Source: Prorocentrum cordatum (taxonomy: Eukaryota > Sar > Dinophyceae > Prorocentrales > Prorocentraceae). Taken from it: a stretch of 64,000 bases of DNA. How positions within the stretch are numbered: position 1 is the first letter of the stretch; every line of letters begins with the position of its first letter. Below the pieces are notes generated by a model that saw only the letters and a list, made by a program, of their open reading frames with translations, was not told where the DNA came from and ran no database searches. Position numbers and translations under genes: made by a program. The stretch spans positions 1 through 64,000 of the forward strand of contig CAUYUJ010014338.1 of the NCBI GenBank assembly GCA_963575745.1. The letters are read 5' to 3'. Of this stretch, positions 1 to 64,000 are shown piece after piece.

Positions 1-1068
1 CGAACTGGACCGTGCAACACTCCTCGGCGGCTCCCCTTGGGGACGTGAAAATGACCGCCTCGCTCGAGACATCCTCCAAATCTGCTCCGAAAGCGAAGGA
101 TGTTGGGACAGGAAACAAGCAAACCGCTTGAGACTTCCCCACAAAACTGCCGCGAACTGGACCGTGCAACACGCCTCGGCGGCTCCCCTTGGGGACGTGA
201 AAATGACCGCCTCGCTCGAGACATCCTCCAAATCTGTTCCGAAAGCGAAGGATGTTGGGACAGGAAACAGGCAAACCGCTTGAGACTTCCCCACAAAACG
301 GCCGCGAACTGGACCGTGCAACACGCCTCGGCGGCTCCCTTGGTGCGTGACAAATGCCGCGCCTCGCTCGAACATCCTCCAACTCAGCTCCGAAGCGAAG
401 GATGTGGGACAGGAACAGTCTAAACCGCCTTGAGACTTCCCCACGAAACGGCCGGAACTGGACCGTGCAACACTCCTTCGGCGCTCCCCCTGGGGACGTC
501 TGAATGACCGCCTCGCTCGAGACATCCTCCAAATCTGTTCGAAAGCGAAGGATGTTGGGACAGGAAACAGGCAAACCGCTTTGAGACTTCCCCACAAAAC
601 GGCCGCGAACTGGACCGTGCAACACGCCTCGGCGGCTCCCCTTGGGGACGTGAAAATGACCGCCTCGCTCGAGACATCCTCCAAATCTGGCCCGAAAGCG
701 AAGGATGTTGGGACAGCAAGCGAACCGCTTGTGACATCCCCACAAAACGACCGCGAACGGGACCGTGCAACACCCCTCGGCGGCTCCCCTTAGGGACGTG
801 AAAATGAGCGCCTCGCTCGAGACATCCTCCAAATCTGCTCCGAAAGCGAAAGATGTTGCGACAGGAAACAGGCAAACCGCTTGAGACATCCCCACAAAAC
901 GGCCGCGAACTGGACCGTGCAACACGCCTCGGCGGCTCCCCTTAGGGACGTGAAAATGACACTTCGCTCGAGACATCCTCCACATCTGCTCCGAAAGCGA
1001 AAATTGTTGGGACTGAAAACAGGCAAACCGCTTGAGGTATCCCCATAAAACGGCCGCGAACGGGGCGC
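1..1068. repeat. 151-bp tandem satellite, seven units
   Basis: Tandem units begin at about 1, 153, 304, 454, 606, 754 and 906, with a partial eighth at 1057, giving a period of 148-152 bp. Each unit holds a landmark CGAACTGGACCGTGCAACAC near its start and CTCGAGACATCCTCC in the middle. Units differ by scattered substitutions and one-base indels, so the open frames crossing them change frame and look spurious. The array enters from the left edge and stops at about 1068. No promoter or gene is seen in it. Confidence 0.95.
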
Positions 1069-1140
1069 GCGTGAGTCTCAGCATAAGTAAGTCTGAGTAG
1101 GAGTAGGTCTGAGTATGTGTAGGTATGAGTATGAGTAGTC
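1069..1140. repeat. Degenerate GAGTAnGTCTGAGTA short tandem repeat
   Basis: About 70 bp of imperfect repeats built from GTAAGTCTGAGTAG and GTATGAGTATGAG words. A very similar array in the same orientation lies at 33888-33960. The two bracket the whole minus-strand retroelement block. Confidence 0.8.
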
Positions 1141-1395
1141 CCACCAGCCCTCCGGGCGTCGGTGGTTTAGAGCGTTTCCTCGTCCACCCCTCCTTCTTCC
1201 CCTTCGGGGAAGGGTTTACCCCTCCCCATACCCCCTTTCTCCTGGACCTGGACGGGGGGTCCGCGGGTCGCTGGGGCGTCCAAGATGGCCTCGTCGAGGA
1301 AACTAAAATCACTGATGTTACTAAGGTTTTGGCCCCATTTTGGCCTCCTGGGGGGGCAACGCTAATTCCCCCCCCCCCTCTCTTTGATAGATCTC

Positions 1396-1615
1396 CTCCA
1401 ATATGGCCCCAAGAAGCACCCAGGAGGCCCCAAGAGGTCCCAAGATGGCCCCAAGATGGCCCCAAGAGGCCCCCAGGAGGCCCCCAAGAGACCCCCAAGA
1501 TGCCCCAAGAGGCCCCCAAGAGGCCCCAAGAGGCCCCCCGAGATACGCAAGAGGCCCCCAGGACCGCCAAGAGGCCCCAAAGACGGCCCAAGAGGCCCCC
1601 AAGCTCGCCATTGTC
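1396..1615. repeat. GAGGCCCCAAGA-type minisatellite
   Basis: Imperfect 11-13 bp units such as CCCAAGAGGCCCCC repeat about 18 times. A shorter array of the same type occurs at about 46290-46365. Open frames here encode low-complexity Pro/Gln/Lys or Leu/Gly chains in every frame and are treated as spurious. Confidence 0.85.
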
Positions 1616-1860
1616 CTCCGCCTCCTCCTCCTCCTCTTGTTCTTCCTCCTCCCTCCTCTCCCTCCCTCTCCTCCTCCTCCTCCTCCTCCTCATCCTCCTC
1701 CTCCTTCTCCTCCTCCTCTTCCTTTTCCTTTTCCTTCTCCTCCTTCTCGTCCTCCACGTCCTCGCCCTCCTCCATTTCCTCCTCCTCATCTTCCTCCTCC
1801 TCCTCCTCCTCCTCCTCCTGCTCCTCCTCCTGCTCCTCCTCTTCCTCCTCCTGCTCGGAC
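1616..1860. repeat. CTC/TCC pyrimidine microsatellite
   Basis: About 245 bp of nearly pure pyrimidine (CCT)n/(TCC)n on the plus strand, directly after the GAGGCCCC minisatellite. It translates as poly-Ser, poly-Pro or poly-Leu on one strand and poly-Glu on the other. No gene is claimed. Confidence 0.9.
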
Positions 1861-3407
1861 GACGACGACTCCTGCTACATCCTCCCCCTCTTGGGGCATA
1901 TGGCGGCTTGCCCCGCCATTTGTTCTTCTGCATGCTCCCCCGCTTCCCCCATCACCTCCAATCCCCTGGGGTTCATTTCTGGACGGGCTGGTGGGGATAC
2001 TTTCTTTGGCTAGCGGCTCCAAGGCGACCGCCAGGGAGCGGGGGCGACGTCCAGGGCGGCGGAACGGTGCGAATTTACGAACAAGGCCGCCAGCGTCGGC
2101 GAGCCAGCTCGCATAACTACAACAGCAGCAACTGCAGTAGGACATGCAAGAAGACAGACGCACGTGCAATAAGCAAAATGCTCTACATTCAGGAGCGGAG
2201 AGTCGCCCTGCTGGCGCCAGTCCGCGCGGCCGACCTAGCCCGGGCAGGTAGTGCCAGGGTGCCGCAGCCGCAACGATGTCGGCACAGACGGGGCAGAAGA
2301 GGCAAGAACCTACAGAGTGCTCACTCCGCGATCCACACCGTTGCCCATGGTGGGGCCGACCAGCCAGCAGCCCCGAAACCACTCACGAGTCTGAACCACG
2401 ATGATAGAACGCGCCTGCCCAAGCGTCAGTACTGCTGCCATCTGGTAACGGGTGAGGGTACCAAGGTACGCTGCAGCCGCCGCCATCTGGAAGGCGTAGA
2501 GGCGCGGCCAGGACTGGACCTGCCACAACCAGACCACGATGAGAGTGGGTGAACTGCAGGTACAGAACCGCTCACCCACTTCGCGGGCCGCTCCACAGCT
2601 GAAAGGGGGGGCAGGCGTGTCGTCATCGCACCGATGCCAGTAAGAGGTCGGGGTCGCAACGATGAGCAAAAACAGGCGGGCCCATGCCGGTGCACAGCAA
2701 CTCGCGGAGACCGGATGCAGAACGGACCAGGCTGACGCGTTGAAGGCTGAACCACTCAGCGCGAGGACCGTCCCACCGCCGTGTGCGGGACTGGCTGGGA
2801 CATAGGCAGAAGTCGAATGGGGGAAAAACCGAGCCCCCACTCCACGAACCACGCTGATGCCCATGGTGGGGCCAGTGCGCCAGCCATCGTCTTTGGGCAC
2901 CGCCAGGAAGCAATGATGGACGAGGACGCGACGGCCCAAGCGCCAATGCGAGGACGCGAAGGCCCAAGCGCCAATGCTGCCGCCGAGCTGCAACGGCCGA
3001 CGACCGTCGAGAAACGCTGCATCCGCGGTTAGCCTGCGGGCGCTGGGGCGTAGTCAGGGATGAACCTGACCCCCGACACCGGGCAAGATGCCCAAAGAAG
3101 GCGAAGGAGGGGGGAGGAGAAGGAGGAGGGGAGGCGCGGCCGACAGCCACAATCACATGAAATTGACGCAGGAGGAGAGGGGAGCCACTTCCCACGGCGG
3201 TGGCGGTCTCGCGGGGGGGAGACCCGCAGCTGCGCTGGGCGGTACTGGCGCATGCCCCCATGGTGGGCGGGCAGCGCAGTCCGCATCATTGAGCTGACTA
3301 GCTTCCTCATGGCCTCTTCTATCATTCCGACACTACCGCTTCGCGGCACTCGGGGGTGGGGGGTCAGTGGGCTGCGCGCGGGCCTCCGTAACCTGGGCGG
3401 TGCGCAG
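1861..3407. other. Unassigned GC-rich DNA
   Basis: No recognisable protein domain or RNA was found here. Several overlapping open frames on both strands have biased, repeat-like composition and no family signature. A 27-bp word ending in GGCCCAAGCGCCAATG is duplicated in tandem at about 2929-2980. The stretch could be 3' flank of element A or unrelated DNA. Confidence 0.5.
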
Positions 3408-3525
3408 TGGGAGGACTATTCCAGTCAACTGCCCTCTGCTGACCAAAGTGGCTGTCGGGAGACAGCTGGGAGGACTATTCCAGTCAACTGCCCTCTGCTG
3501 ACCAAAGTGGCTGTCGGGAGACAGC
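3408..3525. repeat. Perfect 59-bp tandem duplication
   Basis: Two identical 59-bp copies, 3408-3466 and 3467-3525, each starting TGGGAGGACTATTCCAG and ending GGGAGACAGC. The copies carry no substitutions, unlike every other repeat in the window, so the duplication is recent or an assembly product. It lies downstream (minus sense) of the element A coding region. Confidence 0.95.
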
Positions 3526-3909
3526 AAAGGGAGCGGGGCCTGGGGAGGCGTCTGCGTCCGCCCCCAGCCCCAAGCGCGCAGTCAGCCGTTGTAGAGGGCG
3601 GCCGCTGGCCATTGGCCGGAGGGGCCTACGGGCTCACCCCCGCCAGCCGCTGGGCGGGCAAGAAGGCCTGGCAAGGTCCACTTATCCAGCGCGGGCTGTC
3701 TAGCTATGCAGCGCCTTGGGTGAGATGTGGGCGCATCCCCGCCCCAGCGGGAGACGCCCCGGATGTTGCGGCCGAGGCCGGGCGCTGCTCGGCGAAACAA
3801 TCCCCAGCGGGGAGAGGGCGGTTGGCACCTGGGGGGTTCGCTGTCGCTGAGGGCGGGGGCGCTCCGACGGGCGGGCCTGTCCCTGCGTGCCCTTGGCCCA
3901 CTGGTGAAG

Positions 3910-4560
3910 TCAATCCCACCGTCGTGCGCGCTTGTCGGTGCATGGATATTCTCCCCTGGGGGAGTGGCGTTTGCCTTTGGCTTTCCAATCGGTATCTGTC
4001 CACGGTGCGCCCTGGTGCTTCCAGGCGCCCCATTCCCGCCAACCGTGCCACGGGTTGGCGGAGCCGGATGCGCCAGTCCAATGCTCCTGCGGCGACGCTT
4101 CTGTCGCCTTCTTGGCATCCTTCGCCCATGGGGTGGGGCCGCTGCTGCCGTCGGTCAAGCGCTGAGCGTGGGGCCTGGGCTCGCGTTGCAAGAGCCGGGT
4201 ATGTCTGTCCTTGACCGTTGGCCAGTCGACGCGGAGCCCTAGCTCTCTGTCCATCTTGTATGCGTCATACGCTGCGTTGCCCCACGCCTGGAGGAATTCG
4301 CTGCAAAGCTGCGCGGAGTTCAGCTTGGGGTCATTCTTCACAGTCTCGATGGTTCCTTGTCCCACGGCCGCCCTCCTTGCCCATGCGACCCAGACCCCGT
4401 TGAACGCACCTCCCAGGGTCTTTTGTAGGCGTGAAATCTTCTCCTGTATCGGTTCGTCCTTCGTAACGTCAGCTTCGCCGACCGGGCGCATATACATGGG
4501 GATGCCCCCCATGGTGTCGCTCGGGTTGCCTTGGGGTGGATGCGCTTCTCTTACGTCTCT
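3910..4560 (-). pseudogene. Element A C-terminal module
   Basis: An open frame of about 200 residues from an ATG at 4512, in frame with the preceding ORF across a single TGA at 4561-4563. It aligns with the C-terminus of element B at 8.5-8.0 kb. Shared landmarks are PMY near the start, the ISRLQ helix, NDPKL/SDPKL, LQAWGNAAYDAYKMDRELG against LEAWKDCGYDAYEMNRRLG, VDW/IDW, and a terminal Trp/Arg/Lys tail ending RRWD against RWRD. Conservation at protein level in two diverged copies indicates past selection for the protein. Function is unknown; the basic, Trp-rich tail suggests nucleic-acid binding, which is inference. Confidence 0.75.
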
Positions 4561-5730
4561 TCAGGGTGCCTGGAGAATGTGGGGCCGGGCTTTGTCGCCC
4601 CTGGGGGACTTGGCGGCGCGGCGACCCCCGCCCCTGGGGCCCTCCCACACGGGTCGCTGGCGGCTGTCACCGATCGCGCGTCTGAGGGACCTATCGCCCC
4701 TGGCAGCGTCGATGGTCCCAGCTGCATTGCCCCCTCTTCGCTGGTCGCCCGAAGTGCCCCTGACAGCGCCGGCGGCATCCCTGGGCGCGGCCTGTGCGCA
4801 CGGGGACCAGGCCTCCGAGGTGACTCTGGCGGGCGGTGCCGACCAAGAGCCTGAGGGGGTCAGGGACCTCCTCGTCTCGGTCGCCAGCAGCGGGGGTTGG
4901 ACTGGACTCCGAGCTTGATTCCTTGAGGGTGTCAGACTCACTTTTCTTGTCTGCCTCCCCCCCCCCCCCAGTCGACTCCATCTACTTCGCCCTCGTTCTT
5001 GCGCGTCTGCCCAGTAGGAGCTTTTGCTCCAGCCTGAGGGGTGCGTCCCCCTTCCGCCCCGGTGGCTTGGGGGGGGGTCCTCCTGTGCGCCTCCACGGTT
5101 GTCCGCTGGGGGAAGGACCTCAGTACCGGCTGCCCTGTTAAGCCAGGTGGCTGCTGGTGACTCAGCCTCAGCTGAGGCGCCTGCTGCAGTGTCGCGCGGG
5201 TCGCGGGTGGAGAGGAGGATGATGGCCCCCCAGGTGAGTGCAGCGGGGTCCAATTCCGTGAGGAAAGTCAGCAAGGTGCGAATCCGCTGTCGGAAGGGAC
5301 ACTGCCCTCTCTGCTCCGCGAGGCCAGCAGCGTAGCGTTCCCATTCCGCCTTGTATTTCTCACTCCGACCCGTTAGGTGTGATACCACCCTGGCCGCTGC
5401 AGCCCGCTGCCCGTCCCACGAGATGCGCGGGGGGTGTCCGTTCGCTGGGATCGAATCACCGTTGATCATTCCCAAGAAGTGGGGCAGGCGTGCTGTGGGC
5501 CACAGCGTCTCATCGGTTTTGTCACCTGGGATGTCCTCGCCGTGATGCTGTCCGAAATCGGCCCAGCAACGGTAGACCGCATGATTCCACTCGAGCAGGT
5601 GCTTCACCAGAGCGTGGACGGGGCCGTCGGACTCCACCCCGGCAAGCCGGTAGGTGGATAGCGAAGGCAGGACGGGACACTCAGGTGGGTCCGAGTTGGG
5701 GAACGCGGAGTTGCTGTCGCGACGGGCCAA
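4561..5730 (-). pseudogene. Element A middle ORF, unrecognised
   Basis: A 389-residue open frame. The first 190 residues look like folded protein, with alternating hydrophobic and charged stretches such as HALVKHLLEWNHAVYRCWAD. The rest is Arg/Pro/Gly/Ser-rich linker. Element B has no counterpart of the first part at the equivalent place, so this is either an A-specific insertion or a segment B lost. The frame changes relative to the Cys-rich ORF upstream near 5.70 kb, and the ORF ends in TGA before the C-terminal module. No known family was recognised. Confidence 0.55.
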
Positions 5731-6350
5731 GCTGGTCTCGTCTGTTTGTCCAGCTGTACGGATTCGCCTCCAGGGACCACTGGCCTTGAGTAGGCGTCCT
5801 TCGCCGCTGCATTGACACCTGATGGGGTGAGGTGGACGCTGATGTCATAGCTCTCCTCTTGCACTTCTGCTGTTGCTGCGCGCTGAGCAGGGACGGGGGG
5901 GTGCACCTCAGAGCAGTGCTGGTCCAAAATGCGATCGAGGGCCCCGGGGGCCACATTCCAGATGTGGATGAGACACCTCCTGCAGGCCCAACCTGCGTTC
6001 CATTGTTGCTGTGTCCAGAGCGTGGGCACCAGGTCCCATGGGGGGAGCCCTGTCTGCTCGTTGCGAGGTGCCCCAGGTTCCGGGCGCCACGCGAAGCAGC
6101 CGAGCGCGGGGCTGCCAGCCGCCCATGCGAGCAGTGGCGACCCCGGGGGGCAGGTGTCGCACATGGCGGTGCAGGTGCTCGTGCGGTGGGAGTCTGGCCC
6201 GAACCTGCCGTCCGACAGCTTGTGAGCTGGGAATGTGGTGCCGACCTTCTGCGGCTGAAAGGCGGGCGGAGTGCGCATCACGAGGTCACCCAGGCAGGGA
6301 GGGAGCGCCGCGGTGGTCGGTTGCCCGTGCCCGATTGGAAGCCGGTCCAA
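5604..6350 (-). pseudogene. Element A Cys-rich (zinc-binding-like) domain
   Basis: Residues about 45-120 contain paired cysteines: CDTCPPGSPLL, then SPALGCF, then a WNAGWACRRCLIHIWNVAPG box. Element B at 9.5-9.25 kb has the matching series CDTCPQGAPLL, SPPLGCF and WNATWCCRRCLVPIWNIGP, so the pairing is real. The four CxxC cysteines could hold zinc. Beyond about 5.75 kb this frame degenerates and coding continues in another frame, implying an indel. Partner and role are unknown. Confidence 0.7.
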
Positions 6351-6539
6351 AAGGGGAAGGGCCCGGGCCTTCCTTTGAAAACGAGCCTCGTCCAGTCTGC
6401 GTTTGTGCTCCTGGAGGCGCTGCTGTAGCGCCTCTTTGGCTGGTGGGGATATTTTTTCTTTTTACAGCCGCAGGCGGAAGCGCCAGCGGCGGAAGGTCGC
6501 GAACGGGCCGCGGACGCGACTAAATTACCTAACGCGCGC

Positions 6540-7991
6540 AGGGCTGCGGATCAGGCGGCTCACGGCAGCGTCCAGGGGGCCGAAGCCGATGCAATCCAGG
6601 TGCCATGACAGCCCCTGAACGGGCATGCAGGTGCGTCCAACAGGCCTGAGGTAGGCACCGAGACCAGCTAGCGCAGCCAAAATGGCGCGATAACGTTCCA
6701 ACGTCCAGGTGCGGACAAGGGAACGACCCGAGGACGTCAGCCCCAGCCTGACGAGTAGCACATGTAAGTCCAACGAGGATCCCGACGGCGGTAGCGAGCC
6801 GCGGCGCCAGAACGACACCAAGGTGTATCCATGTTCCGAGAAGACTACCGCACCGAGATGTTTCGGCCCAGACCCAGCGGGTGGAAGGGCACCTGAAGCA
6901 CGCTACCCGTCGAAACGCGGCGCGTGCACACCACAGTGTCACAGTGCAGTCCAAAGGGACGGAGAGCACAGGCGGAACGAGACCGTGTATTCCCAGGCAA
7001 GTCCCACAAAGCCACTGATCCAGGGTCGCGGTAGGAAGCCGTCCAGCAATGGGAGTCCAGAGGGCACCGATCCATGGAGCCTGAAGGGTACCACAGGCTG
7101 ACTGGGAACAAGGACCAACGGAAAAAGCTGACGGCGAGCCAGTCGCAACGCAAGAAGCGCATCCAGGGTGTGGAGCATGAAGACAAGACAGAACCTCCAC
7201 AGCTGAGATGCGACAGCCCAGATCCGACGAGTGGAAGGGCGTAGAAGAGCCCGATACACGGCAGACCTCGAGGAGTCTGCACATCTAAGGTGGCCCAGCG
7301 ATACCCAACCGAGTCGTCTAGCACAGAGGGACGAGGACGCCTTGTACCCGCGACGTGTCCCTCAGAGCCAATGGATCCAGGATGACGGCGGAAGGCCGTG
7401 CTTCTTGTTTGAAAGGTCCAGGGTGACGGCGGAAGGCCGATCGTTCGGTTAGAAAGTCCAGGGGGGAGCCAGTGGTCAGGCGAGCCGTGGCCCACTGACA
7501 GGCCAGGAAGGGCTGGCGGTGAGACAACTACAGTAGGGCCTGTGGCCGCGAGTCCACTGCGGAGAAGCGGTGGACGGTATTGCCGAAGCGCGCACCTGGA
7601 TCCAAAGGCAGGAGGTGCGCGCATCGGGTGGAGGGCGGCAGAGCGCCGCGATTAGGGGCCCGCGGCGCGGCCTGGGCAGCGTCCGCTGGGATTCAGGAAG
7701 TGAAACAAGGCGGGGAGAGAGGAGCCGAGTGACGAGAGGGCGTCGGCCACCGGTGGAGAAAGGCAGTGATGCCAGTGGCAAGTGGTCTGCAGGATGCGCG
7801 GTGTCACGCGCGGAGCAGACGGCATTACCGAACGGCACCCCAAGGCCAAGGGTGAGAGAGGGTGCCGCTCAGGGGAGGGGAGGCAGAGTTGCCCCAGGTT
7901 GAGGGAAAGGGCGGCAGAGGGCCGCGGTGGCGCGTTGTGAAGCGCAGGTGGTGGCGCGGGCACTGGGGGGCGGTGAGGGCAGAGAGGGAGT
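6540..7991 (-). other. Probable 3' untranslated region of element B
   Basis: No conserved protein is seen here. A segment at about 6.74-6.90 kb recurs at about 7.09-7.24 kb (offset near 345 bp), visible in pairs such as CAGCGGGTGGAAGGGC and CGACGAGTGGAAGGGC. Two GGAAG-loop hairpins lie at 7385-7399 and about 7427-7439, with a third at 6486-6500. The stretch separates the last element B codon from the start of element A. Confidence 0.5.
7376..7442. repeat. Two GGAAG-loop hairpin repeats
   Basis: Each begins TCCAGG and contains a short stem around a GGAAG loop: ACGGC/GCCGT at 7385-7399 and CGGC/GCCG at 7427-7439. They belong to the ten-copy hairpin family described at 31609-33385. Confidence 0.85.
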
Positions 7992-8890
7992 TCAGTCTCT
8001 CCAGCGGAGTCTCTTTTCCTCTCGATCATCCCGATCATCAGGGTAACCTCCGCCGCGCTTGCCACCCGCCTGCCAGTGATCCTCACGCCATCCGTCGCGC
8101 CACTCGCCCTGCCAACTGCTCCAGGTGTCCCAGGAACTTGTCGCACGGTCGCGCCAGCCCGTGTGGCGATAGCCGCCTTTGCTCCAGTCGTCTGTCTGGG
8201 AGTGACGCAGGTAGTTGGCTCGTATCTTGTTCCAGTCGATATCATAGCCAAGCCTCCTGTTCATCTCGTAGGCGTCGTACCCGCAGTCCTTCCAGGCCTC
8301 TAGGAAGTTGATAATATCCGAGGGCATGTGTAGTTTCGGGTCGGACTTGGGCGCCCTCCATCCAGGGGGCAGGGTACGCTGCGCGTTCGCTGTCCACAGT
8401 GCGCAAAAGACTGCTCCCAGCTGCGACTGAAGCCTGGATATGCGACTGGCTGGTGTCTCGTCGGGACGTTCGAGTTCGACGGTGCCCAGCCTGACTTTGT
8501 ACATTGGGCCGCCTCCATCAGGGCAGGACAGCATGTTGAGCGCGTCCTGCTCCGAAGAGCCAGTATGGCGAGAGTAATGGGGCCTGCGCTCAGGGGGCGT
8601 CGGGGTGGGCGCGGGAAAGCGCTCGTACCGCGAGCCGACGCCGTCGCTGGTCCTCTCGTGCCTCGCGGGGTCTCGAGCTGGAGCCCTCCTGCGATCGGCG
8701 TAGGGCGTGTCTTCTGCAACTGAAGTCGCGGTATCCTCGCGGCTGGTGTCAGAGCTGCCCGCCGACGGGCTACGCTGTGGGCCATCGCCGCCTGGGCGAT
8801 TATCATCACCCTCCTGGGCCGACTCGGAAGGCGTGGGAGGACGGGCGGGTCCATCCTCTTCGTAGTCGGGCTCCATCTTGTGAAAGGGGG
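7992..8890 (-). CDS. Element B C-terminal basic Trp-rich protein module
   Basis: Open frame continuing upstream to 9245, but coding character starts near the FHKMEPDYEEDGP segment at about 8.88 kb, where the frame changes on a G5 run (about 8885-8889). The N-terminal half is acidic/Ser/Pro linker. The C-terminal 190 residues match the end of element A. A folded part (ISRLQSQLGAVFCALWTAN, FLEAWKDCGYDAYEMNRRLG) is followed by a tail of repeated Trp, Arg, Asp and Gly ending KRLRWRD. It may bind nucleic acid as the last domain of the polyprotein; this is inference. It ends in a stop before the 3' untranslated region. Confidence 0.7.
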
Positions 8891-9605
8891 AGCCCGTCTT
8901 CCGCGCCTTCACCGCTGTCGTCGTCGGGCGGATCATGGTGGCCCATGCGTGAGTCGTTGTCCGCTGAACCCTGAGACCTGTCTGTGTCGGCCGCCATGGG
9001 AGTATCTGGCCTGTCGTCGCCACCAGAACACGCGCCAGATGGCGGGGACCCTGCCGGGGAGGTGATCTCTGGCGCCGCGCCAGAGCTGCCTGCGGGGCTG
9101 GGTCCAGGGGGATTGCTTGCTCCGACCTTGGCGAATTGGTCCTGGGCCTTGGCGTCCTCGCCAAGCCACGGGAGGGAATCCACGATGTCCACAGGTGCCT
9201 CGAACCCAATCTGGCTGCTGAGCGCGGGAAGGGCCGGAGGTTCATCTGGATACAGCGGCCTGAAGTCGCGATCTAGGATGTGGTCCAGGGTGGCCGGGCC
9301 AATGTTCCAAATCGGGACCAGACAGCGCCGGCAGCACCAAGTAGCGTTCCATTGGCGCCCCCCCCAGGCCAGGGCACGCTTATCGATGGGGGGCAGCCCA
9401 TGTTGTTCGGGAGCTCCTATGTCTTCAGCCGGCTTCCATATGAAGCACCCCAGCGGCGGAGAGCCGGGGTCCCAGACCAGGAGCGGGGCCCCCTGGGGGC
9501 AGGTGTCGCACCGCGCGGAGTAGGTCCGCGTTTGAGCGGCTTTGATGCCGAAGCGGTCGTCCCGGATCCGGAGGACCGGAATGGTGGTATTGGCAGGCAC
9601 ACTCG
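8885..9605 (-). CDS. Element B Cys-rich domain (CDTC...CRRC)
   Basis: The frame from 9600 down to about 8.89 kb encodes RIRDDRFGIK, then CDTCPQGAPLL, GCFIWK and WNATWCCRRCLVPIWNIGP, then a hydrophobic stretch (DHILDRDFRPLYPDEP) and a long Pro/Ser/Gly/Asp linker. The cysteine series is conserved in element A, which argues for a structural zinc site. The reading enters from another frame near 9.60 kb. No catalytic motif was recognised. Confidence 0.7.
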
Positions 9606-10560
9606 GGGATCTTCATGCCCGTCGGTTCCATGAGGAGGTCATCTAACTGCCTCGTGTCCGCCAGGGGGTTGCAGCCGTAGCCGAGCGGAAGGAGTCCCAG
9701 GGAAGGGAGGACACTCGCTCTGTCGTTGCCGGTCCCCGATATCTGCTGCTCATGTTCCCTGATTCTGTCGGTGAGCTTAGTTCCGGCAGGCGTAGGGAAG
9801 CTATTGTCCTCGAGGTTCCGTATCCAGCAGCCAGCGCAGTACCAGCCCATGTTGGCGCCGTTGATGCACGCCTGAGGTCTATTCTGAGCGACCATCTGGC
9901 GCGTGCTGTCGGAGATCCAGGTACCTTCAGCGGCAGTCAGGTGGTCCTTCCCGCAACTGTCGCACGTGTATATGTTGTTCTTCTTTTCGAACGCGAGCCT
10001 TTCGTCGGGGATGAACGGAGGGTCCAGTCTGGTGCCCGGGGCCGGTGCCGGTGGTGGAGGGGCATTGAGGTCGGTCTGGGACAAGGCAAGTCCGCCGCCG
10101 ATGCAGGAAAAGCCCGCAACCCTGTTGTCGGGGCCGAGGGAGGCGTCGGAACCAGCCAGTGCGACGTGTAGTGCACATACTGAGCAGTCGCCCGTGTCCA
10201 GGCAGGTCAGAGTTGCTGCCGGGACGATCCGTTCGAGAACGATCATCGGCGCTTGCAGCTGGAAGTCCTGTCTGTCCATCTCGCTCCAGGTCTGCGGGCA
10301 GCCGGCTTCCTGCGCAGCCGGGTGGTGATGGGCGAAAGCCACGAGCCTGGAGATGTGTGGTAGCGCTGCCTCGATGCGACTGTGCAGGTCGGCCAAGTCT
10401 TCCAGGGTGAGGCCCCAGGTGCTGGCGAACCGGCTTCGGAAGTCCTGGTGGACCTCTTGCCAGGGTACGCAGAACCCCAGAACGGCTTCGATGACGTCCC
10501 CGGCCTGCTCTGCGTGAGAAAGGCAATAGAAACACTCGCGGCTCACGGAGCATCAGCATC
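9600..10560 (-). CDS. Element B Cys-rich protein downstream of the helicase
   Basis: The frame from 10546 encodes about 310 convincing residues. Helical segments (VLGFCVPWQEVHQDFRSRF, LEDLADLHSRIEAALPHISR) are followed by NIYTCDSCGKDH and MGWYCAGCWIRNLE, a CxxC...CxxC pair of zinc-ribbon type spaced about 35 residues apart. Downstream it shifts frame into the CDTC domain. The helicase-side end also needs a frame change near 10.55 kb. The role is unknown; position next to the helicase suggests a nucleic-acid-binding extension. Confidence 0.65.
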
Positions 10561-11165
10561 ATGACAACCAGAAGCGAGCGGGCCTTGCAGGAATCCATGG
10601 GCTGGCCGTCGGTGTCTAAGAGTCCCTGACGGAAATCTTCCATCGAGGAGCCGCACCCCCGGATGATGTCTCCCAGCCCGGTCATTCCAGGGTGCTTCCG
10701 GTGTCTGCAGCAGTCCTTGGTAGCGGAGCTCCAAGCCTTGGGGACCTGACGGAAGAGTCCTTTGGGAGTACACTGGCGGCGCTTCCACAGCGTTGCACGC
10801 CTGCCGCTGGCGTGAGGCAACGGGGGAAGGGAGTCGTCGGGAATGGCGTAGCTCGCATCCCTCCAGGGGGTGCCTAGGCCGAGCGACCAGACCATTGCTG
10901 CCCATAGCGCGTTGTAGACTAGATTGGTCGCGTCGAGCCCGAGAGACATGTCGCACAAGAACCCCAGGTGCGACCAAGCCTTACGGTCGAGCATGCCCGG
11001 CTGCCGCGGTGTGTTGGCCAACGTGAACTCGTGAGGATGCAGCCCGGACATGAGGTAGATGAGCACGTGGAAGGCCGGCGTCGAGAGGATATCGTGGAGC
11101 CCTCCCGAGATTAGCTTGCCCAGGGTGTCCCAGTCGAAGCTCTTCCAGGGGTGCATTGAACCGCT
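10550..11165 (-). CDS. Element B unrecognised helical domain
   Basis: In the frame read from about 11.16 to 10.55 kb the sequence is protein-like: MHPWKSFDWDTLGKLISGG, FHVLIYLMSGLHPHEF, LGFLCDMSLGLDATNLVYNALW, then CTPKGLFRQVPKAW and a Met/Leu-rich helix. It lies between the helicase C-terminus and the CDSC zinc domain. The helicase frame degenerates at about 11.15 kb, so a frameshift joins them. No family was recognised. Confidence 0.55.
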
Positions 11166-13608
11166 CGGCGAAGCAGGTGGCCTGGGCATCGCGCGCCTTC
11201 TTCTTGGCGACGTCCAGCTCGTTCTGTCCTTTCTCCCCCTTTGCGACACTGCCCCAGGCAGGGGGCGAGGGAATCCATGCGGCAAGGTCCTGGAGTGGGT
11301 CGAAGCTGTCGTCAATGTCCAGGGAGAGCCTGCGGCCCACGGGGGTGCTGCCACGAAACTGGACCCAGAGGCGAGTCAGTCTCCCGTACTCTGAGAGCAC
11401 GCGAAGCTGCGACCATGTGGCGTTGGCGAACATGCGACCGTCTCCCAAGATCAGGATATTCCGCTTGGCCCTGGTGATTGCCACGTTCAGGCGCTTGGCG
11501 TCGTCGACGAAACCCCAGATGTAGCTGCCGTTGCTCCGGGTAGTTAACACTATTACGATGTCCGCCTCGCCTCCCTGGCTGGAGTCGATTGTCGTGAGTT
11601 TGAGAGCCCCAGTGCTCATGCGCTCGCCCGCCACCTGACGTAGTCCAGGGAAGTTAGGGCTGATGGCAGTGTTAGCATTGTCGTCTTCCCGGAACACCTG
11701 TTGCCAGCGGCGAGTGTCCACCCTGTGGCCTTGGGGGGGATGTCCAGGGCCAGGAATATCCTGACCACCGCGTCCAGGACCGTCTTTCCCCTTGCCGGGC
11801 TGCCCTTTGGCGCCACCTCTGGCTTTGCGCAGAACGCCGGTGAGGTGACGAGGACCCTGCGGCCATCCGTCCATGAGAATGGCCGTCTGGAGCTGGTAGC
11901 CGACCACGATTCTGACAGTGGTGCCCTTGTGGAGCTCCGGTAGCAGGGCGCGCACAATATCCACGGCATGGGCCGCCTCCGGAAGATTGGCAAAGCCTGG
12001 TTGTAGCTCGGAGGTGACCTCCCAGGAGGGTGTGTGCACCATTAGGAAACGGTGCTTGTCTGGGCCCAGCGGCGGGTCCAGGGGCTCAAGGGTGGCGCGG
12101 AAGTCACTTTCGTCGGAACCGGTGAGAGTAGCCAGCTTCGCCAGTCGTCCAGGTTCCCACGCACGAATGTCTCTCCAGGGGATGCCCTCAACTATTGGCC
12201 GCTCTCTGAGCGGATGCAGGATGCCAGACTTCATGCCTTTCCCGTAGTAGGCTGCGTTCGGGAACGCGAGTAGCTGCGGATGCATCCGATAGCAGATTGA
12301 AAGGTGAACAACTGAAGACTCCTGGCCGCGGAGTGCGTGGAACATCCTGTCGAAGATGCTGACGCAGAGCCCTAGTTCGTTCGCCAGTTTGGAGAGCACT
12401 GTGGGGGGCAGCTGGTTTGGGCCTCCGACGAGGACCACGGTCCCTCCGCTGTTAATCAGGTTTACCATGGACATGAGCGCGTGGAGCTCAGTGGCTTGTC
12501 CGGCCTCGTCGATGACTAGGAGGACGATTTGGGGGCTGTCCTTTTGACCAAGTGCCTCTGACGCCTCGTGCGTGGACATGATTATCCTGGCCTGACGTAG
12601 TAAGCTCGCCTTGTAGGGCTTGAAGCCCTGGTTCTTGTCCCCGTCCTGGAAGGGGAACTCGCCGTGGGCGTTTCTGTAATGACCCTCGGGAGTAAGGTCA
12701 ACAAGTGCCTCGTTGACCCGGTCCTTCCTTGCCGGGCGCGCGAACTTGTCGGGGAAGCCCGTGTCTTGGTCGAGGCGCCGCTGACGTTGTGCCTCGATCA
12801 TTGCCAGAGCTGGTTGGTCGACCGCCGTGTTGGACCCTGCTGCCAAAGCGACAGCGTGTCCAGGGCGTAGGCAGGAACCCCACATGTCCAGGCAGGCAAC
12901 TGAGAAGGTGGTCTTGCCAGTTCCAGGGGGTCCTTGCACAAGGACAGCATGGTGGTTCAGGGTGGCACGCAGGGCACTGGTCGCATCGCCGTTCGGCCTG
13001 TGCTTGTCGATAATCCTATGGAGCGTGTCCACGCTGGGAGTAGGACGCACTCTCTGAAAGACGGAGCCAGTCGTATCTGAGATTTCGTCGTCAGAGAACG
13101 CCTTTAAGCCTTGGGGGAGAGGCGGTGCCTGCAGCAGCGTGCCGTCTTCGACTGGTTGCAAGTGGTCGGCGTCTGGGACGTTCCGCTCAAGGGTGGCCGC
13201 CGCCCTGGCTCTAAGGCTCAGCCCCAGGGAACGCATGTGTCCCAAGTCGTTGGCCAAGGTTCGATCCGACCGAGGGGCGTGAACAAAGGCAAGAAGGTAC
13301 GTCAGAGGTGAAAGCTGGTGGCCGAACAGATCCGCTGGGTTTTGGCGCAGGTAGTAGATCTGTTCCAGTGCCGAGCATTGCCGCCAAAACTGGATGTCAG
13401 ACTTAAGGGGCCTCATGTACACGATACCAGGGGAGATCGTCGCTCGGGGGGCGTCTCGCCTTGGTTTCGTCTTCGTGAAACTGCCCGCTCTTCGCGCGGT
13501 TGTAGACGACGATGCACCAGTTCGAGGGGTACCTGTCGGAAAGGGCTGAGACCTAGCGCTTGAGCATCCCTGGGATGGATGTGACCGCCCAGGGCGGGAG
13601 GCCACCAA
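10981..13608 (-). CDS. UPF1-like superfamily-1 RNA/DNA helicase
   Basis: ATP-driven nucleic-acid unwinding is expected. Visible SF1 motifs, at approximate residues of the 875-residue frame: I GPPGTGKTT (226), II VIDEAGQ (364), III LVGGPNQLPPTV (396), the SICYRMHP arginine box (439), V DSSQGGEADIVIV (673) and VI KRLNVAITRAKRNILILGD (706). DEAG plus DSSQGxE and NVAITRAK is the UPF1/SEN1/MOV10 pattern. The usual motif III begins GDxxQLPP; here it reads GG, one A-to-G change (GAC to GGC) from the expected Asp. The first 60 residues and the last 90 look out of frame. The domain is unexpected beside a LINE reverse transcriptase and may act in RNP remodelling or strand displacement (inference). Confidence 0.92.
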   Translation of the reverse strand: MVASRPGRSHPSQGCSSARSQPFPTGTPRTGASSSTTARRAGSFTKTKPRRDAPRATISPGIVYMRPLKSDIQFWRQCSALEQIYYLRQNPADLFGHQLSPLTYLLAFVHAPRSDRTLANDLGHMRSLGLSLRARAAATLERNVPDADHLQPVEDGTLLQAPPLPQGLKAFSDDEISDTTGSVFQRVRPTPSVDTLHRIIDKHRPNGDATSALRATLNHHAVLVQGPPGTGKTTFSVACLDMWGSCLRPGHAVALAAGSNTAVDQPALAMIEAQRQRRLDQDTGFPDKFARPARKDRVNEALVDLTPEGHYRNAHGEFPFQDGDKNQGFKPYKASLLRQARIIMSTHEASEALGQKDSPQIVLLVIDEAGQATELHALMSMVNLINSGGTVVLVGGPNQLPPTVLSKLANELGLCVSIFDRMFHALRGQESSVVHLSICYRMHPQLLAFPNAAYYGKGMKSGILHPLRERPIVEGIPWRDIRAWEPGRLAKLATLTGSDESDFRATLEPLDPPLGPDKHRFLMVHTPSWEVTSELQPGFANLPEAAHAVDIVRALLPELHKGTTVRIVVGYQLQTAILMDGWPQGPRHLTGVLRKARGGAKGQPGKGKDGPGRGGQDIPGPGHPPQGHRVDTRRWQQVFREDDNANTAISPNFPGLRQVAGERMSTGALKLTTIDSSQGGEADIVIVLTTRSNGSYIWGFVDDAKRLNVAITRAKRNILILGDGRMFANATWSQLRVLSEYGRLTRLWVQFRGSTPVGRRLSLDIDDSFDPLQDLAAWIPSPPAWGSVAKGEKGQNELDVAKKKARDAQATCFAERFNAPLEELRLGHPGQANLGRAPRYPLDAGLPRAHLPHVRAASSRVHVGQHTAAAGHARP

Positions 13609-13985
13609 ACTGAGACGTCAGCGATCTTGTCTACCGTCGGGCCCGTGACTGACATGTAAAGCAACCTGCTCTCTTTGTCACGTTCCAGGGGTCTGGTCGC
13701 GACCTTGCACATTGAGGGCCACTCCAACAACAGAAATTCCTTACCGACGGGTAGGTGCATGGCGTTCCGCAGCCGAAAGGTGTCCAGGTCCTCCAAGCGC
13801 GTATTGGCATCGATCCTGGTGACGCGAACTCCGAGGGCGCAGTTGCCCCTTCTGGCTAAATCCTCTCGCGTGGAGCCTCTGCCGTCGTCTACCGTCTCGA
13901 CCGAGGCTTGGCTTTCGACCCAAGCGATCCTCTTTAACGTTTGCCCTCGGTCCTGGAGGGAGTAGGGCCATTGTGAGGGGAGTCG
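13480..13985 (-). CDS. Helicase N-terminal extension, shifted frames
   Basis: One frame (13796 downward) reads LEDLDTFRLRNAMHLPVG, EFLLLEWPSMCKVATRPLER and VTGPTVDKIADVSVWWPP. Past about 13.56 kb a third frame reads YPSNWCIVVYNRAKSGQF before joining the helicase frame near 13.43 kb with IVYMRPLKSDIQFWRQCSAL. The composition is protein-like, but three frames are needed, so one or two indels are present. It probably corresponds to the accessory region preceding the ATPase core of UPF1-like helicases; no zinc box was identified. Confidence 0.5.
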
Positions 13986-14150
13986 GACGGCATTGATTAG
14001 TTCCCCGGGCGCTGCCTTGGGGTGGACTCTAGAGTGCGGGGAGTCCAGCGGAACCGAGTAAAGGTTGGCGACATCTGAGGCTGCCTGCGTGGCCAGTGAA
14101 TCTTCCAGGGCAGCTGGACTTGTCGGAGAGAGAGAGCTTCAATCTCCGTC

Positions 14151-14837
14151 TCACTGCCCTCGGCCAGCTGGACTGTTCGCCGCTGGCAGGGTGGGCCCCA
14201 GGCAGGAGGAGGGCGAGACGGCGGGGGCGGAGGGGGAGTCCCGGGGAGGTAACCCAGAGGAGCCTGCGGCCTGCCCAGGTGAGGGGGGTAGCCAGATGGA
14301 CGATTTCGCCCGCATCCTGTTCCCGTCGCCGTCCTCGGGCTGTCTAAGGCCCTCCTTTGCGGCGCCCAGCCTGTCCATCATGTGCGAACGAACCTTCTCC
14401 GGCTCCACCCTGGTGCCTCCTGGGCAGTTGTATGTCGACGGATCGTCCCAGAGGGGGTAGGTAATGGGCACGTGCAGCGCATCCCCGGGGATTGCGATGC
14501 CAGGTAGCGAGCGCACCCCGTCGCGGGTAACCAAGGGCTGGACTGGTTTCCAGCCGCGCCAGGCCAACCGCGTGACGGACACCTGGTGGGTAGCGTCGTA
14601 GGGGTTCCCTCCGCACATGCACCAAAGATTCCCAGGAGTGGTGAAGGTGTTCGGGTCTGGCCACCCGTCCTGGTACCGTGCCACCGACATGTCGTAGTGC
14701 TTCGCGCTTAGGATGTGTTCAGTGTCGTCGACGGGCTCCTGGCAGATCTCGCGCCAGTGTCGCCAACCGCAGTGGAAGCATACCCAACGCATCCAGGGAC
14801 AGAAGCGGGCCAGGAAGACGCGCGTGCCCGCGCGCAT
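14151..14837 (-). CDS. Cys/His domain between RNase H and helicase
   Basis: The frame opens with RFCPWMRWVCFHCGWRHW followed by EHILSAKHYDMSVARYQDGWP. CxxC with two downstream histidines is reminiscent of a U1/C2H2-type zinc finger, and a further CMCGG follows. The middle part has LPGIAIPGDALHVPITYPLW. The last 80 residues turn into Pro/Ser/Ala linker and may be out of frame. Read as a zinc-finger linker between RNase H and helicase; function is unknown. Confidence 0.55.
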   Translation of the reverse strand: MRAGTRVFLARFCPWMRWVCFHCGWRHWREICQEPVDDTEHILSAKHYDMSVARYQDGWPDPNTFTTPGNLWCMCGGNPYDATHQVSVTRLAWRGWKPVQPLVTRDGVRSLPGIAIPGDALHVPITYPLWDDPSTYNCPGGTRVEPEKVRSHMMDRLGAAKEGLRQPEDGDGNRMRAKSSIWLPPSPGQAAGSSGLPPRDSPSAPAVSPSSCLGPTLPAANSPAGRGQ

Positions 14838-14928
14838 TGGCGGCCCTTCGTCACTGTACGGTAGGCAGGAGGGCCAGCGGCGGAGGGGGCCCTGGTTGTA
14901 TTTGGGTATTGTCCAGGGTGGGAACCTG

Positions 14929-14955
14929 TCCAGGATGGCAGCGGAAGGCTGCGCT
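14929..14955. repeat. GGAAG hairpin copy inside element B
   Basis: TCCAGGATG followed by a GCAGC/GCTGC stem around GGAAG (14938-14952). Relative to the commonest form (GCGAC/GTCGC) two base pairs are exchanged with pairing kept. It sits in the gap between the Cys/His ORF (ends 14837) and the RNase H ORF (14993). Confidence 0.85.
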
Positions 14956-14992
14956 TCTTGTGATGGCAGTGACGCTGCGACCCGTCAGGACC

Positions 14993-16570
14993 TCAGTGTG
15001 TCGCGGCGGGGGGGCGATCAGAGAGGGAGGAGGGGAGGGGGATTTTCGACGGCATCAACGAACAGCGCAACTTGGTCCAAGTCACAGAGGTCGATGTCCG
15101 CGGCAGGAAACAGGGGGGGGGGGGGAGCTGGGAGCCCTCCCAGAAGACCCAGGAAGTGACGGCTAGATCGCCGGCGCGACGAAGGGCATCGGCCCAGAAG
15201 ACACCTAGTGTGGCAAGACGGTCAGCTGCTTTGTTGAGGCGACGACGCACGGCCTGCCATGTAAGTGTCCATCCGGCTTCGCTGGCTTGCCGAAGGGCGA
15301 AGTCCATCTGCTGTGCTAGGTGGAGCCGGCGATAGCGGCCCGTACCGGCTCCGTACCGGATGGCGGCAAGATTGTCGCCGACCACCCGGGCACCTCGGAG
15401 GGTGGTGTTAAGGTGGGGGAGCAGGGCGAGCCCCGCTCTGCACCCAGATGCCTCCGCCGTCTGTGCATTGTCGCAGCCCGGGAGGGCAACAACGGTAACC
15501 GCGATGACGCGCGGGTAGCCGCGGTGCGGGTCGTGTTTCCAGAGGACAGCTGCCGCCCCGGAGACCTTGTCGTCTCCCCCAATTCGGCGAGCCCCCCCGT
15601 CGAAGGTGAGCTCGAAGGGCCATTGAGCCGCATCGGCAGCGGGGAGCGGGGAGTCTCTGACGGTGATCTCCTCGCCAGCTTCCATGTCCCTGCTGGCTCT
15701 GAGCACCAGGGTATGCAGGTCGCAGAGTCGGCAGTAGCTCTTGGTCCAGAGGGCACTGGGGGACCTGTCTGTCCTGGGGCAGGGGGACCAGCCCAACCCA
15801 GGCGGCATCCAACTCGCTCTGGTGTCGCCCGTTTGGAGAACGGCGAGCCGATCCCCACTCCGCACGATCCTGGTCGCGACAGGGAGGCGCCGGATTTCCC
15901 CTCCTGCGCGTGGAGCTTGTCTGCCGAGATGCGGACCAGCGGCCCCCTGAATGCGCAGCAGGTGCGGGCCTCGAGGATTGCAAAGTTGACAGGGGAGCAG
16001 CATGGGGGCCCAGACTGCAGATTCATCCGCTGGTGCGGCAGGGGCCTGCCCTTCTTGTATGTCTTCTTCCTCGTCATTGTCTTCCTGGAGGTCGGTGTCT
16101 GGTACGGAGATCCCCTGGACAATGATTCTGGCGGCTTCGACGGCTCCGATGGGGGCGCAATCCAGGTTCACACAGTATCTAAAGGAGATCTGGTGTAGAA
16201 GGCGGCAGACCAGTCTCTGGTGCTGCCCCCTGGGGCATATCGCGGTGGGAAGGTCTCTGGGGTGGTCAGGGCCTTTGGCATTTTCCCAGGCGAGGGCGGC
16301 GGCGGGGCACCAGCCCCACACGTGCTCAGCAGTGGCTTCTCCCAGGCCGCAGAGACGGCAGGCTCCGTAGAGTCCTTGCCGTATGGGAACGGTAATGTGC
16401 CCGAGTTGCCCACTTCTCTCCGCAGCAAGTGGACGCAAGTCCTCGGGCAAAGCGTCGTCGCCAAGGAGGGGCCAGAGGGAGGCCTCTCCGGTCCAGGGCC
16501 CGAGGCACGAGTCGCACCAGGCCTGACCGCGATCCCGTTGTCCAGCGGTGAGCCAGACTCTATTGGCCAT
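14993..16570 (-). CDS. Zinc knuckle and RNase H domain of element B
   Basis: Residues about 65-100 hold CRLCGLGEATAEHVWGWCP, the CxxC...H...C knuckle found after the reverse transcriptase in many LINEs. A Glu/Asp-rich linker follows. The RNase H fold then appears with its acidic residues: FELTFDGGARR (first Asp, about residue 317), QTAEASGCRAG (Glu, about 370), VVGDNLAAIRYGAG (second Asp, about 395) and LNKAADRLATLGV (last Asp, about 445). All four expected acids are present, so degradation of the RNA strand of the hybrid is plausible. Homology fades after about 15.17 kb, near a G13 run at 15113-15125. Confidence 0.88.
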   Translation of the reverse strand: MANRVWLTAGQRDRGQAWCDSCLGPWTGEASLWPLLGDDALPEDLRPLAAERSGQLGHITVPIRQGLYGACRLCGLGEATAEHVWGWCPAAALAWENAKGPDHPRDLPTAICPRGQHQRLVCRLLHQISFRYCVNLDCAPIGAVEAARIIVQGISVPDTDLQEDNDEEEDIQEGQAPAAPADESAVWAPMLLPCQLCNPRGPHLLRIQGAAGPHLGRQAPRAGGEIRRLPVATRIVRSGDRLAVLQTGDTRASWMPPGLGWSPCPRTDRSPSALWTKSYCRLCDLHTLVLRASRDMEAGEEITVRDSPLPAADAAQWPFELTFDGGARRIGGDDKVSGAAAVLWKHDPHRGYPRVIAVTVVALPGCDNAQTAEASGCRAGLALLPHLNTTLRGARVVGDNLAAIRYGAGTGRYRRLHLAQQMDFALRQASEAGWTLTWQAVRRRLNKAADRLATLGVFWADALRRAGDLAVTSWVFWEGSQLPPPPCFLPRTSTSVTWTKLRCSLMPSKIPLPSSLSDRPPAATH

Positions 16571-17078
16571 CCTGCCGCAGCCGCACTGGTGGGGGATCCT
16601 GTCAGCGACGCTTCGTCAACGCGCGGATGCGGGTAGTCCGTTGGCCAGAACGCGGAGGACGTGGTGCGCCTCGGTGAAGGAGGCGCAGTGCCCGAGAAGG
16701 GACCATTCCGCACCGTCTGTTTGAGCCCACCTACGCTCGTGGCTGGTTGTGGAGAACCAGGAGCTCACCACGTGCCCGTGGAGCTGCGCCCAGGCCGCAA
16801 CGTAAACTACGCGCCCGAAGTAGCGGGCCCAGCGCCTATGGGGGCTCTCTCAAGGCGCGATTGAAGAGGTCAGCGGCCCTGGCGTCGGTCAGCACCTTGG
16901 AGCAGGGCCTACGTGGCTCATCCCGAGGGGCGAAGTCCCGCGCCCATTTCACGAGTTTGTTCCACCTTCTCCCCGCCTTATGTCTCGCCTGTAGGGGCCC
17001 CCACAGGTCGTCAAGGGCGTGCGCCCTGGCCGCGATCGCACGCGAGGTAGCAACCGGGCATTTGGGGCAGCCAGGGAC
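16571..17078 (-). pseudogene. Reverse transcriptase to RNase H linker, interrupted
   Basis: After the TAA that ends the reverse transcriptase frame, the same frame continues with protein-like LDDLWGPLQARHKAGRRW and LVKWARDFAPRDEPRR before a TAG at about 16.85 kb. Another frame then reads RRWARYFGRVVYVAAWAQ and WSLLGHCASFTEAHHVLRVL and reaches the zinc knuckle across one TGA. At least one indel and two stops therefore interrupt what was one polyprotein. Confidence 0.6.
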
Positions 17079-19910
17079 TTAGAAGCGGATGCCCAGACCA
17101 GTGAGGATGTTGTCTGGGATCCAGGAGGCAGAGGCAAGACCAAGGGCTACCCGCAGGTGTGCTCTGGGTGCCCTTTCTTGCACGGTGTCAGGGAGGGAGT
17201 AGTGGGATGGGTACGGGATGAGCGCGATGAGGTAGGTGTTCCAGGCGAGGGCGGTTTTAGTGGGAGACATGCTTGCAAGGTGGAGGGCCATGGCCTGGTC
17301 CCGTAGCTTGGGGAGGGGTTTGCCCCAGGTGCCGGCGACGAGGGCGTCGAGTTGTCCCTTTGTCATTCTCCCCCTGGGCGGTAGATTTTCCCCTTCGGCA
17401 GCCCTAGATACGATGCAGGCGCCGAGATAGGGCCACTGGGGACGGACGGCGGATGAGCCGAAAGGGGTGAAGTCCATGGTGCGTCTCCACCAATCGTGGT
17501 TGCTGGCGGGGACCAGGGCCGTTTTAAATTTGCACATGCATGGGCTGGTCCAGGGGGAACACTGAGCCGCAATACTGGAGCCGGCAGCGCGACTGATCAT
17601 TTCCAGGAGGAGCCCGGCAGGCAGGCCTGTAACAGTTGTGGCGGTGCCATCATCGCTGAAGTCCACTGGGGCGTTGTCCAGGTACTGCCTGATGTTGATA
17701 CCGGATGGGGCTGCAATGCCCCTGCACTGGTGGGCTTCGACGAGGAGCCCCGCCGCTCTTGCGAGCCAGGGCAAGGCGATGCCGGCACGCAGTGATTGGG
17801 CGGTGGCGCCCAGCAGGGCAGCGAAGTCACCCACGTAAGTCGGATCGTCCGCCCCGGTGATGTCGGCCAGGGCGCTGATGAGAGGGTCGTATCCTAGGCA
17901 CCAGAGGAGCGGGGAGGCGGTGCCTCCCATTCCGATAGACCGTAAGAGCTTCCTTATTCGGCTTTTGTACCTACCTTGGCAGGTGCGTACGCTCCTGCTA
18001 CCGACGAGGCAGTCCACGGAGTGCAGGAGCCAGGTCGGGAGCTGCCAACGCCTCGCCAGCTGCCCCATCCACTGCAGGGATATGCGCTCGAAAGCTTTGT
18101 TTTGATCGCAAAAGAGAACAGCCGTGCTCGGGGCAGGGCCTAGTTGCCGAGCGGCGTCCAGTATATAGCGGTCAACAGCTTCTTGGTGAGCGCCAAGCAG
18201 GGCGGTCCAGGAGGGCCCGGGTTCGGTGTCGGGGACGGGATCCAGGGCAAGATGGTTGGTGGCAGCGGTGATATTGGGACCGCATTGTCCCCCGCGCTTG
18301 GCAGCTTGATTGGGGCTAAGCCTGGGTTCAATCACAGGGCCAAGGCAATCGGCAACGGTCGCTCCATGCAGTCTCCGTAGGCAAGTGGGGAGCTGCAGGG
18401 GACGCATGTCGTTAGGACGCTCTGCGGCCGGTTTCTTGCCGATCCAGACCAGAAGGTCGACGGAGGGGCCAAGGACCAGGTCCAGGAGCCCTGGGTTCAG
18501 TGCCGCGGCGTACCAGGCTTGGGCGAGGAGTCCGGCAACAAAGCGCGCACCGGGATGATGCAGCTCGCACGGCTCACCGTCAACACCGGGGGCGCTGCCG
18601 CTAGGCCCCAGCACGAGGGAGGCAATCCTGCCCCACTGTGGGCTGGGAGAGTGTGGAAAGTGCCCCGTGTCCTTTTGTCTGAAGTACTCGTTAAGGACGC
18701 CGTCCGCTGTAGGGGGGAGAGGAGGGGCGGTTTGCCAGATCGGACTCCGGCTCCGCCAAAGGACGTCGTCAACTTCCTTGGTGCGCTCCTTCCAGCTTCC
18801 ATCTTCGTCGCGCACTCCAAGGATGGCATGCGTCCTGACGAAGATTTCTCGCCCCGTCCGGTAGTGAGAGGCAAGCGCGGGGCGCTCCACTCCGGGGCCC
18901 CTTTGCGCGGGCGCGAGGCGGGTGGCGCGTCTCTGCGCTGCGTCATGGTCCCACCTTCGCAGCCAGAGGGCGGCCTGCTGCGGTGTTAAGTCGTTGCCGT
19001 CCCACTCGTATTCCGCGAGCCAGGCAGCAAGTGCTCCCACTGGGCGCGTAGTGGAATCCGTTCTTACCGCGGCCGCAAGCAGGGTCCCTGGCGAGCGGTT
19101 GGTTTTGCTTCTGCGCCACTTCCTCCACCAGTCCTGTATTGCGGCTGACAGAGCGCGTCGACCAAGCGTGAGGAGGGCGGGCAGAAGCGGGACGGTGTGG
19201 TCATCACCCGGATTAGGGGCCGGGGGAGGAGTGGAGGGTTCCTGCTCTCTTTCCCCTTCGCCGTCGTTGTCGCAGTGAGTGGCTGGGAATTGACCAGGGG
19301 TGGCCGGGCGAACCCAGTCGGCGGGTTGAAGGAGGCCGGTCAGGTCGATGTCCGGCAACTCGAAGGTGCGCTCAAGAAAGGAGTACAGGGTCCTTAATTC
19401 AGCGTGCGCCTCGCTTGGGAGTAGGCGGAGGTCGCCCGCACGAATGGCGTTGTCCCGGCGAGTTCTGGGGGCGCCCTGCGGCTCCATGTAAAGGATGGCA
19501 TGGTCGGAGACTGAGGGTTTCCAGGCCTTTCTGACCCCGTAGGCACCGAGCTGACGAAAGGGGCAGGCAACGATGTCGATCTGTGATTCATTGTCCGCGT
19601 CCACTCTTGTGGGGCCATCGCAGTGGCAGACGCTTGAACCAGTCAGTGAGAGCAGGTCAGCCAGGGCCGCTGCCTTATCTGTTGCACCGTCCCTGGGATT
19701 GTCCAACTGGATGTTGACGTCCCCTCCCCAGTATGTAGGGGTGTCGTCCCACCTTTCGATGGCTTGCCTGATGGCATCAATGGTTTCGGCTTTCCTGGAG
19801 GGAGGGAGATAAACCGAGACCAGGCGGTAGGCGCTGTCACCTCGGCTAATGGTGGCTGCAACGGCACATGAGGTCCGTGAGGAATGATGATCGCCACTCC
19901 GCCGGCGCAA
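17079..19910 (-). CDS. Endonuclease C-terminus and reverse transcriptase
   Basis: A 943-residue frame. Residues about 20-140 complete the AP-type endonuclease: LVSVYLPPSR, YWGGDVNIQLDNP (GDxN), SQIDIVACP and VSDHAIL, carrying catalytic Asp, Asn, Asp and His. The reverse transcriptase follows: fingers VLGPSGSAPGVDGEP and MRPLQLPTCLRRLHG, motif A AVLFCDQNKAFERIS (about 597), motif B GMGGTASPLLWCLGYDP (about 658) and motif C DPTYVGDFAALLG (about 690). Non-LTR enzymes normally have A/V-D-D at motif C; here it is V-G-D (GGT where GAT is expected), removing one catalytic metal ligand. It would make cDNA by target-primed reverse transcription. The N-terminal junction is frameshifted near 19.87 kb. 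Confidence 0.9.
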   Translation of the reverse strand: MRRRSGDHHSSRTSCAVAATISRGDSAYRLVSVYLPPSRKAETIDAIRQAIERWDDTPTYWGGDVNIQLDNPRDGATDKAAALADLLSLTGSSVCHCDGPTRVDADNESQIDIVACPFRQLGAYGVRKAWKPSVSDHAILYMEPQGAPRTRRDNAIRAGDLRLLPSEAHAELRTLYSFLERTFELPDIDLTGLLQPADWVRPATPGQFPATHCDNDGEGEREQEPSTPPPAPNPGDDHTVPLLPALLTLGRRALSAAIQDWWRKWRRSKTNRSPGTLLAAAVRTDSTTRPVGALAAWLAEYEWDGNDLTPQQAALWLRRWDHDAAQRRATRLAPAQRGPGVERPALASHYRTGREIFVRTHAILGVRDEDGSWKERTKEVDDVLWRSRSPIWQTAPPLPPTADGVLNEYFRQKDTGHFPHSPSPQWGRIASLVLGPSGSAPGVDGEPCELHHPGARFVAGLLAQAWYAAALNPGLLDLVLGPSVDLLVWIGKKPAAERPNDMRPLQLPTCLRRLHGATVADCLGPVIEPRLSPNQAAKRGGQCGPNITAATNHLALDPVPDTEPGPSWTALLGAHQEAVDRYILDAARQLGPAPSTAVLFCDQNKAFERISLQWMGQLARRWQLPTWLLHSVDCLVGSRSVRTCQGRYKSRIRKLLRSIGMGGTASPLLWCLGYDPLISALADITGADDPTYVGDFAALLGATAQSLRAGIALPWLARAAGLLVEAHQCRGIAAPSGINIRQYLDNAPVDFSDDGTATTVTGLPAGLLLEMISRAAGSSIAAQCSPWTSPCMCKFKTALVPASNHDWWRRTMDFTPFGSSAVRPQWPYLGACIVSRAAEGENLPPRGRMTKGQLDALVAGTWGKPLPKLRDQAMALHLASMSPTKTALAWNTYLIALIPYPSHYSLPDTVQERAPRAHLRVALGLASASWIPDNILTGLGIRF

Positions 19911-20390
19911 CCCCCGGCTGGTCCAATGTAGGCTGGAGAGGCGACAAGTGTGCGTGCGTGAAACATGGTGGACCAGACGGCCGCCTCGTGTTCTGTCCAG
20001 TGGGTCTCCTGAATGAGTCCGATCCTACCGTTGGTGGTCATCTGCCTCAAGAAGGCATGCTTAATCATGTTCTTGTGAGCAGTCGTGCTTTTGAGGTACC
20101 TAACGTTCCAACAGCCCACACTGAGTGAACCGGCTTGCGTGGCGTTGGAGATGGCATCGATGAGTGAACGAAGGGAAAGGGCCCCGCAGAGGTCCGCCCA
20201 GGTGGGGTTGCTCCAGGGGGTAGTGTGTAAGAAAGCCCAAAGGGCTCGCGGTCGCCGGACGGCGCGGTTACTGCGCAGGGCGAGGGCGCGGCTCAGGGAG
20301 GAGCAGGCTAGTTGCCAAGCTTTGGTTCTCGCCCCCGGAACGAGAGTTGCGAGCGGGGGAGACCCAAGGGCGAGATGAAGCGTCCCTGGG
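19862..20390 (-). CDS. AP-type endonuclease, N-terminal part
   Basis: In the frame from 20578, clear coding begins near ARTKAWQLACSSLSRALALR. The endonuclease opens with SLSVGCWNVRYLKS (catalytic Asn), RIGLIQETHWTEHEAAVW (catalytic Glu) and CAGGVAIIIPHGPH. Its continuation (AVAATISRGDSAYRLVSVYL) is in the next frame, so an indel lies at about 19.86-19.87 kb. Taken across the shift, all canonical endonuclease residues are present. Nicking of target DNA to prime reverse transcription is the established role of this family in LINEs. Confidence 0.85.
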
Positions 20391-20403
20391 TCTTCAGGCG
20401 AGT

Positions 20404-20825
20404 CTAGGGGAACGGCAGCCCTTGATCTAGGAGCCGTTGCTGCAGCCTGGCTCGGACGATGTCGTCTGGACAGGGGTTCCCGGCGAGCGGCGCCCAAGGG
20501 CAGTTCCTGTCGGCAAAGCTGCGCGCCTGTCTCCATGCGGCCCAGATCTGGCCCTCTGTCGGAGCTTCGTGCCGGCACCCGGAGATGTTCTCGTTCCTAC
20601 TCCAATCCAGTATGGCGGTCGCAAGTCTGCGCTGTAGGCATCTCGGGTCCAGGTGGGCTCCCACGGCGTCGTAGAGTTTCTTTCCACTGACGTCCAGGGA
20701 CCGATAGTAAGAGCCCAGTCCCACTGCACGGGCCCGCTCCTCCGGAGATGGGATCCTGAGTCCATGCTCTCTGCCGTGGGCCAGGAGCCATCCCGCCCAG
20801 GCCCTCGCTTTTCCTTCGCTGGCGA

Positions 20826-20826
<1 letters not shown>
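20404..20826 (-). CDS. C-terminal motifs of the C5 methyltransferase
   Basis: The frame downstream (sense) of the CT/GA microsatellite reads IPSPEERARAVGLGSYYRSL, KKLYDAVGAHLDPRCLQRRL and ATAILDW. This matches the motif IX-X region of cytosine-C5 methyltransferases (tpeEra..lGf, then a conserved Gly-containing helix before the C-terminal helix). It then continues with WAAWRQARSFADRNCPWAPL and ends in a stop at 20404. It is separated from the rest of the enzyme only by the dinucleotide run, which changes the frame. Confidence 0.65.
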
Positions 20827-20880
<54 letters not shown>

Positions 20881-20899
20881 TCTCTCTCTCCCTCTCTTC
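20827..20899. repeat. CT/GA microsatellite within methyltransferase coding
   Basis: About 70 bp of (CT)n with two interruptions near its right end. On the sense strand it would encode alternating Arg-Glu. The methyltransferase N-terminal motifs are in one frame on its sense-upstream side and the C-terminal motifs in another on the downstream side, so repeat-length change has broken the frame. Confidence 0.95.
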
Positions 20900-22790
20900 C
20901 GCGGCAGACGAGCGTCAGTCCTTCCGTGCAGCCCAGGAAGTTGCGCTCGGCTCCGGTCTCTTGAAGAATGTTTATGATGCAATTCCTGGTGTCGACGAGG
21001 GTGCGGAGGAGCCATCTGTGGCTGCTGTCCCCATTGCATAGCAAGCAGAGGGGATGTGTCTGGTAACTGCAAGGGACTATTGCCTCCAGGGAGTTGGCAG
21101 GAGCCTTGGACTGGGTCCAGGGAGGGATGTGCCCGTCAGGTCTGTAAGTCCATTGCCTTTCCCAGGGACTGGGGAGCCGAGGGTGCGTGACTAGGTCCTC
21201 CGCAGGAGGGCAATTACTGACCCACAATCGGTCCCTCGGGCTGGCGACTGCGGCCGCAGAATCAATGCGGACCGCCCAATCTGGGGGGGGCTCCCTCAGT
21301 GCAGTGCACATTGCCTGCTTGTGTGCCTGTAGGATGGTGGCTGGACATTCGCAGCATATCATGACGTGGACGTCCGGGCGGAGTCTGCGGGCGGCGTTCC
21401 ACAGGAGAGGCACGGCGAAGAACTGCGCTGTCTGGGAACCCGCGAGTCCATCTAGCCCTCCGTGCTGGCTGGCTGCAGAAAGGCCGGCACCTGGGAGCCC
21501 CGCTGTGATGAAGAGTAAGCTTCCAGGGTCCAGGGTTCTGAGGTGGTCGGTCCAGGGACTCCGACCGTCGTCCTCCCTCAGGACGTCCCACACATTGGCT
21601 CCCAACCTGATGTGCGGGGGTCCTCCATCAAAGCGCGTGGCAGTGTCCCGGTCCCAACGCCTCTCCACCCGAGCAGCAGCTTCGTCGCTGAACTCGACGA
21701 ACGCGGAGGATCTGAACCGAGAAATCGCGGCGACTTTGGCTAGGAGGTCGCCTACCGCAAGTCTCGCCAGGCCCCGTTCATCGAAGAGTGATACAAGATG
21801 AAGACTAGTTCCCACAGTGGCACTCGGGCCAGGTCGGGGGTTGACTATGCGTGCCCTCGTCTGCTGGGTGAAGTCATACGTCCAGTCCTCCCCATGTCTG
21901 GGATCACTGATGGGGTGGAGCCTGAGGTGTCCCACGATGTCCCACGTGCCGTCGGGGGAAACGCTGGAAACGAGGCCATCCTGCTGGAGGGTCCTTAGTG
22001 TGTTGATGATCTGCGCATTGTCCAGGCCCGCGGCCTGGTACGCGGCAAGCGTCGTGTCAGCAGGTGTGACTGGGGAGAGGCCAGTTCGCCCGTCCCTATG
22101 CCGCTCCCAAACCTGCTGAAGCATGTCGGCAGGCTGGGGGGCGGCCGTGGGCTCTTCTGGTAGGAAGACAGTGGGTCGGGGCCGCGGCCTGCGGATCCGT
22201 GCGCCCTCCGCACTCGCCGGTCTGGACGCCCGCCTTGTGGTACCTCTTCCTGCGACCCCGGTGGGAGGGGCCTCCCCTGGGCGGGGGCGTTCCCAAAGGT
22301 CGACCAGAATTCTTGGGTGGGGAGATCTGCTGTCTGGTCGAGAGGACCTTTCCCTGTCTGTGTTGCCCGCAGCCCTGCGTCGTGTCACACCGCGTAGTGT
22401 GGTCCTGCGCGTGCCGTCATTTCTGCCTCTGGGTGGCCGGTGGGTCGGACTCCCACGGGCCCTGTCAGCGGCGGTAGTCTGGGGCCAGGTGCTGGGCGCT
22501 ACCGGTCGCGGTCCGGTCGAACTTCGGCGACGGGCACGTCTGAATTGCCCGCCGTCGGCTGCGCTCACGGCAGTGCTGGCCGGGGCACGTGCAGGTCTGG
22601 GAGTGCCGGCGCGCCGGGCGGTGCTACCGGTACTGCGTAGGTTCCTTGGAGAGGCCCCCACCGTCTCGCTCAGGACATGGCCCCTATCATCCGAGAAAGG
22701 GGGGCCCGCGCCCGCGCGCAGGATGGTGCGGAGCATGGCTGGCGTCAGGCTCTGAAAGGGGGCGTCTGGTGTCGACGCACTGTCCGAGCG
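20900..22790 (-). CDS. Cytosine-C5 DNA methyltransferase-like domain
   Basis: Within the frame 20427-23123 the coding part starts near SDSASTPDAPFQSLTPAM. After a Pro/Arg-rich linker and a helix (LAAYQAAGLDNAQIINTLRT) come the methyltransferase motifs: I LVSLFDERGLARLAVGDLL (AdoMet binding), II SSAFVEFSDEAAARV, III GANVWDVL, IV ITAGLPGAGLSAAS, the LAGSQTAQFF segment, VI MICCECPATIL and VIII ASPRDRLWVSNCPP. Motif IV should contain the Pro-Cys nucleophile; the Cys is Gly (GGT, one base from TGT). The glycine-rich centre of motif I is also unusual. C5 methyltransferases inside dinoflagellate retrotransposons are published (de Mendoza and colleagues, 2018). This copy is probably catalytically dead or non-canonical. 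Confidence 0.8.
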
Positions 22791-23600
22791 AGTTGCCTCA
22801 ACTGAGCGCAGGCCGCGTCTGCAGTCAGAGCTGCTTGGCGTGAATTTATCCTCCTGCCGGCGGGGTTGCGCGTACCCGGAGGTGGGTGGGTAGTCCAGTA
22901 AGCGCCGAAGGCGTCTGGGATTCGCGCGGCGAGTCCAAGCTCTTGGTGAGAGTCTCTGACAGTTTTGTCCAGCTGGGGTATCGCTGCTGCGATCACACTG
23001 AGCACTTGGTTCCATTCGGCTTCGGAGGGGGGGGTGCCTGTGCCGTCTGAGGCATGTATCTGCGCCAGTCTGAGCGTCCGCGCCATGACTCCATATTCCC
23101 GTCTCCAGTCCGCGCTCATGCAAGGGGGGAGCTCAGGCCCAGCTCGCGGTGTGTCTCCTCGCCCCAGGGGGTCGTTGCAAGTGCTAGGCGCCGTGCCCGG
23201 CGGCGGTCTCCTGCTCTGGGCTGTCGCCGGATCCGTGGGGACCCGTGGAGGTGCGTCCTCGTTGCACGCCGCGCCCCCCGCGTCTGTGGTGCTGGCAGCC
23301 GGGGCCGTACCCCGAGCCTCCTCTGTACTGTCGAGAGTCGCGGCTCCACACCCTCCGGTCGATCGCAGCTCAGCGTTGGTGTTTGTTTCGTCCTGAGATC
23401 CGTGGGCTCCCAGGGGTGTCACGCCGATGTGTCTCTCGGGAGGTTCCGCGGGGTCAGGACTATCTCGTCTCACAGCTTCAGCACCGCTGCAGGCTGTGGA
23501 GGGGACTTCGCCTGCGCCCGGGCTCGGCGTGGCGGCGCAGACCGGGGCGTGTGAACGTGCTGGTCCCTCTCTGGGTGTCGCGGGGATCGCAGAGGTCGTC
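22745..23600 (-). CDS. Element B linker and helical segment before the methyltransferase
   Basis: Frame from 23785. Most of it is Ala/Pro/Thr/Arg linker with no fold. Residues about 235-330 look structured: CMSADWRREYGVMARTLRLA, WNQVLSVIAAAIPQLDKTVR, LGLAARIPDAFGAYWTTHPP and ALTADAACAQLRQLARTV. Coding then passes into the methyltransferase frame near 22.79 kb. No family was recognised. The low-complexity half makes the exact upstream frame change (23.5-23.75 kb) uncertain. Confidence 0.5.
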
Positions 23601-26015
23601 CGGGGTGGGAGTTGGACGGTGCTACCAGCCCGGGTAGCGGCCTCGTCCGATACTCCTTCGCCGACCGTCTGGCCACGGAGGGTGGTGCCGTACTTTGCTC
23701 TTGTGGTGCCGTCTGCCGTCGAGGTTGCGCTCCCAGTGCGGTGAGTGTCGGGTTGTCGTTGGCCTCTCCGCCGGGGTTTGCGCAAGTCTGTGGTGTCACC
23801 GACGTGGGGAGCCCGGGGCTTGCAGGTGCGGCTGGCGGTCTAGGGCCTGCCGCAGTAGGTGGTCTGGCGTCACTTGCTTGCATACCTGCCACGTCCGCCT
23901 CATTGTTCGCCCGACTGCGGCTTCTGCGCTGGCTCGTACCTGGGTTGTCCGTGGGTCTGTCCCCCGCTCCGGCGGTTCTGGGGGTCTGTGAGGTGCCTCT
24001 CCTTCCCCGGGTGACTCTCCCGGGGTCATGGCGCTGTCGCTCCTCCCAGTGTAGGTTGGACAGCCTGTTGATCAGGGCGTCCAGGGCATTCGAGACACCT
24101 TCCGGGACTGGGAGCGCCGCCGTGGTGGCGTCTACGTCTGCACCTCTGGATCCAGGGACCTCGAGCCAGGGCTGGTGGGCTGAGTAGGTGCCGTCAGGCT
24201 CAGGCGCGAGCCATTGGGTGAAAGGGAGTTGTCTCGTGACTTCTTCTCGGATCCCGAGCTCTCGTACGAATTGCCAAACGTGGTCTCGGTCCAGGCTCCC
24301 CGGGTTTGCTAGTTGCAGGATCCAGATGGCGGCGAACATGTCCCAGTTGTATCTCTGTATGGGCCGGCCATCGAAATGTCTGCGGATTTCGAAGGCAATC
24401 CGGCGTTGGACGCCGCGCGCCATGTCGTGCACTGCTTGCTCCGGGACCACGGCAGCGTATCTACCCAGCATCCCCCGCGCGATGCGGACCGCATCTTCAT
24501 CGGCTCTTACCAGTTCGGCTGGGGGCGGCCTGCACGCGCGCACTAGGACCTCGGCGAGCTCCGGAAAGTGAGTGGGTCTGGCGGGTCCAGGGGGTGGGTT
24601 GAGTGAAGCCGAGGTGCGTCTAGGAAGTGGCTGTTGGGAGGGAGCGTGGACCCTCAGTCCCACTGAAGCGGGAGTTGGTGTGGCTGCGGGAGCGGAGCCC
24701 AGGCGTGCAACGTGGATGGGGCCCGCGGCAAGCTGAAGTTTGAGTCTCGCTTGTGGTCTGTCGGCACCCCTCGTGGCTGCCCTAATGTCCGCGTCCGCAG
24801 GGAGGAGCACCGTCACCCAGGTTGGGGCCGAAGTGAAAAGGAAACCTGCCTCTCCGCTAGTGGTGACCTCGACGGCCCCGCCAGCCGCTATTGCGGCGAG
24901 TAAGTATTTTCCAAGCTGTAGGACGGTTTCGTAGTCCCGTAGGCCACTTCCCTGCGACATGCTAGTTACTGTATTGGGCGCGCTCCTGCTCATCGCCCTG
25001 GCGTTATCTCGGAGCCAGTCCCCCGTGATGATAGGTGGGGCTGCTCTGGTGTTGGCTGGGTGTGAGGTACCGTCCGGGCCATCCGGGAGTGGCCAGAGTC
25101 GAGTTAGTAGCTGGGCGTTCGCTGAGCCGACCGATGCAGAGAAGAGCCGTAGCGCACTGTGTCCAGGGAGCCGCGCGTCAGGGCGCATGCTGCGTGGGCG
25201 AATTTCTCCCAGCTGCGTCCCGTGCCTGTCGAGAGTGGTGATGTCGAGGACTTGTGGCTGAATGGCGCGTCTGGGGGCCTGTCGTACAGAGATGCTGGCC
25301 AGCGCGTCCACATGCTCTTGCAGTTCCCTGGATGTCGCAGCCGCTCTGTGCATGGGGTCCCTGCTAGGTGTGGCGGGGAAGATCCTGACCGCCTGGGCTC
25401 CGATCACAATACATCTGGTGCCCACAAAGGCTGCTGCCGTGGCGTCGGCCGCAGCTAAGCGTATGCGAACTTGCGTCATGTATCTGTAGTCAGAGACGTC
25501 TGGGAACCAGGCGTATACGGTGGAAACCTGTTCGACTGTGCCAGGACCAGTCGTGGCCTCTACGGCTTGCAGGACGTCCTCAGGCCGTGTTTGTCCCATG
25601 TCAGCGAGATTCCATCTTAGGTGGAAGCCGTCCTCGGGGTCAGAGAGGCGCACAAATGAGGGCCCTCCATCCCGCGGTCCTTCCAGGAGGATGCGGCGCG
25701 GTCCTAGTGCCATGGAGGAGGAGGCGCCCCCAAAGACCCGCGGAAGCTCGTCTCGGAGGTGCCTCAAGACAGGGGCGGCAATCCGTTCTGGAGTGGAGAT
25801 CAGGAGAAGCCCCGTCCCGCAAATTCCGACTCTGTGTCCCGTAGCTCCAGCTGTTGTGGAGGCTACAGAGTGGGCTATGCAGATCGCTCTGGGGGGAACT
25901 GGGATGTGTACAGAGTCACTTGTCTCGTGTTTTCTCCAGACGCATGCCGTCTGGTAGGCCAGCGTGGTGGTTTGAGCTGCCGCCTGCAGATTATCCAGGG
26001 GGGCACGTATGCCGT
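23600..26015 (-). CDS. Element B large unrecognised ORF
   Basis: One open frame runs from about 26.01 kb (reading EDGIRAPLDNLQAAAQTTTL and GATGHRVGICGTGLLLISTP) through an ATG at 25767 to a stop at 23470. Protein-like parts include HLRDELPRVFGGASSSMALG, VLQAVEATTGPGTVEQVSTV, ALRLFSASVGSANAQLLTRL, LQLGKYLLAAIAAGGAVEVT and FEIRRHFDGRPIQRYNWDMF. The C-terminal third is Pro/Ala/Arg linker. It has the mixed globular/linker look of a retroelement ORF1 or gag-like region, but no zinc knuckle or RRM was found and no known family was recognised. Confidence 0.6.
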
Positions 26016-26017
26016 CC

Positions 26018-26465
26018 TCACAGCTCGTGGGTCTCGAGGACGTGGTGGAAGAGCATCTCGAAACCCTGGCATCTCAGGAGCTCGTCCCGGGGGAGCTGCA
26101 CTCTCGTGGTGACCCAGCCGGCTGCGATCATCCCGTTGTGGGATCGCCATAGTTCATCCCTCCACCTCATGATCTGCGCAACGACGCCGTCATTGCCGCT
26201 CTCAGGGGTTAGGATGTGTAGCGCATCAGAGGTGTCCCCGTTCCTTCCACCCCAGTGCACAACTATTGACGGGGGTAGGATCGTGCGCAGTGTCCTGCCC
26301 TCTAGGTCGAACTGAGCGGCGAAGAGTTGCTGCATTGGTGGGCTGGGCTTGCCTGTTCGGTAGGGGTGTCCAATCGGCACGAGATGGGTAATCTTGCTGG
26401 CGGCTCGGTATCCCCACTGCGCGTTTGTCAGGGCTGCGAGCTCGACCGGATCGGTCCCCCAGGTG
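26018..26465 (-). CDS. Element B unrecognised domain after the RING ORF
   Basis: Frame from 26503, coding from about 26.46 kb: AVTWGTDPVELAALTNAQWG, ITHLVPIGHPYRTGKPSPPM, LFAAQFDLEGRTLRTILPP, SIVVHWGGRNGDTSDALHIL, IMRWRDELWRSHNGMIAAGW and LRCQGFEMLFHHVLETHEL, then a TGA at 26018. It is entered from the RING frame across a short C-run region (26455-26475) and left by another shift at about 26.02 kb. It appears to be one folded domain continuous with VVDALAQHMDAALTAATAAG of the upstream frame. Not recognised. Confidence 0.55.
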
Positions 26466-28750
26466 ACGGCACCCCCTCGGTGGCCAGGGCGACGAGACAG
26501 CATGGGCTGCCCGCGGCGGTCGCTGCCGTCAGGGCGGCATCCATGTGTTGAGCTAGGGCATCTACCACGAGGATTGTTGGGGCGGCGCTCCCCTGAGGCT
26601 GGTTCCTGCGCTCCGAGACTACTGCTTTGATCTGCTCCCAGGCGTCTGGGCCTGCGAGGGCAAAGGTGACTCCAGTCTCGTCCGCTACACGTTCGCCGAG
26701 GTAGGTGCTTCTGGAGATTACCAGATCGGCTGCAATGTCTCGGACGGCCGCTGTGAGCAGCCCTACCGGGAACCGCCCAGGTCCCCTCCTCATGGGTTCA
26801 TCCTCTGGGGGGTTCGGTCCCAGTAGCAGTGCCCATCTTCCGAAAGTGATTCGCGGGGCTTGCCGTATCCTATCTGTCCTGTTGGTGGGACCAGGGGGTC
26901 GCTGCGGAGGCGAGGTCCCAGGTCCCTGCGTGCTGTTGTGGGTGTCGTCGGAGTCCATGCCGCTTCCACCGTTCCCGCCGTCAGGTGGGGTCCCATCCGC
27001 TTCCATCGGGTCATGACGTGCCTCCTGCGCGGTTCTCCTCTCCGCAACGTGCGCGTGGATTCTGCGCATGTCTGAAAGTGTGACGTATGTGTGGGGACGT
27101 CGGATGGAGAGTGTTTGTGCTCTGAGGCAGTCCAGATCTGGGGCCAGGTGCCTGAAGGCATTGGCTAACTCTTGCAGGCTCAAAAAAGGCTGCAGTGGGA
27201 GTAGGGTCCCGTCGCGGAGCTGTAGGAGGTCTGGAGGTACCGCAATGTCCGCGGCGTCGGCATCTCGTGGTCGGTCTGAAATCCTTACGGAGACGCTACC
27301 CCTATCGACGGAGCGGCATATGGGACAGTTCACTGGGAAGCATCTTCCGTGGGACAGGGCCTGCGCTGGCTGGCTAATCCTCCACTGTCTCAGGCATTCG
27401 GCGTGATACAGGTGGCCGCATGGTACCAGGGCTTCCGCGAAACCTAGGATGTCCTCGCTGCAGATCATGCATCGAGGGGTTCCTACCTCCCGGTCCCAGG
27501 GAGGAACTTCCACGGCGTCCATGCTTTCCGGAGGGAGCCTGACACTGCCCCCAGGAGGGTGGCTGAGTTGGGATAAGCCATCCCCCAGGCTCTCGATGAG
27601 GGCTCTGGCGGACATGCTGGCGTCGAGGTGCGTCAGACTAGCTCCTTCACTGAGGTGGGATATGAGGACCTGGATTTGTGAGTTGCTGAGGTCGGAGTAT
27701 GGAGCTAGATCGGCATCCGGGAAGTCCCTCCGAAGGCAGGCCACGAGGTCTTCCGGCGTGTGCATCTCATTCCTGGTCATCCAGCGGTAGAGAACGTCGT
27801 AGGGTCGGGGGTCCAGGGCCCGCACAGTCAGCACTGGCTTGAGGAGGGGGAAGTAGTGTGGGGCCAGGCAGAGCCACAGGGCTCTAGAGATCCAGGGACC
27901 CGGTTGTCGATCTACCCTGTGTTCCAGGAGCATGCTTTGTGCGAGGCACTGTGCCTGGTCCCCATTGACAGAGGTCCTTTCTCCGGGGGCCGGCATGGTA
28001 CCTCTGCCTGCCTCCTCTTCATCCCGCTGCCTGGCGTCGAGAGTGCGTATGAGTCTGTCCAGGAGCCCTTCTCTGGCACTGCCAGCCGGTAACCTGCCCT
28101 GGGGAGTAGCGAAGCTTGCCCGGTTGAGCATCTGTCTTATATCCGCGTGCCATGGCGTGGTTGTGCTTGCGGCTTCCACAATTTCGGTTTCTACTCCAGG
28201 GCGTGGTCTGCCTTCGCTCGCGGGCCCGCTGTTCCTTGGGTTTGACCTCTGTCCAGCACTGGCCATTTGCGCCCGAGTCCTCGCTCCGGCCTCCACCGCC
28301 TGCCGATCTCCAGACAGGATGGCAGTCTGAAGGAAGCCGCTTGCATCCAGGTGCAGCATCATTCGCTCCTGGAGCTGGGGTGCGATGTAGCCGCCTACCT
28401 CGGGGGCCTCGAGCGAGGCACCCGCTGCCCTGGACGCCATATCTGCTTCGGATGCGAGTGCTAACTGGGCATCCCTGTAGGAGCTGACGCCTCGTGTTCT
28501 CCACCAGGCTGCTGCATGTTCGATAATAGCGGTGCTGAGGTTGCTGCTCCTGAAGGCTAGTTCGATGACATTTCGACATCTGTTGGTGGCTGTGCCCCAT
28601 ATAAAGGGGACCAGGATACTGCTCCAACGCATGCCAGGGGTGACGGAGTTGCTTGCGACCCTCGCCCTGATTCTCCTCACCTCCTCGATGAATGCGTCTC
28701 GCTGCGACCGCTCCGCCTGAGAAAGCCCCTCCTCCAGGACTGGGGGGGGG
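26440..28750 (-). CDS. RING-H2 finger protein region of element B
   Basis: Frame from 28773, in use after the G12 run at 28742-28753. Residues about 5-430 are largely helical (AFIEEVRRIRARVASNSVTP, IELAFRSSNLSTAIIEHAAA, VLISHLSEGASLTHLDASMS). At about residue 434 a RING-H2 appears: CMIC, CGHLYHAEC and CPIC, the C3H2C3 ligand order, with Trp after the last ligand pair as in E2-binding RINGs. After it come VRDIAADLVISRSTYLGERV and TILVVDALAQHMDAALTA. Ubiquitin-ligase activity is the usual role of RING-H2; in a retroelement it might act on host defence or on the element's own proteins (inference). Confidence 0.8.
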
Positions 28751-28753
28751 GGG
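28742..28753. repeat. G12 homopolymer at a frame change
   Basis: Twelve consecutive G on the plus strand (C on the sense strand). The sense protein reads VARPPQRPPPP before it in one frame and VLEEGLSQAERSQRD after it in another. Either a length change or a sequencing or assembly error at the run breaks the frame. Confidence 0.85.
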
Positions 28754-29230
28754 TCTTTGGGGAGGCCTGGCAACTACCCCTTCTAAGCCCGCGTGGCTGC
28801 CCCTGCCGCTGCGGGGGTTGTCCACGTCCATGGGGGCGTGCCCTTCGCTAGGACGCCTAGAACGCTCTTGGTCCTGCCCCCTGCTGTCTGCCTCCAGTCG
28901 TCTGAGGACGGCGTCCGTGACGAGGTTTCCCAAGGGGGTACCCTGCCCCATTTGGGGATGTATTGGGCGCCAGTCAGTGCGTGCGGCTGCTTGCAGCGCC
29001 CTTCTCATTACTTCTGCTGTTTCAGAGTGGGGGCTGTCTCTATTGTGCCACCAGCGTCTGCTGAGATCGGTGTGATCACGTGCGTCGCTTATAGCGCGGT
29101 CAAGGTGGTCCCCGCCGATGGTGTATCTTAGCCAGCAGAGGTCGTCCGGGTGCACCCGAGTGTTCGGTCCAATGGGAACGGATGTAGTTGTTCTGCTGGG
29201 TAGTGGGGGCCTCCGGCATGTTTGTGGGTG
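28750..29230 (-). CDS. Element B ORF segment upstream of the RING region
   Basis: The frame through the ATG at 29155 reads HPDDLCWLRYTIGGDHLDRA, RRWWHNRDSPHSETAEVMRR and IHPQMGQGTPLGNLVTDAVL, then a Pro-rich linker up to the G12 run. The same frame extends back to the TGA at about 29420 without another stop. An alternative start is the ATG near 29220 (MPEAPTTQQNNYIRSHWTEH) in a neighbouring frame, which would need one indel to join. The segment is not recognised as a known family. Confidence 0.5.
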
Positions 29231-29419
29231 AGTGTCTGCGCCGCCGTGGTAAAGAGAGGGAGGGAACCGCCCATCGAGCCGGCCACGGGGGCGGGTCCTG
29301 ATGATGTGCCGAATTTCCTGGCAGGCGTTTAAAGCCCAGGAGCCTGGCGCTGAGCAAAGTAACGCCAGCGAGATCGACGCTGTGCGGAGTTGCCAATCGC
29401 CCCCGACCTCTTCGAGGCC

Positions 29420-31828
29420 TCATGAGTCTTCGTATGACCAGATTTCAGGTAGGCCTGCAGCGTGGGCCACCATATGCCTCCAGGCTCCCAGGAGTTCACC
29501 CACAAGCCATGTTGGGGTGAAGTCGGAGGGGCCAGGCGGTGTGGGGGAGTACAGATGCTCGGCGATTGGGGCGTATCGCATGCCCGCTTGGACGAGCTGA
29601 ATCAACAGAGTCCCGCCCAGGAGGTCGAGGGCGTGCCTGTTGGGTGGCTGGCCAAGGTCTGCTCCTGGGTGACTCTGAGGTGAGGCGTCTGCTCGCGGCT
29701 CCTCTGGGTTGTAACTCCAGGGGATGGCCAGTCTGTGGCAAGTGATGCAGGTTTGTCCAGTGGGATCTCGGAGCATCCAGGTGCCACAGAAACTACATCT
29801 CTCTCCTGGGCAGAAAAAGTCCCGCAGCCGTAGTCTGTGAGCTGTGGTGGACCATGGCCAAGCGTCGTCACTACTGTCGCTTCCTTGAATGGGGACTCCA
29901 GGGATGCCCGCGGAGCGGGCGGGTATCCCCGAGAGGGCGGCCTCTACCCATGGGACTGGGCCTCTACCTGCCTGTCGTCTCGAGTGCACGTCACTTCCCA
30001 TGCGCCCGAGGTTCCCTCTCGTGATGGCCCACTGCCTGACGTCCCCGTGGTCCGGAAAGTGGACTATATCTTGCCTGCGCTCGTGAATAAGGACTCGATG
30101 GGCGCAACCCATGACCTCGTCATCCATGGGGTCCAGCGTCCCGTCTGCTCGGTTAGGGCCACCACTGTGCAGAGGGGCAGAGTCCTCGGGGGATCTGGTG
30201 GGCATGAGCATCCTATCTGTGTCATATCCGTTCGGGAGCTCCATTCCTATGTCGCAGTAGTGCGCAGCTGCGGCCATGGCAACGTACTCGAGCCGTGCTA
30301 GTTGCCTCTCAGTCACTGAGGGGCTGGCTGCGTCCATTCTTTCACTCCTTATACTGGGATCATGAGTAATGCTCGCAAAGCGGAAGGCGAGGACCTGGAC
30401 TGGGTCCGGTTGAACGCCTCCCACACGCCCCTCATAGTCTCCTCCAGTGATGGACCATACCAGCCAGGTGTGGTCCAGAATAGCGAGAATTGGGGCTGAA
30501 GTGGCGACCTCGGAGTAACGTCCAGGGAGGGCTGGTTCTACGGGAGCCGTGCGCATGGGGCTGTCAGCTCGTACGTCTGGGTGGCCTGGGCGGTGCCTCC
30601 TCCACGCGTGGTGTGCGAGGAGTTCCAGGTTGCTGGTTTCCCGAGATGTTCTCGGCGCCCCGCGGTTGGGGACCTCGCGCCATGGCCCCTCAGTGTGCAC
30701 AAGGTGCCGGCGTAGGGCCCTCATGGTGCCCCCCCTGCCAGAGATCCTGGCGTCTGCAACGCGCGGGCCACAAATGGGTCCGCCCGCCTCCCGGCTGGCC
30801 GCCCAGTCAGCATTCGCGTGCCCAGTGGCGTCCAGCCACCGTGCGTGGAGGTCCGCAGCGCTTTGCCCCCTGCTCCTCAGCGCTTGGCTGTGGTCGTCAA
30901 GGTCTGAGGGGGTGGGCGGGTTCTCCATTCGCAGATCCTCTTCCAGGGCGAGATCTGGAGATGGGTAGGAGGGGGGGTCCGTGAGGACGGGGCCCCTGGG
31001 CGCCGCGTGGCTGACCTCGAGGGGCGCGCCGCAGCTCGTCCAAAGGAGGGGCCCCCGCACTCTGCCCTGTGACGAGTAGTCAGGCCCACGACGGCATTCA
31101 CCGAGCGCAGCGTTAAGAAACTCGAGCCCAGGGGGCAGGTCGGGAGGGGAGAAGTCGGGGGAAGAGCTGGTGGACGAGGGAGGAAAGGCACGAGGAGATC
31201 CATCCGCCGGGATCGGAGACCTTGCCCGATCGATCGGATCGACATGAGGAGCGGCCCCGACCGCGGGATCGGAAGCAAACCTGGGGGTGCTGGGCGAACG
31301 AGGAGGCCCGTCAGACCCTCCAACGGCCAAACCCATGGCAAGACAGAGGCGATCGATCATCCCTGTGGACGAGGGCGCCTCCCTGCGATCGCTGGAGCCG
31401 GGGACCCCCGACTCTCGCACCCCTCCCTCAGGCGCGAGGCAAGGCCCGTGGCCTGCTCCTGGGAGGCACCGGTAGGCCGCGGTATCAGCGCGTATACTGA
31501 AGACGCTGTCCCGCCCCACCTCTGCGGGGGTAGGGTCACAGGTCATGTCTTCCCTCTGCCAGCGATCCCTGGGTTGAACGCCGTGCGCCTCTCTCTGCGT
31601 GCCGTCGTCCGGTCCAGGGTAGCGACGGAAGGTCGCGCGTTCTGTGTGTATCGCGGGGGGGAGAGCCTCATCCCCTCCTTGAGTGTGGTGCCTAGCGCTC
31701 TCGTCTCCAGTGGGTCGACTGGAGGCGGCAGCGCTGGGGCGCACATGACCACCGTGCCCCCGTCCAACCCCCGTGGGGGTAGGGTCCCTGTTCCTAGCTC
31801 CCCCGTCCGTCTGTTCCCTGGGTCGCAA
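29420..31828 (-). CDS. Element B ORF with zinc ribbon (CSFC...CITC)
   Basis: An 802-residue frame. The N-terminal part continues the ATFRRYPG repeat peptides of the upstream region and a Pro/Ser/Asp-rich linker. The C-terminal 300 residues look globular: VLIHERRQDIVHFPDHGDVR, then RLRDFFCPGERCSFCGTWML and TCITCHRLAIPW, a CxxC...CxxC zinc ribbon at about residues 670-695, then HALDLLGGTLLIQLVQAGMR and LVGELLGAWRHMVAHAAGLP. It ends in TGA at 29420, after which the frame stays open. This is a candidate ORF1-type nucleic-acid-binding protein of the element (inference). Confidence 0.6.
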   Translation of the reverse strand: MRPREQTDGGARNRDPTPTGVGRGHGGHVRPSAAASSRPTGDESARHHTQGGDEALPPAIHTERATFRRYPGPDDGTQREAHGVQPRDRWQREDMTCDPTPAEVGRDSVFSIRADTAAYRCLPGAGHGPCLAPEGGVRESGVPGSSDRREAPSSTGMIDRLCLAMGLAVGGSDGPPRSPSTPRFASDPAVGAAPHVDPIDRARSPIPADGSPRAFPPSSTSSSPDFSPPDLPPGLEFLNAALGECRRGPDYSSQGRVRGPLLWTSCGAPLEVSHAAPRGPVLTDPPSYPSPDLALEEDLRMENPPTPSDLDDHSQALRSRGQSAADLHARWLDATGHANADWAASREAGGPICGPRVADARISGRGGTMRALRRHLVHTEGPWREVPNRGAPRTSRETSNLELLAHHAWRRHRPGHPDVRADSPMRTAPVEPALPGRYSEVATSAPILAILDHTWLVWSITGGDYEGRVGGVQPDPVQVLAFRFASITHDPSIRSERMDAASPSVTERQLARLEYVAMAAAAHYCDIGMELPNGYDTDRMLMPTRSPEDSAPLHSGGPNRADGTLDPMDDEVMGCAHRVLIHERRQDIVHFPDHGDVRQWAITRGNLGRMGSDVHSRRQAGRGPVPWVEAALSGIPARSAGIPGVPIQGSDSSDDAWPWSTTAHRLRLRDFFCPGERCSFCGTWMLRDPTGQTCITCHRLAIPWSYNPEEPRADASPQSHPGADLGQPPNRHALDLLGGTLLIQLVQAGMRYAPIAEHLYSPTPPGPSDFTPTWLVGELLGAWRHMVAHAAGLPEIWSYEDS

Positions 31829-34017
31829 GCCTTGGGCGTCATCCAGCCTTCCGCCATCCGCTCCAGGGTAGCGACGGAAGGTCGCACGGTTTGGGTGTAT
31901 ATCAGGGATGTCTGCAGCCCCCCTTCTCCAGCATTATGCCTGCCGCTCTCGGGTGCACGGGGGCGGTCAACTGCTGCGTCGGTGGCGGGATGCCCTTCAC
32001 GGGTGAAAGGAGGGGCCCCGCCGCTTAGCTCGCCAGCGGGGACGGCCTCACCCAGCGCGGGCACGCCCAGGGGGGGGGGGGGGTCGGCGGTGGGTTGGCG
32101 TGAGCCTTGACGGGGCGTGCAGGGGCTGCATGCAGCGGCTTGCCCGCACCTGTTGTCTTTGCCCTCGCGAGCGCCCCCTGAAGATATCAGCTCCCTGTGC
32201 ACGACATCCGAGTCAACCTGTCCCCTGGGAAGACCGCGGCGGATGTTCGTCTGTTCCTCGTCGGTTGTCATAAGCGCGACAAGATCCGCGGGAGAGTTTT
32301 GTGCCGAAACGGGGCCCTCTCCCCCGGTTGCCCCGGTAACGCCTGGGGTCGTTTCACTCTGCCCGACAGCGCCTGGAGCGAGGGAAGTTGGACGTCCTGC
32401 AGCGGGCATGGGAGCGGCGGAGGTAAGAGAGGCGGTTGGGTTAGACAGGAGGGCTTCGTGCCCAAGGTCATCGCGTCCAGGGGAGCGGCGGAAGGTCGCA
32501 GCGTCGGGCTGTCCTCTGCCAGCGTTGCCACGACCATCCCCCGCGGGGGTCAGCTCCCTGGTGCATTCTACCCCTACACACCGTTCCCTGGGCTGAACAT
32601 CGCGGGCGTTCCTCTGCCCGTCACGGTCCGTTCCAGGGTAGCGACGGAAGGTCGCGCGTTCTGTGTGAATTGTGGGGATGGCCGCACTACCCCCTCCTTC
32701 ACTGCCACGCCTGCCGCTGTCAGGCTCCTGAAGGCGGCCTGGAGTGGTGTCAGAGTCGAGGTGCGCGCCGCAACCTGAAGACCCGTCTTCCATGCTCGAA
32801 CCGTTGCGGGGAGCAGCCTCGCTCGGGGCGGCCGCATCCAGAGAGGGGGGCACGGCGGAGTGAGGTCAAGAGCCCCTAGGATGCGTGACGGGGCCGAGGC
32901 GACGTGACTGCCCGTCTCCCCCCACTTCGCCTTCAGGGGCGCATCCTGGGGGTGTCGGGTACATGCAGCCCCCATCCACGCCATCGAGTTCTCTGCGTCG
33001 GGAGCCGAGGGCAACTCCCAGCTCGTCGCGAGACTGTCCGAGAGGAGGGGGGTTCGTGGGATAATAAACTGCTTCAGGAGTGGGCCCGTCGGCCCCCGTG
33101 AGCCTAGCATCGCCATGGGCGGTCCCGCTGTGCCCAGCGCTGCCTGGAGAAAAGGAGATTGGGCGTCCAGCCGTGGGCAGAGGAATAGTGGGGGTAAGGG
33201 AAGGGTAGCTGGGCGGGAGGGCCTCATGTCTGACAATACCTCCAGGATGGCGACGGAAGGTCGCGCTTTCCGTATGAAACGGAGGGCTGAACGTATCAAC
33301 CCCGTCTACCGCTGCGCATCCGTCGATCTCAAGTCCAGGGTAGCGACGGAAGGTCGCACGTTCGGTGTGTATCACAATGCTGAGGGGATCGGCCCCTCCC
33401 TCCGATTGGCTGGGGATAATTTGTCCTCGCGTGCCCGAAGCATCGGCCGAAACGCTCCCATTCCAGGGAACAGAGAGCGACGGTTGCCCTGGCGGGATGG
33501 TGTCCTGAGATCCAGGGCGAGTCTGTCCAATGTCGTTTGGCCCAGTGGTCCCGAGGCCGACATCGGATGATGCGGCTCTTTCCCCCGCAGGAATGACAGG
33601 ATTGTCGCCGATCGATCGCAAGCTATCAGGCCGACCATCCATGAGGCAGCGGTCCTGATCCGATCTGAGCCTCGGGCCGCTGAGCCCGTCTGCGCGGCGG
33701 GCAGGCGTTCGCGATGGCTGGCGCGCCCGGTGCCGGAGGGGGTCCAGGGCCGCGGGCCCCCGGCGCAGCGTCTGGGCGCCCCCTTGAGCGGCGGGAGACA
33801 GCCCCGGAAAGGGCAGGCCCACCAGACGGCTTGAGCCAGACTGGCTACGGAAGTGGTGGGGACACGCGAACCGTTTAGAATTTTGTGTGTGAGCAAATCT
33901 GGGTATGAGTAAGACTGAGTGTGAGTCAGTCTGTGTATGAGTAAGTCTGGGTATGAGGCGGAGAGGGGAGGAGAAGGAGAAGAGCGAGGAGAAATCGGCG
34001 GCGTCCAGTAGTAACAA
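31543..34017 (-). CDS. Element B N-terminal repeat-rich reading frame
   Basis: One frame is open from 34017 to 32866 and, after a single stop, from 32853 to 31543. It is Pro/Gly/Ser/Arg-rich. It encodes peptide repeats IHTERATFRRYPG (three times counting the next ORF) and FHTESATFRRHPG, each followed by a similar AAGRPxSxxPGxxG segment. After a G14 run at 32070-32083 the repeat is read in another frame (VRPSVATLERM). Conservation at both nucleotide and peptide level leaves open whether this is coding or a repeated 5' untranslated region that happens to be open. Confidence 0.4.
31609..33385. repeat. Six GGAAG-loop hairpin repeats in tandem 5' monomers
   Basis: Copies centre at 31629, 31878, 32492, 32648, 33257 and 33350. 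Each starts TCCAGGG/A and carries a 5-bp stem around GGAAG: GCGAC/GTCGC in five and GCGGC/GTCGC at 32485-32499. Surrounding sequence also repeats with a spacing near 0.70-0.77 kb (for example GCGCCTGGAG near 32.37 kb and GCTGCCTGGAG near 33.14 kb). The arrangement resembles the 5' monomer arrays of some LINEs, which carry promoter activity; that role here is inference. Confidence 0.8.
33888..33960. repeat. Degenerate GTATGAGTAAGTCTG short tandem repeat
   Basis: About 70 bp of GTATGAGTAAGTCTGGG-type words, same orientation and wording as the array at 1069-1140. It lies at the sense-upstream edge of element B. Confidence 0.8.
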
Positions 34018-34079
34018 TAACCCCTTCCTAGGATATGTAAAAAAACGGCGGGATTGGAAACATCATATCGTCGGATATT

Positions 34080-34440
34080 TAATAGAAAAAGAAAAAGTAA
34101 TAATAACACTATAAACATACTACAATAACAATACTACTAATAATATATGGCATACTAATCGTACGAATACTAATAATAAAAATAATACCAATATTAATAG
34201 TTGTAGTAGTAGTAATAAGAATAATGATAATAATAATAATAATAACAGCAACAATAATAGTAATAATCATGACTCGAATGAAACTAATGATAATACAAAT
34301 CAGACTTAAAAACATAGTAATGATAATAATAATACTACTAATAATAATAATTATTATTGTTATTAGTACAATGGTAATAATGATAACGATGACAATAATA
34401 TTAATAGTAATGTGAACAGTAGTAATAATAGAAACTGCGT
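34080..34440. repeat. AAT/ATA microsatellite block
   Basis: About 360 bp of imperfect AAT and ATA triplets, the only strongly AT-rich stretch of this size in the window. It translates as poly-Ile/Asn. No gene. Confidence 0.9.
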
Positions 34441-34486
34441 AAACATCAACGTTCGAATATCCTCGAATATCTCTTGTATCGGCGCA

Positions 34487-34730
34487 GGACACCCATCCCT
34501 GGCGCGCGGAGCGCGCTGGGGGGCTGCGCCAGAGGTGCTACCAGGGTGGGTGGCACAAGCGCCAATCCAGGGGGAACTGCCCGCGGAGCTCGGACAATGT
34601 ATGTTTATGCACCTTGTTTGTCCTCGAGATCCAGGAGCTCCGCGTGGCCTTCCCATATCGGCGCTGGGCCCCCCCTGCGGCGCCTCTGGCGCCGCCGCTG
34701 GCGCGCTCTGCGCGCCTGGGAGGGGTGTCC
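34487..34730. repeat. Inverted repeat with about 50-bp arms
   Basis: The arm 34487-34538 is the imperfect reverse complement of 34679-34730, sharing GGACACCC/GGGGTGTCC ends and a GCGCGCGGAGCGCGC-type core. The loop is about 140 bp. On each side a related direct word GCGCGGAGCTC followed by an ATGTTTATGC/ATGTTCATGC segment recurs (about 34583 and 34752). It could fold as a long hairpin or be a foldback element. Confidence 0.75.
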
Positions 34731-34887
34731 AGCGCCGAACTAAGAGACCCGCGCGGAGCTCAAACATATTATGTTCATGCCGATTGTCTTCGTCCGCGTC
34801 TAGGGGGTCGAAGACCTCCAGAGCGGAGGCCCACGATCCATCCTGGAAACACACCAAGGCCCCCTATCCCCCCCGTGCGCCTGGGCT

Positions 34888-34891
34888 GGCC

Positions 34892-34922
<31 letters not shown>

Positions 34923-34924
34923 GG
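34888..34924. repeat. GGC trinucleotide repeat
   Basis: About eleven GGC triplets. It would encode poly-Ala, poly-Arg or poly-Gly. No gene was recognised around it. Confidence 0.9.
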
Positions 34925-35750
34925 CCTCCAGGCAGGGACGCCAGCGAAAAGCGAAAAAGGAGCTTCTGTGTCCGCGGTTTTGCACTCAAGACGTCGGAAT
35001 GGGAATGAAAGCGTCATGCGACGACCTTGCCTCTATGCCGAGTCTCGCTGTTCCCCCCCCCTCCGCTTTCCCGCCATGGCACTTGAGACCGAGCGGACTT
35101 GAGATATCCACATCGCCCGTCTCGAGCATTTCTTGACCCTGGGTCACGTTTGGAAACGCATGGCAGGCTCTGGGAACATGAAGCCAAAAATGTTGCCATC
35201 TCACATGACTGCCGAGCGGACCGGCACCACCCAACTATATTTACACTCGGCGACAACATTGGATAAAGAACGGCTACATAAGGAAACCAAGGTTTGCAAG
35301 CCAGTGGAACACACACTGAGGCCTTGCCATGGATGCCTCCGCCGCCCTGATCCGGTGAGGAATCACCCAAAGTCTGAAACCTTCTGGCAGCATTCCTGAA
35401 CGAACGCCCTCACCGTATCATGTGCGCGTCGGCCACGCAACGGCGGTGCGCACACTCGGAAATGTGATAGTATTAGCTCCGTGGCGGGCGCTTTCTGGCC
35501 ATACCGATCAAGAAACGAGTCAATGCAGGAATGTGTACTAGATGTTCGAGTTGGACGTGCGTCTCCAACAGGGGCACATCGTACTAGTCTGCCCTTATGC
35601 GTCCGAAGCGGAGGAGGGCGAACGGGGCAAGCGCGAGGCCTCGGCAAGAAACGGTCAAGGAACTCGAACTTGCCGGAGGCGCGCACCAGGCTGTCAGTGG
35701 AACTGCCGCCGCGCAGCGCGTCTGGGCTTCGCTCCTTGCCAAGGCTCAGG
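34925..35750. other. Unassigned DNA
   Basis: Only short open frames with no recognisable domain on either strand; GC is lower than in element B. A short Lys/Arg-rich frame near 35.6 kb leads into the GGA repeat and is probably incidental. Confidence 0.5.
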
Positions 35751-35754
35751 GGTG

Positions 35755-35845
35755 GAGGAGGGAGGTGAGGAGGAAGAGGAGGAGGGGGAGGAGGAGGAGG
35801 AGGAGGAGGAGGAGGAGGAGGAGGAGGGGGAGGGGGAGGACGACG
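35755..35845. repeat. GGA/GAG microsatellite
   Basis: About 90 bp of (GAG)n on the plus strand with AAG interruptions. Confidence 0.9.
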
Positions 35846-35879
35846 AGGACAGAGGCGGAGGAGCAGGAGAAGGAGGATC

Positions 35880-36646
35880 AAACATATCATAGACTACATG
35901 CACTTGCAATCCAATCCGCAGCAGCGCCCCGCAGCGGCCTCATCTTCTGTTCCACCTCAACCTGCGGGGTTTCGCGCAGCGGGTCCAGCGGTCCCAGCCA
36001 CACCACCAGCCTTGCTGCCCACGGAGCGCAGAAGCAGCAGTTCCCCCAGGTGGTTGCCAGTTCGCCGCCGCACGGCGCACCGCAGGAGGCAGCGAGCAGA
36101 GGCCCAGCTCCGACCACGCCAGCCTCAGCACATGGCGAGCCTTTGGTGTCTCAGTACCTGATTCCGTCGCAGTTCTGGACCAAGACCCTCGGCGTTTCTC
36201 CGACTGCACACGGCTCCGACGACAGCAATTTCGCGCGCATGCTTCGGGCCATAAGCACACCGGAGACACCGCACGTGGACCAGGTTCAACTGGTTCCAAC
36301 GCAACCGATGCAAGGTTCGTACGACCAGCAGCGGTGCATTCCTGGACCAACCACCAGTTTCTGCTTACCGCCACCAGACCCGACCAGTCCTACATTGTCT
36401 CAGCAGCCTGCGCAGGCGCAGCAACCTGCGGCGCAGGCGAAGGTAGTTCCAGACTCCCCCGAGGGAGCGGCGAGCAGCCCGACAGTTCCAGCGGAGAAGA
36501 AACTATTATCGGTGAGGGGGCCCGGGGCGAGATCCGCCCCAGAGACGAGCTCGCCATCGAGGGGCCCGACCGCCAGCTCCAGCCTTTCCAACCGCTTGTC
36601 GACTTCGAAGGCGTCGAGCTGCACCCAGCGGCCCAGTTCGGGCTAG
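35880..36646 (+). CDS. Possible Ser/Pro/Gln-rich ORF, unrecognised
   Basis: A frame open from 35597 reads, after the GGA repeat, LHALAIQSAAAPRSGLIFCS, QFWTKTLGVSPTAHGSDDSN and FARMLRAISTPETPHVDQVQ, then a Pro/Gln/Ser tail to a stop at 36646. It has no domain signature. It lies on the same strand as, and just before, a LINE endonuclease remnant and could be the remains of that element's ORF1, which are often Pro/Ser-rich. Equally it may be random open sequence. Confidence 0.25.
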
Positions 36647-37289
36647 ATGTTTCAATGCCGCTGCAGGGCAGGCCGCGGCGCATCCAATTTTGACAGATTT
36701 GTAGTTCAAGAATTGTCTGAGCAGTTCTTGGGCGTTCGCTACAGTGGCCGTAGGGCCTGATGATACTGCGTCTTTCTTGGGATATGCTATGGGATGCATA
36801 TGCAACGCGTCGGCCATCAATATTGACCCTGCGAACTGGAGCGATTCGGGTTGACCCAGCACCACAATGGAGCTCTTCGGGGTCTTGTGGGCCTCGATAC
36901 GGGCACTGCGACACTGCGCGCGACAGCTTGCGCATCCTCAACTCCCTACACCGAGCATCGCAATATTTTGTGGCAGCATCTCGGCCATCGGCCCTGCCGG
37001 CGGGGACTGCGCACCGCCAACTACCAGGGACCTTTGGGTCTTAACGCATGACGTTTCCATGCTAACTAAATGGGCCCATGGCATTTCCATCGTACATGTT
37101 CGGGGGCATGCGCAAAATCCATGATATGATCTCGCATATAGCGTGGCTAGGTCGGACAATGCAAGTGCGTCAGAGCCGCAGGAAGGCCTGACCAAGAAGT
37201 TGCGCTATGCCCCAGTATTGGAATGGCGCTGGGCTAATTTCCCGACGGCGCCAACACTCGCAGCGCGCCCGCTCGCTTCTAATCAGTGC

Positions 37290-38135
37290 GAAGCGCCCCG
37301 CCTATTGCGCGCCAAGATGAAGCGCTCTCAGCCGCCCTGCGAACAGCGCATGCCCCAGGGAAAAATCAAAACCACCATCGGCTTCAATCTCAATGTCAGA
37401 TCGTATAACGCGCGCTCCGTGTTAGACAAGACCCTGGGACCTCCGCGAATCCTCCGCAGTTGACCAGGGACCTCAGCAGGCACCCTATTCTCGCTAAGGA
37501 TTTCCTCCTCGCGGGCGCCCAGGAGGCCCGCGCCCCCACTGGCAAGAATACATCCAAGGACTGAGTCCCCGAATCGTCTGGGGCAGTCATGGGCAATCTT
37601 GGGCGCGAGCTCTGGGCCCCCACGCAGGCCCCCCTGCGCGCGTTGACCGGGCCCCCCAAGCTACTCGCAACCAAGCGCCTCGTAGGCCTCCGCGCGGGCC
37701 ACCGAAGGCTCATCGTCAATATTGATGCCGCGAGGTTCTCAGTAGTGGCCACGGTCTTGCACGCCCCACATTCCGATGCGGGCACCCAGGAGCTCCCCGC
37801 GTGGTGGGCCGACGGCGCGCAGCTCATCGCGAACTCAAAATGTAAATAATCCTGGCGGGCGCCAGCGCCAGGGTCGGGCAGGTTCCCCCATCCAGTGGCG
37901 GGGCCCGCGGCATATGCCAGGCCGAAGACATGGGCGGGGAGCTGTTCCACGCCTGCATTCTTGAGACGGACCTCCTTGCCGTCGATGCAGTATCTAAGCC
38001 ACTCGCCGAACGCCCTTTTACGTGGAATGGCCACATGGGCAACGACCGCCGCGTGGACTACATGTGCACGCGCAGTCCGCGGGCATCGCGCGCGCGACCA
38101 TGCAGGCGACCACGCCGTAGACGACGTGAATAATA
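37290..38135 (+). pseudogene. Decayed LINE endonuclease
   Basis: Pieces in three frames appear in the order expected for an AP-type endonuclease. First IGFNLNVRSYNARSVLDK (N-terminal Asn motif, about 37.38-37.43 kb). Then LIVNIDAARFSVVATVLHAP HS followed by WW (about 37.71-37.81 kb), the 'HAPHS..WW' signature of dinoflagellate LINEs. Then ETDLLAVDAVSKPL and FTWNGHMGNDRRVDYM (about 37.96-38.07 kb), the TW...RRxDY signature near the C-terminus. Frame changes and stops between pieces show it is dead. The reverse transcriptase of the same element follows. Confidence 0.75.
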
Positions 38136-38289
38136 ATAATAATATTGACAACTCCTCTCTCATATGCACCGTCATATCCAACAGCCAGCAGCAGGCGCCC
38201 TGACCCAGGCCCCAGCACGGCCCTAATGCCCTCAAGGAGCCCGATAAGGTCGCCCGTTCCCTGGAGCTCGCCCACGACATCCCGCGCGC

Positions 38290-39922
38290 ACATGCTTTCA
38301 TGAACATGAACGAGTACTTCGAGAATTTGCGCAGGCAGATCGCACTGCGCGCGCAGATGGCGTCCCCGATCAGCAGCAAGGCGCACGTGAAGCCCCGCAT
38401 GACCTCGGCGCTCCTAAAGGCCATTCAGTTTCGCTGCCGCGTGCGCCAGACCCTCGGGGGGCGTGGAGATGCATGGGCGACAGCAGTTGGTTACGCGCGC
38501 TTCGGCTCATGGGTGTTGAGGCGATTGGCCAGCTCCCGCCACAGCGCTGCCGTGCCATTAAACGATCTCGACTGCGACCAACGAGCATGAACTTGTCGCG
38601 CCAAAGCAGAGCGAGCAGTCCAGTGTACTTGTCATCGGCTAGAAGGGCGGGCCATGCATCATCTTCAAATTGGAAGCAAAACCCCTCAAGGCTCCGCCGA
38701 GTTGCCCGCGGGGTCAGACCCCAGCGGGGCCCTCGCCAAGCCCGCCCGCAACTCGCCGGCAACGTCCTTGAGGTCTCTGGGCGCATAGAGAACGCCGACA
38801 TCATCTCTTGGGAGGCCTCGCGCAATAACACAACTGGGACCCCGGAGCCCCCCAGCTGGCCCGGCGCAGGGGCGACGGCAACACCCCGCCCTCAACGCGA
38901 GTAACACAGACGACCCGCCAGTCGAAACCTGGGCGAGCGGGGGGCCTGGAGATCCACTCTGTGTCAGTTTCAAGCTGGAGCCTGCTTTGTTCGCCTTGCT
39001 CCTGCACCCGCCGCTCGGCAATGTGGACTTGGGCGCTAGAGAAAACTTGGCAACGCGCGGATGTTGGGCAGTAGAAGTACCTGAGAAAGGTGATGCCAGG
39101 CTTCTGTCATCACGCGGAGAGATACTCCCGGGCTCACATGTAGCCAAGATGTACCATGCATTCATTCGCGGCAGAGCCCATCAGGCAGCGCCTCGCCGTC
39201 TGCGCGGGACGGCGACGGGGGGGGGGGCGAGGAAGAGGGGCGCGGACATCGCAGCCATGATCGCCGAATCTTTTGCGCCAGTTTGCCAGGCAGCTGGTCT
39301 GACCGCGCTCCTGCTGTTCGCCGACTTGAGAGCGGCAGAGTCGCTGGGGCGCGCCTCGCTCACCTCGGCCAGGGCGCACGGGGCGCCCAATGGCTTCTTC
39401 GCGAAGCCGAACTCTTTGGAATTCCCCCCCATCGCCGAGCTTGCAGCCGAGCAACCTGGGATCCTGGACGCCCTCGTGGGCCCCCGCCTCTCCGATGCCG
39501 TGGCCCAAATCCGCTTGCGCACGTGGTTTCAAGTAAATGGGTGCTCGCTGGTTCCCAAGTGCCTCTCAGGTCCCCGCCCCGGAAGCACCCCCGCCGACCT
39601 CATCTTCGACCCGGTCTCCGGGCCCGTCCAACTGGGCGTCGCTGCGCGGCTCTCCAAGGCCGCCATCCTACTCCCCGTCGCGGACATTCCCAGGGGCCTG
39701 AAGGCGCTCCTCCACGATGCAGATTCAAATATAAAGATCCGAGACCCAGGGCCCGTAGATAACCTGCTCGCGCCGGGGAGTGTTGCCGACGTGCTGAATT
39801 GGAGCAATGCCCTCAGGTTCATGGCAACATCTGCACTCGGAGAGATGTCTAAGCGCGTTTCACCATTCACTTTACTCCAGACCGGACGGAAGCCCTGGTC
39901 CTCAGGTCGGGTAAGACGGTAG
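38290..39922 (+). pseudogene. Decayed LINE reverse transcriptase
   Basis: A linker with Arg/Lys-rich helices (38.3-38.6 kb) leads to a 311-residue open frame at 38987-39922. Its landmarks in order are HAFIRGRAHQAAPRRLRG (finger region), LTALLLFADLRAAESLGRA (motif A; first Asp retained), GPRPGSTPADLIFDPVSGP (the RPGDPLAD-type motif B) and a degenerate motif C region with VDN instead of A/V-D-D. KRVSPFTLLQTGRKPWS corresponds to the 'lNf..gKTe' segment. The frame survived but catalytic residues did not. It belongs with the endonuclease just upstream. Confidence 0.7.
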
Positions 39923-40689
39923 GAATATGCAGGCAACTGCTCGCTGAACTTCCAGGAAGCAGGTAGATATCCTGAAACATGACATCTGGTTGGCCCTAGC
40001 GGACCAGCACAATCATCTCAGCGGACAGCTGAGTAACCTGTCGGGCATGGGCCCTGAGCCGGCCCGCCAGTGCCAGCAGACCCCTGGGCACCTCGGGGCG
40101 CGTGAGCGCTCGGCATTCAAGCCCGCGGTCGCCCCAGTAGATGCCAACGCATGAGAGGTCGAGATCAGGAGGCAGGCATGTCTATACGTGAACCGATTAA
40201 CATACGCCACGAAAGCGGTCAACAAATAGTCCCAGATGCCCCCCTGACGGGGGGGTGGGGACAGGAAAAAGCGGGGCATGCGATGGCGACGTCTTCGGCG
40301 ACATTAGCAAGGTAAGAACGCCGCGCTGCTGCGCGCATGCAGTCCAGATGTCCCTGCGTGGCATGCACTCGAGCGGACTTGACTGCAAGACGCCATTGGC
40401 GGGGTTCGTGCGCGTGGAATATATCCGCCCCGCCAGCGATGGGGCGGGTCTGCAAGCTGCTGGCGCTGGCACGTGGTCATGCAGGCAAGTCGCATGCTCG
40501 CGGCCAGGCGGGGCCAACTGTCTGCGCGGTCGCGCATCAGGAGGCAGGGCAGCACAGCCAAGCGGCGAAACCGCACTAATATTAGATACGGCGGAATCTC
40601 CGCCTCAAGGCACGCGATGCGTTCGCCCAGACCACGGGCATGTCGAGATCAGCGGGGGACTCGCGCCCCCCTCAGCTGGCTACCCCCCG

Positions 40690-42900
40690 AAATTCGGCAA
40701 GAAGGTGGCTCTGTACCTGGAACCAATCAAGTGGTCCCAGTGGCTGCAGAAGCTGGCCCAGATCCAGGCCATGGAGGGGGGCGGCGCCTACATCTTCGGC
40801 GGCGTGGCACGCGGACTGGACAGGCCGCCGCCGCCGACAGCTGGCATGAGGTCATCACCAGATACCACGACAGGCGACCCGGCATCCCAGGCCTGGTTGC
40901 CAAGGACATGCTAGACGACAAGACCTTCAACCAGCTGGTCAAGGTCCACAACGGTCTCGGGCACCCTCGCAACAGGACCCTGAGACGCACGCGCAAGGAT
41001 GCTTGCGCCCGAGAGGAGATTTGGAGGGCGGCGCTAAATACCAAGCGCCACGCATGTTCTAGTACGCGACGACCCGAACTCGAGCCCGTAGCAACGCCTT
41101 CCAGGCAACGGCGAGGGAGCCCTGAGGGACGCTTTCACGTGGGGGCACCCTGTGACGCACAAGAAGGTGCTCGGACAGCTGTACATTGACGAGGCTACGC
41201 ATCTCATTCTGCCGGTGGTCTACCGAGAGGTCGACAGCGACGCGCCGGCAAGCAATGTGAGCGGCAACATGTTCCGCGACAGCATCGTCGAAATATGGTT
41301 CCCCCACTTTGGTCACCCTAACATCATCAGGGCGGATCCAGATGGCGGTTTCATCAGCAAGGAGACGATCAATTGCTCTGCAGAGTTGAAGGTCGTCATC
41401 TGGCCATCTGCCGGCGATGCTCACTGGCAGATTGGCGGAATTGAGCGGGCCATCCAGACGCAGGTAACTGCAACTTCTCGTGCGGCCCAGCTCCTGGATG
41501 TGGACATTCCATCCAAGGTGCTGTGGGCGCTCATCGCCGAGGCGCATCATGACCTCCATCGACGCGAAGGTCACGGCCCCTTCGGAGCGATGCTCGGCCA
41601 GGCGCCCAAGCCCCTGGACACCGACCTGCTGGCCAATGAGCCGGAGATGCCGCTGCTCAACCCGAGCGAGCGGATCGCAGCACATCAAGAGCGACGTCGA
41701 GCGCGCAGGCGGGCCCACGAGGAGACCCAGGCGAGTGCGCGCATGCGCGCCGCCGTCCGGCACAAAGCGAGATCGACGAGGGAATGCTACGCGGCCGAGC
41801 TGGCGTGGCACTGGCGACGCAGCAAGGGCACTTCCAACCAGAGACGCGGCAAGTGCACTGGAAGCTGGAGAGGCCCAGGCATCGCGCTGTTCCACCAAAA
41901 GCAGCTGGACAAGCACGACGGCTCGACATCCTCGACGGGCATCGCGCGGGCTATCGCTGGCGGGCGACTGCTCAGGATCGCACCTCAGCATCAGAAGGTG
42001 GCGTCAGAAGCGGACCGACGGTTGTTCGAGATGGTGGATGGCCCGGTGCGCAACCTCGCCGGCAGCCCACGACGCGTCTACCCGAAGGAGGCAAGCTGAT
42101 CCAGCACCAGAAGAAGAAAATCAAGAAGGTGTCATTGACCCGTGGCATCCTGGCTCACGGGCGCTGCTGGACCTCTTTCCTAACCTACAGCAGGAGACTC
42201 AACCAGCCTCGTCGGGAACGGCACCTGCGACCGGACCCACCAAGGAGATTGTGGTGATCAAGAAGGTTCCTGTCCAGGGGGCCATGGCCAAGCCCGAGCG
42301 CCGCGTTCGCGGCATACCAAACCCAGACGACATCCGACAGGAGGAGGTGCCCTCGATTACGGACGAGTTGCCATCACCAGAAGGACCCCCTCCAGACTCT
42401 GGGGCCAGAATCTCAGGCGCGGGAGGCACCTCAAGACGAAAGTGCGAGTCAGGCCCCTGGGCGACTTGCACCTCCACGCGAAGCAGCACTAGGAGAAGAG
42501 GGCGATGACAATAGCGACGGCTTTCCAGGGGATTCGAAACAAGAAAAATCTTCACCAGCACAGCCTGCGAAGTCCTTGCGCAGGCCATCGGCAACACGTC
42601 ACCTGCGGCAAGAGCCAACAAAAATGATGGGCCCCTCTTGCCGGCGGAGAAGAGGCCTGGGCTGGACATGTCTGCGGTGGGCTACGCGGCGCAGTTCGCA
42701 GTGGAGGGCGACGCCGTCCCCGAGGCGCTGCTGCAGGAGCTGCTGCAGATAGAGGCGGCGCACGCGCTCGACAACGTTTCAGGATATGGTTGGCGAGGAT
42801 TTGAATTTTTCTTGGGCCGACAAAATATTCGTCGCTGCAGCGGCCGGCGTCGCTTCGAAAGCGCTGCGGGATCACACTTCTGGACGGTTTTAGCGAGGAT
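40690..42900 (+). mobile_element. Truncated Ty1/Copia-type element
   Basis: Pre-integrase and integrase coding (40.9-42.1 kb) are followed by a Pro/Lys-rich tail in two other frames to about 42.9 kb (PNPDDIRQEEVPSITDELPS; ALLQELLQIEAAHALDNVSG). No reverse transcriptase, RNase H or long terminal repeats were found in the window, so the copy is incomplete or interrupted by the repeats at 43 kb. Confidence 0.65.
40905..42099 (+). pseudogene. Copia pre-integrase and integrase core
   Basis: One frame gives LDDKTFNQLVKVHNGLGHP with an Ala/Arg-rich helix after it, the gag-pre-integrase box. After a frame change near 41.15 kb a 315-residue frame carries the integrase core: VLGQLYIDEATHLILPVVY (first Asp), NIIRADPDGGFISKE (second Asp) and AGDAHWQIGGIERAIQTQ (Glu), giving a D-D-E triad with spacing normal for retroviral-type integrases. 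The C-terminal part is Arg-rich and ends in a stop at 42099. It catalyses cDNA insertion in intact elements; here it is isolated and frameshifted. Confidence 0.85.
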
Positions 42901-43387
42901 TCTCAGAGAAGGAACAACAGTGGCGCCGATGTCCGAGCGATTGGCTTCAGGAGGCAAGGAGGGGGAGGAGGAGAAGGGGGAGGAGGAGAAGAATGAGGAC
43001 AAAGGAGGACAGGATGAGGACGAAGAGGAGGATGAGGTAGAAGGGCAGTATCCTTCCTCCTTTCTCTCTATCCTCCTTCCTCCCTATCGCGCCCTTCTTA
43101 AGTTTCGCTTCCCCAACCGTCCTGGCTTTCCCCCTGTACATCCCTTTTCATTCCCCTCCTGCATCTGCTCCGTTTCCTCGCCCTCCTCGTCGTGCCCACC
43201 TTCGCTCCCTCCCCCTTGTCCCCCTTTGTCCTGTCCTCGCCTGTCTCCTCGTCGCCCCCCCGCATTCCAAATTTCATTTGCCCATAATTCTCACATCGGA
43301 AACACCCCTCAAGCAATTCGTCGGCCCGTGCGAATCTGACAACCGTCTGACGACCATACTATGATCATATATGGGAAGCACTACCGA

Positions 43388-43421
43388 TCTGACAATGGTC
43401 TGACGTCAGACCATTGTCAGA
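43388..43421. repeat. 34-bp perfect palindrome, copy 1
   Basis: Perfectly self-complementary, half-site TCTGACAATGGTCTGAC, centred on TGACGTCA (a CRE/ATF-type bZIP site by sequence). An identical copy follows after 12 bp. A degraded relative (CTGACAACCGTCTGACGACC) precedes it at about 43336. Confidence 0.97.
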
Positions 43422-43433
43422 CAGAAAACTGAG

Positions 43434-43467
43434 TCTGACAATGGTCTGACGTCAGACCATTGTCAGA
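43434..43467. repeat. 34-bp perfect palindrome, copy 2
   Basis: Identical to the copy at 43388-43421, same TGACGTCA centre. The spacer is 12 bp. The pair could form two adjacent cruciforms or, because the copies are identical and palindromic, pair with each other. Confidence 0.97.
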
Positions 43468-43587
43468 TCGCTGATGGGGAGCATCGGTAACATGTCGGTA
43501 ACGCGTCGGTAACGAGTCGGCATGCTCTCGGCGACGGATCGGTCGCGGCCGATCGGCGCGGGGCAAATAACAAGCGGTAGCGCCGAA

Positions 43588-43611
43588 GCGGTCGCGACCG
43601 GTCGCGACCGC
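43588..43611. repeat. 24-bp perfect palindrome
   Basis: Two tandem GTCGCGACCG words inside a self-complementary 24-mer centred on ACCGGT. The surrounding 43.50-43.66 kb is dense in GGTCGCG/CGCGACC words. The short tandem repeat GTCGGTAACGCG lies just upstream at about 43487-43521. Confidence 0.95.
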
Positions 43612-43734
43612 CACTACCGACCAAATCACCGCTACCGGTCGCGCCCGTTCGTACCTGGGTAATCCCGGGAATCAATGATCAGGGTCTCACGCATTTTTTT
43701 CTTCTTTCTTCTGCGTGGCTTTCTTTCCCCGATG

Positions 43735-44870
43735 GCGCGTGGCCGCGCCAGGGCGCGCCCGGGAGCGCCGCGCGGTAGCGCCGACCTCTGGCTCGCCCGC
43801 GGTGTCTTTTGCTCATTTGCGATTGCGCGCGGCCGCGCCAGGCCGCGCCCAAAGGCGCTAGGCGGCAGCGCCGACCTCGCGCTCGTCCGCGTTGGTTTTT
43901 GCAGATTTGCGATCGCGCTGGGCCGCGCCAGGGCGCGCCCGAGGGCGTCGGGCGACAGCGCCGACCTCTGGCGTCAGAGGGGGCCAGAGGTCGGCGCCGC
44001 CGCAGCCGCGCGCAATCGCAAATAACGCAAATCAGCGCCGGCGGGCCAGAGGTCGGCGCCGCCGCCTGGCGCCCTCGGGCGCGCGCAGGCACGGCCGCTC
44101 GCAATCGCGAATAAGCAGGGGCCCGCGCGGGCGAGCCAGAGGTCGGCGCCGCCGCCTGGCGCCCCCGGGCGCGCCCTGGCGCGGCCGCGCGCAGTCGCAA
44201 ATGAATAAGAAACAACGCGGGCGAGCCACGCGCCGGCGCCACGGACCGGCGCCCTCGGGCGCGCCCTGGCGCGGCCGCGCGCAAAGAATCCAATGACCAG
44301 CGCGGGATAGACAGAAGCGCGGCCGCCCGGCGCCCCCGGGCGCGCCCCGGCGCGGCCGCGCGCTGTCGCAAATGCGCTCCCAGAAACCAGCGCGGGCGAG
44401 CCAGCAGTCGTCGCCGCCGCCTAGCGCGGCCGCGCGCAATCGCAAACAAGCGCAAAACAACGCGGGCGAGCCAGGCGTCGGCGCCGCTGCCCAGCGCCCG
44501 CGGGCGCGCCTTGGTGCGGCCGCGCGCAATCGCAAATGAGGGGGAACCAGCGCGGGCGCGCCGGAAGTCGGCGCTGCCGCCTGGCGCCGTCGGGCGCGCC
44601 CTGGCGCGGCCGTGCGCAATCGCAAAACAGCGAAAACCGACGCGGGCGAGCACGATGTTGGCGCTGCCGCCTGGCGCCCTCGGGCGCGCCCTGGCGCGGC
44701 CGCGCGCAATCGCAAATATGCAAAAACCAACGCGGGCGCGCCAGAAGTCGGCGCTGCCGCCCGGCGCCCTCGGCAATCGCAAATGAACAAAAACCGACGC
44801 GGGCGAGCCAGACGTCGGCGCCGCCGCCCGGCGCCCCGGGCCGCCGCCGCCTTGGGACGAGCGAAAATAA
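43735..44870. repeat. 91-bp minisatellite with an orientation switch
   Basis: Units of about 90-92 bp containing CCTGGCGCGGCCGCGCGCAA and CGGCGCCGCCGCCTGGCG. About three units (43735-43980) run in one orientation and about eleven (43982-44870) in the other, meeting at a CCTCTGGCGTCAGAGG centre near 43966-43981. Several units are internally deleted. The long Arg/Ala-rich open frames across it, on both strands, are products of the repeat and not treated as genes. Confidence 0.9.
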
Positions 44871-45290
44871 GCAAAAACAGCCAAGACCATCCCGGGAATG
44901 GGGCCAGCCGAAGGCCAAGCGACCAGAGGGCGGCGGGAGAGCCTGGAGCGACCAGCGCAGCCGAAACTAAGCAAAAACAGTCCAAACCAGCCAGGGAATG
45001 GGGCCAGCCGAGGGCCGAGCGACCGAAGGGCGGCCGACGAGCCCGGGGCAACCGACGGACAGGCAAAAACAAACCAAAACAACCAAAGCTGGCCAGACAA
45101 GCAAAAACAACCGACGGGCAAACGAAAACCACCAGGAACAATCAACGTCACCCAAGGAAATAACAACCAAACTCGAGAAGTAGAGTAGGTTTGCGCCCGC
45201 CCCCCCCTTCCAATCAACGCCAAACATTAAACATTCTTGAAATAGAAAGGCGCGTAAAATAAATTGGGATATGGCAGTCGGGAGATACCT
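44870..45290. other. Unassigned, GGGAATGGGGCCAGCC duplication
   Basis: A GGGAATGGGGCCAGCCGA-type word followed by GGCC(G/A)AGCGACC recurs at 44894 and 44994, so about 100 bp is duplicated. The rest (AACCAAA-rich) holds nothing recognised. Confidence 0.6.
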
Positions 45291-45309
45291 CCTTTCAACG
45301 ACCAGCGCC

Positions 45310-45450
45310 TATCATCCACATCATTACCACCACCACCACTATCATCATCAACATCACCATCATCATCAGCATCTTCATCATCATCATCATCATCACCATC
45401 GCAATCGTCATCATCAGCGTCATCGCCGGTGTTGTTGCCACCATCATCAC
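45310..45450. repeat. CAT/CAC trinucleotide repeat
   Basis: About 140 bp of imperfect CAT triplets, encoding poly-His in one frame. It is the same repeat type as the giant array at 60.8-63.5 kb. Confidence 0.9.
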
Positions 45451-46285
45451 TCGCTCGAGCGGGTCTTTGATCTGCATGGGCAAAGTCCACGCGTCACTGC
45501 GCAGCGTGAGATTCGTGAGCAAGGTCAAATGGGTAGCTGCACTCACGGCCTCGATGAGTTCTTCCCAAAAGTGGCGGACGGGCAGGTGGGATGCTTGCTT
45601 TAGCGTGGCAGGTGGTCGCGCGCGGATGCTCGTAGATAGTTGTACCATGTATGAGCGCACCACATGGATTTCACCAACCAGAGCTCAAGAACGCACGGTT
45701 TGGGGCCAACGTTGGCTAACATCTGGGCGTTGCTGAAAGGGGGCGGTGGAAGAATTAACACCTTTCGTGCGCCGTCGGGGCCCCAAGGGCCGCCTTCAGG
45801 GCCCCTGTGCTGCAACCCTCGATCCCCCCAAGTACTGTCAACTTCTGTATTGCCGCAAACTGATCTTTGGCACGGGTGCCGCCTCAAAATACCCTGGATG
45901 CGAAATTCTGGTCTTGGTGATGCATTGCAGTATGTATGTATGCATGCATGCATGTGTATGAATATGTATGTGTGTCAACAGATATTTACTGACATACACA
46001 TCTCTAAGTGTATATATATATGTATATATATTATATATAAATGTATAGATTGGCGACGGCACCTTTGGTCAACCACTGAGTGCCCTCGGTGCGCTACCGA
46101 GATCTGGTAAGGGGCAGGGGGCTGTTATCATAATCGCTCGCCAGCGAAAGCCCATGCTTCGCACTGTTTGATTTGACAATGGCGTCGCAAACAACTGCCA
46201 AGCGGAATAAACTAAACGAAATCTCAAAGAGTAGGCGTAACCGCCTCCAGGACGCCTCAGATCCGCTCCGAGGCGGCTCCAAGTG
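45450..46285. other. Unassigned DNA with a TATG/TATA-rich patch
   Basis: No domain was recognised. A patch of ATGTATGTATGCATGCATGC and TATATATA words lies at 45929-46045. Small open frames around it have no signature. Confidence 0.5.
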
Positions 46286-46289
46286 ATCA

Positions 46290-46465
46290 CGGATCTTCCC
46301 AAGAAGTCCCCCAAAAGGCCCCCCAAAGGAGCCCAAGAGGCTCCCAAGAGAGCCCCAACAAGGGCTCCAGAGCGTCAGCGTCGTCGTTGTCATCGTCGCC
46401 GTCGTCGCCGTCGTCATCGTCGTGGTCGTTGTCGTCGTCGTCGTCTTCGTCGTCGTCGTCCCCCT
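46290..46465. repeat. CCCAAGAGGCTCC minisatellite and GTC triplets
   Basis: 46290-46365 is a short array of the GAGGCCCCAAG type also seen at 1.4 kb. 46375-46465 is an imperfect GTC/GTCGTC triplet run. Confidence 0.8.
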
Positions 46466-47715
46466 TCAGGGTCGGCGGCACCGGCCGCAAGGCCTTCCCA
46501 ATAGAAGGAAGTAGGAGCAACCACCCTCCATTACGAAACGCCCGAAACATGCACGAAAAGGTAGCCGGACGGGCACCGCCCCGACCCCCACCCGCTCCCC
46601 GACCCGCGCCCCGACGTGGCGACGAGAGGAGGGCCCCAACGCGCCGAGAAAAAGCGAGGAACGAGAACGGGGACGCACACGACGAAACCATGACCCGGAC
46701 TGGACTGGAGTAAATCGGAGATCTCCGGGATCTAACGGTTCTGGAAAATGTATCGGCCGCCGCGGCTTTCCCATGACTGCGGAACGCTCTGAGAGCACGT
46801 TCCGGAACACATGCTGGAGCGAGTCATCCTGTTCCTGGGCCAGCCCGAGAACAACAGCCGGTGGGCGCCTTCTCCGGCAGGAAGTGGCAGGGGTGGTTGA
46901 GCGCCTCGCACGGCGGCTCCCCCCAGGCAGCCCTCCCGCTCCGCTTCTTCCCCGAGGAATTCAGGCGCCCTCCCACCGCTCCGTCCTGGAGGGAAGGGCG
47001 GACGGGAGGAGGACAGATAGCTAGCCAGCCAGCTAGATGCCTACATGCAAATCGAGAGAGAAAGAGAAAGAGAGAGGACAGAAGGAGAGAGGGAGGCAGA
47101 GATGGGGGGCAGGGAGGGGGGGGAGGAGGGAAGAGGAGGCGAGATATTCCGCCCGGCCGCGGCCTAGCACTCGCCCACCTCTGGGGCGAGTGGCCACCAG
47201 GGCCAGGCGCGCGAGAGCAAGTCTTCAGCAGGCCGAGAGCGCAAGACGGCGGCTGCACAAACTGCACATGCTGCTCGTCCGCCGTTCCCCTTCCCATCCT
47301 CTTCACTCTGCCGCCGCTCCTCCTGCCCCTCCTCCGGTTCCCTTTCTCCCATTTCGGCCCTAGATAATTGACGCGGGGGCGATCCAGCCCAAAGGCAGTG
47401 AACGGAAGCTGCTGACCCGTGGCAAGCATTTCAAGTCTTGCAGGCGCCTGATCACCACAGGTTGCCTTCTGCTTTTCTGGTGGCCCTCGCCCTATGGGCA
47501 GTCACACCCATGGGGAAAAGAGGCCGCCAGCTGGGTTCGGCGACGTGGCCTCTCTGGCGCGCGTCGGCACCTTGGAACCAGCAGCATTCGAAGCAACAAC
47601 ACTACAATAATGACTGAAAATGGCCTGCGGCGGGCACGGGCAGTCGTGAGGTTCCGACGTAGCCAGCAGTACGTCCCCCACCTCTGCGTGTGCAGCCACA
47701 ACCGGTCTAACCGAA
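46466..47715. other. Unassigned DNA with a purine-rich tract
   Basis: 47040-47150 is GA-rich (GAGAGAAAGAGAAAGAGAG, then G-runs). Open frames on either strand are Arg/Pro-rich without signatures. No gene is supported. Confidence 0.5.
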
Positions 47716-48546
47716 GCCTGGTCGTCCAGCCACGTGGTGTAAGGCTTGCGGGAAGTGTGGCTACACGGGCCTGTTGGAATATTGTGATTGGACATGCCAG
47801 GTCTTCGACCTAGTTATGCCGGTCCAAATTCTCAATGGAACTGGAATGGCTCATAATGGTACAGCAACTACGGCAAGGGAGATGGATTGGAATTCCTGGC
47901 AGAGTTCGCGGTCAAAGGTTGTCCTGGTGCAGAGCATGCGGTGGCACTGGCAACCACCCTTGTTCCGCCCCCACCGACACCGGCCTCCAAGCCAGCTTTG
48001 TTTCAACTCGCGCAGGCTACCAAGAAGGTCGAGCAGGCAGAATAGGCTTGGGATTTTGCCTCAGGCACTGTGGCTCGGCTGAAATTGGAGTTGGACGCAG
48101 CAGTGGAGAAGTATCGCGCAGGGTCTGACGAACTGGCTGAAGCAATGGTTCAATAAGAGTCTGCTGATAAGGAAATGGCGCCAGGCAGCGGAGGACTCCA
48201 CCAGTTCCGCGCGGCCTTAGCGTCACAGCTCAGCGACATGGTCAGCACGCTGGCTGGACACCAGCGGGCCAAGATGGAGGCTCTGGACGAATGGCAGAAG
48301 CAGAAGAAACAGAAGAAGGAGGCGGACGAGACTGAGGGTGATAGCACGGGGGCTCCTGCGGCTGCTGCGGGGTCATCTGGAGCAGGAGCAGGTGCGGGTT
48401 CGTCTGGCTCAGGAGTCGGCTCGGCTGGGGCCGCAGCTACCGCGGCAGGTAAGTCAGCAGAGGGGGCGACTGAGAAGTGCAAGAGCGAGCTCAAGGCAAT
48501 CTACGAAAGGATCCAGGAGGCCAAGAGGGAACCGCAGAGCCTTTAG
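47715..48546 (+). pseudogene. LINE ORF1-like remnant with coiled coil
   Basis: One frame shows TWCKACGKCGYTGLL (two CxxC pairs). A neighbouring frame shows YAGPNSQWNWNG, then LATTLVPPPPTPASKPALFQ LAQATKKVEQAE, then LKLELDAAVEKYRAGSDELA EAMVQ and, from an ATG at 48175, FRAALASQLSDMVSTLAGHQ, a Lys/Glu coiled coil, an Ala/Gly/Ser linker and a final helix ending at 48546. Two in-frame stops (TAG near 48.05 kb, TAA near 48.16 kb) interrupt it. Zinc-finger plus heptad-repeat architecture resembles ORF1 of dinoflagellate LINEs. A matching endonuclease follows at 49.9 kb. Confidence 0.6.
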
Positions 48547-49430
48547 GGCAACTCGGGTGATGTGCGGTGGCGCTCTCAATGGAAGATTTGGAGGGATGTT
48601 GTCAATGGTATGTCTTCGCTTCGGTAGAGAGCAATGAACAGGCCGATCTGGCTTTGCCACCAAGCTCCTTACATCCTGCCACTGATTGAAATAGGGAATA
48701 TACGGAGCTTGCGAACGAGATGACAGCGGAAGCGGTGAATGGGATCCAAAAACTGTAGGGCGAGAGGTTTAACAATCCTGACCATTGGATGAATTCGGTG
48801 TGCCGTACTTCGAGATCGCGATGGCCTTGGAGGCGAACGCGGGTATGAGTAGGGAGCGCGGGAGGAGGTATACAGATTTGTCGGTGAAAAAGAGTACTTA
48901 AATTTGGTGTCGACGTGCTTGGGATATGACCCTACCCAACATAGTATCATTTTCGACATCCAGAGCAACGCTAGGGATCGGGATACGATAGATGATCTCA
49001 TCAGGTTCCAAAGGAGCTGGAAGCCCTGAAGGCAAACTTTCGGGAAAGCCATGTGTTGGACCTGATGAGATTGATCGGCCCGAGGAAGACAGTGGTGCAA
49101 GTGTAAAGACAGGCGGGCGGTGTGTATGATCAGGCTGGTCTGGCAGCGTCTCGGAGCCTTCCAAGGCCCAAGGCAATGTAGAAACAGCCTGGCTGTGCAC
49201 ATGGTCGGGCAGTTCTGGTGCTGCCGCTGTTACCTCCAGAGGCCCAGTGGTATGTTCAGATTTGTATGGTGATTTGAGCTTTGCGGGTCAAATTCTGGTG
49301 CGCGGTGCGCTACGTGTTGTAAGAAGGTCGGGTGATCCCTCGTGCAAGCGGATTTCCGTTTGAGTCGCCTTCCCTGCACCTTCTGGGGCTATTCCTGCAT
49401 ATGACCCCGTTGTCTGACCCCCAGACAAAC
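48547..49430. other. Unassigned DNA between ORF1-like and endonuclease remnants
   Basis: No signature was recognised. It may be decayed ORF1/ORF2 spacer of the same LINE. Confidence 0.4.
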
Positions 49431-49850
49431 CCAAATGTTTATGCGCCATTGTGAGGGCACGGGGCCGGGGGCTGCCCTCACGGACTCACAGGGTCAAGCT
49501 GGAGGCCTCTCGATGTGCGGGGTGCCGCTCCCACGGACCCACATGCGCTGGGCGAAGGTTTCTCTATGTGCCACCTGGCGGGCATGGAGCCTCGGGCCTT
49601 CCCTGCGAAACCACTTGCACACGACAGAGGTTTCTCTATGTGCCAGTTGGTTGGTGTGGTGTCGGGGGCTGGCCGGCTGACCCCGCGGGCCCTCAAGGCG
49701 ACGGAGGTTTCCCTATGTGCCTTGGCAACGGCAGGGAGTCGAGGTGATCCTGCGGACCTTTCGGCGCATGTGCTTGAAAAGTGCTTTGTTCCGTGCCGTC
49801 TGGGAAGCACGGGGGTCGGGGGCTGCCCCTGCGGACCCAACGGTTCAGGA
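49430..49850. repeat. Degenerate 80-100 bp repeat, GGTTTCTCTATGTGCC type
   Basis: About four to five units, each with GGTTTCTCTATGTGCC and a following GGGGTCGGGGGCTGCCCC...GCGGACCC segment. The same family recurs at 59.54-60.11 kb. The short open frames through it are repeat products. Confidence 0.8.
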
Positions 49851-49884
49851 GAAGGGCGACAAAAAATAGAGGGAAACAAAAGTT

Positions 49885-50640
49885 TCAACATTTACAATCG
49901 GAATATGTCGCAACGGGGGCCATCTGCCAACACATTGCTGGACACGGAAATGATGTTGTGATCATTCCGGAGGCCCACATCATGTTTGAAGACAGCAATG
50001 AGGTCCTGGTGGAGTTGACAGAATGGGTTGGGTTGGGAAAACATGATTTGTCCAGCAGACACGGAGGCATCTCAGTCTTAGAATAAAGCAGGAGGTGTTG
50101 CGATGGGCATAGCCAGGGAATGGACGGCTTGGTGAATGAGGCATCTGGCGTGCGAAGAAAGCGGATCCAAAGCCAAGCCAGGTGAATGGCGAGGTTGGCG
50201 TTCGCTTCATGGGCCTGGCGGACATGCATGCATCGCTCAACGGCAAGCACCTCGCGATCATCGGAGGATACTTGCACACTGGATCTGGAGACACCGGTGT
50301 GAACGTGGAGAAGCCTAGGCGGATGGCCTGTTCGGTTTCGGCGGTCTCGGCGGAGTTGATTATTCTTTGTGTCTAAAACATATCACCAGCTGCCCTTCTG
50401 AAGCCTGAGTGGTTGAATTTGGTTCAAAGGTGCATCCTTGTGCCAGGTAATGTGGAGTAGATCTGCACAAGAGGTAAAGGTACGCTCATCGAATGCGCGG
50501 TGGTGTCCACGAGTGATCTGGTCCAGCGGGGACGGAGGCCGACCGACTATGGCATTACTGTGGATCTCAAGCTTGTGGCAGTGGAAGCGAAGGGAAGAAC
50601 GATGAGTCTACCCAAGGCGCACTGGCTGCCGAGATAATTC
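49885..50640 (+). pseudogene. Decayed LINE endonuclease, second element
   Basis: Frames in order show DVVIIPEAHIMFEDSN and HDLSSRHGGISVLE (the catalytic Glu motif, then the GG(v/i) strand), then HLAIIGGYLHTGSGDTGVNV (the YLHxGxGxTGxN signature of dinoflagellate LINE endonucleases, 50.25-50.31 kb), then GTLIECAVVSTSDL followed by LVAVEAKGRTMSLPKAHWLP (C-terminal strand region, 50.47-50.64 kb). The pieces are in different frames with intervening stops. They follow an ORF1-like remnant on the same strand. Confidence 0.7.
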
Positions 50641-50755
50641 AATAAGAGCGTGGATCTAAGCAGCAAAAGTTCAAGAAGAAGATATCCTGTGCCAGCAGTC
50701 CTTCGGACACGAGACCCGAGGTTCCACGGCTGGGTAAAAAAGGAAAAAGATTGCT

Positions 50756-51277
50756 ATGAAGGAACCACCTCCGATGAACTTCTTGGGCCCCCTGGGTGTC
50801 GGCGACCTCATTGCATCAGAAGATGAAGAAGGACATGGAGGCGAGGAGCCTTTGGGGCTGTTGAAGGAGCAAAAGGACACCAAGGTCACGGAGCACGAAC
50901 TGGGCATCAAATGGGCGAAACACAGCCGCGACGCTACGTGGAATAGCATCAAGGTGGAATACGGCTCGAGGTGGAGCCAGCCACCCGCGTACGTCAGTAA
51001 ATCCTTCGGCTTCCTGGCCACCAAGGAGAGCGCGTTGGAACTTGGGGCGCGGCTAGGTACGTGGGTCGCCAAAGTGGGAGAGAACGATTGCCAACTGTTG
51101 GATGGTGAAGGTGCTGGCAGCAAGGCTCACAAAGGAAGGGAAGTAGCGAGGGCTTCGGAGATTAACAAGGTTGCCCCCTCTCCTCCATGTACCCTTACCA
51201 GGGATCCTGGCGTGGACTGGCGGGTCACGATTGGGTTCTTGTTAGACGAGGTGGACAGGGCCAACACCACAAACTAA
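50756..51277 (+). pseudogene. Probable linker between LINE endonuclease and reverse transcriptase
   Basis: A 173-residue open frame from an ATG at 50756: MNFLGPLGVGDLIASEDEEG, LGIKWAKHSRDATWNSIKVE and ESALELGARLGTWVAKVGEN. Composition is protein-like but no family was recognised. Its place directly after the endonuclease remnant suggests it is the inter-domain region of that element; it could also be unrelated. Confidence 0.4.
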
Positions 51278-51659
51278 TATAACAGGTGCTAGCAGCTAGT
51301 TGCGAGAGTCAGGGATGTTACGATGATGATGCTGACCTCGACTTTGGCGAATCTGGTGGGGAACGGTCAAATTCGCTGGTGCAGTGAATTCAATACGACG
51401 GGTTCAAAGGGCGATGTGAAGACAAGCTGTTATACGGAAGATTGCGTCAAGGCCCGCACAATGCAACAATGGAATGCGAGTAGCACTGTATGGCGTTGTC
51501 GGAATGCTGCGGTTCCAGGGCGGCTGTTCAGGATGATGTTAGCCAGCGCGGGCCCCAAGCAGTGTGCTTCTAGCAGTCTACTTGGTGATATACATGTGGA
51601 GCAACAGATTGCAGGTTCCGAAAACCTTAGACTCAAAAGTATTGCCATCTCTTGGGGTG

Positions 51660-51770
51660 CCAAATCTTACTGCCGCCAATTTCCGCCGTCATTTCCGCCA
51701 GGTTCCGCCCGCGTAACCGCCATCGTTTTACCTCCGCCGCATTCCGCCGCCCTTCCGCCAAGGAAGATAT
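51660..51770. repeat. TTCCGCC short repeats
   Basis: At least six TTCCGCC or TCCGCCG words in about 100 bp with irregular spacing. No coding sense is evident. Confidence 0.6.
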
Positions 51771-51814
51771 GGCAACCCCTTTGACGCCCGAGGGCGGGGC
51801 CATGTCTGGAACGC

Positions 51815-52110
51815 CTTATATGTGGTGCAATCCTCGATGTGCTATAGAACTATAGGTGCAGCCTACGGTCTGCAATATATATATATATATATTGTGCAGT
51901 CTAAGTGGCGCAATCTACGTGGTTCGATCTACGTGATGCAAGCTATGTTGGGCAATGTACGTTGTGCAATATGCGAGGTGCAATAGATGTGGTGAAGTTG
52001 GGTGGTGCAAGTTATAGTGTGCAATAGATGTGGTTCAAGCTATGTGGGGCAACCTATGTTGCACAATCTATGTGGCGCAGTCTTTGTGGTGCAGTCTGCC
52101 TTGCTGAAAT
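51815..52110. repeat. TGTGCAATCTATGTGG minisatellite, array 1
   Basis: About 16-bp imperfect units (GTGCAATCTACGTGG, TGCAAGCTATGTTGG) repeat about 17 times, with a TATATA run at 51875-51892. Related short arrays are at 53045-53110 and 55540-55690. Confidence 0.85.
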
Positions 52111-52139
52111 AGGAATTGTCGGTTCCACTGCCCACGCAA

Positions 52140-52725
52140 TCATCCAACCCACCCGCCCGCAACTTGGTTTGCAAAGTCCATGTGGCGGCGATTGCGATTG
52201 ACTGGTGGGCCAGGTTGGCGCATCGCTGCGGCCGAGCTAGCGCGCAAGCTCGCACGCAAACCGGCAAGCTATTCAGCCGCGACCCACGCGGCCGCGGTGG
52301 CGATGACGGCTGCAAGCCGTCATCGCCGCACGTCCCGACGCGTCTCGCAAGCCGCGCTGCTGCGCGGGCACTCCCCCGCGAGTCGGTGACTCGGGCGGGG
52401 GCGGTATCATGGCGACGTTGACAAAAACAAGCTCGATGATGGTAGTAGCGATGCTGGTGACGACGATGACGAAGACGACGGCAAGGCCAAAGACGGCCCC
52501 GATGCTGATCGCGCCGATGACGATGATGGTGTCCACGTGTCGATGATGAGGATTTTGGAAAAAGATTTCGAAATGCTTGTGGCCGACGGGCGCGAATGGC
52601 CCATATTGTTTTTGACAGGGATCGTGCCCCCCCCAGCACGCGCGCTGGAGCGCACAAGTGATTTCGACACGCGCGGGCGGGAGGTCCTTCTTGGTTGCAT
52701 TGGATGACGCAGTTGATGCGATTAA
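52140..52725. repeat. Duplicated 0.6-kb segment, copy 1
   Basis: It matches 53820-54410 in the same orientation with many substitutions and small indels. Shared landmarks in order are TTGGTTTGCAAA, CATGTGGCGGCGATTGCGAT, GCAAGCCGCGCT, GCGAGTCG, ACTCGGGCGGG, GCGGTATCAT and GCCGACGGGCGCGA. A minus-strand frame keeps the peptides VGIAVIG-like IIVIGAISIGAVFGLAVVFV and VAMIPPPPES here and AVVVVIVATRVAEIIVAS and VAMIPRPPES in copy 2, but no known protein is recognised. Confidence 0.85.
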
Positions 52726-53035
52726 GACTTCGCCAGGGCGCGCACGCATATGTTTTGAAACGTTGACGCGGCACACTTATGATTTCGGCACGCGCGCGCG
52801 ACAACACGCGCGCGCACTTCGTCTATTTTTCTCATGGGCTTATAGAATGCAATTGAGTTTTGATGTACGAGTGTGCGAGCATAATACGTTTTGACGAACA
52901 TGGGGGGGGGGTCCGGCCTACCTAGGATTGCATGAAATCATGCTTAAAATGAGCAATGGGGCACAATCGTAAGTTGCGCATCGCCAGGGGGAACGGATAA
53001 TGCCGGGTGGGAATCCGACATCTTTGTAGGAAGCG

Positions 53036-53110
53036 AGAATCAGCGTTGTGCAGCCCATGTGGCGCACCTACGTGATGCATTCCATGTGGAGCAATCCACG
53101 ATGTACATCC
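53036..53110. repeat. TGTGCAATCTATGTGG minisatellite, array 2
   Basis: Four to five degenerate units (GTGCAGCCCATGTGG, GAGCAATCCACGATG). It lies between the two copies of the duplicated 0.6-kb segment. Confidence 0.7.
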
Positions 53111-53815
53111 ATTGCGCCGTCACATAGGTTCGTGGAGCTTCATGGGGCAATCGGGTTTATATGAGCTTCGTCCGCTACTTCCGTGTGAACGGGCGGCGAT
53201 GGGATGACCCCTGTCCCGGCCCTGCCTGAACTGGCCCCCGCTGTTCCCCATCAGAAGCCACTCGGGCTGAATCAAGAACAATCTGATGGAAAACCCGGGG
53301 GTTCAGTATCCGGTCCTTCAATCTAGTATGAAATGCTGTGTCTAGAATCTAGAAAAACAAGAAATCGCGGCAAGAACAACGACGCGGATTTGGAAATCCC
53401 ATCGCGCGAAATCTGGCTCCTGAAGCGTTCGGAACGCCGTTGGGAGATCCGACCATCACAATCATCAGCATCAACATCAACATCATAATCGCTTCCTGCC
53501 ATCGCAACGCTCGCATCGCCATGCCGCGGGAAAGATGGAGCTGTGAGAATCGATATGGGAAGCATGTGTCCCATGCCCGTTGCGTTGTCTTCCGACTTTG
53601 GCCCATGCGACAATCAGGCAAGCCCAGGCAGCTCAAGCAATGACAATCTGGGCAGTGGCAGCAAGGGCTGCGCTGAGACGGCCTCGTCTCGCCAAATCAA
53701 CTGTCGGCCGCCGCGCTGGTTACACAAGGCTTCGACAGCCACGCCAGATTAACAGGGCCCCGATGCTCGCCGCGCGGCGCCTGCAATGCCGCCGAAGGAC
53801 CCCCCCGCGAAGGCG
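53110..53815. other. Unassigned DNA between duplicated segments
   Basis: No domain was recognised on either strand. A short ATCATCA run is at 53457-53485. Confidence 0.5.
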
Positions 53816-53819
53816 ACGC

Positions 53820-54410
53820 GTCATCGCCCCGCCCGCCCACCTGCAAATTGGTTTGCAAAACCATGTGGCGGCGATTGCGATGATTGCGCGGCGCTGGCTG
53901 GCGCGTCGCCGCGGCCGCGCCAGCGCGCCGAACACCGCGCGCGGAGCGGCCAACTAGTCTGGCGCGACCGACGCGGCCGCGATGGCGCTGACCGCCGGGC
54001 ACTTCCTGGCGCATCTCGCAAGCCGCGCTAACGCAAAGGCACTTCGGCGCGAGTCGACGACTCGGGCGGGCGCGGTATCATCGCGACGCCGGCAATGGCA
54101 GACGCGACGATGATTTCAGCGACTCTGGTTGCGACAATTACAACGACGACGGCATGGCCAATTGCGGCGCCGATGCTGACCACGCGGATGGCGATGATGG
54201 TTTCCGCGCGTCGGCGATGAAAGTTTGGAGGGATTTCGATGTGCGCGCGCGGCCGACGGGCGCGAGTTGCCCGCGTGAAACTATGTGACAAGGATCGCGA
54301 TGGTATAAATGGACAAGGATCGCGCACCCCCCTTCCCCGAGCGCGCAAGGGCCTTCGAATGATTCCGACATGCGCGCGCGAGAGGCCTTCTTGGTCGGGT
54401 TTGTTGGAAA
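53820..54410. repeat. Duplicated 0.6-kb segment, copy 2
   Basis: Direct, diverged copy of 52140-52725. Both copies are GC-rich with CGCGCC/GGCGCG clusters in the first half and GATGATG-type triplets in the second. They probably represent copies of a non-autonomous dispersed repeat; no terminal inverted repeats were identified. Confidence 0.85.
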
Positions 54411-54552
54411 TGCTGAAAAATATCCCAGTGCGACCCGACCTAGGAGTTGGAGCCTCTAGGAAAGCAACATGAGTAGGAGCGGTGGACGCCGTCCTCCTCC
54501 TTCTCCTCGTCGTCGTAGTTGTAGCAGTAGCGGTAGGCAGCAATAGTGGATG

Positions 54553-54790
54553 CTGTGCTGCGCTATGCTATGCTATGCAATGCTATGCTATGCTCTGCTC
54601 TGCTCTGCTATGCTATGCTATGCGCTATGCTATGCTGCGAAATGCTATGCTGGGCTAGGCTAGGTTAGGCTAGGCTATGCTATACTATGCTGCGCTATGC
54701 TATGCTGCGCTGTGCTATGCTATGCTATGCTTTTGCTTTGCCTTCGCTTTTGCCTTCACTTTTGCCTTTGCTTTCGCTTTTGCTTGGCAC
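54553..54790. repeat. TGCTA pentamer array then CTTTTG hexamer array
   Basis: 54553-54730 consists of ATGCT/TGCTA pentamers with G and C variants (CTGCT, GGCTA). 54730-54790 consists of six-base TTTGC(C/T)-type units. The change of unit is abrupt. Confidence 0.92.
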
Positions 54791-54799
54791 CCAGGGAGC

Positions 54800-55535
54800 G
54801 CAACTGGGGGAACCACGCGTTTGCTTGCACCTTTGCTGTTGCTTTTGCTCGGCTCCCATGGGGCTGGGGGAACCGCCCGGGGCGGGTTGCACTGCCCGGC
54901 CCCTTTAAGCTACAGAGTAAGAACCCTTCTAGGCAGAGCCTAGATAGGGAATAAGAAGAAATGTTCTGAAGAACTTGCAAAAGCGCGTGCGAAATCCTTT
55001 CGGTGTACAGATCAAATTGAGAAACCACTTGTTGTCCCTATGTTGTCGGAAAGCTCGGTTTTGAAGTCGCTGCGAAAGCAGAGGTTGTTGAAAGATTTCA
55101 GCACGCGCGCGTGCTCGACAACGCGCGCCGCGCGCATAATTTGTCACGCAAGTTGCAAGAGATGTCTGGCACAATAGCGGAATCGTGATAAGCTGGTGCG
55201 CGCATACTTTTACTCGACAAAGATGAGGGGACATGTCGATGCCAGCTGAGCTGGGATGTTGAGGAAACATAACTGACATGAGCGATGGGCCAGAATCATA
55301 TCTGACATTGCACAATCACAAGTGGCGCCGGAAAATGCGCCGGGGAAAGGTAGATCATAATTTGTTCTTCCGAACGGAAGACAAATTTTGTGTCCTACAT
55401 TTTCCGCGCCCCCTCCCGGGGGCTGTGGGATGAAGCGGACAAAGCAAAACCCGAAACGAGCAAAGCAGGAGTTCCGCACAAACGAAACCAACACGGAGGA
55501 GCAACATAGCATATTTTTCGAACGGATGACCCATG
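54800..55535. other. Unassigned DNA
   Basis: No recognisable coding. Short frames on both strands lack signatures. A GGGAATAAGAAGAAATGTTC stretch and CGCGCGCG-rich words occur near 55.1 kb. Confidence 0.5.
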
Positions 55536-55539
55536 TTAC

Positions 55540-55695
55540 TATGCTGTGCAATCTACGTGGCGCAATCTATGTTGAGCAGCCTACGTAGCGCAGTATATGA
55601 AACGCAGTCGATGTTGTGCAACCTACGTTGTGCAAACTATGTTGTGCAACCTACGTTGTACAATCTGCGTGGTGCACTCCGTGTTGCGCAAGATA
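55540..55695. repeat. TGTGCAATCTACGTGG minisatellite, array 3
   Basis: About nine to ten units, 15-17 bp each (TGTGCAACCTACGTTG and close variants). Same family as the arrays at 51.8 and 53.05 kb. Confidence 0.85.
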
Positions 55696-55726
55696 GACGC
55701 CGGGCCGACATTCTCGGATTCTGGGC

Positions 55727-55928
55727 CAGGCGACGGGCGGCGACGGCGACGACGCGGCCACCCGGCCGCCGCGCCCGCCCAGGCGACGGGCGGCGACGAG
55801 GCGGCGACGGGGCGGCGACGGCGACGACGCGGCCGCCAGACCGCCGAGCCGGCCCAGACGACGGGCGGCGACGAGGCGGCGACGGGGCGGCGACGGCAAC
55901 GACATTGCCGCCAGACCGCGCGCCTGCC
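55727..55928. repeat. GC-rich 70-75 bp tandem repeat
   Basis: About 2.7 units containing GACGGGCGGCGACGAGGCGG and GACGACGCGGCCGCCAGACC. It is built internally from GGCGAC words. Confidence 0.85.
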
Positions 55929-56445
55929 CTGGTCGCCGGCACCGAGATGAGAATCCCTCAATGACTGTTTGGAACATACAGAAAGAAGGGCCTCAAGGAT
56001 TTGTCGATGATGCAGCCTGGCCTTGTCAACTTCTCGCGGCGTTGAACACTCCGACGTGGAAACCCTCGAGAGATGATCGAGCCATTGGCGTTCTCTCCAA
56101 ATTGGCCAGGCCATGGCCCAGACGCCGTAGGTCGCCAAGAGCCGGATGGAGCAAGGGGCGCGCTGGGTTGCGGGGCGAGGCCGCTGCAGGACAGACACCT
56201 CTTAGAGAAGATCTGTAGAGAAGATGCGTGGGCGAGCACGTCGCGGGACATAGGAGGTCCCCATGATGCCCAGAAGAAGGAGCTTTTAGTCGAGGAATGG
56301 GTCGAACGCAAATTGCCGACGCGCTTCCTGCGCTTGAAGGGCACTGCGCGCGTCCACGCGCATCCTTCGAGACAATGCGTGCGATTCGGACATGAACCAG
56401 CCAGCAAAGAGCATGACAGCATGACCGCAGGCTTGGGAGACGCAG

Positions 56446-57270
56446 GTGGACTTCCCACGCTGCGCAGTGCATGACATCCTGGAGAGACGCTCGCGGGTGG
56501 ACGATTTCTGGTGTCTCTCGGAGGATCGACGGCAGATTCGAAAGGGTGCTGAACGTTACCAAGAGTTCGGGGCTTTGCTTTGCGAGGAGCTGCGCCAAGG
56601 AGGGCCTAGCGAACTCCAAGAATACGACTGCCACCTCGCGCTTCGGTCTTGGGGAGGAGCTCCAGAAGGCCTTCGCAGTGGAGGGCTGCTGGGTCAAGCT
56701 GGCGAGCGCAGCTAAGGACATGGCCAGCGAAGGGGGCAGCGTCGGGCTCGGGAGACCGATGCAGGCCCTGCGCCAGAGCGGCGCAGGACAGAAGGTCCAC
56801 GAGGGCTAAGCAGTTCGCCCGCGGCGCGGCTAGGAAGCGCATTGAAACTAAGTTGGCCATGACAGGGGTGACAGGGGCGCTGCCGATGGCGGACTACTCA
56901 GATATGGTGCTTAGAACAGCGACTTCGGCCGCCCGAGCTTGGGGGAGGTCTTGAGGGCAGACGCCGGCGAAGAAGTGGCCAGAAGGCTGTCTTGCCACAC
57001 TGCTTGAGCTTTGCCTTGGACGGAAGGCCCCGAGCTTTCCGATCGAGCGCAGGTCGGTGGAGTCCTGGATGACAGCCGCGTTCAAGCCAGGGCTGGAGAT
57101 GGAGCTGGCCAGAAGAAAGCGGAGAGCTGCAACGGCGAGAGAACAGGCGGAGAGGCATAACCGGCGTAGTCTCCGCCTTGATCGCGACGTTGCTGGACTT
57201 GTGCGGGGAACTTGCTGGGCCCCGGGATTGGCGCGGCGACAATGGTGCCCGCTTCCAAGCAACTGAATAT
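56446..57270 (+). pseudogene. LINE reverse transcriptase C-terminal remnant
   Basis: Three frames in succession give the post-catalytic part of a dinoflagellate LINE reverse transcriptase. First NTTATSRFGLGEELQKAFAV, then VKLASAAKDMASEGGS (the 'ardLG' segment degraded), then TRAKQFARGAARKRIETKLA MTGVTGALPMADYSDMVLR (the '(F/V)xTGvxP...yG' segment), then WMTAAFKPGLEMELARRKRR and VRGTCWAPGLARRQWCPLP (the 'GPvaA..L..iGW' region). No motif A-C was found upstream. It may belong to the same element as the ORF1, endonuclease and RNase H remnants. Confidence 0.6.
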
Positions 57271-57373
57271 ATGATCGGCTCGGGCCCCAAAGGGTCTGGC
57301 GCCCGTGAAAGAAGCGACCTTGGAGCCCCATTGACAGGTGAATGCGGAGTTTTGCCGGCGAGCACTGGGATGA

Positions 57374-57393
57374 TAAAGTCAGTCAGTCAGTCA
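57374..57393. repeat. TCAG tetranucleotide run
   Basis: Four to five tandem AGTC/TCAG units, next to the junction between plus- and minus-strand LINE fragments. Confidence 0.85.
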
Positions 57394-57437
57394 GAAGCCT
57401 TGCACCAGACGGCGCGCTAGCAGAGGTGGAAAATGAA

Positions 57438-58133
57438 TCAAATGCGACACGATTGCACTGCCGACGCCCACGCTCGCGCTGCACCGCCCTCCGGGCGGAA
57501 GTGCGCAGCCAGGCGAGCGAGCGTGCCGGCCACGCGTAAACAATTGTTCATCGCCATGTTCCCCCAGCTCTGTCGGGGCCGGCCTCTCTTCCTAAGGCCA
57601 GATGGCGCTCGCAAGTCAAAGCTATCAGGCTCAAAGACAGACAAACGCGCGGGGTCCGTGCCAGGGCGTCTTGCAAGCTTGCCCATGAAAATCATTTGTT
57701 GTTTACAGATTTGCTCGCTCAGAGGCGGCTGTCCAGCCATGCTTAGCGCGGCGCTGTTTGAGATCCTGCTAATGTAAGAATGCAGGACGCGATAAATCTT
57801 TCGAAGGCATTGGGCTTGAAACCCATCTATTCTCCTGCGTTCTGCTTGGTTCAGACACGCAGCGAACAATGCATAGGTAAGTTTGGCCACGACGCACGCG
57901 TTGAAAATGCGCACTTTCTGCGCGCGGCTTAACGTGGAATGCGACCAAACTGCGCCCAATACGTTGAAATCCTGCCTGGCGGCGCCTAAGCGCCGGCTGA
58001 GCTCCACCCCGCTACGACCGTCTGCAGACAATTGGGTGCCGAGGTAAATCAGGCGAGATTTCAGAAAAGTCTTCAGAAAGGGACGGGCCGAAGAGACGCG
58101 CAGCTTCGCATCGGTGCCCTCGAGAAAGGGCAC
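57438..58133 (-). pseudogene. LINE reverse transcriptase C-terminal fragment
   Basis: A 231-residue frame reading LIYLGTQLSADGRSGVELSR RLGAARQDFNVLGAVWSHS, ALFAACLNQAERRRIDGFQA QCLRKIYRVLHSYISRISN and ICKQQMIFMGKLARRP. These are the 'YLGt.ls.dG....Ei..Ri..A' and 'id.Fq..cLR.il.i.....Sri.N' segments that follow the catalytic core in LINE reverse transcriptases. The catalytic core itself is not recognisable upstream (58.1-58.5 kb). The frame is open but lacks start and core, so it is a fragment on the opposite strand to its neighbours. Confidence 0.8.
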
Positions 58134-58559
58134 GAACGCCCAATGGCAGGCGATGCCGAAACAGTTATGACACGAGCTTCTTGGACACGGGCGAGGATTG
58201 CATCGCCTTTGGGGGGGGCCGGCGGCAAGTGGGCCGATTCATTGCCCGAGATGAGACGTATTTGAAGAAACGGATGCCCATCGAACATAGGGCGTCTGCG
58301 CGACGAAGACTTCGCCGCAGTATTCAGCGCGTTGGCGAGGAGGGCGTTGGAAGATCGTGAAGCCCCAGCCGCGCATATGGCTACATGGTTTTCTTTCTTC
58401 GTCATGGACCAAAAATTGATGACGCGCCCGATGGTCCGTTGGGCGCGGCATTCGGGAAGGCATTGGGCATCGAGCAAGTCGCTGAGATTATTGTTGGAGG
58501 CGTTGCTTCAACAAGACTTCAAACATCGGAACCCCGCCTGTCGAGGATTGGATGGGCGT

Positions 58560-59215
58560 ACCAGTTTATGGGAGTTTCCAAGGGGGATGACTGTGGGCAT
58601 GTCTGCGTTTCGCGGCCGTGGATGTGGAACCGTGAGGAAGCATACCACCAATAGAAGGGAGCTGACTGCCTTGGCCTGCGCCTTGGAGGACCTCTTGTGC
58701 CGGAGACAAGAATGGTGTTCGTCACTGGTTCCTTCTACATGGTAGAAGAGAGTGCTCAAGATCAGTACTGATGTCATGCTTTCGGCCAACCTCGACCTGC
58801 GACAGCGTGGGTACCTTGATCAAGGACAAGTGGGGGCTGCTACACCTGGCGAAGATCGAGCCACCAGGTCGGTTCAGGATGCGCAGAGCAATTGCACGCC
58901 CTTGGGGTATTATCTGGCCGACGGCATTGCGGATGAGGCGGCAGGCTACTGTGCCAACAACATGGCGATGGACGCGCCGGTGGTGGATTCAGCGAAGCAC
59001 GCTATGGCCATCGGCAGGGCGGTGCGGAAGCACCTGGTCAAAGCGTTCCTGGTGGCCACGGAAGCGGAGCCGAAGCGCCTTAGATCCACCACCGACATGG
59101 CCAAGACATACTGGCGAAGGGTACACACGTCTGCGCATGCGGTGAACACTGGGATGGGCTCGGCGTTTCATTGCCATCAATGCGGCGACTGTGCCGATGG
59201 AGGTAAGCTGGAGCC
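58560..59215 (+). pseudogene. LINE RNase H remnant
   Basis: One frame, interrupted by a single TAG at about 58.743 kb, carries TTNRRELTALACALEDLL (RNase H Glu helix), VLKISTDVMLSANLDL (Asp strand) and GYYLADGIADEAAGYCANNM (the GNxxADxxA helix). AFHCHQCGDC lies shortly after. The order and spacing fit RNase H of dinoflagellate LINEs. It is downstream of, and on the same strand as, the reverse transcriptase remnant at 56.4-57.3 kb, with an opposite-strand LINE fragment between them. Confidence 0.6.
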
Positions 59216-59539
59216 CGTTCTCAAGACACCTTCGCTTGGATGGCCTGGCCAAGGGCGATATCGGGGTGACGGTCCAAGGTGTCCCCACACACGGTTCCCA
59301 TCTGCTTTGGTACTTTGCTGACTTGCATATCCATGCTTCCCTGAAGCGTGTGTGTGCGTGGGGGAAGGTATTTCCCCAGAGGGCTTGCGAACGAATGTGC
59401 TGGGACTCTTGGACACTATGGGAAGCAGACTTTGAGCAAATTGGCCTGTGGTATTTTGCCCAAGGCCAGTATGAGGTCCAACGGCGTGGAACGCAAGACA
59501 AGTGACGACCAGCTCCAGGACAACATTGTTGATGATGAG

Positions 59540-60115
59540 ACCATGTGCAACCTGGGAGGTCCTGGGTCGGAGGCTGTCCCCGCGGGCCCACAAGAAGGGC
59601 GAGGCCACGAGGTGCACGGGCAAGAACATCTGGATGAACGTGCGGACGATGGCATGGAGGCTGAGACTCTGTCACCTGAAAGGTCTTCGGTCGGGGGCTG
59701 TCCCCGCGGACCATCGCGAAGATCGACCTCATACGACTTACTCCCAAGGCTCGGCTCAAGACGTCGAGGACCTCTGGGCAGACCCGTCTTTGCGCTCCCC
59801 GTCTTCGGGGGGTTGGAGTCGCCAGGACGGGGAGGCCATGGAACAGAACGCTTCTCTTCTGAGTCCGGCTCTGGGCACGGAGTCACTGGGAAGTATGTGA
59901 CGGCTGGAAGGCATGGGGTTGGGCGCCTGCCTCCGCGGACCCACATCCACCACCTGAAGGTGACGGGCTTGTCTCCTTGTGCCCTGGGAGCTGTACGGGG
60001 TGGGGGCCTTCCCCGTGGACCCACACGGAGGCGCTGGAGGTTTCTCTGTGCGCCTTGGTAGTGGCACGGGGTCGGGGGCATCCCCCGCGGACCCAGGGCG
60101 CCACTGCGCCCGTGC
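59540..60115. repeat. Degenerate repeat, GGTCGGGGGCTGTCCCCGCG type
   Basis: Five to six irregular units containing GGGGGCTGTCCCCGCGGACC and, in the last units, GGTTTCTCTGTGCGCC. It belongs to the same family as the array at 49.43-49.85 kb. Open frames across it are Pro/Arg/Gly-rich repeat products. Confidence 0.8.
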
Positions 60116-60744
60116 TAGTCGCTGTGCTGGCTTGCGCGTCTCTCTGCCTCCCTCTTCCTTTCCGCCTGCACTGTGCTGCCGTGGATGGTTTTCATGCCAG
60201 ACAGGGTGGTGTTCGGCCCGCGGAGTACTAAATTCTGCTCATCCTCCTCCTCCACCTCCTGCTCCTCCTCCCATTCCCCCTCCCCCTCCTCAGCGTATGG
60301 CAACATGCGCGCACACACACACCATGCGAACCAGCGTACTCACAAAGTCCTCGCCGAGACCCTGCGCATACGCACGAAGGCACAGTCTATCAATCACCAA
60401 CGCCGCGAGCGGCGCTCCTCCCCCTCCCGCTCCTGCTTCTACCAGGGTGGGTAAGCGATCGCCTTGCGCAGCGCCATCATCGAGGCCTTAGCGGCAACGT
60501 CGTCGCTCTCCGAGCGGGCGCCGCGCAGGCCCCTGCGGTAGAGGGTCCTTGTGTGATGGAGGGGGGCTCACGGGGGAGCAGGGGCCCAGCCAGAGATTCA
60601 CCCTCGCTTCCCCTTCCCCTCTCCATCCCCCCCTCCCCCCCTCCTCCCCTGCCCCTCCCGCTCATCTCCCCCTGCCCCTCCCCCTCCTCTCCCTCCCGTT
60701 GCTGCTGATCCTCCCCCTCCCCCAGTTCCCACCCCCAGCTTCCT
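60116..60744. other. Unassigned pyrimidine-rich DNA
   Basis: CCTCCT tracts at 60240-60290 and 60598-60760. No recognised coding. Confidence 0.5.
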
Positions 60745-60764
60745 CATCCCCCTCCCCCGAAAAA

Positions 60765-60799
60765 GTCCTCCTCCTCCTCCTCCTCCTCCTCCTCCTCCA

Positions 60800-60855
<56 letters not shown>

Positions 60856-63167
60856 GCATCAGCATCAGCATCAGCATCATCATCATCATCATCATTATAC
60901 CATCATCATCACCATCAGCATGCTAGTCATCATCATTATCATCACCATTACCATCGACATCATCATCAGCATCATCATCACCATCATCATCAGAATTATC
61001 ATCACCATCATCATTACGATCGCCATCATCATCATCATCGCTGTTATCATGCCACCGCCATCATCAACAGCACCGCATGCATTATCATCAGCATCATCAG
61101 CAGCAGCACCAGTATCATACTGTTCTCATCATAATCGTGATCGGCATCAGCATCATCAACATCGTCATCGTCAGCATCATCCTCATACACATCATCATCA
61201 GCAGCGTTATCAGCAGCATCATCATAATCATCAGCATCATCCTGATCGTCACCGTCGTCACCATCGTCACCATCATCATCAGCATCATCAGCATCATGAT
61301 CATCGGCGTCATCATCAGCACCACCATCATAATCATCATCTCCAGCAGCATGATCGGCAGCATCATCCTCCTCCTACGCCTCCCCATCATCATCAGCCTC
61401 ATCAGCACCCTCGTCCTCCTAGTCAGCATCAATAGCATGAACATCACCGCCGTCGCCAGCATCGTCATCATCATCCGCATCATCACCCTCCACATCGTCA
61501 GCATCATCATTATTAGCATCATCATCATCAGCATCGGCATCACCAGCAGCGTCGTCATCAGAAGCATCATCCGAAGGCTGCTTCTCCTCCTGCTCATCAG
61601 CATTATCAATCTGCATCGCCATAGTCTGCAGAATCCGCAGCATCGCCATCATAATAAGCACCGTCATCAACGTTCACATAATCATCACCATCAGCATCAG
61701 AAACGTCATCATCACCAGCATCCTCATCATCAGCGGCATCATCATCAGCATCAACAGCATCATCAGCACCACTAGCATCACCATCCGCATCACAATCATC
61801 ATCAGCATAAACATCCGCATCATCGCCATCACCATCATAATCGCCATCAGCGTCATCGTACGCATCATCCTGGTCAGCGGCATAATCACCATCATCATCG
61901 GCAGGATCAGTTTCATCACCAGCGTAAGCATCAGCAACACCATTATCAGCATCAGTATCAATAGCGTCATCAACATCTATCAACATCGTCATCATCAGCA
62001 TCACTATCATCATCCGCGTCATCGTCAGCATCATCATCATCGTCCGCATCATCATCAGCAGCAGCATTAGCACACGCATCACCAACAACATCGCCATCGT
62101 CACCTCCAGCAGCAGCATCATCACCATCAGCGTCCGCAGCATCATCGGCATCATCAGCATCATCCTCCTAAGAATAATCCGCATCACCGACATCAGCATC
62201 AGCAGCACCAGCATCATCACCAGCAGCAGCATCATCAACAGCATCATCACCAGCACCAGCAGTATCACCATTTACCTCATCAGCATCATCAGCGTCACCA
62301 TCATCATCAACAACATCAGTACTAGCACCGTCATCATCAGCCTCATCACCATCATCCTCGTCAGCAACATCATCATCAGCATCAGCAGCAGTAGCATCAT
62401 CATCATCAGCATCAGCATTATCATGAGCAGCCTCCTCTTCCTCCTGATCATCAGCATCACCATCATCATCAGCATCAGCATCATCATCATCACCAGCATC
62501 ACCAGCATCGTCAGCATCACCGTCAGCATCATCACCATAATCATCGGCAGCATCATCATCAAACTCTCCTCCTCTTCATCAGCAGCCTCATCATCAGCAT
62601 CGCCATAGTATCATCACCATCATCATCGACATCATCCTCATCAGCATCAGCATCATCATAACCATCATCGTCAGCATCATCATCATCCTCATCATCATCA
62701 GCAGCATCATCAGTATCAGCATTATCTTCAGCAGTATAATCCTCCTTCTGCTCCTCATCATCATTACCATTATAGATGGCATCCTCAGCATCATCATCAT
62801 CATGATCATAATCATTATCATCATCACCACAACACCATCATCAGCATCACACTCATCATCCTCATCAGCATCGACATCATCATTATCCACATCCTCATCA
62901 TCATCATCCGCATCATCATCATCAGCAGCATTATCACCAACGTCATCATCAGCATCATCATCATCAGCATCATCGGCATCATCATCATCATCATCAGCAG
63001 CATCGCCATCATCACCATCGTCATCATAATCATCAGAATTTTCAGCATCATCAGTATTATCACCATCCTCCTCCAGCTCATCCATCAGCAGCAGCATCAT
63101 CATCAGCATCATAGTCACAGTCGGCATCATCATCATCATCACCATCATCATCAGTATCACCACCAGC

Positions 63168-63205
<38 letters not shown>

Positions 63206-63442
63206 GCTCCTCCTCCTCCTCATCATCAACACCAGCATCACAAATATCATCATCATCATCACCAGCATCATCTGCATCATCACCATTAGCATCACCAGCA
63301 TCCATCATCAGCATCATCAGCATCATCATCGTCATCGGCATCATCAGCATCATCATCATCATTACCATGACCATCACCATCATCATCACCAGCATCATCA
63401 TTATCACCATCATAATCATCATCGTCTTCGTCATCGTCAACG

Positions 63443-63511
<69 letters not shown>

Positions 63512-63530
63512 CCATCACCATTATCATCAT
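60765..63530. repeat. Giant imperfect CAT/ATC trinucleotide array
   Basis: About 2.7 kb in which nearly every triplet is CAT, CAG or CAC, or a one-base variant, preceded by a short CTC run (60765-60797). Purest runs are at 60800-60855 and 63444-63516. On the minus strand it reads as poly-Met or poly-Asp, on the plus strand poly-Ile, poly-His or poly-Ser. These long open frames are products of the repeat. Confidence 0.95.
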
Positions 63531-63589
63531 CACTCGCTTCCTCCCCTGCCTGCTCCCCGTGGGCGGGCCTCCCACCTCCTCTCTCTGCC

Positions 63590-64000
63590 AATGCCTCCCT
63601 CGCCCTCGACCTCCTCCTCCGGAGGCCTCGGGACGCCTACTGAGGCGCCCGGGGGGCCGAAGGGGGGCACAAACGCGTCGAATGGGCAAAGAACGAGCCG
63701 CATCCTCCAACTTCCGTTTGCTCCTCCTCCTCCACCTCCTTCTCCTGCTCATCCCTCTCACCATCATCCTGCTCTTGCTCGCCGCCGCCGTCATCGGCGG
63801 AGTTGCCGCCAGGAACGGCGCCGGCGGTATCATCGATCTCCTCGTCTTCCGCGTTCTCCTTCTCCTCGTAAGTCCTTCTCCTCCTCTTCGTCCTCCTTCT
63901 CCTCCTCGTCCTACTTCTGGTCCTCCTCCTCCTTCTTTTCCGCCTCCTCCTCCCCTCATCCACAGAAGTCCGCCACCGTGACGTATGCACTGAGTGGAGT
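63590..64000. repeat. CTC/TCC-rich pyrimidine sequence to the right edge
   Basis: Mostly imperfect CTC triplets at 63600-63630, 63718-63770 and 63835-63955 with a mixed-sequence interval between. No gene was recognised. Confidence 0.7.

Follow-up and report, generated by a model that had tools for sequence, protein, structure and literature searches.

The minus strand of the window, the 64,000-nucleotide stretch of Prorocentrum cordatum contig CAUYUJ010014338.1 analysed here, carries what is very probably (roughly 93%) a non-LTR retrotransposon (LINE) of 27.4 kb that inserts site-specifically and has three open reading frames (ORFs). This element, termed A, occupies ~27.4 kb between positions 33850 and 6452 (Table 1).

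Extent and unity of the element

The first-pass annotation had inferred that the block is a single element and had proposed looking for other copies with the same domain order. We read six other copies from the same 4.13-Gb genome, chosen for long open frames and plus-strand orientation out of 52 scored helicase places (4951 first-look candidates before scoring). Five of the six hold all 17 tested coding segments in the same order, i.e. RING, methyltransferase (MTase)-like domain, endonuclease-RT-RNase H, UPF1-like helicase and zinc motifs, in agreement with a single element, while the sixth is 5'-truncated and begins within the endonuclease-RT part. Such truncation is common among LINEs. Separate elements carrying the RING, the reverse transcriptase or the helicase were not seen among the six helicase places read.

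The limits of 6520 and 33885 proposed earlier prove almost right, except that the outer ~30 bp on the 5' side are target DNA. Copy C18366 aligns with the window from 33883 to 6440 in one piece (27,564 columns, 93.1%). In blastn comparisons with the six copies the 3' limit falls at 6440-6463 in five and at 6514 in one, C12225, and the match starts at 33882-33888 in the four copies fetched with their 5' end, the first ~30 bp being target DNA.

The window copy is decayed. Segmentation by codon usage yields an unbroken coding signal from 31161 to 7997, comprising 18 frame segments and 5 in-frame stops, with non-coding flanks at 34173-31162 and 7996-6464. ORF3 forms one open frame of 2331 amino acids in C7557 and 2320 in C3950; C7557 also has a 5.1-kb insertion inside the RT and lacks the target sequence after its 3' end. 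Since no copy read has all three ORFs open at once, we infer the integrity of ORF1 as a single frame, its longest open pieces in other copies spanning 1900 and 1651 amino acids. An earlier statement that no gene boundary is visible does not hold, as ORF1 overlaps ORF2, which is read in another frame, and a hairpin lies in the gap between ORF2 and ORF3.

Table 1. Positions of element A, its parts and its surroundings in the window.
Feature	Position	Strand	Basis or remark
16-bp microsatellite beside repeat T	33890-33957		similar unit at 1075-1138
Target repeat T, first 29 bp	33854-33882	-	blastn vs T unit from C370, 89.7% over 29 bp
Left copy of target duplication, end of T's first 29 bp	33865-33854	-
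Spliced-leader-like 5' end of A, CCGTAGCC-AGTC-TGGCTCAAG	33830-33850	-
5' UTR of A	31361-33829	-	six hairpin copies
5' UTR hairpins	33325-33369, 33232-33276, 32623-32667, 32467-32511, 31853-31897, 31604-31648	-
ORF1	20404-31360	-	decayed here, start Met by eye; N-terminal Cys motif, RING, unknown domains, MTase-like
RING-H2 finger (ORF1)	27313-27474	-	PF13639 (zf-RING_2) 1.1e-6, above Pfam cut-off
MTase-like domain (ORF1)	20420-21830	-	motifs by eye; (CT)35 run interrupts at 20828-20897
ORF2	15020-20596	-	end approximate; overlaps ORF1 in -1 frame; also carries zinc motifs
AP-like endonuclease (ORF2)	~19483-20124	-	Exo_endo_phos_2 1.1e-4, below Pfam cut-off
RT (ORF2)	~17500-18550	-	RVT_1 1.2e-4, below Pfam cut-off
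RNase H-like (ORF2)	~15169-15610	-	RVT_3 8.5e-4, below Pfam cut-off
Hairpin of ORF2-ORF3 gap	14920-14964	-	same-place match in 6/6 other copies
ORF3	7992-14837	-	SF1 helicase, then CxxC motifs
SF1 helicase (ORF3)	11386-12984	-	AAA_12 2.2e-27, AAA_11 7.4e-25, above Pfam cut-off
3' UTR of A	6452-7991	-	two hairpins, terminal stem-loop, A-rich tail
3' UTR hairpins	7367-7411, 7412-7452	-
Terminal stem-loop of A	6467-6490	-
A-rich tail of A	6452-6466	-
Target sequence TATCCCCACCAGCC between A and B	6438-6451	-	perfect 14-bp duplication of 1986-1999
Element B, 5'-truncated relative of A	2000-6437	-	39-45% amino acid identity to ORF3 end
Rest of target repeat T	1141-1999	-	blastn 90.4% over 2000-1838, 76.8% over 1600-1141

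Domains and selection

The endonuclease, RT and RNase H core recognized at first pass is confirmed by matches to Pfam families, albeit below the curated cut-offs; in another copy, where RVT_1 reaches 1.3e-5, the RT and endonuclease scores lie below them as well. The RT catalytic motif reads YVDD in all six other copies and YVGD in the window. Endonuclease active-site motifs are mostly kept in five copies, with single departures in C6113 and C12225, and those of the RNase H are likewise mostly kept across copies, as are the SF1 helicase motifs in six. Conserved RT catalytic motifs and an AP-like endonuclease upstream of the RT are the hallmarks of LINEs of the AP-endonuclease type. The RING-H2 finger, also part of the original description, matches its Pfam family above the cut-off and is recovered in another copy (PF13639, 3.3e-6). 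By its motifs and best matches the helicase is an UPF1/SEN1-like SF1 enzyme, as had been proposed: its best PDB matches are SEN1 (1.3e-27) and UPF1 (2.7e-25). As for the CxxC zinc-type domains, CxxC pairs are indeed present, but the CFHC pair in front of the helicase, within a region of Cys/His residues at 14151-14984 placed like the CH zinc domain of UPF1, occurs in none of the six other copies.

We calculated pN/pS by coding segment from variants common to at least two copies. Shared variants are mostly synonymous in the RING, endonuclease, RT, RNase H and helicase (pN/pS 0.05-0.21), demonstrating, at the level of sequence variation, purifying selection on the main modules. Values are 0.05 for ENn, 0.07 for MTc, 0.09 for RH, 0.15 for RING, 0.16 for EN_RT and 0.17 for HEL (0.21 with all 20 helicase copies), and six wrong-frame controls gave 0.78-3.09. 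Constraint is weaker in segments N1_Zn, u23, MT, u137 and C8 (0.33-0.37), and purifying selection is absent from Zn14, the Cys/His region before the helicase (0.85).

The C5 DNA methyltransferase of the first-pass annotation was not substantiated. Neither the family profile (PF00145, Pfam) nor a PDB sequence search gave a match, and motif IV is without the catalytic Cys in 5/5 copies and in the window. Against a C5-MTase profile built from nine bacterial and phage proteins the joined domain scores a mere 0.8 bits, second of 1001 sequences including its own shuffles, and the unjoined part has a domain score of -3.3 bits, outside the 15 best listed. It is thus a serious possibility, if somewhat short of an even chance, that the domain is unrelated to methyltransferases altogether. 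Against this, motifs I, IV, V, VI, VIII, IX and X can be read by eye in the C5-MTase order, and in a low-confidence structural model the strands and helices follow one another in a Rossmann-like way; its numerous non-significant matches include M.HhaI and DNMT3A. In addition, the DNMT of SymbioLINE-Dnmt sits in the equivalent spot upstream of the endonuclease-RT, as described in the main text of PMC5890265. The MTase assignment, drawn from motif order and these weak fold hints, is accordingly a weak one, and we use the term MTase-like.

Target site, termini and spliced-leader likeness

A inserts at a specific site, 18-29 bp into an abundant repeat, T. The empty T site has 19,668 matches in the genome (at most two mismatches) and none for a reversed control. 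In the window, one end of the insertion is bordered by T positions 1-29 and the other by T from position 18 onward, and the target duplication flanking A measures 12 bp with one mismatch. A flank like AATTCTAGACGCTTCGCG-TATCCCCACCA precedes all four full 5' ends and also the 5'-truncated copy. Behind A, at the same target, sits the nested element B (4.4 kb), so that two related elements are inserted head-to-tail at one site. Positions 1837-1601 fall outside both blastn matches to T, and a unit similar to the 16-bp microsatellite recurs on the opposite side at 1075-1138.

A recurrent sense-strand RNA hairpin is found in the 5' UTR, the ORF2-ORF3 gap and the 3' UTR. It covaries: 96.6% of cells are paired and 21 are double-changed, each value matched by 0/500 shuffles, while two of five measures are not above shuffles (pairs with a double change, 161/500; pair types, 500/500). 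Copies of A share a 3' stem-loop followed by the A-rich tail. The stem-loop of A folds at z-scores of -2.06 and -2.68; that of B appears in one of two folded stretches, no better than shuffles (-0.39, -0.30). No pair of long direct repeats lies at the element ends among the 20 of 22 repeat families listed, i.e. there is no LTR. Target duplication, 5' truncation, a 3' tail and the lack of LTRs are together characteristic of a LINE.

We consider it very improbable that separate elements, for example an endonuclease-RT LINE and a helicase element, merely became neighbours. The hairpin at 14.95 kb, between ORF2 and ORF3, might once have marked the end of an element, and the window does contain a nested second element, B. 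However, the order is identical in 5/5 untruncated copies, at least four of which differ in the DNA beyond the target, the entire block lies between the two copies of the target duplication, and stem-loop, tail and target sequence were not seen at 15 kb. Helicase, RING and MTase genes also occur in large DNA viruses, yet an integrated virus or a host gene cluster can be given almost no weight in view of the endonuclease-RT-RNase H core, the target duplication, the 5' truncation, the 3' tail and the 52 strong helicase copies scored; Pfam scans detected neither a capsid nor a DNA polymerase. A host gene with introns, raised earlier as a competing case, is similarly disfavoured by the target duplication and 5' truncation together with the uninterrupted copies and the 2331-residue open ORF3. 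Element A is thus best regarded as one retrotransposon.

Its start resembles the dinoflagellate spliced leader (DinoSL letters from PMC7245778). Leader-like sequence was found in 11 of 16 stretches compared; in five of ten fetched 901-bp stretches there was neither such sequence nor a blastn match >80 nt to the 5' UTR of A, and these stretches may lie beside the right place. The two fixed leader parts enclose a loop that differs from the DinoSL ATTT in all 11 elements and leans C-rich (exact CCTC in three, CTC in three, and CCC, CCTT, CCCC, AGTC and no loop in one each), while the remaining 17 letters are kept in 11/11. Nearly an even chance attaches to the start being no functional mimic but the decayed relic of a real leader from a once trans-spliced ancestral RNA, and DinoSL remnants at retrocopy 5' ends are documented in dinoflagellates (excerpts of PMC12014239). 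The uniform loss of ATTT beside 17 intact letters counts against a relic because fresh trans-splicing should put ATTT into young copies.

Relation to known elements and proposed working

A search of the open-licence PMC literature turned up no LINE described with this domain set. LINEs with one fixed target in another repeat or gene family are known: Tx1L inserts into Tx1D in Xenopus, and SLACS/CZAR into spliced-leader genes. A resembles these in its targeting; unlike SLACS/CZAR, it has the leader-like sequence in the element and not in the target. A close parallel is SymbioLINE-Dnmt from Symbiodinium (de Mendoza et al. 2018). By its main text (PMC5890265) it too is a LINE of a dinoflagellate, has target duplications and conserved UTRs, and encodes a DNMT-type domain in an ORF that precedes the endonuclease-RT ORF. 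Its key DNMT residues are conserved, whereas A has no motif IV Cys and no PF00145 match; A is further distinguished by its third ORF, its fixed target and the leader-like start. The words "helicase" and "RING" are absent from that main text.

According to excerpts of PMC5563155 and PMC6338049, insect LINEs (TRAS, Jockey) have also acquired an SF1 helicase, which in TRAS lies within the ORF2 protein beside the usual domains; in A it has its own ORF3. The insect helicases are traced to plus-strand RNA viruses, whereas that of A is nearest to SEN1/UPF1 among solved structures. TRAS elements without a helicase target telomeric repeats, from which helicase-bearing ones are said to be absent. Excerpts of PMC6431247 describe giant retroelements with extra domains, some ubiquitin-related, in which they resemble A: Terminons, which are Penelope-like, and Burro, a Gypsy LTR element with motifs related to RING and others linked to ubiquitination. 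Both differ from A in RT class. Penelope-like elements have a GIY-YIG endonuclease or none, in contrast to the AP-like enzyme of A; Terminons end in a 3' hammerhead and telomeric repeats and Burro has LTRs. No GIY-YIG match (Pfam scans) or hammerhead match (Rfam scan, E up to 1) was obtained for A.

RNA of A, with its start similar to the host's spliced leader, would be translated into ORF1, ORF2 (in the overlapping -1 frame) and ORF3. The endonuclease encoded in ORF2 may nick T beside TATCCCCACCA, and the RT may recognize the 3' stem-loop and tail and copy the RNA by target-primed reverse transcription, the RNase H domain clearing RNA during copying. The UPF1-like helicase probably frees the very long template of structure and proteins, or else protects it from RNA decay. 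The RING is a putative E3 ligase, probably acting on host factors, and the MTase-like domain, lacking the catalytic Cys, probably binds nucleic acid. A broader and rather speculative reading, which we think unlikely as a whole, is a quasi-viral LINE lineage grown to ~27 kb, with a leader mimic that lets its RNA pass as finished trans-spliced mRNA, a hairpin recognition code for its own proteins, a helicase and RING ligase that keep its very long template protected or cleared from host RNA surveillance during target-primed copying, and a 20,000-copy repeat as safe harbour.

LINEs are usually compact (4-8 kb), and we know of no class of longer ones. A 27.4-kb family with selected cargo would mean that LINEs can outgrow this size limit, perhaps aided by the added helicase. 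The fixed target provides a setting for experiments on cargo function, and the leader-like start bears on the origin of leader sequences in dinoflagellate retrocopies. The family may also help explain the very large genomes of dinoflagellates.

Unity and coding content of element A

Using the helicase of element A, the LINE of about 27.4 kb on the minus strand of the window, we searched the genome assembly (4,128,499,153 bases, 21,875 contigs) and obtained 52 strong matches with 74-100% identity (52 scored out of 4951 first-look candidates). Six copies were fetched with 30 kb around each, selected for long open frames on the plus strand. All 17 query segments occur in one order and direction in five of these six, mostly at 85-98% amino acid identity, while the sixth (C15886) starts inside EN-RT and contains every later segment. 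The C18366 copy matches the window in a single alignment from 33883 to 6440 (27,564 columns, 93.1% identity). The first-pass annotation had proposed that RING, reverse transcriptase and helicase belong to one element and that their order be compared in other copies; this comparison bears out the proposal. Parts decayed in the window are open elsewhere: ORF3, comprising the helicase followed by CxxC motifs, is open over 2331 amino acids in C7557 (helicase Pfam E-value 3.3e-26) and 2320 in C3950, and one frame of 1651 amino acids spans the N-terminal part and the RING in C6113. The C7557 contig also carries a 5.1-kb insertion within the reverse transcriptase of an A copy (around 275.3-280.4 kb).

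In the window, Pfam places a RING finger, AP-like endonuclease, reverse transcriptase, RNase H-like domain and SF1 helicase in this 5'-3' order, the endonuclease, reverse transcriptase and RNase H-like matches lying under the Pfam cut-offs. Among solved structures the helicase best matches SEN1 and UPF1. Segmentation trained on four conserved ORFs gives an unbroken coding signal with non-coding sequence on either side. From the Pfam order and this continuous signal we identify the window copy as a decayed gene block rather than chance ORFs. Decay is seen as frameshifts, a (CT)35 run within ORF1 and the loss of one catalytic Asp from the reverse transcriptase motif, both Asp being present in all six other copies. 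The window copy is one decayed member of a family. Relative to the ORF1 end, ORF2 is shifted to the -1 frame; the two share 190 nt in four of five copies and 55 nt in C6113, and no slippery site of the classical type was detected.

Features of the window
Feature	Position	Description
Tandem repeat	1-1061	152-bp unit, seven copies, at contig start
Element B	2000-6437	relative of A, 5'-truncated, 4.44 kb; protein 39-45% identical to ORF3 end of A
Additional hairpin match	6485-6500	weak; the one extra match at E < 1
Hairpins, 3' UTR of A		two
Hairpin, ORF2-ORF3 gap		one; ORF3 start Met about 100 bp behind it
Hairpins, 5' UTR of A		six
MTase-like domain	20420-21830	two frames
Coding signal of A	31161-7997	18 frame segments, 5 in-frame stops
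Element A	33850-6452	minus strand
Target repeat T, positions 1-29	33882-33854	resumes from T position 18 at 2000
Inverted arrays	43730-44836	90-bp GC-rich units; arms up to 243 nt, 80% complementary
ORF	57438-58238	weak DUF6451 match (1.7e-4), under cut-off
(CAT)n	60800-63532	imperfect, 2.7 kb

Selection on the modules and the methyltransferase-like domain

We then compared the copies by pN/pS, taking the majority codon as reference, counting codon variants that differ from it by one base and are common to at least two copies, and ignoring the copy tree. Values are 0.15 for RING and for u24, 0.05 and 0.16 for two EN-RT segments, 0.09 for RNase H, 0.17 for the helicase (0.21 with 20 copies), 0.00-0.27 for u26, Zn9, u11 and Zn10, and 0.33-0.37 for N1_Zn, u23, u137 and C8. 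Zn14 shows no constraint like that of the other segments (0.85). Six wrong-frame controls on EN_RT, HEL, RING and MT range from 0.78 to 3.09, the lowest being an MT control. Helicase divergence among 11 copies is 2.3-11.7% (median 4.6%). From the low values relative to the wrong-frame controls we conclude that selection preserved RING and helicase during the spread of the family.

The MTase-like domain gives 0.07 for its end and 0.35 for its main part. The region is readable as what we take to be C5-MTase motifs I, IV, V, VI, VIII, IX and X, in order. The C5 methyltransferase announced in the first-pass annotation was not confirmed: Pfam and PDB searches give no MTase match for the region, whether or not its two frames are joined, and motif IV reads LPGASLS in 5/5 copies, so the catalytic Cys is absent from the family as sampled. 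A profile of nine bacterial and phage enzymes placed the joined domain second among 1000 of its own shuffles, yet at 0.8 bits. Structure prediction for the unjoined part yielded a low-confidence model (pLDDT 35) whose structural matches do not reach significance. We name the domain MTase-like and regard it as probably inactive. Its position is that of DNMT in SymbioLINE-Dnmt, as described in part of PMC5890265.

RNA hairpins and the leader-like 5' end

Nine copies of a hairpin (5-bp stem, loop CTTCC, then a conserved CCTGGA) are present in the window. A model built on these nine gives one extra window match at E < 1, the weak one at 6485-6500. The six other copies contain 42 matches (E ≤ 0.01), every one sense, one of them behind A in C18366. 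Across the 35 distinct ones, in an alignment fitted to the model and hence biased towards structure, 96.6% of cells are paired and 21 are changed on both sides (0/500 shuffles as high for each), with no excess over shuffles in the number of double-changed pairs or in pair types. A MAFFT alignment of ten hairpins gives 94% paired and 5 double-changed cells (2/500 shuffles as high for each).

In eleven of 16 stretches, CCGTAGCC and then TGGCTCAAG, separated by a loop of 0-4 letters, come right behind the target; the other five have no leader-like start and no blastn match >80 nt to the A 5' UTR. The dinoflagellate spliced leader is given in part of PMC7245778 as CCGTAGCCATTTTGGCTCAAG. Relic leaders are documented on dinoflagellate retrocopies (PMC12014239, in part), and the 5' end may likewise be a relic of a true leader. 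A leader added in each cycle should, however, give an ATTT loop in young copies, and the loop is ATTT in 0/11 and CCTC in 3/11. An element-encoded leader mimic is thus slightly favoured over a relic.

Target repeat and place among known elements

The 3' ends of five of six copies fall within window 6440-6463 (one at 6514), and the 5' ends of the four copies fetched with one at 33882-33888. A flank resembling AATTCTAGACGCTTCGCG-TATCCCCACCA is common to these four and to the 5'-truncated copy, and because the latter also has it, the flank is target DNA. Allowing up to 2 mismatches, the genome contains 19,668 matches to the empty site, against 0 for the reversed control. Eight such places show a dispersed repeat, T, starting with AATTCTAGACGC in six and ATTGTTGACGC in two. 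At C370:350100-351300, T is tandemly arrayed with a period of 459-567 bp, and its ends there carry a short inverted repeat, TCCC(C)ACCAGCCC / GGGCTGGTGGGA. A 16-bp microsatellite lies on either side of T in the window.

On the features tested, A is a LINE. Taken together, its size, its ORF3, its target and its leader-like end set it apart from SymbioLINE-Dnmt, from TRAS and Jockey, whose helicases are viral, and from giant elements of Penelope-like or LTR type, as far as these are described in parts of PMC5890265, of PMC5563155 and PMC6338049, and of PMC6431247, respectively.

The split coordinates of T indicate that it carries both A and B, with a 12-bp duplication containing one mismatch. 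B is flanked by a perfect 14-bp duplication, and the same target sequence is present between A and B. In C18366 another element starts directly behind the A copy. We read the arrangement of A, B and T as repeated site-specific target-primed insertion, and B shows that at least one further family uses the target of A.
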